NCBI RefSeq assembly: GCF_000004075.3 | Contig: NW_022279559.1 | Coordinates: 248,001 to 312,000 of the forward strand | Length of the DNA: 64,000 bases | Source of the DNA: Cucumis sativus | Taxonomy: Eukaryota > Streptophyta > Magnoliopsida > Cucurbitales > Cucurbitaceae | Direction: 5' to 3' | Shown: piece after piece, positions 1-64,000 of the stretch | Position numbering within the stretch: position 1 is the stretch's first letter | Layout: each line of letters begins with the position of its first letter | Notes under the pieces: model-generated | The model's database searches: none | Told to the model about the DNA's origin: nothing | The model's input: only the letters and a program-made list of their open reading frames with translations | Translations under genes and position numbers: made by a program

Positions 1-50
1 TTCTTCTACTATTTTGTTTTATATTCTTTTACATCTTAATGATTAGTTAA

Positions 51-235
51 TGGAAAATTTAAAGGAAGAATAAAGCAAGATACACTTTAATACTTTCAGT
101 TCCAATTAAGGTGTTAAATTTTTGTTGACAATTTTGATCAAAACATGCTTTATGATGATGTAATGAAAAATTGAAGGAAGAATTAAAGCGAGAAGCACTT
201 TATGCTTTCAATCTCGATTAAGGTGTTAAATTTTC
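51..235. repeat. Diverged direct repeat, two copies, period about 114 bp
   Basis: Two related blocks, about 51-120 and 165-235, share the order GAAAAATT, GGAAGAAT, AAAGC, CACTTTA and AAGGTGTTAAATTTT with scattered differences. They lie downstream of the stop of the DUF630/DUF632 gene (positions 1-584 hold its 3' flank). No coding content is seen in 1-584. Confidence 0.6.
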
Positions 236-584
236 ATGGTCTCAACCATTTTTTTTTTCTCAACATACATTATTCATATTCAAGAATTTGATTATGGACT
301 TTGACTTTGTACAAATAGGAATTCCTAACAGATATTGAGGCCTTTAGTTAGAACTAGAACGCCTTTCCTAGAATTCAATGGTCCTAAATTGATTAGATTC
401 TGCCTAAGATCACAATAATGAAGAAAAAAGGAAAGAAAAGAATTTGACTTTCAAGAAATCAACAGGATTTCTGGAAGCAGAATAAAATGAGCATCATCAT
501 CATGCAACAAATTCCTCAAAACTATACAAATATTCCATCTCAGCCCAACTTGAGACATATTTGTACTTCCCCTTAATTACATGG

Positions 585-3362
585 TTAATATCTAACTGGC
601 TTATAATTCAAATATGTTGATTGTGCGGCCTCGCTTTTCTGTCTAACATCTTCGTACATTTTGAGTGAGGCCTCAGAAAATTTCGTTAGTCGATCGAGAA
701 CTTTTGTTAAACTTGAATGTATGCAACTTATATTTGAAGAGAATGTGGCATTTTCGTCGGCCTTCCCTTCTAGTTCTTCACCAGTGTTTGCTTCGACAAG
801 CTTCTGTTTCCTCTGTAGTTCAGCTTGTTGGGATATTGAACAGTTCAATTCTCCAAGAAGGCTCTGATGGCATTGCTGAGTTCATTGGATGGAAGGTCAT
901 CAATTCCGATTAACCAATCACGACAAAGGACAAAGATAGGTGGGGCAATGACACGGCGAGGAGAGAATGGCCTTCTGCTCTTTGAACGATCCTGTGGCTG
1001 AATACAATGCTGTAGCCAGCCGTTCAAAGCACCAACATACGATGCAAGGCTGTTGATCCAGTTTGCAAAGCTTAGGCCAAAACATTCGATTTCTTGTTGA
1101 AGTTGGATCGATATCTGCCTCTGTGCATCTGCTCGAGGTGTACCCATGGCAGTACTCTTTGAATGATATGCCAATGATATTGTTATGTACTGTGAGTGAT
1201 GACATTCAAGCATCGCCTTCCACATCCTGATCAACCTGCACCGAAACAAAAAAGTATTGACAAAACAGCAAACAATCTATAATAACCGGCTACAAAATGA
1301 GTCATATCGCCTAATCACTTCGGTTGTGAAGAGGAAAATAAGATCCCTTCTTACCCCTGAATGAGCTCAATAAGTTGTGGCTGCATCTCTTCATCCCTCA
1401 TTTTCTCAATGCGTTTTGATATTGAATCAACAGAATAAATTGCAACTCGTATCCGGGAGTGCAGATCCTTGACAACTGCCCTCGTTTTGTCGATGACTTG
1501 TGTACTGTAATCCTTTGCAAATAGATATCTGAGTTGATCACACTTACGATCATACTCCTTCCTAATGGATTCGCTTGCCTAAAAGCACGAGTGATATGAA
1601 AAGACAAATCTTATTAAAAAAAGAGGTCAAAATGCAAATTGATCACCAAAATCTTATTCAAGATTTCAATAACCTAAACAATCAGCTCAAGATAACATCT
1701 GTATGATAAACTTTTGCTAATGATACTTCACCATTTTGTATATCATAAAAATGGTTCATCAATCTATAAGATTTAAGCTAGAATGCAATTACTGAAATGA
1801 TGAGCTCAAGATATCATCTATACGATAAACTTTTGCCAATGATACTTCACCATGATATCATCGACGTACCTTGACTTCATCGTAGAGTTTCCTCTCCCAC
1901 GCGTAAAGCCGATCCAAGGTAGAGGAATGACTTCCAGAGATCATACAGAACTCTTCTACAAACTCACTTCCACTGTCATCGTCATCTTTGGCAGCAAGAG
2001 GATTCCTTGATGAAGATGACCGAGTTGATGTTGACCTTTTCCATGTAATCACTTTTGTCTTATGAGCTTCTTCTACATATACATTATGACTCTATTAATA
2101 CAGCAGGCTTAACAAGGAAAGGGCTATATCAGAATATTAAATTCAAGGGTTCTATCTCTTTCATCCAAAAAGAACTTTACCATGAGAATAGAGGGCAGGT
2201 TTGCAGGACAACAAACAAGTCGTAATCGACGTAAAGGGTCGAGAAAAGCAAAACCGGATATACTTCCTGCAAGAGTTGAGATACAACAGTGGAAATTAAT
2301 GAACTAATCAAATACACATATGAACAGCTATAACTAACTCAAGCAAATTAGTCAGTTAATTGACATTTTTTCTTCAATGTACCGTTTTCTTCAAGGTATC
2401 CAACTCTGATTTTATTGGCTTCAAGCATTCTAGAGATCTCCCTCCCAGATTCCGAAGCTCTCTGAAACCGATTATCGATCTCCTTAATGCTGGAAAGAAA
2501 ATCTTTAGCTCTATGAGTAATAAACTCTGAGGGATCCTCTTGTTCAGTACACAATCTCTTCTCCAACTCCATCCCGCCTCTCGAAGCAGATTGTTCAAGC
2601 ACAACTTTGTTTGATAAACTTGCCGAATTAACCTCTTTATCTTCCCGTCTCGTCATCTCCAAATTTCTTTCTTCAACAGCCTCAAAGGAACTCAAATTCT
2701 CACCATTATCACCAGCTTTTTGCACTGCTTCTAGCTTTGAAGTTCCTTCATGAGATTTATCTTTGGTGGGATCAATCATTTCTCCCTTAAATTGCTTCCA
2801 CATTCTCTCATCCTCAAAGCTCACATCCATTCCACCAGTCCCCAAAAACCTAAAGCTCTCAATTTCATCATTGGTATCAAAGTAATCCAAGACGGCCCTG
2901 ACTCGTGGAGTGGCGGCGGGGGTGGTGGAGGCAATGGGAAGAATCAGCAACTGATTCTTCATACACAAAACTATGGTTACTTGGCCGGACCTTGACAGTA
3001 AGAGGAGTTCCACCTCCGGCGACCATGTAACTAATAGTGGCTATCGGCGGAGAAATGGGGCTTTCCTGCAATGGAGACTCCGAAGCATCGGCAGTGTGCG
3101 ACGGACATGGAGACGGATAAGAGGAATGCGACGGCGTTTTGTCGATCTCGGTAGCCGATGTTGACAAAGACGATTCTATCAACACCTCAGCCTCGGCATA
3201 TCGTCGGAGAGAAACGCCGACGTTTCTGAGGGCCTGAACGTAACAAACATGCGCAGCGGCTAGAGCGTATCTCGAATCGATGGCCTGTTTGATGTACCGT
3301 TTTCGCTCCTTACAAAGGCGTAGGGCTTCGTTGTTCTCGATTTTGGAGTTCGTACCACCCAT
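585..3362 (-). CDS. DUF630/DUF632 protein (NRG2-like family), five coding exons, with three single-base frameshifts
   Basis: Exons on the minus strand: 3362-2383, 2266-2181, 2091-1870, 1578-1355 and 1235-585. All introns are GT-AG and the phases agree when three missing bases are allowed for, giving about 721 codons, a usual length for the family. The start MGGTNSKIENNEALRLCKER is the typical DUF630 N-terminus: Gly2 is a likely N-myristoylation site, and the block to about residue 60 carries the Arg/Lys and Ala-rich helix. A proline run follows, then a DYFD-like motif and an acidic linker. DUF632 occupies roughly residues 275-620 (for example LDRLYAWERKLYDEVK in exon 3 and FGLSFANWINSLASYVGAL in exon 5). 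Family members are plant-specific and include the Arabidopsis nitrate regulator NRG2; the role of this copy is unknown. Frame breaks lie near 2939, 2887 and 847, each explained by one lost base in a short homopolymer. The family assignment is firm; intactness is uncertain. Confidence 0.88.
1678..1853. repeat. Direct repeat inside intron 3 of the DUF630/DUF632 gene
   Basis: The block with AGCTCAAGATAACATCT and GATACTTCACCAT (1678-1735) recurs with few changes at 1796-1853, a period of about 118 bp. It lies wholly within the intron 1579-1869 and looks like a local duplication with no coding role. Confidence 0.65.
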
Positions 3363-4440
3363 TTCTCGCCAAAACTTTCACTACCCAGGTCATGAAATTG
3401 AGGTCGAAGCCATAAAATACTAATTAAAAGAACACTCACTTTGTAATCAATGGCTTCCGGACTCGATTTTCAAAGAAATCCACCAGCATCAGACATTGTA
3501 GAGCATCGAGATGAATACGAGAAACAGAGCAAAACAAAGCGAAACCTGTATAGAAAAACAGAGCAGCCTCTTTTCAACGAACAACTCAAAAACTCAGCAC
3601 GAAATCAAGAACCCACTACAGGAAAGCGTGTTTGTAAAGAAAAGGACAAGACACACAAAAGGGAATGTGCTTAAGAAGACAGAGTTTTCTTCACATTACA
3701 TTTCACAATATGACAAAAGAAAACAGAGGATTATTACCTTGTTTTGAAGCACGAAAGAGAGCAAAGCTAGAAAGTTCAGTGAGCAAGAGCTCATAAATTC
3801 AAACCCATCAAATACAAAACTTGAAGAGAATGAAAGAGAAAAAACGAAACGATCTCAGAGATTATTAGTATTCAATGAACCTCTGAAACGAAGATTTTTG
3901 CAGAAATAGAGAGGGAAAGGCAGTAATGATGAAGCAAAATGGAGATCAATAAAACCTAAGAAGGAAAGAAAGAGAGAGCTTAGTGGGAATCTGCTTACAC
4001 AATCACCATGGCAAGAAACTCCTCGAAAAATGTGTAGATTTTCACCCAAAAAAATTCAAAAGAAAAAACATAAGTTATTAGAAAACATTCATACTTCACT
4101 GTTTCAATTAAAGAATTATAATGGCCATTCCTTTTTATGGGAAGGACAAAAGAAAATGAAAGAAAAACTAAAGCAAAAACCTTTCACACTAAGCAGAACA
4201 GAGGAAATTAGTGTCAGAAAAGGGAGAGAGAGAACATTTAATGGAAAAGATGGGTAGATGACGGAATTGCCCTTGATTTTCACAAGAGAAAGTGCAACGG
4301 CTCCTTAAAATCCGGTTTTTAGGGAAATTGCGTTTTGTTTTGTAGCAACTTTTGCCAGCTAACTTCGCCATTTTTACACTAATGGAGCTCTCTGTACTGC
4401 TCTGTTTCTCTGTTTAGTGGAATGAGAGAGAAAGGGAAAA
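3363..4440 (-). other. 5' flank of the DUF630/DUF632 gene; possible 5'-UTR intron
   Basis: No convincing ORF is seen. On the minus strand a donor-like AAG/GTAATA at 3738 and an acceptor-like TTAATTAG near 3431 could bound a leader intron of about 300 nt, common in this type of gene; this is inference only. The stretch is purine-rich on the plus strand and ends near a CT-rich tract at 4470-4510, so the promoter is probably around 4260-4500. Confidence 0.3.
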
Positions 4441-4469
4441 TAAGATAAATTGAATTTTGAATATTCTTC

Positions 4470-4510
4470 TTCTTTTCTTTTCTTTTCTTTTCTTTTCTTT
4501 TTTTTTTCTA
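4470..4510. repeat. TTTTC microsatellite
   Basis: About six TTTTC repeats end in a T run. It sits in the presumed promoter side of the DUF630/DUF632 gene. Confidence 0.85.
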
Positions 4511-5763
4511 CTTTTTATTCTATTATTGAATGAAAAAGGTTTTTTCTTTTGAAAGTTTTGAAAGATATTTGATCTAATTTATTTAATAATATGCAAAATT
4601 TAGATTATCAAGTCTGGAAATTTAGTATAAATTTGAGTATGGCAGAGAATCTTTGGTACATGATGACAACTTAGTGACATGGAAAGGAATGTTTACTTTT
4701 TCCTTTGTTATAAAGATTTGTGTAAATTTTATGATACATTTTTCTTTCTTTGATCTCTTTCTTTTTCTTTTCTCATCAAAAATTAACAAAGTTTTAGTTC
4801 AGTCCACCAGCCAACTTCTTCATTGTTTTATTGGTTAAAATCTTTTAGTTAGATCAAAAGTTCCAATATCATCTCCCCATCCATTCAAATATATAGCTTA
4901 TTAACTTTAATATGTATCAATTTAGTTGATATTGTTAAAACTTATGTCTAAAATAGATAATATCATATAATTGTGAAAACCTTTACCTCATGGAGTGTTA
5001 TAAGAATCATGTCTTTGACCTAATCGTGTTAATGGATCATCAAATGTCAAACCAATAAATTGTGAGCCACACTGATATATATAGTCTGGTTCAAATTCAT
5101 GGTTATGCTCTATATATATGTACAATCTCTAACAAAAGTAGAAGAAGAAAAATTATGTCAAGAAATGTTTGAAGAAGTTTCTTTGTTCCATGGAAATCAA
5201 ACTGCTCTAACACTGTTATAAATTAGTGCAAAGTGAATTTGCAAATAATTTAATTAGCATGTAAAAATTTAGTTTGTGTCATTCTTAAGATGCAGCTAAA
5301 ATGGATGAGCCAAGGTTGATAGAATTCATAGCTAATCATTGCTTTAAAAGATCGATCCAGGTGAATTTGCAAAAAATTAGGGAAGACCTTTAGTCTCGTT
5401 GGAGCGCGCTCAACAAGACCTAGAGACTATCTTTACACTTTGTCAGACCAAGTGACTAGTTGAACTCCGACAATTATTGGTCCAAATTCCTTACAACGAT
5501 ATATATTCATAACAAAAAACCGCATTGAGAATTGAGTTGACACATAATTTGATTGGTTATTAGAGTAAGTAGTGACATAAGACAATCATTCAACCAATAA
5601 CTCAATACTTCTAAAAATTAAAAAGAGAGCAACGATGAATTTGAGTGTTATCTTACCTAAAGGTAAGCACTATATAAGCAATAATATATATATAGAGCAA
5701 TCACCATGGGTACACAAAAAATTCCATGCTCTTATTTGCTATAAAATTACTTAGTAATCTACT

Positions 5764-6226
5764 AGGGTGTGTTTGGGGTGGGAATTTAGGGGTTAGGAAA
5801 AGAGTTATGATCCAAACTTTATTTGGGCAAACGGTTTACATTTTTGGGATTAGGGTTTAATAAACCTATATATTTTCCTACTTTTATCTTCTCATAACTA
5901 CAAATTTTCCTACTTCATCTTATTATTATACTACACTCATAACTTTTTTCCAAACACATCTTATAATAACACTACAATTATAAATTTTTCTCCAAACGCA
6001 TATTATCATAATACTACCACAATAATTCTTTCCTCAAACAAATATTATCGTAACACTATCCTTCATATTGCTTCTTTCAAACAAATATTACCATAACACT
6101 ACCAATAATAACTCTAACCTCAAACACGTATTATCATAACACTAGGATTATTATAATCCTAAGATTATCACAATCATTTTTCTTAATAGTTGTGTCCCTC
6201 TTCCAAACACATACTTATTGTTTTGA
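5764..6226. mobile_element. MITE-like element with short terminal inverted repeats and internal subrepeats
   Basis: The left end GGGTGTGTTTGGGGTGGGAA is mirrored by the right end CCCTCTTCCAAACACATAC, imperfect inverted termini. Between them a motif of the type CAAACACATnTTATnATAACACTA recurs five or six times with a spacing of about 55-65 bp (about 5950-6150). There is no coding capacity. A target-site duplication is not clear. This suggests a hAT- or Harbinger-type MITE whose interior expanded in tandem. Confidence 0.5.
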
Positions 6227-7757
6227 GTTAGGCATCAAAATATTGGTAGCTTGACATCACGTTAATTTTTGTTTTTATTATTTTGCAAGACACTTTTCGT
6301 ATTATTTAAGAAAAAAATATTTCTAATGCTGATTTTTTTTTATATGAACACAATACTTTAGGTTGACAAAGATTTCTACGTTAAAAAACATTTTCATAGA
6401 ATCTAAAAGTACACAATAATTAATTAAATATTACAAATTATTTTAAACTATTCAAAAACTATATCGTAAAATCTTTAAAATAATAAATAAAAAACAAAAA
6501 AAGAACTATATTGTTACGAAGTTCTATGAAAACTTTTTGTACTACTAATAATAATAATATTAAATTGAAATCAATCTTTTTACAAACAAAACCTTTTATA
6601 CAACTCTTCTTAAACAGAAAAAAAAAAAAAAAGATCATGCTAAGTTAGAAATTTTCATTTTTTAAACAACTTGGATAAATGTTTTTGAAATCTAATGAAT
6701 GTTTTTAACCATCTTTTAAGGGTATCTTATGACGCTTCCTAATTTTAGTCGTGTGTTGATTGATGAATTATTGAATTTCAAACTAAGAAACAACAATGAA
6801 AATTGCAAAGATCATCACTTTAAACTTTTAAAATAAAATTATTTTAGAATTAGATACCAAACCGCATTGTAGTCGAAATGAGATTCATTAAAAATAAAAT
6901 TGAAGAAGTATCTATTTGTTTTAGTAGTGGTCGACAGGAAAGTAGTTCTTGTTTCAAAAGTCACGGTTGAAATTCTTGTTGAAAATTATCGTTCTATTAA
7001 TTGATCATATATGAACTCATATTCACATTAGCAGGAGAAATGTTGGCATTTGAATGAAAGGTAAAAGACTATGTTTTCATAGCGAGACAACAAAGTCTAA
7101 CTCTTTCTTCTCTTCATCTTTGCGTAAGAAAGTTACCGTTAGACCACACTTGGTGGAATGAATGCATTGCTTTTAATCGTGCTTACCTACCTAGAAATAT
7201 ATACATCTATCACATTTTACTGTTACCTTACCGTTATTGATTGACCACGACAATAACGATAACCGTAACAATAAATTAAGCATGACAATTTCATAGTTTT
7301 CATATTGTTATAGTAACAATATTTGTAACTGTAACAATAAAAATAGTGAATCTCATGTAATCTTCCGTTTCAATTCGATATAACTTTTATTCTTCAATCA
7401 AATTATAGAATTTGATTACAAATTTCAAAAACCACATTTGATTAAGATTATATATAAAAAAAAAAACAAGTAAACAACAAAAAGTAATCAATTGGTGTCC
7501 ACTCTTTACATTACTGTTGATGGATTACTTTTGAACCGTGTAAATGTAGTTCTTAGGATGTGTATTATTACATAATACTTAAATAGTAATTATTTATTAC
7601 ATTTTAAATTATTAGGAAAGGGTAAATAAATCAATTTAATCCTCATCCCCTAGTGCTTAAGATTATACTCTAAATCAAAAAAATCAAACATTTTGAATCT
7701 ATTTCTCTCAAAATGAAAGACTAAAGTACAAATCAAATGTATAGAGAAAAAGTTTAC

Positions 7758-7780
7758 ATGTATATATATATATATATATG
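7758..7780. repeat. TA dinucleotide microsatellite
   Basis: About ten TA repeats flanked by GTA and TGTAAA in otherwise featureless AT-rich DNA. Confidence 0.85.
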
Positions 7781-10700
7781 TAAAGGAAACATAAATAATT
7801 TGTTGATGAAAGACATTATTGTTAAAGCTTAAACATATGTTTTGCTATGCACGTGATAAAAAATGACTAAGAGCAATTTGGGAAAGGATTCAACTTTATG
7901 TGGATAATAGCAATGATTTCCTCATCTCCAATTCCACTCATGTTTGAGTTGAAAGGGAGGAGACAATATTCTCAAATACTTTTCATCCAAACAAGTATAG
8001 TTTAATAGTTTGATTTTGTTTAGTTCAAACAATATATGCTTTACCGATGTTAAGTAGAATGTGGTTTCATTGATCTAATCCATAACCAACCTATATTCTT
8101 TTCTCTAATTCAGTTCACATCCATTTTAATAAAATTAATTAATATTTCACAAACTTAATTTGATTAGATACTCAAGCTTGTACCAATCTTTTATTTTAAG
8201 AATATATGTTTTTTTAAAAAGGATAGCATAGTTAATTGAATATGATCATTGCAACAAGCTTAATGATTTGATTTCCAATCACAATTGATTAGGTCATCTT
8301 TAATAACGACCTAGCTCTTTTTTTTTAAAAAAAAAATTAAAATTAAGTTTATATATATAAATGTTCGCTTAGTTATATTTACTTTTTACCGATGTTTTTA
8401 ACGATTCATCCATGTTTTGAAAACAAAAAAAAAAAATTAGTTTTCAAATTTGACTAAATAATTTAACTCTTTTACTTTATGAAAATAAAATTCATTGTAA
8501 TATGTTGAGAGGAAATAGGCTTGATTTTCACAAACGAAAAATAAAAACCAATAAACACGAGAGACATGAAGTTAATTATGATAGTTAGTGATTATTACAG
8601 CATATGTGGATCGTACTAATCTATAGATTGTAATATAATAATTAAAAACAAATTAAATAACTCCCAATCATTTTATCAAAATGGGGTCTAATTAAATAGT
8701 TTTTGAAAGAATGGAAGAGAAAAGAGGTGACTAATTAAGTGTGGGGCACATTGTGCCATAAGAGAGTGGTAATATTCTTTACTTGGCAAAGTAGATCACG
8801 AGACTATATTTAAATGTCAACTTTGAGCAAAGAATATTGAAGTGTTTTTTTGGTCGAGTAACGTAGTTTTAAACACTTATATAACTTATGAAACTGGTTA
8901 ATATAATATGTGTACGTTTTAATAATCTTTGTCGATGTGAATATTATTTTAGTTTAGATAGAAAGTCATAAATGTTATAATAGAGAAAAAATTTAAATTG
9001 TATTCCAATTACTAATTGTATCACCGCTATTATTAATTTTACTTCAGAAATTTTTATATACTTTTCCTTCTAATAAAACTAGTTTACATTTGAATCTTTA
9101 GAATCAAATAGTTAAATGGGAAGCTTTTTTAAACAATGATATATTTTCTTTTTTGTTTAATTTCATAGTTTAGTTTGCTTTTATTCATTCTAATTCTTTT
9201 CATTATTAGTCTACATATATCACCTACATTCCTATACAAAAATTGAGTCTTATTAACACTAAAACGTTAATAAAATCTAGTTTCTTAAAAGCACCATATC
9301 AAAGATAACCTTTTAGAACCAATAATTATATCATGTTTTTAATCATCAAAGTTCACATTGGACGAAGTATACAAATTTGGTTAAATTATATAAAATAATA
9401 TCCTAAAATCCTTTTTCATTTGCTTTAAAAATGCACATCCTTTTATATTTTCAAAGGTTACAATAGTCGTATATGAAGTCATGGCGTTACTGTTCTGAAT
9501 TCTAATTTAAGTTTTCAAAACCAGCAACTAAATGCAGTAATCAAATATGCATGCATGACTCACGAAATTCCTTACGTAACTCTTTCTGATTAGTAAGTGG
9601 CATCTTACAAATATTTTAATGCATGAGTGGAGGAAAATATAATATAAGAACTTATCTATGAAGAATGAATTAAATAACATTACAAAAGTTTACACCGCTT
9701 AAGATCAAAGAAACCAACTTCACTCAGCTGTTGAGTGTCACCAAAAAGCTTCACCAGCCCTCTTAACAGTAACACTAGGGGCCTTTTCTAATTAATAAAA
9801 AGCAATAAAATAGCAAACGAAAACAAAAACAATCATAAATATTGAAGCTGCTTAACTCTTAAGGCTACGTAAAATAATTTAATTATTCAGTCGGTTCAAA
9901 AGAACTGACTCCATCCATGGATGTTGGAACACTGTCTCAAAGAAATTAAGAAAGGGTAGAAATATATGAGTTTCGACGACGACATAAGTGACATCATGGG
10001 TATATATAACAATTAATGTGAGGGTAAACAATATAATTTAATATACAAAGTCTGTGGATTTGACCTAAACTTTAGTTCCTTACAAATAATACTCCTACTA
10101 CTGTTTTCTCAAATTACCATCTACAAAACTCAAAACTACTTTTCTTTTCTTTTCTTTTTAATATCTAAAATCATGAAAATCATGAAGGAAGTAATCATAC
10201 CAAAGTTTCATTGATGGACAAACGATAAATGACTTGAATCGTAAACTTAATTAGACCATTTCTATTATAAGTTTTGCAAATTTACTGTTATTGTTACCTT
10301 TATCTCTACTTTTGAGGGTTAAGTAAAATTGATATCATTAATAGTAATTGTAAAGATGTCAAAATTGAAAATGTTCAGTTGTAATTAACTATATATATAT
10401 TGATAATGGTAATGATCGGACATAATTTTTAGATGTAATAATCAAATTGAGCCTTCTTATAACTCACCAATTACATTGTGTTATTTCATTAAAGATTTGG
10501 ATATAAACAATGCCAGATGTAAATATAATTGTATAATAGTAGTAAACAGGTTCAAAGTAATATACTTTTTTTAATTTTCATTAATCTATTATTTTTCCAC
10601 TGCCATAAATAAAGAGTGAGATGAGAGTTATTTAAACTACACTAGAGACTCTCATTTTGATAAATGGAGCATGCTTCAACTTATAGATGACTAGCGACTC

Positions 10701-11709
10701 AACATAATTATGTTATAAAATTTCACTCAATTTTCTCTCAAATTCATCCTTTGTCACTGTTTTCCATTACTTATATACACTTATGCAATGTTTTGATTCC
10801 ATAATTAAAATTAAAATTTAATATAGAAAACATACCTTTATACAATATATACTTCTATTAAAATGAATATTAAAATGAAAATTGACATGCATGAATTCTA
10901 GTTGCACTAAAAACTAGATAATTACTAAATCAAATAAAAGAATAGTTGTAATTATAGTAATTAAATTTAAATCATCCACGTAAATATAGAAAAATTTATA
11001 TTTGATTATATTTGCAATTTTTTAAAAAATTATTACTATACAATTAATTATTATTTCTACAATTGTGATGGTAATGATGCAAAAGTTAACTTAAACCACT
11101 AAATCAATCAACTAAATTATTACTTTTTAAAAGTTTAAAAAAATGAGCAAACGGTTGCCAATGATGGGGTAATATCATTCACAAAATGATTGAATTTAGT
11201 AATGCATACATAATAGGATTCACAAAATGATTTATATAAATTAAGGTGGTAATAAAATTGATTTAGTTAATGATTTAAAGATGATTATTTTAGATGAAAC
11301 AAATGATATATAACATCTTTTCATTTTCCAGTAACTTTTTAAATATTTGTTAAGATACAATTTAATTTTTTTTAAAAATGTTGTGCATAATTTAAAATTC
11401 AAAACTATCATTTTTAAAAAGAAATATAAATTAAAAAAATTACTGTAAATGGGTAACGAATATTAAAAAGAATATGTGTAAGTAGATTTAATATATTTTG
11501 GAAATGATAAAGTTAAAAATAAAAAAAAGTATTATTTTGTGTGACATAGTAAGAATGGAAAAAACAATAGTTGGTCAAATATAAAAGGAAAAGAAAATAT
11601 ATAGAGAAGGATTAAGTTGGTTTGTGTAAAAAAGAAAGAAATAAAACGATAAGTTAGTGATGTAATGAAATGGCATATGTGTTCAACATGCAAGCTCCCT
11701 ACACCCATT

Positions 11710-11947
11710 CTTCAACCATCTCTTTCTCTCTCTTTTTCCTCTCTCTTCTTCCTCTCTTTCAAAAACCTCCAAAGTCAAATTTACTCCTCCTTAATGGCAA
11801 ACTTTGTCTCCAACCTTCAATCACCGCCATTCTCAATTTCTTCCCATTATATATATACCCCTTCCCAACAATGGACCCAATTCACTGTATCTCAATTTCC
11901 CCCCCCAATTTTATAAACTACATATTACCTTCCTCATCTCACTTTAA
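11710..11947 (+). promoter_or_regulatory. Promoter and leader of the EIN3-like gene
   Basis: A CT-rich tract (about 11713-11762, repeated TCTCTC and CTTC) is followed by a TATA-like TTATATATATA at about 11848-11858, some 90 bases before the ATG. Pyrimidine patches of this kind are common at plant core promoters and leaders. If this TATA is used, the leader would be about 65 nt; a start farther upstream, making the CT tract part of the leader, is equally possible. Confidence 0.45.
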
Positions 11948-13291
11948 ATGATGGTGGAGTTCCATGGAGAAATCCGATCCCATAACGATGAAGACGACCG
12001 AGACCAAGAACCAGAAGAGGAAATTAGCTACGATGATCTCAAGAAACGAATGTGGAGAGATCGACAACGGATGAAGAAGATGAAGGAGAGGCATGATGAA
12101 GAAGAGCCTGAATCTGCTGCAAGAGAAGAAGCTTCTCGCCGTAAGAAAATGGCTAGAGCTCAAGATTCCATTCTTAAGTGCATGGATAAAATCATGGAAG
12201 CTTGTAAAGCTCAAGGGTTTGTTTATGGAATCGTTCCGGAAAAGGGAAAGCCGGTCACTGGCTCTTCCGAGAGCCTCCGTGAATGGTGGAAAGATGATGT
12301 CCGATTCGAACAAGATGCTCCAATGGCTATAGCGAAATTTCTCCCCAAAGTAATTGAAGAATCAGGGATTGATCCCAATTCGTTTTTGCATTTACTCACC
12401 GATTTACAGGACACAACATTGGGATCCATTCTCTCCGCTTTGATGCAGCACTGTATTCCTCCACAGAGGAAATTCCCACTGGAAAAGGGTTTAGCGCCGC
12501 CATGGTGGCCGACGGGTAACGAGCTTTGGTGGGGTGAACAGGGCGCCGCCGGTGGTCATGGTGTTCCGCCGTATAAAAAGCCCCACGATCTCAAAAAGGC
12601 GTGGAAAATCAGTGTCTTGGCGGCGGTGATTAAACACATGTCGCCTGATTTAGACAACATGAAGAAATTAATTAGGCAATCGAAGAATTTACAAGCGAAA
12701 ATGACAGCGAAAGAGACAATCACCTGGGCTAAAGTTGTGAATCAAGAAGAAGCTCTGATGAACTTAACAAAAAAGAGCTTAAGAATCACCGACGAAGAAG
12801 AAGACAAAGAAGAAGAACACAACAAAAACAGAGATAAACAGAGCAGCGATGAGATTATGACGAAACGAAAGTGTGTATTCGAACAAGAACCCATATTGGA
12901 ATCGTTGTTATACCCTTGCCAGAATCAATGGTGTCCGCAGAGTGAAGCGGTAATGGGATTTATGGACAAGAAAGCAAGAACAGAGCATGAGACACAGTGC
13001 ATTTGCGGAGGAGAGAGGTCAGAGGAATTTTCGGACGAGCAATCGATGGACACGCATTTGAAGAGCGTGGTGGAGTGGATGAACTGGGAGCTGGGGAGGG
13101 CGGAGGCGGGGAGGGAGGAGGCGAGGATAGAAGATGCTGGAGATGGGTCGGGGAGCAGCACGGCGGAGGATTACGGGAGTGGGTACTGGAATATGGATTT
13201 GAATGCGAGTCCGGCGGAGGATTTGAGTGGGCAACAACAAGATTCTACTTCCATTTGGGATTTGAGATATGATTGGGGAGCTGAAGAATAA
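11948..13291 (+). CDS. EIN3-like (EIL) transcription factor, intronless
   Basis: A 447-residue protein of the EIN3/EIL family: nuclear DNA-binding regulators, most of which act at the end of the ethylene pathway (some, such as EIL3/SLIM1, act in sulfur response). Visible in order: an acidic N-terminus (residues 14-25), basic block [18 protein letters not shown] (32-49), a second basic block RRKKMAR (64-70), the conserved DNA-binding core with [20 protein letters not shown] (99-118), [17 protein letters not shown] (153-169), PPWWP (184-188), [12 protein letters not shown] (209-220) and [18 protein letters not shown] (243-260). After an acidic, variable stretch (282-292) comes the family's C-terminal Cys/His block [10 protein letters not shown]...HETQC (324-351). 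The tail is rich in Glu and Gly. Two ATGs are adjacent (11948 and 11951); the first is taken. The single exon and short C-terminus fit the EIL4/EIL5-like branch better than EIN3 itself (about 630 residues), so a classic ethylene role should not be assumed. No damage is seen. Confidence 0.95.
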
Positions 13292-15588
13292 TGAAGATCA
13301 ACAATCACTCCCTTTTTATATCTCAATTTTGATGCTTCAAACGGAAAAATTAGTTTTGAAGAAGTTTTGAATTTTGAAATTTTAAATCTTTTCTTGGGGT
13401 AGAAGTTAATTGGACTTTAGGTTTGAATACTGAGGTTGCTTTAATCTTCTTCCATTATCATTAATGATTTCTATGATTAGAATGATTTCTATGATTATGA
13501 TTCATATTAATACTATTATTAGTAGTGTGTTCCATTAAAGTCGGAAATGGATTATTTTGTTACTAATATAATGTTATCTTTACTTTGAATGTATTGGATA
13601 TATCTATTTATTACGAGAGTGTTCTTATTACTACACTTTTTGGAAGGACAGAAAATAATTCTTTCACTGGGTGCACTTCGAATTCGAATTCATTTGAAGG
13701 TTGAGATTGTCTTGTTCAATCTTCTTCTTTAAATTGACAAACAAACAAACAAAAAAAAAGGACGTGTGATGGCCTTTTACTTCTTCATTCTTCCTCCCTA
13801 TCTATTGCTTTTTTATTCTCTATCTTCCTTCTCCAGTTTTTACCAACTTTAATTTGGATTATATGAATCATAGAGTCTTTTTGCTTATGCTTCAAGGATT
13901 ATTTCACACATGTTCTCTTTCAACCATTATTTCACACATGTTCTATACAAATAGAGGTTGTGTCTTCATTTATAAACGGAACCAAGCAAGTAAAACAAGC
14001 AAAAAGAGAGTAAGAGAGTTAGTGAGAGACTATGGGTGTTTTGAAAGTAAAATAGTGCTAGCTCTTCCAAAAAAATGGTCAATTCTTTGTAAAATTTCAA
14101 ATATAACATTCACATTAATCACAAATTCTCATGATATTTACTAAGTTAATAATAAAAATACAAATAATTAAATTTGAGACTAATTAAAAAATTGACATCC
14201 GTCCAAATTAAAATGATCAACTCTGATGCTGCCACATAATTTTATTATGACCGTTAGATCAAGTTAATTATTTTGGTCCAATTAAATATTATTTATTTGA
14301 GTTAAAGTTCAATTGAGTAAAAAAAATGTAATTGTAATTGACGACTATTTTAAAAATAATAATTAAGAATATAACAATATTTAAAAAATTGCAAATATAG
14401 CAAAATTATCGTCGATAGACTTGTATTATTGATGGACTCGTATGATCTATTAGTGATAGATCAATATTTGCAACATGATCTATCACTAATAGATTTTCAT
14501 CATTTATAGAATTTGACAAATTTTGCTATATTTGTAATTTTTTTAAAATGTTGTTATATACTTAATTATTTTGAATCTAATTGCTAAATTTGCAACTGTC
14601 CTAAACAAAATAAATTTAATTTAGTTCAAAAGTTAAATATGATCCAAATCCATGTGGTTGAGTATATGGTCTAGCCCATGGACCAAGCTTAAGTTCAGAA
14701 AAGACTAGGAGTTAAGAGGGCAGTTAGAAAGTGGTTAGAGGTATTCTTGCAATTCCTTGGAAGATAGGAAGGCAGAATAGAGAGAGAGACTTTCGAATTG
14801 AGATCTCCTCAATTCGATTTTCTTGTATTAATTTATGAATCTGAAGCAATAAAAGAAATTTGTTACGTGGTTCAATTTGGTGTTCTATCAAATTCCACCA
14901 AAAAATTCTATAATAGAAAAGTTCTCCTTATTTGGAAAGAGTTGAATTTTTTTTACTCCACATCTTAAAGAAAATTCTTTTAAAAGCTAGAAGACTCTTT
15001 TAGCTTCTGAAGCCGACCATCCCCTCTAACTTCAAGAACATCATGTGCTCTGCTTCCTCCAAATCAAGTATAGACGTTCAACCGAGAGAGAAACAGATGA
15101 TCAAATTCTAGAGATGGAAGTATATCACGTCAAAGTAACATAAATACAACATCAACACAAGTTCAACTACACGAATTAAATTTCTCAAAAAATCTCGTGT
15201 GAATAACGTGAATTAAGGACAAGAAGATTTATGACCATACGAAGAAAAAAAAACTATTTATTGAATTTATATGCTTTGGACAATTTAAATACATAACCTC
15301 AAACTAAGTAAAACATTAAAAAGTAAATACTCGAGCTTTCAAGAAAATGCATGGAACTCAAGCTAATTTAACAAGAGGTTAATACATTATTATCATCATA
15401 TCCATTTTCCAACAAGTAGTTAAAAAGAAGAAGAAGAAAGAAAACTATAGCGCAATGCATCAAAGAAATCAAACCCTGAAAAACCAATCCTTTGTAGTGA
15501 GCTTAACAACTTTATTTTTCTCAAATCACTATTTCTAATAGCTAGATATATATATATATTAGAAACCGTTAAGCGAAAGACAACGCTT
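13292..15588. other. Intergenic region between the EIL and Ole e 1-like genes
   Basis: No gene is supported. It contains the 3' flank of the EIL gene, an inverted-repeat MITE (14361-14567), and a stretch around 14640-14910 (with AAGAGGGCAGTTAGAAAGTG) whose style resembles a decayed LTR end but has no matching partner here. A short TA run near 15546-15560 lies just past the stop of the Ole e 1-like gene. Confidence 0.45.
14361..14567. mobile_element. MITE with about 45-bp terminal inverted repeats
   Basis: The left arm AATTAAGAATATAACAATAT...GCAAATATAGCAAAA matches the reverse complement of the right arm (AATTAAGTATATAACAAC...ACAAATATAGCAAAA) with only a few differences. The middle holds a second perfect palindrome built from GATCTATTAGTGATAGATC and GATCTATCACTAATAGAT. 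Total about 207 bp with no coding capacity. A transcript of it would form a long hairpin. Confidence 0.75.
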
Positions 15589-16208
15589 TCACAACGACTC
15601 ATCGAAGTCGAGATATTGTTTGAGAATTGTGGGGCAGAAAGCAAGAGGACGTCGGATCAGGAAGCCCATTGCATTTGCATAGCGGAAGATGCTAGTGAGG
15701 CCATTGTTGTTGGTGAGAATGACAGTAGCACTGTTTCGACCTACATCGGGACGGTTGCACCCAAGATGAGGACTACTCACAAGAACTACCTTACAACTCT
15801 CATCCTTGTGGTCTTCATACACATTGATTTTGTATTTTCCTTTAGAATCGGTAATAGCTTCTTTGGTGAACTTCAACACCCATGTGGCTCTATCTCTACA
15901 CTCCAACCTCACTTTTGCACCTGTTTCATTTCATTGATTAATTTTCTAGTAAAACAATCGTCCATTTCATTACTTGTTATAAAAGAGAAGCATTACAAAC
16001 AGAAATATAAAAGAAGCATTACAAACAGAGACATAAAAGAAGCATTACCAGAAATGGGAGTGGAGACGTTTGTCTCGAAACCACACCGACAAGTGTCGCA
16101 GTAGACACAACCATTGACGACGAAAAGCTGCGCGGAGGCAGGAAGGCCGTGAAGAAGCACGAGAAAACAAACACCAATCAATAACTTGAAAAGAGTAGAA
16201 GTAGGCAT
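15589..16208 (-). CDS. Ole e 1-like (pollen Ole e 1/extensin family) secreted protein, two exons
   Basis: Exon 1 is 16208-16049 and exon 2 is 15920-15589; GT-AG intron, phase 1, giving 163 residues. Residues 1-26 form a signal peptide with likely cleavage after ASA, so the product should enter the secretory path and the cell wall. The stretch GCVYCDTCRCGFET (33-46) is the Ole e 1 family signature, followed by the family's usual beta-rich domain with further cysteines (CRD, ESCKV, LGCNRP, AFCP), giving enough Cys for three disulfides. Family members are extracellular proteins of pollen and vegetative tissues; the biochemical role is generally unsettled. The start is set by the only ATG preceding the signal peptide. 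Frame and splice sites are intact. Confidence 0.92.
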
Positions 16209-17023
16209 GATTAGGAAGAAGAATGAAAAGAAAGATTAAAGGGGGCAAGGTCTCAGATTTCCAATGGTTTATTCATATTTAAAAGGGGAGTTTTGAAGAT
16301 TGGGAACTTGGATTTGTGTGAGACATTAATGTTACAACGTGCTCTTTCCCTTCTCTTCCGCATATTCTCACAACTTCTATTATTCATCACTTTTTCAACA
16401 CTCACATGCCCCTTCTTTCATTTTTCTTTGTTTACAATCCAATGGAGGAATAGTCGGAGGTTGACTTTAAATTGAAGTGAGAGAAGTCCATGCTTTATCT
16501 ACGGATCTTGTCCTCTCCTCCCCTTTTCACATTTTTTATTTTTCTATCCATCCAACAGTCGAGTTGAGATCTTCCAACTCTAAATGGCTGAGATTGTTTT
16601 GGGACAGGTATTTTAATTTCTGTAATATATATGCACTCCTTACTCCTTACTAACAACATTTTATCATAACGTCTTTCATCAACATTAATCAAACCATATA
16701 CACTACTCCCATGGGTGTATTGATCTGAAATACTGAACTTGGCTTCATTCCTACTCAACTTGGTTCACTTGTTTGGTCGACTCTTAACATGGCCCTTGGG
16801 TTTATATATTTTCATATATGGTTTGAGACTTGCAAGATGAGGTTCACAATATAATTTTTGGAAGGTGCTTCAAAGGTTGATTTCAAACAAGTTACTGCAG
16901 TTATTATGTTTAATAAATTATTTGTGCCCTATTTGATAATTGTTTTTATATTTTCTTTCTTTTAAAAACTAAACTTATACACGCTTACACCATTCAATTT
17001 GTTTTGTTATTTAGGATTGATTT

Positions 17024-18190
17024 GATAACGTTCTTGTTTCTTCTTTTTTTATAACAAAAAATAAATCTATGTTTAAAAAAAAACAAATTTCGTTTTTTGA
17101 AAAAAAAATAAAAACATGAATTGTTCGATAATTATCGTTTCTTGTTTTTTGTGTTATTTTTCCTATTTTCACTTATTTTCTAGTTTAAATATAATTTAAT
17201 TGTGTACAAATTAATATATATATATATATAAATAAAAGATAATTATAAAACATTGACATTATCAAATATTCATAAATCCCTCTTTGCAAAATTAATAACT
17301 TATAATATACTATAGTTTTTATTATGTCGTTCAAAATTATTTGGTTTGAGGTATTTTTTTTTTCATTTAATTCATTTATCTTTAATAATGTTAATTTAAA
17401 TTAAGCTATATTATTATATAAATAGGGTGGTTGTAAAATATTAAAGAAAATTGAAATGATTATCTTACTAAAAAATTTATATAATATAAAATTCTAAGAT
17501 ATACTAAAAATAATAATTTTAAAATTTAAATAACATATAAATATGCATGTTAAAATCTATTTTAAAAATTAGATATAAAATTTAAAATTAAATAATAGGT
17601 TAATCTAAATATTAAAAGTTTAAGATTTAAAATTAAATAAACATACAATTATGAAATATTAAGTGAAGAAAAAAAATGGTTAATTTTTAAAAATAGAAGA
17701 ATTGACAAATTATTTACTAAACATACAATTATGAAATATTAAGTGAAGAAAAAAAAATGGTTAATTTTTAAAAATAGAAGAATTGACAAATTATTTACTG
17801 TCAATAGCAAAATTTTAATCCAAATTTAATATGGATAACCAAAATTTTAACCAAAATCTAAAATATAAAAAAAAATAAAAATTGCTATAAAATGTAAATA
17901 CTTTCTATTTTCTTCTATTTATGTAAATTCTCTAAAATAAAAACTAATTAAAAAATATTAAACATATATAAAAATTAATAAATAAAGAAAAAATAGAGAT
18001 ATTAAATGTATAAATATGAAAAATTAACCTATAATTACGAAAAATTAATAAAGAAAGAAAAGAAAATAAAACAAGTTAAGAAATAAAAAAACCATGAAAG
18101 TTGGAAATTGAACCTGTTAGTTTCTCTATTTTTGTATTTCTAGAAACGTATCTTGAATATTAGAAACAAGAAATAGAAATGGTTATCACA
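17024..18190. mobile_element. Candidate non-autonomous DNA transposon (weak)
   Basis: The left edge TTGATAACGTTCTTGTTTCTT is partly mirrored near 18165-18190 by AGAAACAAGAAATAGAAATG...GTTATCA. The interior is extremely AT-rich and non-coding. The inverted match is short and imperfect and no target-site duplication was found, so this is a tentative call. Confidence 0.3.
17641..17800. repeat. Perfect 80-bp tandem duplication
   Basis: The block beginning ACATACAATTATGAAATATT and ending GACAAATTATTTACT occurs twice in a row (17641-17720, 17721-17800), differing only by one A in a poly-A run. This indicates a very recent local duplication. Confidence 0.9.
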
Positions 18191-18547
18191 CATGTATGTT
18201 TCTTAAAAAAATGAAAAGTAGAAATAAAAATTACTAAAAGAATCGTTTAAAGTATGTATCTAAAACTTAACTCAAAGTTAATGAAGAAAAATATAGAAGT
18301 ATGTATACTGTAGTTGTTAGTAGTACATTATACATATAAACAGCAAACATTTAAACCCTTATACCTAAGATGTATTTGTCCCTTCAAATTTTTGTCACGA
18401 GATCACAAAATATGTAGTCAAGAAGCAAGCATTGTGCAAAACAAACAAACTCTTAGAAAACACAAAATTTGGAGCTCACCATAAAATTTTTAACTACAAT
18501 CAAAACTTGAACAAAAGCAATGTGGGGGGTTTGCATGGAAGTGAGTT

Positions 18548-21267
18548 TCAAGGCTTCTTGGGTTGCTTTGATGAGGTTGAGGTCAATATCATGAGAGGAA
18601 GGCACCTTCCTTTGATCCCACCATTCTCATTCTCATTCTCTTCATCTTCATCTTCATCTTTTTTCTCTTCCAATTCTTCCCTTTTGCTCCTAAATATAAA
18701 ATCTCATAATATTCTCAACATTTTCATAACTATTCAAATGGACAAATACTAAACAAACCTATATGATTGTGACATTTTGATAGTTATTATTATATAACAA
18801 TTTTGGTACTCATCAATATCAATAATTTAGTTTTAGAAAATGTGATAGATTCTTTTGTTCTTTTTGTTTTTAATTTTTTTTAATGGTATGACTGTTTTAT
18901 TAACGATGGTTGGATACACCGAATCTTATCATTCCCTCTCTTTTACACACTTGAAAATAATGTTGTTTGACACATTCCTATTTAGTGCTAGTCAAAATGC
19001 ACGAAAGACTGGTGCCACTCGATTTTTTATCAAAGTCTTTTTTTTATATAGGTGATTTTCATGAATCACAAGGTTAAATTTAAAAACAATTACAAACTAC
19101 ATGTTTCTTTCAAAGTTTTTGACCTTGTAAAAAGTTAAATTAATTAAAAAAATTGTAAAAAAATGGACAAAATATTTATATTTTATAAAAAAATTAAGTG
19201 TAATTGATTTTAGTCCTAAATAATTTGGACTTTTTTACCAATTTTTTTTAAGAAAAACCCAAAAAATTAAGTAAACAAAGGAACTCATAGTTAAAAATAG
19301 TATCTACAGCCCAATTTTGCAAAATTAAAAGTCGAAAGCCAAAAAAAAAAAAAAAACCTTTTCAGCCTGAATAATAATGCAAAAAAAAAAGTAAGATTAA
19401 TTTTCAAAACCAAAAATAAAATAATTAGGCAATGCTTAATAATTGCTGTATTTATCTAAAATTGTTTTTATAGGACTTTTATTGTATTAAAAAGAATGGA
19501 AAATCGTACTTACTTTTCTTCTTTATAGGAGTTGGACTTGTTGAGCATAGGTGGGATGACATGCCGATCTTCTCTAATGGACTCCACAATGGAGCCACTA
19601 AAATACTCCTTCTCCTCTCTCTGCAATTTCCCCAACCTCGGATTCTCTGACATATACTTTATCATTTCCTCTTCTCTCATCATATTTCCCCCATTTTACA
19701 CACAACCCCTTTCCCTATCCCCTTCTCCGTTCTTCTCACGGTTTTCCCCTTCGAACCCACTGACCCACCACACCCTATAAACTGCATCAGAACCGAATTC
19801 CGACTCGGACCCGACTCGATCCCTAGTTCGTCGTCGTTATTCAAGGCAAACCGTTTCGAAGTGGAACATCGAGCCGACTCGGTCGGAGTCTGAGTTGTCC
19901 CGGGGGTTCCCCAGCGTTCTTATCGCCATCGTCGTATTCGTAATCTTCGTCTTCGTCGTATTCTAAATCGGAATGTGGGTGGTGGGGGAGTGGAGTGGGT
20001 GCGAGTTGCTGTTTCCGAGTTTTAGTTGGGAGGTTGGGTTCTTGAACCGGTTGCCTTGGGTTGTTGTTGGGTATGTGTACTTGCTGCAATTTTTCTGAGA
20101 AATAAATATAATATAAACTATTTTGAAATGAATTATGATACAGTATTTCCGTGACATCACAAATTGTTTTATAATTGGTAGCCCAAAATTTCATATTTTT
20201 TAAATTTTTTTAATAACTTTATAAATTTGAATTTAATTTTTATAGCAAATAAAACTGTTCAAATATAATATTATTATAGTACAATCATGAGTTAAAAATT
20301 GAAAGACCTATTAAACATTATTTAAAAGCTTGACACATCATTCAAATTTCAGTTACTTTTAAAACACTTAACCAAAAGAAAAGAAGCTCATTAATGAGAA
20401 TTCAAGAATCATGAACTCATTAATTCAAGAATAATTATGAATCTGCAAAATCTCTCTATGATGATGAGCATGTAATTTCATTTTGCCCATCATATTTCAC
20501 CGATCAAATGTACACCATTCGTACACCCATGATCATACTAAAAGCAAGTTGAATTTAAATTATAACAAATTAAAATGGTGATTTCTCCCAATAATAATAA
20601 TAATAAATAGTAATCTCTTCGCAATTAATTTTTAAATATATGTAAAGTTTGAATATTAAATTTAAACTGCAAAATCATTTATGAAGAAAATTATAGATAG
20701 ATATAAAGACAAAAAATCACCACAGGAGGCATGAAGATCAACAAGTTGAGATGCCTTGAGAACGTATTCATAACCTTCAGCGGGATAAACCACGTCATTT
20801 TCCGACAAGTCGTTCCACACATATCCACTTTTATAGTTCCTAAAATAAACCAAACAATAAAAATAAAAAGAACCCTGAGACTCGCTAAACGACATGTCGT
20901 CTTACAGAACAGAGAACCCCCTGTTTTTATTTTTCCTCCTTTCTCTTTTTCATTTTTATACCTTTTACAGGACCAAGAATAGAGGAAAGGCATGGCGTTG
21001 CCCCTGAGAACAGCGAGCCGATCCAAAACATCTGTCGTCACATTGAATACGATGAGACCCAAAACGACGTGTCGTTCGAAATAGTAGAAGAAGCGTACCT
21101 TTGAGACGAAGAGGGTGGTTGGGGAAGAGAGGGATTTCGAGAAAATGGGGTTGTTCCAGACGGCCGTTTCTGGAGATATAGTAAAAAACTTGGGCTTTTT
21201 TCATCGGAGTGGGAGAGTCGCGGCGACGGTGGTGACGGTGGTGGTGGTCTCTGTCTTTCTCCTCCAT
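18548..21267 (-). CDS. SOSEKI (DUF966) polarity protein, five exons, with two single-base frameshifts
   Basis: Exons on the minus strand: 21267-21099, 21031-20962, 20839-20721, 20094-19514 and 18689-18548. All junctions are GT-AG (intron 4 donor is GTAAGT) and phases agree once two missing bases in exon 4 are allowed, giving about 360 codons. The N-terminal DIX-like oligomerisation domain spans roughly residues 24-115: VFYYISRNGRLEQPHF, then DVLDRLAVLRGNAMPFLYSW and NYKSGYVWNDLSENDVVYPA. Exon 4 holds an acidic stretch, a Ser/Thr-Pro region, NSVLMQFIGCGG and the conserved KYMSENPRLGKLQREEKEYF block; exon 5 ends in an acidic and then basic tail. SOSEKI proteins mark cell edges and form polymers that report tissue polarity; this function is known for the family and not shown here. 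Frame breaks fall at 19902-19908 and 19688-19692, both homopolymers. The family call is firm; functional integrity is uncertain. Confidence 0.88.
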
Positions 21268-22288
21268 GGTTATGGATGGGTGAGAGGGAGAGAGGTTGTC
21301 CAGTAGAAGAAGAAGAAGGAGAAGAGTATTAATATTTTACGGGAAAAAGATGGGATTTGGGGGAATTGGAAGAAGCTGAGGGTAATTGTAGAGAAGGGGA
21401 GAAGGCTCGGATCCCTATGAATGAGGGAGGAAGAAGTTAATTTTGAATCCAGAATCTACGGATGTGATTTTTTACATGCTTACATTACCTCTTACAAAAC
21501 AAAGCAATTTGTACAAATCTATTCATTTTCTTTTTTATTTCAAACAATTATTATTATTATTATGTTATCGATAGTTTGATAAGTTCAAAAGGTGCAACAA
21601 TAAAGTTAGTGGAGTTGATAGGAATCAAGAAAAGAGTCTAGTAATTAAGAAAAAAATAAATAAATCAAATAAGCTATATGAAGACTAGGGCCTTTAAAGG
21701 GACCATGAAAAAAACACAGTGAAACTTCTCCATAAGAAAAAGAAAAAAGAAAGTTAGATTTTCATTTATGTATTGTAAAAGTAATAATAAGAACGACATG
21801 AATAATAATGATAATAAATAAAAGAGTAAACTGGAGGGATGGCACCGTATAGTTGGTTTGTTTGGGGGTTGGGGAGGTAATAATTAAGAAAGGAGAGTAG
21901 GGTTTAGGGTAAAATGCGTTGGGTTTTGGTTACTTTCTTCACAACTTACTGCTTTTTATGAGAAGCTTTAAAAATTGGAATTGCCAAACCAAATGTCATG
22001 GGGTTTCCCCCTACGTCACCCTTTTAAACTCTTTTTTCTACATCACTTTTCTATCTTCAAACTCAAAACACTCACTTTCTCTCTATTTTTTTCCATTCAA
22101 CATCAGTATCCACAAATTTTGATCTCAACAGTACCTAGTTATAAAGTCTACCCGGCATTTCAAACGTATTATAATCTGTCGGTTATAATAGTTTGTGTTT
22201 CAAATACAAATTATTATAGTCTCTGTTATTATAATCTACGTTTAGAAAATGAAAAATAGTGAAACAGGAGAATGAAGAATAGTGACAT
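21268..22288. other. 5' flank of the SOSEKI gene and left border of the tandem array
   Basis: No coding region is supported. 21300-21450 is the likely promoter and leader of the SOSEKI gene (GA-rich). A short ATT repeat lies near 21550. At 22020-22120 a CT-rich block (CTTTTAAACTCTTTT...CACTCACTTTCTCTCT) is a diverged relative of a block found near the end of each array unit (27755-27870 in unit 1). At 22130-22250 small inverted segments of the ATTATAAT type look like a decayed MITE. Confidence 0.5.
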
Positions 22289-22496
22289 TTTATTGTTCTC
22301 GTTGTTGAAAATAATGACGAAAGAAGCACCCAACGACACATAAGGTACAACCTTTGTATAAAGAAACAACAAATTATATTGAATGAAGAAAATGAAAGGG
22401 AATTTAGATTTTCCTTTCTAAAATGTTAATTAATCAAATCATTTATAGTTGATCCCACCATTTTCCAGCTGTCAACTTTAAATTCCTGGTCAATTA

Positions 22497-23019
22497 TCAA
22501 GCGCCTAGTTTGGACTTGAGTTTTTCTGCAGTACAAACACATAAAAAATCAAAATAACTCACACAAGAAAACAAAAAAAGATTAAAAGAAATAAAAGTTG
22601 GAAGAAATAAACAACTAAATTTAATTTTCGTTAAATTTTGACACATGAAATTTTTGCCTCGCAACTAAAACTGACCACACACAATAAAATTAACTATTGT
22701 CTTGATATAACAAAAAAATAAAAAAAAAACCATTTCTCCAGAGATTGAAGACAATACCAACAACTTCATTTTTCATGCAATCTTTATCACATATAGGATC
22801 ACACAAATCGTTAGCAACGCCTTTTGTCGTGCATGTTTTCTTGCACGTTTCTACACATGATTTGTATTGAGGCTCTAGATTGGATATTTCGTTAAACAAA
22901 GTATTAGATTTCCTCTCAATCTCAGCATCCCTTTCAGCGGTCATTTGTGCCTTAGAGAATTGCAGTGATCCCACCACAACAATGGACATAAAGAAAACAA
23001 TCGTAATGGTTTTTGCCAT
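22497..23019 (-). CDS. Ole e 6-like small cysteine-rich secreted protein, copy 1 (two exons)
   Basis: Exon 1 is 23019-22731 and proposed exon 2 is 22525-22497, giving 105 residues. Residues 1-24 are a signal peptide with likely cut after SKA. The mature part has six cysteines spaced C-x3-C-x3-C-x9-C-x3-C-x3-C (CVETCKKTC...CDPICDKDC), the helical-hairpin pattern of the Ole e 6 pollen-protein family; members are small, secreted and pollen-expressed, of unknown biochemical role. Reading straight on from exon 1 enters a poly-T stretch and ends after QDNS. A GT at the poly-T edge and an acceptor CTGCAG at 22526 instead join in phase to a last exon ending in KLKSKLGA, which I prefer. This copy has Gln at residue 25 where all others have His. 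A TATA-like box lies 77-88 bases upstream of the ATG. Family call from cysteine spacing is good; the 3' exon is inferred. Confidence 0.8.
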
Positions 23020-23095
23020 TTTTTAGTTTTATCTTTTAGTAATTAAGCCTACTTTTTTCCCTTATGGCTTTATCGTATGAGAAAACGAGGGAAGA

Positions 23096-23107
23096 CCATT
23101 TTATAGC
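23096..23107 (-). promoter_or_regulatory. TATA box of Ole e 6-like copy 1
   Basis: On the minus strand GCTATAAAATGG lies 77 bases upstream of the ATG. It is conserved exactly upstream of the other copies (29317-29328, 35537-35548, 52943-52954, 59160-59171), so all five copies keep the same core promoter. Confidence 0.7.
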
Positions 23108-24552
23108 AATTTTCGTTGTTAAATTTAGATCATTGAGCGAAAAGTAGGTTTTTATCTCTCTATAAATATTTGTAACAAGTGGTGAATATTTGTTTGTTCT
23201 CTAAAAACCAGTTTTTGTTCCTTAATTAACACGTGAATAGAGGAAGAAATGGTAACGATAGCAAATAAAATGTCGGTGTTGACTAAATATGGTGTCTCAA
23301 TTTAAAGGAGATCAATCAAAATAATGAAAACATATGTAGCTTAGATCGAGTGTGTAAACTCAAAGGTAAGGTTGACATTAATTTTATGGTTTCACGAACA
23401 AATAATTGATGTGGATAAATTAGCTTTACCAAACAATAAAATTATACTAATTATTTCGAAGCAGTCTTAATTATGTTGTAAAAAAACAGAAAAGAAAGAA
23501 AGAAAGAAAAAAGGCGTGGTTTAATAGAGAGTGCAACGAGTCAATTATATAGAATTTAAACACCCATGACAAAAATAATCATAAACATACCTCAAACCCC
23601 TATTTATTGAAGGCATTAATATGATTTAAATTTGACACAAAATAAAATACAAAAAAGTATCATTCCTCTTCTCAGCACTTCAAACACTCAACACACATAC
23701 ACACATATAGGCTGCAACATATAATTATTAACACAAAAACCCACAAACATTGTTTTATTTAAAAAGATAACTTTGGTTTTCAAGGAGCGACACCATGAAG
23801 CTTAGTTTATATCGGTCCCAATACAATGGACATCAATAATCGTGGCTTCTTTCGGTTTGAAGTCAATGAGTTTTAAGCAAATTTGGCAAATTAACTTGGA
23901 TTTGAATTTTATAGCGATATCAAATTCTTTTAGAATATCATCCCCTAAAATCATGACTAACATAAATTCAATATTTTCAAATTATTTATAGTCATCAATA
24001 TTTATTTTATGAGTTGAATTGAAAATTTGCGTTGAAATATCTCCAAATTTTGAATTTAGAATTATATTCATCCCTAAAATCGTGCATTTAACATAATAAC
24101 AACTTGAAATTAAGATTTTTATGGGACGTTGTTTTTTTAATTACATTAATATTTTATTTTATTTTCATTTGGCAGGATATTTCTGGGTTTGCCTACGACT
24201 TTCTTTTACGGTTGAGTTGCTTTTCTTTTACTGTTATTATTTAGCGTTATGTGTCATGGCACTACAACGTGTGAAGACTACGTTCGATGGAAGATGGATC
24301 GGATCTTTCCAATATATTGACTACCACGTGGTTGATGTAAATGTTCCATGTTCATCTTCGTATTAAGAATTTAAACAATGCATTCAAGGTAGAATTTTTC
24401 CATCTTCAGATCTTTCTGTATATCGGTTGACTCTTTATTTAGTACGGATGCAACAATTCAAACCTTGGCTTGTTCGAATTGTTGAAGAAATAGACATGTA
24501 TTGGCTTAAATATGTTGGTTTTTTCGAATTTTTCCAATAATGATTTAGTGGT

Positions 24553-25761
24553 TGTCGCCACGTGCCCGAGATGACGTGGAGCGACCGATGTCCTCAAAAG
24601 AGTTAGTGTTTTTTTTTAAAAAAAAAACAGTCGCCACCAATCTTTTTTACGGTGTGATTGGACATCAAAATAAAGTAAACAATTTTAAAAATATGGTCTG
24701 CGTAAAATAGAGATGAGTTCAGGAGTCATTTGTGTGTGAGGAAGGTATTAGCACCCCACAACACCCATTTAGAAAACGGTGGGCAAATTTCAAATCTCGA
24801 ATTGAAAATAATTTTTTATTTATTTTAAAACTAATGTCTTATTTTACCCCTCATTACTCCAATATTTAAGCAATGATCTCATAAAATAAGTGGAATAATA
24901 TTCCCTTAATTAGTCGGTATATTGAAGGAAACTTCTCACCTTAAGAAAAAGAAAAATTATTACAATTTCTCAAAGTATATCATGGGCTAGTTTTCGAATA
25001 AAGATTTTTTTTTTAAATATTGATTAAATCCATTTTTTCTTGAGATCAAATTTCAGACTCCCAAAGATATTGATCCCTCACCTTAAGAATTCTAGGAAAT
25101 CGGACTCCAAAATTTACTAGATTCCTTCTTAGTATTTTTCTGTTAGCGAAATAAAAGTGTGTTGCTAAAAAAATTGATTAGGATGACTTATGAAGTATAA
25201 ATTTATATTTTAAACTTTTTTCTAAAAATAAATTAAAAATGATAGTTTCAAAGTAAAAATTTATAAACGGCTAAAGAAGAAAATTTAAGAAATGATTCAA
25301 AATTAGGTCAATAGGAAATAATGCGCAATGAAATCAAATGTATTATACAACGAATTAAGCAAGTAAGATAAGATTTTGTTTTTTAAAAAAATATTGGGAA
25401 TCAAATCTTGGACTCCCAAAGAAACGATTCTCTCACCTCAAGAATATTGAAATAACGAATTCCAGATAATTTTAATTGCATCGTCGAATTTCTTTTAGAA
25501 TGGTAAAATGTAAAGATAAATATGATGTAAGAAAAAAGAACAATTAACTGATATAAAATACCGTGGCAATATTGGTAAGCATAAAAGAAATATTCATGAA
25601 TTTAATATTACATGATAATAAATATTGTGCATGCAAGAAAAATATGTTAAAATAAATAAGAAAATAAATAAAAACCATCACCAACCAAAAAAGGATAGAA
25701 GAAAGAAAGGAAAGTTTTTAAAAAAAAATTAAAAATGATAGTTTCAAAGTAAAAATTTATT
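24553..25761 (-). mobile_element. Antisense Tat/Ogre-type LTR relic in unit 1
   Basis: Read on the minus strand, 24780-24553 follows the order of the 3' end of the intact LTR at 38835-41012: GGGTGTTGTGGGGTGCTAA, ACCTTCC, ACACACAAATGACTCC, CAATCACACC, GGTGGCGACT, a GTCGCTCC block and a final GACA. Many differences show it is much older than the insertion in unit 3. The right limit is uncertain: a 33-bp direct repeat (ATTAAAAATGATAGTTTCAA...) near 25230 and 25728 and related half-repeats suggest internal duplication. The LTR 5' start was not found, so the relic is truncated. Confidence 0.6.
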
Positions 25762-28509
25762 AAAACTGTCAAGTATAACAAAACTGCAGGGGTCAAGTAA
25801 GGTTGTTTTTGTAGTAGTGCCATTACATTTTAATGTTAGATTTGAATTTTGGAAGAGGTCAAGCTGCTGTCTAGCCCGCTCGAATTGAAATAGTGTTTGA
25901 GAAAGCTTTGGATATATTTTGTTGAGTTTTTGCAAGTACGTAAGGTTGTATTTAATCCCTATCAATTGTTGGTTTCAAATTGTGGATGCTCAATTTGTTT
26001 TGGATGTTAGGGTTGAGTTTCAAGGGACTAAAAACCATATTGTCCTACGGTTTAAAAGCGTAAATTTATGGTGCCTTCAATTGTGATACTTAATTGGAGT
26101 TGGAAGTGACTTTTCGACTTAAGGTTGGCTTAAGTTGCGGGTACCCCCATTGTGTAAAAATTTTGTATTTGAAGGCTTGAGGGATGTAGGATAAAATCTA
26201 TGCTAAAAATAAGGCATCTTGGGAGTAGTTCAATTTGAGGAGTGGAGGATCAGGGTCACTGAAACATAAAATAGATTGAGTTGATATTATAGAACGCTTT
26301 GGGGATAGTTATGTCATGATCTGAACATGTGAGGATAACTTAGTGGCCTCATAAATCATTGTTTTCCTATCAAACTGAAGTAGGGAAAGCTTATGATCCT
26401 GGAGAATTTAGTCGTTGACTGGGAGTGGGTTATTTTCAAGTATTTTCTTATTAATCTATGTATGCTATTATAGTATGCCATGATTTCAAAAAATTCCAAT
26501 ATGAGTGTTTCTTGAACTACATGTTAGAAATAATTTTAAAATATGACTTTTGGTTTCCATGTACTATTATATTTTGGAGTGAACCCGAACTTATTAATCA
26601 TGATTTAAATGACAACTGGTTTAAAAGGATACCCCTTGATCTGTAATTAAACTTGGATGGTTTGAATGGCCTCTTCTAAAAGTATGTGTCTGATCTTTCA
26701 GGACTGAAAACGACTTTACGAAAATGTATTTCTGACCATGATTGACTTTTAAACATGAAATATGTGATCTTAATGAATGTTGGTGATTTACCCATAAGTT
26801 ATGCAAATGTGTTTTGGTAGCGCCACACCTATGGTTGTTAGGGGATTTCAAGGCTGAAAGAGGTCGTGGCCAGAGATTCAGGAGCCTGAGAATAGGTGAG
26901 GACGTGGATGAAGGATTGTGATTGGCTTCTAGCCTAGCTCAACCCACATGATGGATGGCTCTATGTGCACATAGGAGCGTAGATATGGCGGTTGCTACTG
27001 CGGTAGGTACTAAGTATGCATGAGCTCAGTTTGACCACGTGTTTTCCTGTCGATATGGATCGCGTGTGACCTATTCTCGACCGTGTATTTAGTATTCTAT
27101 CATGCTTGGATTGGATGCAGGTTGCTACTGTGGCAGATACTAAATATGCGTGAGCTTAGTCTAGTCGCGTGTTTATTTGTGGATATGGATATCGTGTGAG
27201 CTATTATCGGTCGTGTATTTAGTATTCTACCATGGTTGGTTGGATGGATGTCGCTATTGTGGCAAGTACTAAATGTACTCGAGCTTGTTTTGCCACGTGA
27301 TTTTTCTTGATCGTTTGCGAGCTATTATTATCTCGACCGTATATTTAGGCGCTCTGCTATGGCCGACCCTCATATGGTACTGGTTTGTTGGCAAATACTT
27401 GCGATTTATCGTAATATGTGATAGTGACGTTTCAATTATTAATTCATTATCGATTCCTTATTTAAACAGTTGTTAGAGTATGTTTACGAGCTTTAATTCT
27501 AAAAGAAATAGAGAAAAACAGTTTCAATGTATATACTTAAGTTTTATATATATTGCAGCATGGGGTGGTTAGAAGTAGCGATTGTAACATTATGGCATGT
27601 ATTTGAGAGATCTCTTAGTGGACTGTAATTCCTCTGTAACTAAATTCCTTGTTTGGATATAAACTCTTATTGAGACTCTAGACTAGCTTGGATGAGTGTG
27701 TATGAGACGCACTCAATGCGGTTATGAGTCTGAAGATTATAATTAAGTATAGAATTCTCTTTTAAACTCTTTTATCACTTTCTCTACCTTCAATGTCAAA
27801 CCACTCACTTTCTCTCTCATTCCTCTCTATTTTTCCCATTCACCATCAGTATATACCCACAAACAAGCTCTAATTTACAGTGTTAAAATAATTTAATTTT
27901 GATTAATGAATTCATTTTAAAACAAAAACATGAAAATCAAATCTAAAATATAAACAAACCTCTGCTCCTTCATTGTCCGCCATTAACTCATCTTCTTCTA
28001 AATTCCTCTTAGCATTTGATCCTAATATATTATTGAAGAGATGTCTTGTTTGATGATACATTTTTTTTGCAAAACCCCCATTGAATAAACTAATGAATTC
28101 TTAACCCTACCTGTTCAATTTTTTCTAAATTTCTCCCTTCATATATTCCTCACCAATTTCCTAATTTTCTCAACCCATCTCCTCCTCTCCATTTTCTCTT
28201 CTTTTTTTTTCCCATCGAAACACAATTTTTCTCTTGACAATCTGAAATACCAATTCAAAATAAACTTATCTCATAATTGTAATTATAAAAAAAAGCAATA
28301 AAACATATCTATAACCACAAACTTCATCTCTTTTATAATATATCAAAAACTATCGAGGGAGATTGACCAAACACACATGTGACAAAACTGCTCGCAACTT
28401 GAATAATAATGTGATATATTCACAAAATTTCTTCTACACGGTAGGATTATATGATAAATGTAAAACGCATAAATAATTATGTGAATAAACACAAAAGGCG
28501 TAAATAAAC
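25762..28509. other. Non-genic remainder of unit 1
   Basis: No gene is supported. 25762-27600 is less AT-rich than its surroundings and reads like decayed retroelement DNA. 27755-27870 is the CT-rich block shared with the left flank of the array. On the minus strand 28061-27960 is an open stretch of 34 codons starting with ATG and ending at a good donor (GAG/GTTTGT), possibly a captured exon fragment. The rest is AT-rich spacer. Confidence 0.4.
26991..27365. repeat. Triplicated block of about 130 bp in unit 1
   Basis: Three diverged copies begin at 26991, 27121 and 27250, each with GTTGCTACTGTGGCAGATAC-like, CGCGTGTTTT-like and TCGACCGTGTATTTAGTATT-like segments. Equivalent blocks lie at 33211-33585, 50616-50990 and 56839-57213. 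Unit 5 is cut before this point. The style suggests part of an old LTR or other retroelement, but I cannot assign it. Confidence 0.7.
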
Positions 28510-28717
28510 TTTATTGATCTCGTTGTTGAAAATAATGACGAAAGAAGCACCCAACGACACATAAGGTAGAACCTTTGTATAAAGAAACAACAAATTATAT
28601 TGAATGAAGAAAATGAAAGGGAATTTAGATTTTCCTTTCTAAAATGTTAATTAATCAAATCATTTATAGTTGATCCCACCATTTTCCAGCTGTCAACTTT
28701 AAATTCCTGGTCAATTA

Positions 28718-29240
28718 TCAAGCGCCTAGTTTGGACTTGAGTTTTTCTGCAGTACAAACACATAAAAAATCAAAATAACTCACACAAGAAAACAAAAAAA
28801 GATTAAAAGAAATAAAAGTTGGAAGAAATAAACAACTAAATTTAATTTTCGTTAAATTTTGACACATGAAATTTTTGCCTCGCAACTAAAACTGACCACA
28901 CACAATAAAATTAACTATTGTCTTGATATAACAAAAAAAAAAAAAAAAAACCATTTCTCCAGAGATTGAAGACAATACCAACAACTTCATTTTTCATGCA
29001 ATCTTTATCACATATAGGATCACACAAATCGTTAGCAACGCCTTTTGTCGTGCATGTTTTCTTGCACGTTTCTACACATGATTTGTATTGAGGCTCTAGA
29101 TTGGATATTTCGTTAAACAAAGTATTAGATTTCCTCTCAATCTCAGCATCCCTTTCAGCGGTCATGTGTGCCTTAGAGAATTGCAGTGATCCCACCACAA
29201 CAATGGACATAAAGAAAACAATCGTAATGGTTTTTGCCAT
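28718..29240 (-). CDS. Ole e 6-like secreted protein, copy 2
   Basis: Exon 1 29240-28952, proposed exon 2 28746-28718. It differs from copy 1 in the encoded protein only at residue 25 (His in place of Gln), next to the predicted signal-peptide cut. The A run just inside the intron is 18 bases here. Splice sites, the 29-nt last exon and the TATA box are unchanged, so this copy is expected to be functional. Confidence 0.8.
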
Positions 29241-30774
29241 TTTTTAGTTTTATCTTTTAGTAATTAAGCCTACTTTTTTCCCTTATGGCTTTATCGTATG
29301 AGAAAACGAGGGAAGACCATTTTATAGCAATTTTCGTTGTTAAATTTAGATCATTGAGCGAAAAGTAGGTTTTTATCTCTCTATAAATATTTGTAACAAG
29401 TGGTGAATATTTGTTTGTTCTCTAAAAACCAGTTTTTGTTCCTTAATTAACACGTGAATAGAGGAAGAAATGGTAACGATAGCAAATAAAATGTCGGTGT
29501 TGACTAAATATGGTGTCTCAATTTAAAGGAGATCAATCAAAATAATGAAAACATATGTAGCTTAGATCGAGTGTGTAAACTCAAAGGTAAGGTTGACATT
29601 AATTTTATGGTTTCACGAACAAATAATTGATGTGGATAAATTAGCTTTACCAAACAATAAAATTATACTAATTATTTCGAAGCAGTCTTAATTATGTTGT
29701 AAAAAAACAGAAAAGAAAGAAAGAAAGAAAAAAGGCGTGGTTTAATAGAGAGTGCAACGAGTCAATTATATAGAATTTAAACACCCATGACAAAAATAAT
29801 CATAAACATACCTCAAACCCCCTATTTATTGAAGGCATTAATATGATTTAAATTTGACACAAAATAAAATACAAAAAAGTATCATTCCTCTTCTCAGCAC
29901 TTCAAACACTCAACACACATACACACATATAGGCTGCAACATATAATTATTAACACAAAAACCCACAAACATTGTTTTATTTAAAAAGATAACTTTGGTT
30001 TTCAAGGAGCGACACCATGAAGCTTAGTTTATATCGGTCCCAATACAATGGACATCAATAATCGTGGCTTCTTTCGGTTTGAAGTCAATGAGTTTTAAGC
30101 AAATTTGGCAAATTAACTTGGATTTGAATTTTATAGCGATATCAAATTCTTTTAGAATATCATCCCCTAAAATCATGACTAACATAAATTCAATATTTTC
30201 AAATTATTTATAGTCATCAATATTTATTTTATGAGTTGAATTGAAAATTTGCGTTGAAATATCTCCAAATTTTGAATTTAGAATTATATTCATCCCTAAA
30301 ATCGTGCATTTAACATAATAACAACTTGAAATTAAGATTTTTATGGGACGTTGTTTTTTTAATTACATTAATATTTAATTTTATTTTCATTTGGCAGGAT
30401 ATTTCTGGGTTTGCCTACGACTTTCTTTTACGGTTGAGTTGCTTTTCTTTTACTGTTATCATTTAGTGTTATGTGTCATGGCACTACAACGTGTGAAGAC
30501 TACGTTCGATGGAAGATGGATTGGAATTTTCCAATATATTGACTACCACGTGGTTGATGTAAATGTTCCATGTTCATCTTCGTATTAAGAATTTATACAA
30601 TGCATTCAAGGTAGACTTTTCCAATCTTCACATCTTTCTGTATATCGGTTGACTCTTTATTTAGTACGGATGCAACAATTCAAACCTTGGCTTGTTGGGA
30701 ATGTTGAAGAAATAGACCTGTATTGGCTTAAATATGTTGGTTTTTTCAAATTTTTCCAATAATGATTTAGTGGT

Positions 30775-31981
30775 TGTCGCCACGTGCCCGAGATGACGTG
30801 GAGCGACCGATGTCCTCAAAAGAGTTAGTGTTTTTTTAAAAAAGAAAAACAGTCGCCACCAATCTTTTTTACGGTGTGATTGGACATCAAAATAAAGTAA
30901 ACAGTTTTAAAAATATGGTCTGCGAAAAATAGAGATGAGTTCGGGAGTCATTTGTGTGTGAGGAAGGTATTAACACCCCACAACACCCATTTAGAAAACG
31001 GTGGGTAAATTTCAAATCTCGAATTGAAAATAATTTTTTATTTATTTAAAACTAATGTCTTATTTTACCCCTCATTACTCCAATATTTAAGCAATGATCT
31101 CATAAAATAAGTCGAATAATATTCCCTTAATTAGTCGGTATATTGAAGGAAACTTCTCACCTTAAGAAAAAGAAAAATTATTACAATTTCTCAAAGTATA
31201 TCATGGGCTAGTCTTCGAATAAAGATTTTTTTTAAAATATTGATTAAATCCATTTTTTCTTGAGATCAAATTTCAGACTCCCAAAGATATTGATCCCTCA
31301 CCTTAAGAATTATAGGAAATCGGACTCCCAAATTTCCTAGATTCCTTCATAGTATTTTTCTGTTAGCGAAATAAAAGTGTGTTGCTAAAAAAATTGATTA
31401 GCATGACTTATGAAGTATAAATTTATATTTTAAACTTTTTTCTAAAAATAAATTAAAAAGGATAGTTTCAAAGTAAAAATTTATAAACGGCTAAAGAAGA
31501 AAATTTAAGAAATGATTCAAAATTAGGTCAATAGGAAATAATGCGCAATGAAATCAAATGTATTATACAACGAATTAAGCAAGTAAGATAAGATTTTGTT
31601 TTTTAAAAAAATATTGGGAATCAAATCTTGGACTCCCAAAGAAACGATTCCCTCACCTCAAGAATTTAGAAATAACGAATTCCAGATATTTTTAATTGCA
31701 TCGTCGAATTTCTTTTAGAATGGTAAAATGTAAAGATAAATATGATGTAAGAAAAAAGAACAATTAACTGATATAAAATACCGTGGCAATATTGGAAAGC
31801 ATAAAAGAAATATTCATGAATTTAATATTACATGATAATAAATATTGTGCATGCAAGAAAAATATGTTAACATAAATAAGAAAAAAAATAAAAACCCTCA
31901 CCAACCAAAAAAGGATAGAAGAAAGAAAGGAAAGTTTTTTTAAAAAAATTAAAAATGATAGTTTCAAAGTAAAAATTTATT
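30775..31981 (-). mobile_element. Antisense LTR relic in unit 2
   Basis: The counterpart of 24553-25761, with the same order of LTR-end motifs on the minus strand and the same internal direct repeat. It was clearly present before the unit was multiplied. Confidence 0.55.
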
Positions 31982-34936
31982 AAAACTGTCAAGTATAACA
32001 AAACTGCAGGGGTCAAGTAAGGTTGTTTTTGTAGTAGTGCCATTACATTTTAATGTCAAATTTGAATTTTGGAAGAGGTCAAGCCGCTGTCTAGCCCACT
32101 TGAATTGAAATAGTGTTTGAGAAAGCTTTGGATCAATTTTGTTGAGATTTTGCAAGTACGTAAGATTGTATTTAATCCCTATCAATTGTTGGTTTCAAAT
32201 TGTGGATGCTCAATTTGTTTTGGATGTTAGGGTTGAGTTTCAAGGGACTAAAAACCATATTGTCCTACGGTTTAAAAGCGTAAATTTATGGCGCCTTCAA
32301 TTGTGATACTTAATTGGAGTTGGAAGTGACTTTTCGACTTAAGGTTGGCTTAAGTTGCGGGTACCCCCATTGTGTAAAAATTTTGTATTTGAAGGCTTGA
32401 GGGATGTAGGATAAAATCTATGCTAAACATAAGGCATCTTGGGAGTAGTTCAATTTGAGGAGTGGAGGATCAGGGTCACTGAAACATAAAATAGCTTGAG
32501 TTGATATTATAGAACGCTTTGGGGATAGTTATGTCATGATCTGAACATGTGAGGATAACTTAGTGGCCTCATAAATCATTGTTTTCATATCAATCTGAAG
32601 TAGGGAAAGCTTATGATCGTGGAGAATATAGTCGTTGACTGGGAGTGGGTTATTTTCAAGTATTTTCTTATTAATCTATGTATGCTATTATAATATGCCA
32701 TGATTTCAAAAAATTCCAATATGAGTGTTTCTTGAACTACCTGTTAGAAATAATTTTAAAATATGACTTTTGGTTTCCATGTACTCTTATATTTTGGAGC
32801 GAACCCGAACTTATTAATCATAATTTGAATGACAACTGGTTTAAAAGGATACCCCTTGATCTGTAATTAAACTTGGATGGTTTGAATGGCCTCTTCTAAA
32901 AGTATGTGTCTGATCTTTCAGGACTGAAAACAACTTTACGAAAATGTATTTGTGACCATGATTGACTTTTAAACATGAAATATGTGATCTTAATGAATGT
33001 TGGTGATTTACCCATAAGTTATGCAAATGTGTTTTGGTAGCGCCACACCTATGGTTGTTAGGGGATTTCAAGGCTGAAAGAGGTCGTGGCCAGAGATTCA
33101 GGAGCCTGAGAATAGGTGAGGACGTGGATGAAGGATTGTGATTGGCTTCTAGCCTAGCTCAACCCACATGATGGATGGCTCTATGTGCACATAGGAGCGT
33201 AGATATGGGGGTTGCTACTACGGTAGGTACTAAGTATGCATGAGCTCAGTTTGACCACGTGTTTTCCTGTCGATATGGATCGCGTGTGAACTATTCTCGA
33301 CCGTGTATTTAGTATTCTATCATGCTTGGATTGGATGCAGGTTGCTACTGTGGCAGATACTAAATATGCGTGAGCTTAGTCTAGTCGCGTGTTTATTTGT
33401 GGATATGGATATCGTGTGAGCTATTATCGGTCGTGTATTTAGTATTCTACCATGGGTAGTTGGATGGATGTCGCTATTGTGGCAAGTACTAAATGTACTC
33501 GAGCTTGTTTTGCCACGTGACTTTTCTTGATCGTTTGCGAGCTATTATTATCTCGACCGTATATTTAGGCGCTCTGCTATGGCCGACCCTCATATGGTAC
33601 TGGTTTGTTGGCAAATACTTGCGATTTATCGTAATATGTGATAGTGACGTTTCAATTATTAATTCATTATCGATTCCTTATTTAAACAGTTGTTAGAGTA
33701 TGTTTACGAGCTTTAATTCTAAAAGAAATAGAGAAAAACAGTTTCAATGTATATACTTAAGTTTTATATATATTGGAGCATGGGGTGGTTAGAAGTAGCG
33801 ATTGTAACATTATGGCATGTATTTGAGAGATCTCTTAGTGGACTGTAATTCCTCTGTAACTAAATTCCTTGTTTGGATATAAACTCTTATTGAGACTCTA
33901 GACTAGCTTGGATGAGTGTGTATGAGACGCACTCAATGCGGTTATGAGTCTGAAGATTATAATTAAGTATAGAATTCTCTTTTAAACTCTTTTATCACTT
34001 TCTCTACCTTCAATGTCAAACCACTCACTTTCTCTCTCATTCCTCTCTATTTTTCCCATTCACCATCAGTATATACCCACAAACAAGCTCTAATTTACAG
34101 TGTTAAAATAATTTAATTTTGATTAATGAATTCATTTTAAAAGAAAAACATGAAAATCAAATCTAAAATATAAACAAACCTCTGCTCCTTCATTGTCCGC
34201 CATTAACTCATCTTCTTCTAAATTCCTCTTAGCATTTGATCCTAATATATTATTGAAGAGATGTCTTGTTTGATGATACATTTTTTTACAAAACCCCCAA
34301 TAAATAAACTAATGAATTCTTAACGCTACCTGTTCAATTTTTTCTAAATTTCTCCCTTCATATATTCCTCACCAATTTCCTAATTTTCTCAACCCATCTC
34401 CTCCTCTCCATTTTCTCTTCTTTTTTTTTCCCATCGAAACACAATTTTTCTCTTGACAATCTGAAATACCAATTCAAAATAAACTTATCTCATAATTGTA
34501 ATTATAAAAAAAAGCAATAAAACATATCTATAACCACAAACTTCATCTCTTTTATAATATATCAAAAACTATCGAGGGAGATTGACCAAACACACATGTG
34601 ACAAAACTGCTCGCAACTTTAATAATAATGTGATATATTCACAAAATTTCTTCTACACGGTAGGATTATATGATAAATGTAAAACGCATAAATAATTATG
34701 TGAATAAACACAAAAGGCGTAAATAAACTTTATTGATCTCGTTGTTGAAAATAATGACGAAAGAAGCACCCAACGACACATAAGGTACAACCTTTGTATA
34801 AAGAAACAACAAATTATATTGAATGAAGAAAATGAAAGGGAATTTAGATTTTCCTTTCTAAAATGTTAATTAATCAAATCATTTATAGTTGATCCCACCA
34901 TTTTCCAGCTGTCAACTTTAAATTCCTGGTCAATTA

Positions 34937-35460
34937 TCAAGCGCCTAGTTTGGACTTGAGTTTTTCTGCAGTACAAACACATAAAAAATCAAAAATCTCA
35001 CACAAGAAAACAAAAAAAGATTAAAAGAAATAAAAGTTGGAAGAAATAAACAACTAAATTTAATTTTCGTTAAATTTTGACACATGAAATTTTTGCCTCG
35101 CAACTAAAACTGACCACACACAATAAAATTAGCTATTGTCTTGATATAACAAAAAAAAAAAAAAAAAAAACCATTTCTCCAGAGATTGAAGACAATACCA
35201 ACAACTTCATTTTTCATGCAATCTTTATCACATATAGGATCACACAAATCGTTAGCAACGCCTTTTGTCGTGCATGTTTTCTTGCACGTTTCTACACATG
35301 ATTTGTATTGAGGCTCTAGATTGGATATTTCGTTAAACAAAGTATTAGATTTCCTCTCAATCTCAGCATCCCTTTCAGCGGTCATGTGTGCCTTAGAGAA
35401 TTGCAGTGATCCCACCACAACAATGGACATAAAGAAAACAATCGTAATGGTTTTTGCCAT
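34937..35460 (-). CDS. Ole e 6-like secreted protein, copy 3
   Basis: Exon 1 35460-35172, proposed exon 2 34965-34937. The spliced product is identical to copy 2. Read without splicing, the longer A run (about 20 bases) shifts the frame so that the tail becomes an unrelated FFFFFFCYIKT... sequence ending near 35104, a sign that this part is intron. Confidence 0.8.
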
Positions 35461-36994
35461 TTTTTAGTTTTATCTTTTAGTAATTAAGCCTACTTTTTTC
35501 CCTTATGGCTTTATCGTATGAGAAAACGAGGGAAGACCATTTTATAGCAATTTTCGTTGTTAAATTTAGATCATTGAGCGAAAAGTAGGTTTTTATCTCT
35601 CTATAAATATTTGTAACAAGTGGTGAATATTTGTTTGTTCTCTAAAAACCAGTTTTTGTTCCTTAATTAACACGTGAATAGAGGAAGAAATGGTAACGAT
35701 AGCAAATAAAATGTCGGTGTTGACTAAATATGGTGTCTCAATTTAAAGGAGATCAATCAAAATAATGAAAACATATGTAGCTTAGATCGAGTGTGTAAAC
35801 TCAAAGGTAAGGTTGACATTAATTTTATGGTTTCACGAACAAATAATTGATGTGGATAAATTAGCTTTACCAAACAATAAAATTATACTAATTATTTCGA
35901 AGCAGTCTTAATTATGTTGTAAAAAAACAGAAAAGAAAGAAAGAAAGAAAAAAGGCGTTGTTTAATAGAGAGTGCAACGAGTCAATTATATAGAATTTAA
36001 ACACCCATGACAAAAATAATCATAAACATACCTCAAACCCCCTATTTATTGAAGGCATTAATATGATTTAAATTTGACACAAAATAAAATACAAAAAAGT
36101 ATCATTCCACTTCTCAGCACTTCAAACACTCAACACACATACACACATATAGGCTGCAACATATAATTATTAACACAAAAACCCACAAACATTGTTTTAT
36201 TTAAAAAGATAACTTTGGTTTTCAAGGAGCGACACCATGAAGCTTAGTTTATATCGGTCCCAATACAATGGACATCAATAATCGTGGCTTCTTTCGGTTT
36301 GAAGTCAATGAGTTTTAAGCAAATTTGGCAAATTAACTTGGATTTGAATTTTATAGCGATATCAAATTCTTTTAGAATATCATCCCCTAAAATCATGACT
36401 AACATAAATTCAATATTTTCAAATTATTTATAGTCATCAATATTTATTTTATGAGTTGAATTGAAAATTTGCGTTGAAATATCTCCAAATTTTCAATTTA
36501 GAATTATATCCATCCCTAAAATCGTGCATTTAACATAATAACAACTTGAAATTAAGATTTTTATGGGACGTTGTTTTTTTAATTACATTAATATTTAATT
36601 TTATTTTCATTTGGCAGGATATTTCTGGGTTTGCCTACGACTTTCTTTTACGGTTGAGTTGCTTTTCTTTTACTGTTATCATTTAGCGTTATGTGTCATG
36701 GCACTACAACGTGTGAAGACTACGTTCGATGGAAGATGGATTGGAATTTTCCAATATATTGACTACCACGTGGTTGATGTAAATGTTCCATGTTCATCTT
36801 CGTATTAAGAATTTATACAATGCATTCAAGGTAGACTTTTCCAATCTTCAGATCTTTCTGTATATCGGTTGACTCTTTATTTAGTACGGATGCAACAATT
36901 CAAACCTTGGCTTGTTCGAATTGTTGAAGAAATAGACCTGTATTGGCTTAAATATGTTGGTTTTTTCGAATTTTTCCAATAATGATTTAGTGGT

Positions 36995-38201
36995 TGTTGC
37001 CACGTGCCCGAGATGACGTGGAGCGACCGATGTCCTCAAAAGAGTTAGTGTTTTTTTAAAAAAGAAAAACAGTCGCCACCAATCTTTTTTACGGTGTGAT
37101 TGGACATCAAAATAAAGTAAAAAATTTTAAAAATATGGTCTGCGAAAAATAGAGATGAGTTCGGGAGTCATTTGTGTGTGCGGAAGGTATTAGCACCCCA
37201 CAATACCCATTTAGAAAACGGTGGGCAAATTTCAAATCTCGAATTGAAAATAATTTTTTATTTATTTAAAACTAATGTCTTATTTTACCCCTCATTACTC
37301 CAATATTTAAGCAATGATCTCATAAAATAAGTAGAATAATATTCCCTTAATTAGTCGGTATATTGAAGGAAACTTCTCACCTTAAGAAAAAGAAAAATTA
37401 TTACAATTTCTCAAAGTATATCATGGGCTAGTCTTCGAATAAAGATTTTTTTTAAAATATTGATTAAATCCATTTTTTCTTGAGATTAAATTTCAGACTC
37501 CCAAAGATATTGATCCCTCACCTTAAGAATTATAGGAAATCGGACTCCCAAATTTCCTAGATTCCTTCATAGTATTTTTCTGTTAGCAAAATAAAAGTGT
37601 GTTGCTAAAAAAATTGATTAGGATGACTTATGAAGTATAAATTTATATTTTAAACTTTTTTCTAAAAATAAATTAAAAATGATAGTTTCAAAGTAAAAAT
37701 TTATAAACGGCTAAAGAAGAAAATTTAAGAAATGATTCAAAATTAGGTCAATAGGAAATAATGTGCAATGAAATCAAATGTATTATACAACGAATTAAGC
37801 AAGTAAGATAAGATTTTGTTTTTTAAAAAAATATTGGGAATCAAATCTTGGACTCCCAAAGAAACGATTCCCTCACCTCAAGAATTTAGAAATAACGAAT
37901 TCCAGATATTTTTAATTGCATCGTCGAATTTCTTTTAGAATGGTAAAATGTAAAGATAAATATGATGTAAGAAAAAAGAACAATTAACTGATATAAAATA
38001 CCGTGGCAATATTGGTAAGCATAAAAGAAATATTCATGAATTTAATATTACATGATAATAAATATTGTGCATGCAAGAAAAATATGTTAAAATAAATAAG
38101 AAAAAAAATAAAAACCATCACCAACCAAAAAAGGATAGAAGAAAGAAAGGAAAGTTTTTTAAAAAAAATTAAAAATGATAGTTTCAAAGTAAAAATTTAT
38201 T
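36995..38201 (-). mobile_element. Antisense LTR relic in unit 3
   Basis: The counterpart of 24553-25761 with small private changes (TTGCCACGTG in place of TCGCCACGTG at its left edge). It ends about 630 bp before the new insertion at 38835. Confidence 0.55.
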
Positions 38202-38834
38202 AAAACTGTCAAGTATAACAAAACTGCAGGGGTCAAGTAAGGTTGTTTTTGTAGTAGTGCCATTACATTTTAATGTCAGATTTGAATTTTGGAAGAGGTC
38301 AAGCCGCTGTCTAGCCCACTTGAATTGAAATAGTGTTTGAGAAAGCTTTGGATCAATTTTGTTGAGATTTAGCAAGTACGTAAGGTTGTATTTAATCCCT
38401 ATCAATTGTTGGTTTCAAACTGTGGATGCTCAATTTGTTTTGGATGTTAGGGTTGAGTTTCAAGGGACTAAAAACCATATTGTCCCACGGTTTAAAAGCG
38501 TAAATTTATGGCGCCTTCAATTGTGATACTTAATTGGAGTTGGAAGTGACTTTTCGACTTAAGGTTGGCTTAAGTTGCGGGTACCCCCATTGTGTAAAAA
38601 TTTTGTATTTGAAGGCTTGAGGGATGTAGGATAAAATCTATGCTAAAAATAAGGCATCTTGGGAGTAGTTCAATTTGAGGAGTGGAGGATCAAGGTCACT
38701 GAAACATAAAATAGCTTGAGTTCATATTATAGAACGCTTTGGGGATAGTTATGTCATGATCTGAACATGTGAGGATAACTTAGTGGCCTGATAAATCATT
38801 GTTTTCATATCAATCTGAAGTAGGGAAAGCTTAT

Positions 38835-41012
38835 TGTAGATACCGTATTTTGTCCTATATTTATTTATTAAAAAGAAAAAAGAAAAGAAAAAAAGAAAAG
38901 AAAAAGAAATTAAAAAAGAATTAAATTTGAATTTGAATTTGAATTTGAATCTTAAATTTATATTTTAAAAAAACAATAATAATAATAATAAATATATTTA
39001 AAAATAAATAATAAAAATAAAAATAAAAGGTTTGATTTCCTTCCTATTTTTTCTCAACCATCCCTTTTTCTTCGTCATCACTCTCCCACTTTCTCCCACT
39101 CTATCACTTTCTCCCACTCTCCCACTTTCTTCCTATTTCTCTGTAATTTGCACTCCATCTCGTGATCTAAAAAAAAACAATGGAGCTTGCCCTATAAAAA
39201 GGAAAGAGGAAAAAGAAAGGAGGAGGATCTTTTTTTTTTATTATTGGAGGATTTAGAAAGAGGTGAAGAGTGAAAGAAGATCAAAAGGAATAACCTTTGG
39301 CATTGAAGGGCAGACCTGCTGGTAAGTTTTTTTTCTTTTTCCTCTTTCTATTCTTATTCTTGTTTAATGATTTTTTTTTTCTTGTTTGATATACTGCTTT
39401 TAATTATGAACTATCGTGTTCATCATTTTACCATCATTTAACATGTTAATTTTATTATTTGTATCTTTCTTAATACTGAGCATTCTACCTTCCATTCTAT
39501 ATTAAATTTTTTATTTTTTATTTTTAAATATTCTGTTCCGTATTAATTTCTTTTTAAATATTGGGTATCCATTCTGTTCTGTGTTAATTTCTTTTTAATT
39601 GTTGGGTATCCATTCTGTGTTAATTTTCTTTTATTACTAGGCATCCATTCTGTGTTAATTTCTTTTTAATTAATTAGTATCATATATTTGTATTTGGATC
39701 TCATTCTTCATTGACACCCATTTTACAGTTAATTACTTATATCCATATGGCATCATTCTTCATTGGCATCCATTTTACCGTTTTTGTTAATTACTTTATC
39801 CATGTATCCATATGACATACTCTGTTAATAATTACTGTTATCCATATATTATCCATGTTAATAATTATGCATGATATAATTAAATTTTGGCAACAACCAT
39901 TTTTCATTTGGCCTATTAATTAATTAGCAACTTTATGTGACATTTTCATTCCCTCATTCTAATTATTTGCATGATGTATTAATTAATCAGTATGCATATG
40001 TGGCTATAATTATTTGATATTTATTTTGGTGTGATTATTTATTCGCAATATTATTTATTTGCATATTGGGCCAAACCTACTTTAGCATTCAACTGTTAAT
40101 TATTATTTGATATCCATTTGGCCTCGTTTAATTATGCATTAATCAATTATTTTGCATCCTGCATTAATCAATTATTTTGCATCATTTTGAATTAATTAAT
40201 TATGTTGCATGTGTTGTATTAATTAATTATCTTGCATCCTACATTAATATCTTTTACATTTTGCATATATTATCAATGTATTTATTTTATCTCAGTATAT
40301 TACACCTAAGTATTTTTCAAATTTCATAATGTTTTGTCATTGTTATTATTTTTTTTTATAATAATGTAAATTGGAGAAAAAGTATTGTTTTTTATGGATT
40401 TTATAATTTAAAATCCATAAATACATGAAATTTTTCCGTTTGAAATTTAATTAATAGATTATTTTTTTTAAATTAACACATTTCATATTTTAAATGAAAC
40501 TGAGTAGTATTTTCTATGAATTTATTAATTCTAGATATATGAAATTTTTCATTAAACACCTATGATAGAGATTAAAATATCAAGTGTTGGTATCTTAATA
40601 TTCTTAAGGTGAATAAAAATATTTTAAAACAAAAATAAACTTAATATTTCTAATGGCTCTTATGCCACTCATAATCATCAATTCATGCTTAGGTTTTACT
40701 TTCTTCGATATGAATTGATAAACATGGGACATTTAAACAAAACCTAAATAAAATTTTATTTTGTGAACCTCTATAATTTAATTTAAAAGATAAAATTGGG
40801 TAACCATTTTTTGGGTGTTGTAGGGTGCTAACACCTTCCCTACACACAATTGACTCCCGAACTTAAATCTCTGAATGTACGTAGACCATTTTTTTTTTTT
40901 TTTTTGGGTGACCAATCACACCCTAGTATGGTTGGTGGCGACTCCAAAATTATTTATTAAAATTAAATAAACGGGGAGGTCGGCCGCTCCGCGTAGCGAT
41001 CACGTCACGACA
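38835..41012 (+). repeat. 5' LTR of the Tat-type element
   Basis: 2178 bp, TG...CA ends. A TATA box CTATAAAAAGG at about 39191-39201 marks the probable U3 promoter, followed by a GA-rich leader. A GAATTT hexamer run (38926-38951) and long T-rich R/U5 sequence follow. Compared by eye with the 3' LTR there are about six substitutions plus several homopolymer and short indels, including 7 bp (TGAGCAT) missing here near 39530. Confidence 0.95.
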
Positions 41013-41015
41013 GCT

Positions 41016-41033
41016 TGGCGACTCCACTGGGGA
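41016..41033 (+). promoter_or_regulatory. Primer-binding site of the Tat-type element
   Basis: TGGCGACTCCACTGGGGA starts four bases after the 5' LTR and begins with the TGG expected for pairing to a tRNA CCA end. From memory this sequence matches the tRNA-Arg type used by Ogre-like elements; the tRNA identity was not checked. Confidence 0.6.
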
Positions 41034-41767
41034 CATTGCAATGTGTAAGAGAGTCAAGCCAGTACATTTTTATCTTTTATTCTTATTATATTATAATATG
41101 TTGGTTCACTTAATTATTTTTTTTTATTGATTCATATGTAATATTTTGTACTATGTTATTGGTACATTTTTTTTTCCAACATGCATTTACACACACTCAC
41201 AAGCCCTCTACCCGGGCTACAACCTTATAGGACTAGAATTGAGGATGGAGTAGTGTTGACCTTCGAGGGGTTTCGACTCCCGTGTAGGCACATGAAAAAT
41301 CCTCGCTCAGATTAATTCTTTTGTTATTTCTTAAATAACATTAGAATAAGTTTGAAGACCTTTAATTTCTAAGAGTTTAGATGATACCAACACCATGTCA
41401 GTTTCTTTTTGACATATTTTATCCAAAAGTCAAATATTCAAATTATTTTTATTTATTTATTTTAACAAAGTTTCACATTTTCCTAAAATTTTAAATAATA
41501 CATATTTCATTTAAAAAAAAGAATTTCAATAACAGTATTTTCTATATTATTATTATTTTGAGTTTGATATTTAAATTTTATTTATCTTAGTTCCCTAGAA
41601 ATTGGGTCATTTGGCTTCATGCAATACTTTAAAGAAAGTAATGTTTACATTGTAGAGGTACATGAAAACCTTTATATATTCTAAAATTAACTAAATATTA
41701 AAAAACAATTAAGCTAAAGTACATAAAATTCTTATTTCTTTTCTTTTCATGTTTTTTCTTTTTTTTT

Positions 41768-41880
41768 TATTTTTGATTTTTGATTTTTGATTTTTGATTT
41801 TTGATTTTTGATTTTTGATTTTTAATTTTTAATTTTTAAATTTTAAATTTTAAATTTTAAATTTTTTAATTTTTTCTTTC
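41768..41880. repeat. TTTTTGA heptamer microsatellite grading into TTTAAAT repeats
   Basis: About eight TTTTTGA repeats, then TTTTTAA and TTTAAAT variants, in the untranslated leader between the 5' LTR and gag. Confidence 0.85.
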
Positions 41881-41974
41881 TCTTTCTTCCCTTGCTCTTT
41901 AGTCTTCAAAGTTTTCAAAATAATCAAAGTAAAACATAGCTCACCCTACTCCAATTCATCATCCTTACAATACG

Positions 41975-43220
41975 ATGCATAAAAGTCGAATCGAAGAAGA
42001 ACAAGATAAAGACATGGATAAAATGAGACAAGATATTAATAGTCTTGGGGAACAAGTTTCAAAAATACTGGAATTGCTTTCAATAGGAAAAGGAAAAGTC
42101 GTCTCTAACAGCACAATCAAGCAATCCAATTCAAGACACCAATGATCCCATTTATCCCCCAAGATTTATGTCACGCCACATGAACGTTACACAGTCTCAA
42201 ACTGCTCGACACTATGTTGCTATGAATCCACTTTTTGATGTTCCACTTCCTGTCCCAGATATAGAACAATTGGAAGCTCAGGCTAAAATTCAAGACATAA
42301 GGCAAAATGAGAACACTTCGGCTAAGCAAAAACTAGATGTTTTGGAAGAAAGATTGCGAGCAATTGAAGGGACTGATGTTTATGGAAATATAGAAGCAAC
42401 ACAGTTGTGCTTAGTGCCAGACTTGATCATTCCAGCAAAGTTTAAAGTTCTCGAATTTGACAAATATGATGGATCATCGTGTCCAAGGAGTCATCTTATA
42501 AGGTATTGTAGAAAGATGACAATGCATATTGGTAATGATAAATTGTTGATCCATTGCTTTCAGGACAGTTTGACTGGTCCAGCTACTCGATGGTATATTC
42601 AATTAGATAATACACACATTCATGTTTGGAAGGATTTAGCTGATGCATTTCTAAAGCAATATAAACATAATATTGATATGGCTCCAGATCGTTTAGACTT
42701 GCAACGTATGAAGAAGAAGAATTCAAAAAACTTTAAAGAATATGCTCAACGATGGAGAGATATGGTCGCGGAGGTTCAACCACCATTAACAGACAAAGAA
42801 ATGACGTCTATGTATATGAATACTTTGCGGGCTCCATTCTATGATCGAATGATTGGTAATGCTACAACCAATTTTTGTGACATTATTGTTATTGGTGAAA
42901 GAATTGAATATGCAATAAAGCACGGGAGATTAGCAGAGGCTTTAGCTGAGTATGAGGGATTAAAGAAAGGAACAACATCTAAGAAGAAAGAAGATAAGGT
43001 TCATGCATTTGGTTTTCCTAATTTAGGGAACCACAAATCAACTTTTGGCCAAAGAAAACATGACCAAAGTTTTCCTTCATATATAAGCAATGTTTCTCAT
43101 GTCCCACATAACAACTATGTACCAACTCACTCTTTCTCTAGAGCCCAAAAGCCTATTAATTCAAACTCTTCTCAACCATTTGTACAAGGTCAAAGTAGCG
43201 AGACCAACTCAGATACATGA
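41975..43220 (+). pseudogene. gag of the Tat-type element (one frameshift, then stop)
   Basis: An ATG at 41975 opens a charged, coiled-coil-like N-terminus (EEEQDKDMDKMRQD) that stops at about 42144; the homologous reading continues in another frame from about 42140 through the 350-codon ORF 42168-43220. The latter has the capsid-like region with LEERLRAIEGTDVYGN, FDKYDGSSCPRSHL, QDSLTGPATRWYIQL, WKDLADAFLKQYKHN and FKEYAQRWRDMVAEVQPPL, standard for Tat/Ogre gag. A TGA at 43218 ends it early; recognisable gag sequence goes on in frame for about 100 codons with more stops. Confidence 0.85.
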
Positions 43221-43650
43221 CAATTTGATCCAATTTCCATGACATATACAGAACTTTTACCTCATCTAATTCAAAATCGACAGTTGGCTCCTATCCCAAT
43301 GAATCCTATATAATCTCCTTATCCAAAATGATATGATTCAAATGCTCGATGTGATTATTATGCCGAAGGAGCAGGACACTCAATTGAAAATTGTTTGGCT
43401 TTAAAAAGGAATGTGCAATCTTTGATTAATGATGGATGGTTAAGCTTCAAAAAAGTTGGTGAGAAGCCGGATGTCAACAACAATCCACTGCCTAATCATG
43501 AAAATCCAAAAGTGAACATTGTAGATTGCTTTGTTTCAAAAGTGCAAAAATGAAGGAGAAACAGTTTATGCATGTCCACCTGATTTCGAGCTTAATACTT
43601 GGGATGTTGTAGATATACCTACATTTTCAAAAGAATTTCAAGAGTAATGA
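43221..43650 (+). pseudogene. gag C-terminal region with a zinc-knuckle-like motif
   Basis: Broken by stops, but CDYYAEGAGHSIENC (from 43350) is the family's cysteine/histidine motif with one position changed to Tyr. A domain of protease type with a clear catalytic D-S/T-G is not seen here or downstream. Confidence 0.6.
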
Positions 43651-43859
43651 TTAAGCTTTTATTTGTCAAATTCCTTTTATTTTATAGTGGCTCTACACAA
43701 GGCCACAATGTTTTATTTGCTTTACAATATGAATGTACTGTTTTATTTGTTATTTAATGAAATCTTCGCATTTTCCTTTCGTTCTTTCCAACTTCTTCTC
43801 TCTGCTTTCTTTCTTGCATCTTGCAAATTAAACACAAAAGTCCAAACTTTTTCATAGAC

Positions 43860-45110
43860 AACATTCATAAGAACGAAGATGTTAGTAATTCCAGTTCTAC
43901 CCTTGATACCTTAATATACACTATGGAATCTGACAAAGAGAGTGACGATGAAAATGCTGGGAGAATATCCTCAGAACTGTTAAGATTAGTAGAAGAAGAA
44001 GATAAGGTCTTAGGTCCTCACCAAGAGCTAGTTGAAGTAATCAATTTGGGTTCTCAGGAGGAATTAAAAGAGGTAAAAATTGGCACATCAATGACCAGTG
44101 AAACTCGAAAAAAAATAATCAATTTGTTACGTGAGTACTCAGATATTTTGCTTGGAGTTATCAGGATATGCCGGGGTTAAATACGGATATTGTAGTACAT
44201 CGTGTTCCTTTGAAGCCAGAATGCAACCTAGTAAGACAAAAGCTACGTAAAATGAAGCTTGATATATTGTTTAAAATAAAAGGGGAAGTACTTAAACAAT
44301 TCGAAACAGTGTTCCTCACAGTCTCCAAATATCCTGAACGAGTGGAAAACATTGTTCCAGTATCCAAAAAGCAAACAAAAAGACAGAAAAGTGAGAATGT
44401 GTATGGATAGAGATTTAAATCGAGCTTGTCCAAAGACAACTTCCATTTACCTCATATCGACATGTTGGTGGATAACACTGCAGGATACTCAACTTTCTCC
44501 TTCATGGATGGTTTTTCAGAATATAATCAAATTAAAATGACTGAAGAAGATAAAAAAAAAAAAAAACAACATTCATTACCCGTTGGAGAACATTCTGCTA
44601 CAAAGTAATGCCTTTTGGTTCAAAAAAATGCTGGGGCAAATATCAGTGAGCAATGGTTACACTTTTTCATGATATGATGCATAAGGAAATAGAGGTGTAT
44701 GTTGATGATATGATTGCAAAATCCAAAGCAAATGAAGATCATACAACTATACTCCAAAAATTATTTAATTGGTTGAGAAAGTATCAATTGAAATTAAATC
44801 CATCCAAATGTACATTTGGGGCAACCTCGGGAAAACTGTTCGGATTCATTGTCGGTGAAGAAGGGATCAAAGTAGACCCAGATAAAGTGAAGTCTATCAT
44901 GGACATGCCATCCCCTGAAACAGAAAAAGAAGTTCGAGATTTTCTTGAAAGACTAAATTACATATCCAGATTTATCTCGCATTTAACTTCAACCTGCGAA
45001 CCAATCTTCAAGCTTTTGCGTAAAAACAATCCAAGAAAATAGAATGAGGATTGTGAAGAAGCTTTCAACAAAATTAAGCAGTATTTGCAGAGCCCACCTG
45101 TATTATAATA
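43860..45110 (+). pseudogene. Reverse transcriptase remnant of the Tat-type element
   Basis: It is spread over several frames. An acidic linker with LREYSDILL and PLKPECN precedes RT blocks: RMCMDRDLNRACPK, a frame with LPHIDMLVDNTAGYSTFSFM, and the 129-codon ORF 44653-45042 with the catalytic YVDD box, LNPSKCTFG, GKLFGFIV and the C-terminal RT thumb region. Frameshifts lie near 44160, 44380-44450 and 44560-44650, and part of the palm between the last two is missing. The RNase H domain expected after it is absent; the sequence passes within about 100 bp into integrase. Confidence 0.8.
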
Positions 45111-45119
45111 AGCCATGGT

Positions 45120-46350
45120 ATTTTGATATCAAACAATACATAAATTGTAGAGAAATATGGAGCTTCAGAGAATGACAAGCGCACAATAAGAAGGTTGACC
45201 ATGAACTTTTTCTTAAGTGGTAAAGTTCTTTATAAAAGAAACCATGATATGGTACTCCTTCGATGTGTTGATGTGGAAGAAGCAAAACAAATTATGACAG
45301 AAATTCCTGAAGGAATATGTGGAACACATGCGAACGGACATATTATGCCTAGACAAATACTTAGATCCGGTTATTATTGGACAACGATGGAATCAGACTG
45401 TATAAAATATGCAAGAGAATGTAAAAAGTGTCAAATTTATATGGATAAGATTCATGCAGCAGCATCTCCATTGCATGTCTTGTCAGCACCATGGTCGTTT
45501 TCTTTATGGGGAATGAATGTTATTGGACCTATTGATCCTAAAGCCTCAAATGATCAATATTTTATTCTTGTGGCGATTGATTACTTCACTAAATGATTAG
45601 AGGCAACATCTTACTGCAATGTTACAAAAGGAGTGGTGCTCAAGTTTATCAAAAAGAGTTGATCTGTCGTTATGGTCTACCAGAGGGTATTATTACAGAT
45701 AATACCAAGAACCTTAATAACAAAATGATGGACGAACTTTGTGAGAAATTCAAGATCAATCACAGAAATTCGACTCCATATCACCCCAAGACAAATGTGG
45801 CAGTTGAGGCAGCCAACAAAAATATTAAAAGAGTCATTGAGAAGAAGACAACAACATACAAAGATTGACATGAAATTTTACCATTTACACTGCATGGATA
45901 TCATACATCAGTTCATACTTCAACAGGGGCAACACCATTTTATTTGGTTTATGGTATAAAAGTTGTCCTACCTTTAGAACTTAAGATACCTTCATTGAGA
46001 GTTATCATGGAAGCTAAGTTAGATGAAGTTGAATGTCGTTAGGAGCAGTTGAATTTCATTGAAAAAAAATGTTTGGCAGCATTAAGTCACAGACAACTTT
46101 ACCAAAGAAGACTAACCGAGCATACAATAAAAAATTGCACCCTCGAAGTTTTTGAGAAGGAGATTTGGCGTTAAAAAGGATATTTTCATTTCAAAAGGAT
46201 CATCGAGAAAAATGGACTCCTAATTATGAAGGTTCGTTTGTGGTGAAAAAAGACTTTTTCAGGAGGAGCTTTGCTTTTAACCAATATGGATGGTGTTAAG
46301 CTAAAAAAATCATGTGAATTCAGATTATGTTCGAAGATATTATGCGTGAG
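45120..46350 (+). pseudogene. Integrase remnant of the Tat-type element
   Basis: ORF 45195-45596 includes a zinc-binding HHCC-like N-terminus (GTHANGHIMPRQIL...CKKCQIY) and the start of the catalytic core. At 45516-45518 the first acidic residue of the DDE triad is Asn (WGMNVIGPI). A TGA at 45594 interrupts the core, and the reading resumes in another frame: ICRYGLPEGIITDN with the second Asp, and NVAVEAANKNIK with the Glu. Further stops follow in the C-terminal part to about 46350. It cannot encode an active enzyme. Confidence 0.82.
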
Positions 46351-47049
46351 GCCTTTTCATAGAAAATTTCGTAGTGTTGAAAGAAGTCAAGGGTATTTCT
46401 AGGAAACTTACATTTAGTTCTTAGAATGTTATTTCATATGAATAAATTGTCCCTTACCTCCTCTCTTTGTACTCCTATTCCAAGATTCGTTGTTATCTTT
46501 TCATTTCTTATCATATTTATCAAACACTTCTTTATTTGTCAATCCATTCTTTCATCTTTTTTTTTTAAATATCATCAACTTATAGTAAACATCAATTTAT
46601 TCATTAGTTTATTGTTCTATCTATTTGTTAATTAACAATGATTCAGTACAACTTATTGTATTTGCAAACCAAGTAAAAGCTATGATTTTCTCTTGTTAAG
46701 ACTTAAGGAATTGTAGGTGTTTACAAGTCCAGACAAATTTCTCTATGATTGTGAGTTGTTGTAATTGGAAGTCTACATCCTAAAGGATTCATGTTTTGTG
46801 AAGTCCAAAACTAAAACAATATTATGTTTTTACAACATAGTACAATCTATCGCAGTTGGATTCATTTGTTTTGATACGAAGAGAGGCGAGTTCGACAGCT
46901 TAAAAAAAATTCTCGTGATATATGTCTTATTCTATCCTATGACGACAATGCTCATAAATTGTTGATGGTATTGGTAAAATGGAGTAGTGAGCTATTTATT
47001 CCTTTGAAAAGCACAATATATTTAAATTAAATTTCAAATAAGTTTTAAG
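46351..47049. other. 3' non-coding region of the Tat-type element
   Basis: About 700 bp between the end of integrase and the tandem repeats, AT-rich, with no protein similarity recognised. Confidence 0.5.
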
Positions 47050-47757
47050 AGAAGGATGAGTCCACTTTATCAAATTTAGCCTTACAGCTAAGATTGATGT
47101 TTTTTTTACAAATTTGGTTAAATCGAGCCCAGATATGAAGCTGAGGCTGAAGCCTGTCTATCAGGTCCTTTCTCATTTATCAAACCTAGTCCTAGAGCTA
47201 AGGTTGATGTTTTTTTTTTTTTTTTTTTAAATTTTATTTTATTAAAAAATTTTGTTAAATCGAGCCCAGATATGAAGCTCAGGCGAAGCCTGTCTATCAG
47301 GTCCTTTCTCATTTATCAAACTTAGTCCTAGAGCTAAGGTTGATGTTTTTTTTTTTTAATTTTATTTTATTAAAAAAAATTTGGTTAAATCGAGCCCAGA
47401 TATGAAGCTGAGGCCGAAGTCTGTCTATCAGGTCCTTTCTCATTTATCAAACCTAGTCCTAGAGCTAAGGTTGATGTTTTTTTTTTAATTTTATTTTATT
47501 AAAAAAAAATTGGTTAAATCGAGCCCAGATATGAAGCTGAGGCCGAAGCCTGTCTATCAAGTCCTTTCTCATTTATCAAACCTAGTCCTAGAGCTAAGGT
47601 TGATGTTTTTTTTTTTTTAATTTTATTTTATTAAAAAAAAATTGGTTAAATCGAGCCCAGATATGAAGCTGAGGCGAAGTCTGTCTATCAGGTCTTTCTC
47701 ATTTATCAAACCTAGTCCTAGAGCTACGGTTGATGTTTTTTTTTTTTTTTTTTTTCT
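47050..47757. repeat. Tandem repeats of about 130 bp in the 3' untranslated region
   Basis: Five copies of a unit containing TTAAATCGAGCCCAGATATG, TGTCTATCAGGTCC, CTAGTCCTAGAGCTAAGG and TTGATG plus a T run and TTTTATTTTATTAAAA; the TAAATCGAGCCC landmark falls at 47119, 47256, 47386, 47515 and 47646. A diverged half unit precedes. Unit length varies mainly through the homopolymers. Tandem repeats in this place are known for Ogre/Tat elements and can seed satellite DNA. Confidence 0.92.
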
Positions 47758-47830
47758 CTCTAAAAATAAAAAAGATCGACCAATACTTTATCTATTTCCT
47801 TTGTCCACCTTTAAATATTTACAGGATAGA

Positions 47831-47845
47831 CAAAGGGGGGCAAAC
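47831..47845 (+). promoter_or_regulatory. Polypurine tract
   Basis: CAAAGGGGGGCAAAC lies directly before the 3' LTR start TGTAGATACC, the standard place for plus-strand priming. Confidence 0.8.
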
Positions 47846-50018
47846 TGTAGATACCGTATTTTGTCTTATATTTATTTATTAAAAAAGAAAAAAGAAAAGA
47901 AAAAAAGATTAAAAAAGAAATTAAATTTGAATTTGAATTTGAATTTGAATCTTAAATTTATATTTTAAAAACAATAATAATAATAATAATAAATATATTT
48001 AAAAATAAATAATAAAAATAAAAATAAAAGGTTTGATTTCCTTCCTATTTTTTCTCAACCATCCCTTTTTCTTCGTCATCACTCTCCACTTTCTCCCACT
48101 CTATCACTTTCTCCCACTCTCCCACTTTCTTCCTATTTCTCTGTAATTTGCACTCCATCTCGTGATCTAAAAAAAACAATGGAGCTTGCCCTATAAAAAG
48201 GAAAGAGGAAAAAGAAAGGAGGAGGATCTTTTTTTTTTATTATTGGAGGATTTAGAAAGAGGTGAAGAGTGAAAGAAGATCAAAAGGAATAACCTTTGGC
48301 ATTGAAGGGCAGACCTGCTGGTAAGTTTTTTTTCTTTTTCCTCTTTCTATTCTTATTCTTGTTTAATGATTTTTTTTTTCTTGTTTGATATACTGCTTTT
48401 AATTATGAACTATCGTGTTCATCATTTTACCATCATTTAACATGTTAATTTTATTATTTGTATCTTTCTTAATACTGAGCATTCTACCTTCCATTCTATA
48501 TTAAATTTTTTATTTTTTATTTTTAAATATTGAGCATTCTGTTCCGTATTAATTTCTTTTTAAATATTGGGTATCCATTCTGTTTTGTGTTAATTTCTTT
48601 TTAATGTTGGGTATCCATTCTGTGTTAATTTTCTTTTATTACTAGGCATCCATTCTGTGTTAATTTCTTTATAATTAATTAGCATCATATATTTGTATTT
48701 GGATACTCATTCTTCATTGACACCCATTTTACAGTTAATTACTTATATCCATATGGCATCATTCTTCATTGGCATCCATTTTACCGTTTTTGTTAATTAC
48801 TTTATCCATGTATCCATATGACATACTCTGTTAATAATTACTGTTATCCATATATTATCCATGTTAATAATTATGCATGATATAATTAAATTTTGGCAAC
48901 AACCATTTTTCATTTGGCCTATTAATTAATTAGCAACTTTATGTGACATTTTCATTCCCTCATTCTAATTATTTGCATGATGTATTAATTAATCAGTATG
49001 CATATGTGGCTATAATTATTTGATATTTATTTTGGTGTGATTATTTATTCGCAATATTATTTATTTGCATATTGGGCCAAACCTACTTTAGCATTCAACT
49101 GTTAATTATTATTTGATATCCATTTGGCCTCGTTTAATTATGCATTAATCAATTATTTTGCATCCTGCATTAATCAATTATTTTGCATCATTTTGAATTA
49201 ATTAATTATGTTGCATGTGTTGTATTAATTAATTATCTTGCATCCTACATTAATATCTTTTACATTTTGCATATATTATCAATGTATTTATTTTATCTCA
49301 GTATATTACACCTAAGTATTTTTCAAATTTCATAATGTTTTGTCATTGTTATTATTTTTTTTTATAATAATGTAAATTGGAGAAAAAGTATTGTTTTTTA
49401 TGGATTTTATAATTTAAAATCCATAAATACATGAAATTTTTCCGTTTGAAATTTAATTAATAGATTATTTTTTTAAAATTAACACATTTCATATTTTAAA
49501 TGAAACTGAGTAGTATTTTCTATGAATTTATTAATTCTAGATATATGAAATTTTTCATTAAACACCTATGATAGAGATTAAAATATCAAGTGTTGGTATC
49601 TTAATATTCTTAAGGTGAATAAAAATATTTTTAAAACAAAAATAAACTTAATATTTCTAATGGCTCTTATGCCACTCATAATCATCAATTCATGCTTAGG
49701 TTTTACTTTCTTCGATATGAATTGATAAACATGGGACATTTAAACAAAACCTAAATAAAATTTTATTTTGTGAACCTCTATAATTTAATTTAAAAGATAA
49801 AATTGGGTAACCATTTTTTGGGTGTTGTAGGGTGCTAACACCTTCCCTACACACAATTGACTCCCGAACTTAAATCTCTGAATGTACGTAGACCATTTTT
49901 TTTTTTTTTTTGGGTGACCAATCACACCCTAGTATGGTTGGTGGCGACTCCAAAATTATTTATTAAAATTAAATAAACGGGGAGGTCGGCCGCTCCGCGT
50001 AGCGATCACGTCGCGACA
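47846..50018 (+). repeat. 3' LTR of the Tat-type element
   Basis: 2173 bp, TG...CA ends, same TATA box at about 48191. It ends TCGCGACA where the 5' LTR has TCACGACA. Directly after it unit 3 resumes at TGATCGTGGAG. Confidence 0.95.
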
Positions 50019-52342
50019 TGATCGTGGAGAATTTAGTCGTTGACTGGGAGTGGGTTATTTTCAAGTATTTTCTTATTAATCTATGTATGCTATTATAGTA
50101 TGCCATGATTTCAAAAAATTCCAATATGAGTGTTTCTTGAACTACATGTTAGAAATAATTTTAAAATATGACTTTTGGTTTCCATGTACTCTTATATTTT
50201 GGAGCGAACCCGAACTTATTAATCATGATTTAAATGACAACTGGTTTAAAAGGATACCCCTTGATCTGTAATTAAACTTGGATGGTTTGAATGGCCTCTT
50301 CTAAAAGTATGTGTCTGATCTTTCAGGACTGAAAACGACTTTACGAAAATGTATTTCTGACCATGATTGACTTTTAAACATGAAATATGTGATCCTAATG
50401 AATGTTGGTGATTTACCCATAAGTTATGCAAATGTGTTTTGGTAGCGCCACACCTATGGTTGTTAGGGGATTTCAAGGCTGAAATAGGTCGTGGCCAGAG
50501 ATTCAGGAGCCTGAGAATAGGTGAGGACGTGGATGAAGGATTGTGATTGGCTTCTAGCCTAGCTCAACCCACATGATGGATGGCTCTATGTGCACATAGG
50601 AGCGTAGATATGGGGGTTGCTACTACGGTAGGTACTAAGTATGCATGAGCTCAGTTTGACCACGTGTTTTCCTGTCGATATGGATCGCGTGTGAACTATT
50701 CTCGACCGTGTATTTAGTATTCTATCATGCTTGGATTGGATGCAGGTTGCTACTGTGGCAGATACTAAATATGCGTGAGCTTAGTCTAGTCGCGTGTTTA
50801 TTTGTGGATATGGATATCGTGTGAGCTATTATCGGTCGTGTATTTAGTATTCTACCATGGTTGGTTGGATGGATGTCGCTATTGTGGCAAGTACTAAATG
50901 TACTCGAGCTTGTTTTGCCACGTGATTTTTCTTGATCGTTTGCGAGCTATTATTATCTCGACCGTATATTTAGGCGCTCTGCTATGGCCGACCCTCATAT
51001 GGTACTGGTTTGTTGGCAAATACTTGCGATTTATCGTAATATGTGATAGTGACGTTTCAATTATTAATTCATTATCGATTCCTTATTTAAACAGTTGTTA
51101 GAGTATGTTTACGAGCTTTAATTCTAAAAGAAATAGAGAAAAACAGTTTCAATGTATATACTTAAGTTTTATATATATTGCACCATGGGGTGGTTAGAAG
51201 TAGCGATTGTAAAATTATGGCATGTATTTGAGAGATCTCTTAGTGGACTGTAATTCCTCTGTAACTAAATTCCTTGTTTGGATATAAACTCTTATTGAGA
51301 CTCTAGACTAGCTTGGATGAGTGTGTATGAGACGCACTCAATGCGGTTATGAGTCTGAAGATTATAATTAAGTATAGAATTCTCTTTTAAACTCTTTTAT
51401 CACTTTCTCTACCTTCAATGTCAAACCACTCACTTTCTCTCTCATTCCTCTCTATTTTTCCCATTCACCATCCGTATATACCCACAAACAAGCTCTAATT
51501 TACAGTGTTAAAATAATTTAATTTTGATTAATGAATTCATTTTAAAACAAAAACATGAAAATCAAATCTAAAATATAAACAAACCTCTGCTCCTTCATTG
51601 TCCGCCATTAACTCATCTTCTTCTAAATTCCTCTTAGCATTTGATCCTAATATATTATTGAAGAGATGTCTTGTTTGATGATACATTTTTTTTGCAAAAC
51701 CCCCATTGAATAAACTAATGAATTCTTAACCCTACCTGTTCAATTTTTTCTAAATTTCTCCCTTCATATATTCCTCACCAATTTCCTAATTTTCTCAACC
51801 CATCTCCTCCTCTCCATTTTCTCTTCTTTTTTTTTTCCATCCAAACACAATTTTTCTCTTGACAATCTGAAATACCAATTCAAAATAAACTTATCTCATA
51901 ATTGTAATTATAAAAAAAAGCAATAAAACATATCTATAACCACAAACTTCATCTCTTTTATAATATATCAAAAACTACCGAGGGAGATTGACCAAACACA
52001 CATGTGACAAAACTGCTCGCAACTTGAATAATAATGTGATATATTCACAAAATTTCTTCTACACGGTAGGATTATATGATAAATGTAAAACGCATAAATA
52101 ATTATGTGAATAAACACAAAAGGCGTTAATAAACTTTATTGATCTCGTTGTTGAAAATAATGACGAAAGAAGCACCCAACGACACATAAGGTAGAACCTT
52201 TGTATAAAGAAACAACAAATTATATTGAATGAAGAAAATGAAAGGGAATTTAGATTTTCCTTTCTAAAATGTTAATTAATCAAATCATTTATAGTTGATC
52301 CCACCATTTTCCAGCTGTCAACTTTAAATTCCTGGTCAATTA

Positions 52343-52866
52343 TCAAGCGCCTAGTTTGGACTTGAGTTTTTCTGCAGTACAAACACATAAAAAATCAAAA
52401 ATCTCACACAAGAAAACAAAAAAAGATTAAAAGAAATAAAAGTTGGAAGAAATAAACAACTAAATTTAATTTTCGTTAAATTTTGACACATGAAATTTTT
52501 GCCTCGCAACTAAAACTGACCACACACAATAAAATTAACTATTGTCTTGATATAACAAAAAAAAAAAAAAAAAAAACCATTTCTCCAGAGATTGAAGACA
52601 ATACCAACAACTTCATTTTTCATGCAATCTTTATCACATATAGGATCACACAAATCGTTAGCAACGCCTTTTGTCGTGCATGTTTTCTTGCACGTTTCTA
52701 CACATGATTTGTATTGAGGCTCTAGATTGGATATTTCGTTAAACAAAGTATTAGATTTCCTCTCAATCTCAGCATCCCTTTCAGCGGTCATGTGTGCCTT
52801 AGAGAATTGCAGTGATCCCACCACAACAATGGACATAAAGAAAACAATCGTAATGGTTTTTGCCAT
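52343..52866 (-). CDS. Ole e 6-like secreted protein, copy 4
   Basis: Exon 1 52866-52578, proposed exon 2 52371-52343. The spliced protein is identical to copies 2 and 3. Unspliced, it would share the aberrant long tail of copy 3, because the A run is of similar length. Confidence 0.8.
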
Positions 52867-54400
52867 TTTTTAGTTTTATCTTTTAGTAATTAAGCCTACT
52901 TTTTTCCCTTATGGCTTTATCGTATGAGAAAACGAGGGAAGACCATTTTATAGCAATTTTCGTTGTTAAATTTAGATCATTGAGCGAAAAGTAGGTTTTT
53001 ATCTCTCTATAAATATTTGTAACAAGTGGTGAATATTTGTTTGTTCTCTAAAAACCAGTTTTTGTTCCTTAATTAACACGTGAATAGAGGAAGAAATGGT
53101 AACGATAGCAAATAAAATGTCGGTGTTGACTAAATATGGTGTCTCAATTTAAAGGAGATCAATCAAAATAATGAAAACATATGTAGCTTAGATCGAGTGT
53201 GTAAACTCAAAGGTAAGGTTGACATTAATTTTATGGTTTCACGAACAAATAATTGATGTGGATAAATTAGCTTTACCAAACAATAAAATTATACTAATTA
53301 TTTCGAAGCAGTCTTAATTATGTTGTAAAAAAACAGAAAAGAAAGAAAGAAAGAAAAAAGGCGTGGTTTAATAGAGAGTGCAACGAGTCAATTATATAGA
53401 ATTTAAACACCCATGACAAAAATAATCATAAACATACCTCAAACCCCCTATTTATTGAAGGCATTAATATGATTTAAATTTGACACAAAATAAAATACAA
53501 AAAAGTATCATTCCTCTTCTCAGCACTTCAAACACTCAACACACATACACACATATAGGCTGCAACATATAATTATTAACACAAAAACCCACAAACATTG
53601 TTTTATTTAAAAAGATAACTTTGGTTTTCAAGGAGCGACACCATGAAGCTTAGTTTATATCGGTCCCAATACAATGGACATCAATAATCGTGGCTTCTTT
53701 CGGTTTGAAGTCAATGAGTTTTAAGCAAATTTGGCAAATTAACTTGGATTTGAATTTTATAGCGATATCAAATTCTTTTAGAATATCATCCCCTAAAATC
53801 ATGACTAACATAAATTCAATATTTTCAAATTATTTATAGTCATCAATATTTATTTTATGAGTTGAATTGAAAATTTGCGTTGAAATATCTCCAAATTTTG
53901 AATTTAGAATTATATTCATCCCTAAAATCGTGCATTTAACATAATAACAACTTGAAATTAAGATTTTTATGGGACGTTGTTTTTTTAATTACATTAATAT
54001 TTAATTTTATTTTCATTTGGCAGGATATTTCTGGGTTTGCCTACGACTTTCTTTTACGGTTGAGTTGCTTTTCTTTTACTGTTATCATTTAGCGTTATGT
54101 GTCATGGCACTACAACGTGTGAAGACTACGTTCGATGGAAGATGGATTGGAATTTTCCAATATATTGACTACCACGTGGTTGATGTAAATGTTCCATGTT
54201 CATCTTCGTATTAAGAATTTATACAATGCATTCAAGGTAGACTTTTCCAATCTTCAGATCTTTCTGTATATCGGTTGACTCTTTATTTAGTACGGATGCA
54301 ACAATTCAAACCTTGGCTTGTTCGAATTGTTGAAGAAATAGACATGTATTGGCTTAAATATGTTGGTTTTTTCGAATTTTTCCAATAATGATTTAGTGGT

Positions 54401-55609
54401 TGTCGCCACGTGCCCGAGATGACGCGGAGCGACCGATGTCCTCAAAAGAGTTAGTGTTTTTTTAAAAAAAAAAAACAGTCGCCACCAATCTTTTTTACGG
54501 TGTGATTGGACATCAAAATAAAGTAAACAGTTTTAAAAATATGGTCTGCGAAAAATAGAGATGAGTTCGGGAGTCATTTGTGTGTGAGGAAGGTATTAGC
54601 ACCCCACAACACCCATTTAGAAAACGGTTGGCAAATTTCAAATCTCGAATTGAAAATAATTTTTTATTTATTTTAAAACTAATGTCTTATTTTACCCCTC
54701 ATTACTCCAATATTTAAGCAATGATCTCATAAAATAAGTGGAATAATATTCCCTTAATTAGTCGGTATATTGAAGGAAACTTCTCACCTTAAGAAAAAGA
54801 AAAATTATTACAATTTCTCAAAGTATATCATGGGCTAGTCTTCGAATAAAGATTTTTTTTAAAATATTGATTAAATCCATTTTTTTCTTGAGATCAAATT
54901 TCAGACTCCCAAAGATATTGATCCCTCACCTTAAGAATTCTAGGAAATCGGACTCCCAAATTTCCTAGATTCCTTCATAGTATTTTTCTGTTAGCGAAAT
55001 AAAAGTGTGTTGCTAAAAAAATTGATTAGGATGACTTATGAAGTATAAATTTATATTTTAAACTTTTTTCTAAAAATAAATTAAAAATGATAGTTTCAAA
55101 GTAAAAATTTATAAACGGCTAAAGAAGAAAATTTAAGAAATGATTCAAAATTAGGTCAATAGGAAATAATGCGCAATGAAATCAAATGTATTATACAACG
55201 AATTAAGCAAGTAAGATAAGATTTTGTTTTTTAAAAAAATATTGGGAATCAAATCTTGGACTCCCAAAGAAACGATTCCCTCACCTCAAGAATTTAGAAA
55301 TAACGAATTCCAGATATTTTTAATTGCATCGTCGAATTTCTTTTAGAATGGTAAAATGTAAAGATAAATATGATGTAAGAAAAAAGAACAATTAACTGAT
55401 ATAAAATACCGTGGCAATATTGGTAAGCATAAAAGAAATATTCATGAATTTAATATTACATGATAATAAATATTGTGCATGCAAGAAAAATATGTTAAAA
55501 TAAATAAGAAAATAAATAAAAACCATCACCAACCAAAAAAGGATAGAAGAAAGAAAGGAAAGTTTTTAAAAAAAAATTAAAAATGATAGTTTCAAAGTAA
55601 AAATTTATT
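54401..55609 (-). mobile_element. Antisense LTR relic in unit 4
   Basis: Counterpart of 24553-25761, differing by single bases (GACGCGGAGCGACC where other units have GACGTGGAGCGACC). Confidence 0.55.
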
Positions 55610-58562
55610 AAAACTGTCAAGTATAACAAAACTGCAGGGGTCAAGTAAGGTTGTTTTTGTAGTAGTGCCATTACATTTTAATGTCAGATTTGAATTTTGG
55701 AAGAGGTCAAGCCGCTGTCTAGCCCACTTGAATTGAAATAGTGTTTGAGAAAGCTTTGGATCAATTTTGTTGAGATTTTGCAAGTACGTAAGATTGTATT
55801 TAATCCCTATCAATTGTTGGTTTCAAATTGTGGATGCTCAATTTGTTTTGGATGTTAGGGTTGAGTTTCAAGGGACTAAAAACCATATTGTCCTACGGTT
55901 TAAAAGCGTAAATTTATGGCGCCTTCAATTGTGATACTTAATTGGAGTTGGAAGTGACTTTTCGACTTAAGGTTGGCTTAAGTTGCGGGTACCCCCATTG
56001 TGTAAAAATTTTGTATTTGAAGGCTTGAGGGATGTAGGATAAAATCTATGCTAAAAATAAGGCATCTTGGGAGTAGTTCAATTTGAGGAGTGGAGGATCA
56101 GGGTCACTGAAACATAAAATAGCTTGAGTTGATATTATAGAACGCTTTGGGGATAGTTATGTCATGATCTGAACATGTGAGGATAACTTAGTGGCCTGAT
56201 AAATCATTGTTTTCATATCAATCTGAAGTAGGGAAAGCTTATGATCGTGGAGAATTTAGTCGTTGACTGGGAGTGGGTTATTTTCAAGTATTTTCTTATT
56301 AATCTATGTATGCTATTATAGTATGCCATGATTTCAAAAAATTCCAATATGAGTGTTTCTTGAACTACATGTTAGAAATAATTTTAAAATATGACTTTTG
56401 GTTTCCATGTACTCTTATATTTTGGAGCGAACCCGAACTTATTAATCATGATTTAAATGACAACTGGTTTAAAAGGATACCCCTTGATCTGTAATTAAAC
56501 TTGGATGGTTTGAATGGCCTCTTCTAAAAGTATGTGTCTGATCTTTCAGGACTGAAAACGACTTTACGAAAATGTATTTCTGACCATGATTGACTTTTAA
56601 ACATGAAATATGTGATCTTAATGAATGTTGGTGATTTACCCATAAGTTATGCAAATGTGTTTTGGTAGCGCCACACCTATGGTTGTTAGGGGATTTCAAG
56701 GCTGAAAGAGGTCGTGGCCAGAGATTCAGGAGCCTGAGAATAGGTGAGGACGTGGATGAAGGATTGTGATTGGCTTCTAGCCTAGCTCAACCCACATGAT
56801 GGATGGCTCTATGTGCACATAGGAGCGTAGATATGGGGGTTGCTACTACGGTAGGTACTAAGTATGCATGAGCTCAGTTTGACCACGTGTTTTCCTGTCG
56901 ATATGGATCGCGTGTGAACTATTCTCGACCGTGTATTTAGTATTCTATCATGCTTGGATTGGATGCAGGTTGCTACTGTGGCAGATACTAAATATGCGTG
57001 AGCTTAGTCTAGTCGCGTGTTTATTTGTGGATATGGATATCGTGTGAGCTATTATCGGTCGTGTATTTAGTATTCTACCATGGTTGGTTGGATGGATGTC
57101 GCTATTGTGGCAAGTACTAAATGTACTCGAGCTTGTTTTGCCACGTGATTTTTCTTGATCGTTTGCGAGCTATTATTATCTCGACCGTATATTTAGGCGC
57201 TCTGCTATGGCCGACCCTCATATGGTACTGGTTTGTTGGCAAATACTTGCGATTTATCGTAATATGTGATAGTGACGTTTCAATTATTAATTCATTATCG
57301 ATTCCTTATTTAAACAGTTGTTAGAGTATGTTTACGAGCTTTAATTCTAAAAGAAATAGAGAAAAACAGTTTCAATGTATATACTTAAGTTTTATATATA
57401 TTGCAGCATGGGGTGGTTAGAAGTAGCGATTGTAAAATTATGGCATGTATTTGAGAGATCTCTTAGTGGACTGTAATTCCTCTGTAACTAAATTCCTTGT
57501 TTGGATATAAACTCTTATTGAGACTCTAGACTAGCTTGGATGAGTGTGTATGAGACGCACTCAATGCGGTTATGAGTCTGAAGATTATAATTAAGTATAG
57601 AATTCTCTTTTAAACTCTTTTATCACTTTCTCTACCTTCAATGTCAAACCACTCACTTTCTCTCTCATTCCTCTCTATTTTTCCCATTCACCATCAGTAT
57701 ATACCCACAAACAAGCTCTAATTTACAGTGTTAAAATAATTTAATTTTGATTAATGAATTCATTTTAAAACAAAAACATGAAAATCAAATCTAAAATATA
57801 AACAAACCTCTGCTCCTTCATTGTCCGCCATTAACTCATCTTCTTCTAAATTCCTCTTAGCATTTGATCCTAATATATTATTGAAGAGATGTCTTGTTTG
57901 ATGATACATTTTTTTGCAAAACCCCCATAAATAAACTAATGAATTCTTAACCCTACCTGTTCAATTTTTTCTAAATTTCTCCCTTCATATATTCCTCACC
58001 AATTTCCTAATTTTCTCAACCCATCTCCTCCTCTCCATTTTCTCTTCTTTTTTTTTCCATCCAAACACAATTTTTCTCTTGACAATCTGAAATACCAATT
58101 CAAAATAAACTTATCTCATAATTGTAATTATAAAAAAAAGCAATAAAACATATCTATAACCACAAACTTCATCTCTTTTATAATATATCAAAAACTACCG
58201 AGGGAGATTGACCAAACACACATGTGACAAAACTGCTCGCAACTTGAATAATAATGTGATATATTCACAAAATTTCTTCTACACGGTAGGATTATATGAT
58301 AAATGTAAAACGCATAAATAATTATGTGAATAAACACAAAAGGCGTAAATAAACTTTATTGATCTCGTTGTTGAAAATAATGACGAAAGAAGCACCCAAC
58401 GACACATAAGGTAGAACCTTTGTATAAAGAAACAACAAATTATATTGAATGAAGAAAATGAAAGGGAATTTAGATTTTCCTTTCTAAAATGTTAATTAAT
58501 CAAATCATTTATAGTTGATCCCACCATTTTCCAGCTGTCAACTTTAAATTCCTGGTCAATTA

Positions 58563-59083
58563 TCAAGCGCCTAGTTTGGACTTGAGTTTTTCTGCAGTAC
58601 AAACACATAAAAAATCAAAATCTCACACAAGAAAACAAAAAAAGATTAAAAGAAATAAAAGTTGGAAGAAATAAACAACTAAATTTAATTTTCGTTAAAT
58701 TTTGACACATGAAATTTTTGCCTCGCAACTAAAACTGACCACACACAATAAAATTAACTATTGTCTTGATATAACAAAAAAAAAAAAAAAAAACCATTTC
58801 TCCAGAGATTGAAGACAATACCAACAACTTCATTTTTCATGCAATCTTTATCACATATAGGATCACACAAATCGTTAGCAACGCCTTTTGTCGTGCATGT
58901 TTTCTTGCACGTTTCTACACATGATTTGTATTGAGGCTCTAGATTGGATATTTCGTTAAACAAAGTATTAGATTTCCTCTCAATCTCAGCATCCCTTTCA
59001 GCGGTCATGTGTGCCTTAGAGAATTGCAGTGATCCCACCACAACAATGGACATAAAGAAAACAATCGTAATGGTTTTTGCCAT
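58563..59083 (-). CDS. Ole e 6-like secreted protein, copy 5
   Basis: Exon 1 59083-58795, proposed exon 2 58591-58563. The spliced product is the same as copies 2-4. The intron is a few bases shorter (ATCAAAATCTCAC where copy 1 has ATCAAAATAACTCAC). The promoter and start are intact although the unit is truncated far downstream of the gene. Confidence 0.8.
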
Positions 59084-60617
59084 TTTTTAGTTTTATCTTT
59101 TAGTAATTAAGCCTACTTTTTTCCCTTATGGCTTTATCGTATGAGAAAACGAGGGAAGACCATTTTATAGCAATTTTCGTTGTTAAATTTAGATCATTGA
59201 GCGAAAAGTAGGTTTTTATCTCTCTATAAATATTTGTAACAAGTGGTGAATATTTGTTTGTTCTCTAAAAACCAGTTTTTGTTCCTTAATTAACACGTGA
59301 ATAGAGGAAGAAATGGTAACGATAGCAAATAAAATGTCGGTGTTGACTAAATATGGTGTCTCAATTTAAAGGAGATCAATCAAAATAATGAAAACATATG
59401 TAGCTTAGATCGAGTGTGTAAACTCAAAGGTAAGGTTGACATTAATTTTATGGTTTCACGAACAAATAATTGATGTGGATAAATTAGCTTTACCAAACAA
59501 TAAAATTATACTAATTATTTCGAAGCAGTCTTAATTATGTTGTAAAAAAACAGAAAAGAAAGAAAGAAAGAAAAAAGGCGTGGTTTAATAGAGAGTGCAA
59601 CGAGTCAATTATATAGAATTTAAACACCCATGACAAAAATAATCATAAACATACCTCAAACCCCCTATTTATTGAAGGCATTAATATGATTTAAATTTGA
59701 CACAAAATAAAATACAAAAAAGTATCATTCCTCTTCTCAGCACTTCAAACACTCAACACACATACACACATATAGGCTGCAACATATAATTATTAACACA
59801 AAAACCCACAAACATTGTTTTATTTAAAAAGATAACTTTGGTTTTCAAGGAGCGACACCATGAAGCTTAGTTTATATCGGTCCCAATACAATGGACATCA
59901 ATAATCGTGGCTTCTTTCGGTTTGAAGTCAATGAGTTTTAAGCAAATTTGGCAAATTAACTTGGATTTGAATTTTATAGCGATATCAAATTCTTTTAGAA
60001 TATCATCCCCTAAAATCATGACTAACATAAATTCAATATTTTCAAATTATTTATAGTCATCAATATTTATTTTATGAGTTGAATTGAAAATTTGCGTTGA
60101 AATATCTCCAAATTTTCAATTTAGAATTATATCCATCCCTAAAATCGTGCATTTAACATAATAACAACTTGAAATTAAGATTTTTATGGGACGTTGTTTT
60201 TTTAATTACATTAATATTTAATTTTATTTTCATTTGGCAGGATATTTCTGGGTTTGCCTACGACTTTCTTTTACGGTTGAGTTGCTTTTCTTTTACTGTT
60301 ATCATTTAGCGTTATGTTTCATGGCACTACAACGTGTGAAGACTACGTTCGATGGAAGATGGATTGGAATTTTCCAATATATTGACTACCACGTGGTTGA
60401 TGTAAATGTTCCATGTTCATCTTCGTATTAAGAATTTATACAATGCATTCAAGGTAGACTTTTCCAATCTTCAGATCTTTCTGTATATCGGTTGACTCTT
60501 TATTTAGTACGGATGCAACAATTCAAACCTTGGCTTGTTGGAATTGTTGAAGAAATAGACCTGTATTGGCTTAAATATGTTGGTTTTTTCGAATTTTTCC
60601 AATAATGATTTAGTGGT

Positions 60618-61822
60618 TGTCGCCACGTGCCCGAGATGACGTGGAGCGACCGATGTCCTCAAAAGAGTTAGTGTTTTTTTAAAAAAGAAAAACAGTCGCC
60701 ACCAATCTTTTTTACGGTGTGATTGGACATCAAAATAAAGTAAACAGTTTTAAAAATATGGTCTGCGAAAAATAGAGATGAGTTCGGGAGTCATTTGTGT
60801 GTGAGGAAGGTATTAGCACCCCACAACACCCATTTAGAAAACGGTTGGCAAATTTCAAATCTCGAATTGAAAATAATTTTTTATTTATTTTAAAACTAAT
60901 GTCTTATTTTACCCCTCATTACTCCAATATTTAAGCAATGATCTCATAAAATAAGTGAATAATATTCCCTTAATTAGTCGGTATATTGAAGGAAACTTCT
61001 CACCTTAAGAAAAAGAAAAATTATTACAATTTCTCAAAGTATATCATGGGCTAGTTTTCGAATAAAGATTTTTTTTAAAATATTGATTAAATCCATTTTT
61101 TCTTGAGATCAAATTTCAGACTCCCAAAGATAATGATCCCTCACCTTAAGAATTCTAGGAAATCGGACTCCCAAATTTCCTAGATTCCTTCATAGTATTT
61201 TTCTGTTAGCGAAATAAAAGTGTGTTGCTTAAAAAATTGATTAGGATGACTTATGAAGTATAAATTTATATTTTAAACTTTTTTCTAAAAATCAATTAAA
61301 AAGGATAGTTTCAAAGTAAAAATTTATAAACGGCTAAAGAAGAAAATTTAAGAAAGGATTCAAAATTAGGTTAATAGGAAATAATGCGCAATGAAATCAA
61401 ATGTATTATACAACGAATTAAGCAAGTAAGATAAGATTTTGTTTTTTAAAAAAATATTGGGAATCAAATCTTGGACTCCCAAAGAAACGATTCCCTCACC
61501 TCAAGAATTTAGAAATAACGAATTCCAGATATTTTTAATTGCATCGTCGAATTTCTTTTAGAATGGTAAAATGTAAAGATAAATGATGTAAGAAAAAAGA
61601 ACAATTAACTGATATAAAATACCGTGGCAATATTGGAAAGCATAAAAGAAATATTCATGAATTTAATATTACATGATAATAAATATTGTGCATGCAAGAA
61701 AAATATGTTAAAATAAATAAGAAAAAAAAATAAAAACCATCACCAACCAAAAAAGGATAGAAGAAAGAAAGGAAAGTTTTTTAAAAAAAATTAAAAATGA
61801 TAGTTTCAAAGTAAAAATTTAT
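60618..61822 (-). mobile_element. Antisense LTR relic in unit 5
   Basis: Counterpart of 24553-25761, complete in this truncated unit. Confidence 0.55.
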
Positions 61823-62964
61823 TAAAACTGTCAAGTATAACAAAACTGCAGGGGTCAAGTAAGGTTGTTTTTGTAGTAGTGCCATTACATTTTAATGTCA
61901 GATTTGAATTTTGGAAGAGGTCAAGCCGCTGTCTAGCCCACTTGAATTGAAATAGTGTTTGAGAAAGCTTTGGATCAATTTTGTTGAGATTTTGCAAGTA
62001 CGTAAGATTGTATTTAATCCCTATCAATTGTTGGTTTCAAATTGTGGATGCTCAATTTGTTTTGGATGTTAGGGTTGAGTTTCAAGGGACTAAAAACCAT
62101 ATTGTCCTACGGTTTAAAAGCGTAAATTTATGGCGCCTTCAATTGTGATACTTAATTGGAGTTGGAAGTGACTTTTCGACTTAAGGTTGGCTTAAGTTGC
62201 GGGTACCCCCATTGTGTAAAAATTTTGTATTTGAAGGCTTGAGGGATGTAGGATAAAATCTATGCTAAAAATAAGGCATCTTGGGAGTAGTTCAATTTGA
62301 GGAGTGGAGGATCAGGGTCACTGAAACATAAAATAGCTTGAGTTGATATTATAGAACGCTTTGGGGATAGTTATGTCATGATCTGAACCTGTGAGGATAA
62401 CTTAGTGGCCTCATGAATCATTGTTTTCCTATCAAACTGAAGTAGGGAAAGCTTATGATCCTGGAGAATTTAGTCGTTGACTGGGAGTGGTCTATTTTCA
62501 AGTATTTTCTTATTAATCTATGTATGCTATTATAGTATGCCATGATTTCAAAAAATTCCAATATGAGTGTTTTTGAACTACATGTTAGAAATAATTTTAA
62601 AATATGACTTTTGGTTTCCATGTACTATTATATTTTGGAGTGAACCCGAACTTATTAATCATGATTTAAATGACAACTGGTTTAAAAGGATACCCCTTGA
62701 TCTGTAATTAAACTTGGATGGTTTGAATGGCCTCTTCTAAAAGTATGTGTCTGATCTTTCAGGACTGAAAACGACTTTACGAAAATGTATTTCTGACCAT
62801 GATTGACTTTTAAACATGAAATATGTGATCTTAATCAATGTTGGTGATTTACCCATAAGTTATGCAAATGTGTTTTGGTAGCGCCACACCTATGGTTGTT
62901 AGGGGATTTCAAGGCTGAAAGAGGTCGTGGCCATAGATTCAGGAGCCTGAGAATAGGTGAGGAC

Positions 62965-64000
62965 TGTTGGAATTTTTGTCCTAAAACTCGTAGTTTATAA
63001 ATCATATTCTATTCAATAAAGTTGTTATTGAGAAATTAAATATTATAATCTTAAATCCAATAAATCAAAGTTCCAAGGCTATTTTTTGAATAAACTTGAA
63101 CTTTATGTGTAAACATAAACGTGGATCAAGTTCGAGTATATAGCCTAAATAGTCTATAGTATATGAAATAAAGGTTGGGCGCCTTATTTTGAGAGACTAT
63201 GGATGCGGCCCACTTTGTAGTACAAACGATGTGATCCTAATCGTTCATGTAGAGACATGAAAGTGGGGGCATCCTATGTAAAATGTTTACATAAGACTGA
63301 ACCATGAATTAGTCATTTTTACGTTATAACACCGTTTACTGTTTAAAACTGACTATCTCAATTATTGATGACCTAGGTAACTTAGTCTTAATCCTGAGTT
63401 AACTATGAACTCCTGTTCATACAAGATTATCCTTAGATCTGCATAGGTGAGGGCAGCTCATCAGCGTTGGCCCAATAAGCCTCCCATTTCAGGAGTAAGA
63501 TCGGGTGGATAGCTGGGAACATAGGGTACAAGATGGAATTCACTCCTACCCGCTTTAGGGTTAGTAGATAGGTTGCTCTCTTAAGCACTGAATCCAAGTC
63601 TTGAACAAGGGGCCCCACCCTCTCATTGGCCCGAGAGGGATTAAGTTTATAGGTTGAACCTTAAACAATTGTTCAATAGTGGATTAGTGGGACTTAAGGA
63701 GCAAGATGTAATCTTGGGGGTAAAACGGTATTTTGACCCAGCCAAGGTTACGAGCAACCTGTGAAGGATTAACTTACTGATTATGGTTTTATCAAATGGA
63801 CACAAATATATCTATAGTGAGGGGAGTGCAACTACGGGACTTTAGTGGAATGACCCGTTAGTTAACGAATGTTGATTAACTCGGTTTAAAAGAGTTTAGC
63901 TAGTTAATCTTGAATCGTTGGAGCCCATGATCTATAGGTCCATTAGGTTCCTCTGCTAGCTCATATGGATTAAACTTAGAACAGTGTGATGAAATAAGTC
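62965..64000. mobile_element. Probable LTR of a second retroelement, cut by the window end
   Basis: It begins exactly at the break in unit 5 with TGTTGGAATTTTTGTCC, the TG start typical of plant LTRs. The style (TGTTGG, CAATAAAGTTGTTATTGAG, many short non-coding blocks) resembles Copia-type or non-autonomous LTRs that are abundant in cucurbits as I remember them. No coding region is seen in 1036 bp. The other end, any internal domain and the target duplication lie outside the window, so the class is uncertain. Confidence 0.55.

Follow-up and report, generated by a model that had tools for sequence, protein, structure and literature searches.

A tandem array of Ole e 6-like peptide genes with a CACTA-type terminus at its unit junctions in cucumber

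Units, genes and insertions

The window, a stretch of 64,000 nucleotides of a Cucumis sativus contig (NW_022279559.1, positions 248,001 to 312,000; labelled C57 below), contains five 6.22-kb direct repeats, which start at positions 22289, 28510, 34729, 52135, and 58355. The first-pass annotation had described five head-to-tail units spanning 22289..62964. The five direct repeats and the start at 22289 hold, but the array is not a clean one, with units 3 and 5 being split by insertions, and it continues to C57:316316 (window-equivalent 68316), including a sixth gene copy (118 aa) just beyond the window. Position 62964 is not the end of the array, because a probable solo LTR interrupts unit 5 there. 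The features, in window coordinates, are:

22289..28509, plus strand: array unit 1; left edge part-way into the element, at junction-based position 2689
22690..23019, minus strand: Ole e 6-like gene copy 1, 109 aa; H25Q
25792..25819, minus strand: CACTA-type terminus, unit junction
28326..29906, unstranded: gene with its ancestral context, matching the second Ole e 6-like array on C4 at 71-77%
28510..34728, plus strand: array unit 2, 6219 bp; reference unit
28911..29240, minus strand: Ole e 6-like gene copy 2, 109 aa
32012..32039, minus strand: CACTA-type terminus, unit junction
32481..33239, unstranded: unit segment matching a dispersed repeat family (71-81%)
34729..38834, plus strand: array unit 3, left part
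35104..35460, minus strand: Ole e 6-like gene copy 3, 118 aa; poly-T frame
38232..38259, minus strand: CACTA-type terminus, unit junction
38835..50018, plus strand: Ty3-type LTR retrotransposon splitting unit 3, 11.2 kb; LTRs 38835-41012 and 47846-50018
50019..52134, plus strand: array unit 3, right part
52135..58354, plus strand: array unit 4
52510..52866, minus strand: Ole e 6-like gene copy 4, 118 aa
55640..55667, minus strand: CACTA-type terminus, unit junction
58355..62964, plus strand: array unit 5, left part; resumes past the window at C57:312889-314497
58754..59083, minus strand: Ole e 6-like gene copy 5, 109 aa
61854..61881, minus strand: CACTA-type terminus, unit junction
62965..64000 and past the window end, plus strand: probable solo LTR splitting unit 5, 1924 bp in total

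The retrotransposon in unit 3 has gag, RT, and integrase pieces and TG...CA ends, with a target repeat of 1 bp only, and its LTRs differ by 7 substitutions over 2161 aligned sites. The probable solo LTR in unit 5 (~1.9 kb), named from its ends alone, has TG...CA ends and the target repeat AGGAC. Compared with unit 2, substitutions amount to 1.35% in unit 1, 1.05% in unit 3, 0.71% in unit 4, and 0.93% in unit 5, with 10 variable columns at unit positions 1-1830 versus 94 at 1831-4500; the tree of the array units is unrooted. Because divergence among the units exceeds that between the LTRs of the Ty3 element 2- to 4-fold, the array expanded before this insertion, unless the divergences have been altered by conversion. 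Tandem amplification is supported, whereas the "very recent" date previously attached to it is valid only in relative terms. No Rfam match at the gathering threshold was found in the window.

Each unit was predicted to carry one six-cysteine gene with its TATA box, which is borne out: every unit has one minus-strand six-cysteine ORF with a TATA motif at −86, and the same is true of all 12 copies that were located by their start across C57:70001-332000. The length of the ORF is set by a poly-T run, being 118 aa in copies 3, 4, and 6 and 109 aa in copies 1, 2, and 5. Accordingly, the reported identity of the proteins of copies 2-5 extends over the first 101 residues but not beyond, where 109-aa and 118-aa versions part, and copy 1, said to differ at a single residue, carries H25Q but is changed at codon 101 as well. 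Copy-specific coding sites fall in codons 25, 36, 62, 64, 71, and 75.

The best match of the window peptide is PDB 1ss3 (Ole e 6), with an E value of 1.2e-4 for the single sequence and 2.8e-9 for a four-member profile. All four aligned sequences share the 6 cysteines, and the window copy and 1ss3 have the same cysteine spacing, CX3CX3CX9CX3CX3C. The peptide thus resembles the Ole e 6-like cysteine-rich secreted peptides (PF09253; 1ss3) in its signal-peptide-like start and cysteine spacing, but differs from them in a long tail at the C terminus that includes a phenylalanine run and in a PF09253 score (23.3 bits) under the curated gathering cut-off of 27.7; genome-wide, 6 of 39 matches exceed this cut-off, all on C5 and C6. 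The gene is therefore Ole e 6-like by sequence, whereas the designation "pollen-type" reflects the family name alone: in the available excerpts of published reports, relatives appear in Fusarium-challenged tomato and among the female-flower genes of squash, and one gene bearing an Ole e 6-like name appears in mildew-challenged cucumber.

Distinct nucleotide changes in the coding region (96 codons, 11 copies) comprise 16 non-synonymous and 1 synonymous (one-sided binomial 0.11, not significant), or 12 and 1 without the damaged copies on C5 and C6 (binomial 0.22). Codons 1-24 are free of change (0 of 17, 0.0075; 0 of 13 without C5 and C6, 0.024), in a test picked post hoc. Selection on the coding region is demonstrated in neither direction.

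The junction terminus and the dispersed copies

The 28-base CACTA end at the unit junction has 98 matches in the genome at ≤3 mismatches, compared to 0 for a reversed control. On contigs C1-C7, this end and Transposase_21 form 4 inward-facing pairs spaced by no more than 6 kb, compared with 0.52 on average when the ends are shifted; 4 of 2,000 shifts attain 4 inward pairs, and outward pairs number 2. This linkage of a repeated CACTA terminus to Transposase_21 is the one by which CACTA (En/Spm) elements are recognized. An inverted terminus at both ends, also expected of CACTA elements, was not found in the block: no second terminus (14 bases, ≤2 substitutions) turned up in the 4.5-5.6 kb read on the upstream side of the C1, C2, C3, and C5 copies described below, although short CACTA hexamers, which may be diverged partner ends, are present there. 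The other edge of the unit is CATTAC, with inner bases that do not match the CACTA terminus. Judged by frame length, the unit contains no transposase, its longest stop-to-stop frame (119 codons) being the peptide gene itself; transposases exist elsewhere in the genome, outside the unit.

The first-pass annotation overlooked both the CACTA end and the fact that the 6.22-kb block is also found singly on six chromosome-scale contigs, namely, C1, C2, C3, C4 (8.57 Mb), C5, and C6. The C1, C3, and C5 copies terminate at ...GTAGTAGTG, the same end where the array units abut. The C4:8.57-Mb copy attains the CACTA terminus via a longer 3' stretch (zero-mismatch match at C4:8564103), and in a search with this stretch 9 of 46 matches likewise end there (query 1031-1060). 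In total, 4 dispersed copies (C1, C3, C4:8.57 Mb, and C5) stop at the CACTA end; the C2 copy begins at the junction, 1 bp beyond the terminus, and the end is absent from the stretch read of the C6 copy. Candidate 3-bp target repeats are TTT on both sides of the C3 copy and CTA on both sides of the C1 copy, but comparison of the latter with an empty site (a diverged relative on C2) yields no clean 3-bp repeat, and a C5 target repeat requires 5 bp of filler.

Other classifications of the unit were set aside. Helitrons have the 3' end CTRR, unlike the shared ...GTAGTAGTG. Somewhat less firmly, we rejected an array of LTR retrotransposons, as searches with six primer-site patterns gave only the 7-base TGGCGCC at 32289 and there is no long coding frame. 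A gene-less copy at C3:14.53 Mb, which lacks the equivalent of window 28755-29554, could be taken for an "empty" element predating gene capture, but deletion is likelier, because a second array shows that both flanking sequences belong to the old context of the gene. This second tandem array, at C4:~3.158-3.201 Mb, contains 7 Ole e 6-like copies (4 of the 6 intervals are 6.45-6.54 kb and two are ~7.6 kb) and has the gene context (~1.6 kb, 71-77%) in common with the window unit. It contains no match to the 28-base CACTA end at ≤3 mismatches.

Assembled versions of the locus

C57 consists of two near-identical contigs joined in inverted orientation across a 10-N gap at C57:190015-190024. They cover the same region, with 77 mismatches over ~92 kb, and three flanking segments match a single chromosome-4 locus at ~100%. 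We considered a genuine inverted duplication and rejected it, since the gap coincides exactly with the edge of the arm, and chromosome 4 and contig C59 carry these flanks as well. Sequence comparison suggests that a single locus is represented by the two C57 contigs (6 gene copies each), by C59 (5), and by C4:~2.92-3.01 Mb (2). Counts thus range from 2 to 6 depending on the version, and a combined path could hold 7. Because the window contig is a redundant version of the chromosome-4 locus, the assembly does not fix the number, and amplification as "five-fold" is not established. More generally, copy numbers on unplaced scaffolds of this assembly can mislead, as one locus may be counted several times.

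Origin of the array

We consider it about an even chance (probability roughly 0.5) that the Ole e 6-like gene and its promoter were carried by DNA with one recognizable CACTA end, dispersed aberrantly, and then expanded in tandem on chromosome 4. The carried block would comprise the gene, its promoter, and ~1.6 kb of ancestral context amid dispersed repeats, closed on one side by the CACTA (En/Spm-type) end. CACTA transposase would cut at this single end and the freed DNA would insert elsewhere with ragged other edges, in an aberrant one-ended transposition. Near 2.93 Mb of chromosome 4, a partial duplication may then have grown into the tandem array via unequal crossing-over or conversion, with the Ty3 element and the probable solo LTR presumably inserting later, each into a single unit. 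Several points count against this reading: a second terminus was not found in the upstream stretches read, the target repeats at C1 and C5 are not clean, the stretch read at C6 lacks the end, two end-transposase pairs face outward, tandem growth by crossing-over requires no transposase, and the gene count of the array varies between assembled versions.

A plain tandem cluster, in which unequal crossing-over multiplied a gene segment containing a chance old CACTA fragment and the dispersed copies are ordinary segmental duplications, is a real but lesser possibility. The second C4 array indicates that this gene family forms arrays without a CACTA end, and a partial account of wax gourd places four Ole e 6-like genes inside ~112 kb; a chance fragment sits poorly with four dispersed copies sharing an edge at a terminus repeated genome-wide and a fifth starting 1 bp beyond it. 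Uniform unit length in head-to-tail order, incomplete units at the edges, and later insertions confined to single units are typical of clusters generated by unequal crossing-over, from which this case differs in that the unit is also dispersed singly with a transposon end. That the array is mainly an assembly artefact, with the two-copy chromosome-4 version being the true locus, appears quite unlikely. Collapse is commoner than expansion as an assembly error in such arrays, the different insertions in units 3 and 5 are present in both contigs, and the units are distinct rather than one unit repeated by error, because their divergence of 0.7-1.35% is far above that between the contigs. Nevertheless, the contig is a palindrome of two redundant contigs with an N gap, the assembly contains four versions of the locus, among which the gene count takes three values, and the published assembly that this genome most resembles, as far as the excerpt of that report goes, combined six pre-assemblies built from reads with a 10.8-kb subread N50 (PMC6582320). 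Circular DNA freed from the array and reinserted elsewhere would account for the dispersed copies being permuted relative to the left edge of the array, but would not explain why four of them share an edge at the CACTA terminus, making this origin highly improbable.

Carriage by a CACTA-ended block resembles Pack-CACTA gene capture as outlined in part of a review (PMC13317346), in that a host gene adjoining a CACTA terminus is dispersed; as one stage of capture, the review describes CACTA copies that lie near each other and have complementary terminal deletions. Unlike in Pack-CACTA elements, only one CACTA end is recognized here, the gene is accompanied by its promoter region, and the units form a head-to-tail array. 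No title or abstract opening among the papers listed describes the array. If the preferred reading is correct, DNA with a single recognizable transposon end spread a gene together with its promoter, and tandem multiplication followed. That a lone CACTA end suffices to mobilize a full secreted-peptide gene with its promoter, so that a one-ended transposon seeds a diversifying peptide family, is a more doubtful extension, suggested by dispersed copies in which the signal peptide, the cysteines, and most of the promoter have been retained, whereas nearly all changes in the mature peptide alter the amino acid. The preferred reading, if correct, would bear on the expansion and presence variation of small secreted-peptide families; the presence of an Ole e 6 gene differs between wild and domesticated Cucurbita argyrosperma, according to the accessible part of one report (PMC8087764).

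Array structure and redundant assembly

Self-comparison of the window revealed direct 6.22-kb repeats, here called units, each with one Ole e 6-like gene:

22289, start of unit 1
28510-34728, unit 2, used as the reference
34729, start of unit 3, interrupted after 38834 by an LTR retrotransposon that contains pieces of gag, reverse transcriptase and integrase
52135, start of unit 4
58355, start of unit 5, interrupted after 62964 by a 1924-bp TG...CA segment with AGGAC on each side

These starts confirm the five tandem units of the first-pass annotation, although units 3 and 5 are broken and the series runs past the window end: on C57, the contig whose positions 248001-312000 form the window, unit 5 picks up again at C57:312889, and a partial sixth unit, with a gene copy of its own, extends to C57:316316. 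Between the LTRs of the unit-3 retrotransposon there are 7 differences over 2161 aligned sites, with a single base of target repeat visible, and the unit-5 segment is read, from its ends alone, as a putative solo LTR. A 129-bp tandem repeat (4.9 copies; window 47110-47748) lies just 5' of the 3' LTR of the retrotransposon.

The genome searched comprised 226.6 Mb in 88 contigs. Within C57 (410 kb), positions 97823-190014 match 221860-314033 in inverted orientation at 99.84% identity (77 mismatches, 58 gap openings), and a run of ten Ns (C57:190015-190024) terminates the left arm. Three tested segments match chromosome 4 (contig C4, 2.918-3.009 Mb) and contig C59 at about 100%. Two of them occur in each arm of C57; the other comes from the interval that separates the arms and has a single C57 match, which is what the right-hand contig would give by itself. 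The inverted arms, the N run and these matches therefore indicate that one locus was apparently assembled four times; it seems to occur twice in C57, once in C59 and once in chromosome 4. Of the proposed five-fold amplification, the tandem array stands, but the gene count is 6, 6, 5 or 2 depending on the assembled version, with one of the 5 bearing four stops in frame, and one C57 arm has an additional partial unit lacking the gene. Should each version be a partial collapse of a single array, the combined path would have 7 gene copies. The sequence does contain the array, which is probably also real biologically, and the version in the window belongs to a redundant contig.

The gene copy at C59:92808-93119 has four in-frame stops despite 99% identity of the surrounding DNA, a sign that C59 may contain uncorrected indels. 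The left flank of the array holds an open, uninterrupted EIN3-like transcription factor gene (window 11948-13291; EIN3 DNA-binding domain, 365 bits), around which a 3-kb segment is identical between the C57 arms, and pieces of a DUF630/DUF632 gene lie on the minus strand at window 845-3377.

A CACTA-type terminus and the dispersed copies

Besides the chromosome-4 locus, the unit block occurs on contigs C1, C2, C3, C5 and C6 and at C4:8.57 Mb, a lower bound taken from the best 10 of 917 candidates in the whole-unit search; a piecemeal copy lies at C3:14.53 Mb. The most informative feature is that a CACTA-type end marks the tandem junction, where neighbouring units abut, and also bounds five of the dispersed copies on one side. 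The C1, C3 and C5 copies end at the unit's own end (...TTTTTGTAGTAGTG), the C2 copy begins at the base following the junction C, and the C4:8.57-Mb copy, which has a longer 3' stretch in common with the C6 copy, meets that terminus some 1 kb into the sequence read next. When this sequence served as the query, the terminus lay at position 1047, and 9 of the 46 match rows ended at positions 1031-1060. The other edges are ragged, at junction-based positions 1342 (C5), 1616 (C3) and 1907 (C1), with 389/390 common to C6 and C4:8.57 Mb. Candidate target repeats are TTT at C3 and CTA at C1; at C1 the comparison with an empty site does not come out cleanly, and C5 fits a repeat only if filler is allowed.

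Read inward, the terminus is CACTACTACAAAAACAACCTTACTTGAC, with 98 genomic matches at up to 3 mismatches and none for the reversed control. The genome contains at least 151 Transposase_21 matches (150 of 435 candidates scored), and on C1-C7 four inward end-transposase pairs are no more than 6 kb apart, compared with 0.52 on average after shifting the ends by 20-500 kb (64 ends, 139 listed transposase matches; 4 of 2000 shifts reach 4 pairs); two pairs point outward in the same comparison. The repeated terminus and its pairing with Transposase_21 mark it, judged by sequence, as a CACTA-type end.

The unit block was filed as gene carriage like that of Pack-CACTA rather than as a CACTA element, since searching the 4.5-5.6 kb read on the upstream side of the C1, C2, C3 and C5 copies gave no second terminus. 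These upstream stretches, those of C2 and C5 among them, do contain CACTA hexamers, one of which may be a diverged partner end. Elsewhere, C3:19147400-19177441 holds eight same-strand CACTA-type termini spaced by about 4.29 kb, apparently another head-to-tail CACTA-ended array.

Order of events and uneven divergence

Units 1, 3, 4 and 5 differ from unit 2 by 1.35, 1.05, 0.71 and 0.93% substitutions at aligned sites; the dispersed copies are compared below.

Dispersed copies against unit 2: substitutions at aligned sites; differences in the 369 bases upstream of the gene; in the coding part (about 300 bases, including the poly-T end); in the first 96 codons
C1: 1.45%; 2; 4; 4
C2: 2.83%; 1; 10; 5
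C3: 3.02%; 3; 10; 9
C4:8.57 Mb: 2.4%; 0; 0; 0
C5: 3.04%; 1; 8; 8
C6: 3.36%; 5; 8; 8

In unrooted trees that combine units 1-5 with the six dispersed copies, C2, C3, C5, C6 and C4:8.57 Mb stand apart from the array for three of the four alignments, and C1 sits next to the array or to unit 1, the support for this being mixed; in the gene-region tree, C4:8.57 Mb falls between C1 and the others. At a rate of 4.5e-9, as used in PMC6582320, unit divergence corresponds to about 0.8-1.5 million years (a hand calculation that assumes no conversion) and the unit-3 retrotransposon insertion to about 0.36 million years. The simplest order would be dispersal, then tandem growth, then retrotransposon insertion. 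Because the C2 copy begins just past the CACTA end, a junction is suggested to have existed before that copy left.

Divergence within units 1-5 is uneven, with 10 variable columns at unit positions 1-1830 (gene and upstream), 94 at 1831-4500 and 14 at 4501-5700. The middle of the unit (window 30340-33009 in unit 2) is several-fold more variable than the gene part. Changes of C-to-T type at CG sites number 0 of 64, 14 of 104 and 0 of 72 in the three intervals, respectively, but methylation alone is insufficient as an explanation because transversions differ as well (8, 55 and 11). Conversion or constraint may lie behind the pattern.

The distinct coding changes among 11 copies comprise 16 non-synonymous and 1 synonymous; with significance not reached and two of the copies damaged, this excess serves as a lead only. 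Across these copies, codons 1-24 are free of change, and no cysteine codon is among those altered.

The Ole e 6-like gene and its paralogues

All gene copies lie on the minus strand, and the TATA box previously assigned to each was recovered 86 bases before the ATG in all 12 copies located across the two arms of C57. Codons 1-101 are identical across copies 2-6 of the array, which bears out the annotated protein identity of copies 2-5 over that stretch; beyond it the ORFs differ in length (109 or 118 residues) because a poly-T run near the gene end shifts the frame, a length difference that could be either biology or homopolymer error. Copy 1, described as differing at one residue, carries H25Q and a further change at codon 101.

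The top Pfam match of the product is Ole e 6, under the curated cut-off, and its top solved-structure match is also Ole e 6 (1ss3), the latter being stronger with a profile of the window copy and three paralogues from the same genome. In the passages cited here, Ole e 6 is a six-cysteine peptide of two antiparallel helices with role unknown, whose tomato family members were tracked through Fusarium infection (PMC8198727); Ole e 6-like genes are among the female-flower-specific genes of squash, with pollen recognition suggested as their role (PMC8114506); and a powdery-mildew study in cucumber lists one Ole e 6-named transcript (PMC9134894). Given these contexts, the earlier label of a pollen-type gene is no more than a name here.

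A second array, at C4:3158598-3201425, comprises seven relatives with 42-49% protein identity, four of its six intervals measuring 6.45-6.54 kb and the remaining two about 7.6 kb; two further relatives are on contig C67. The second array shares 71-77% DNA identity with the gene and its surroundings (window 28326-29906), and the genome-wide terminus search gave no CACTA-end match in it, which makes it probable that the gene context predates its association with the CACTA end.
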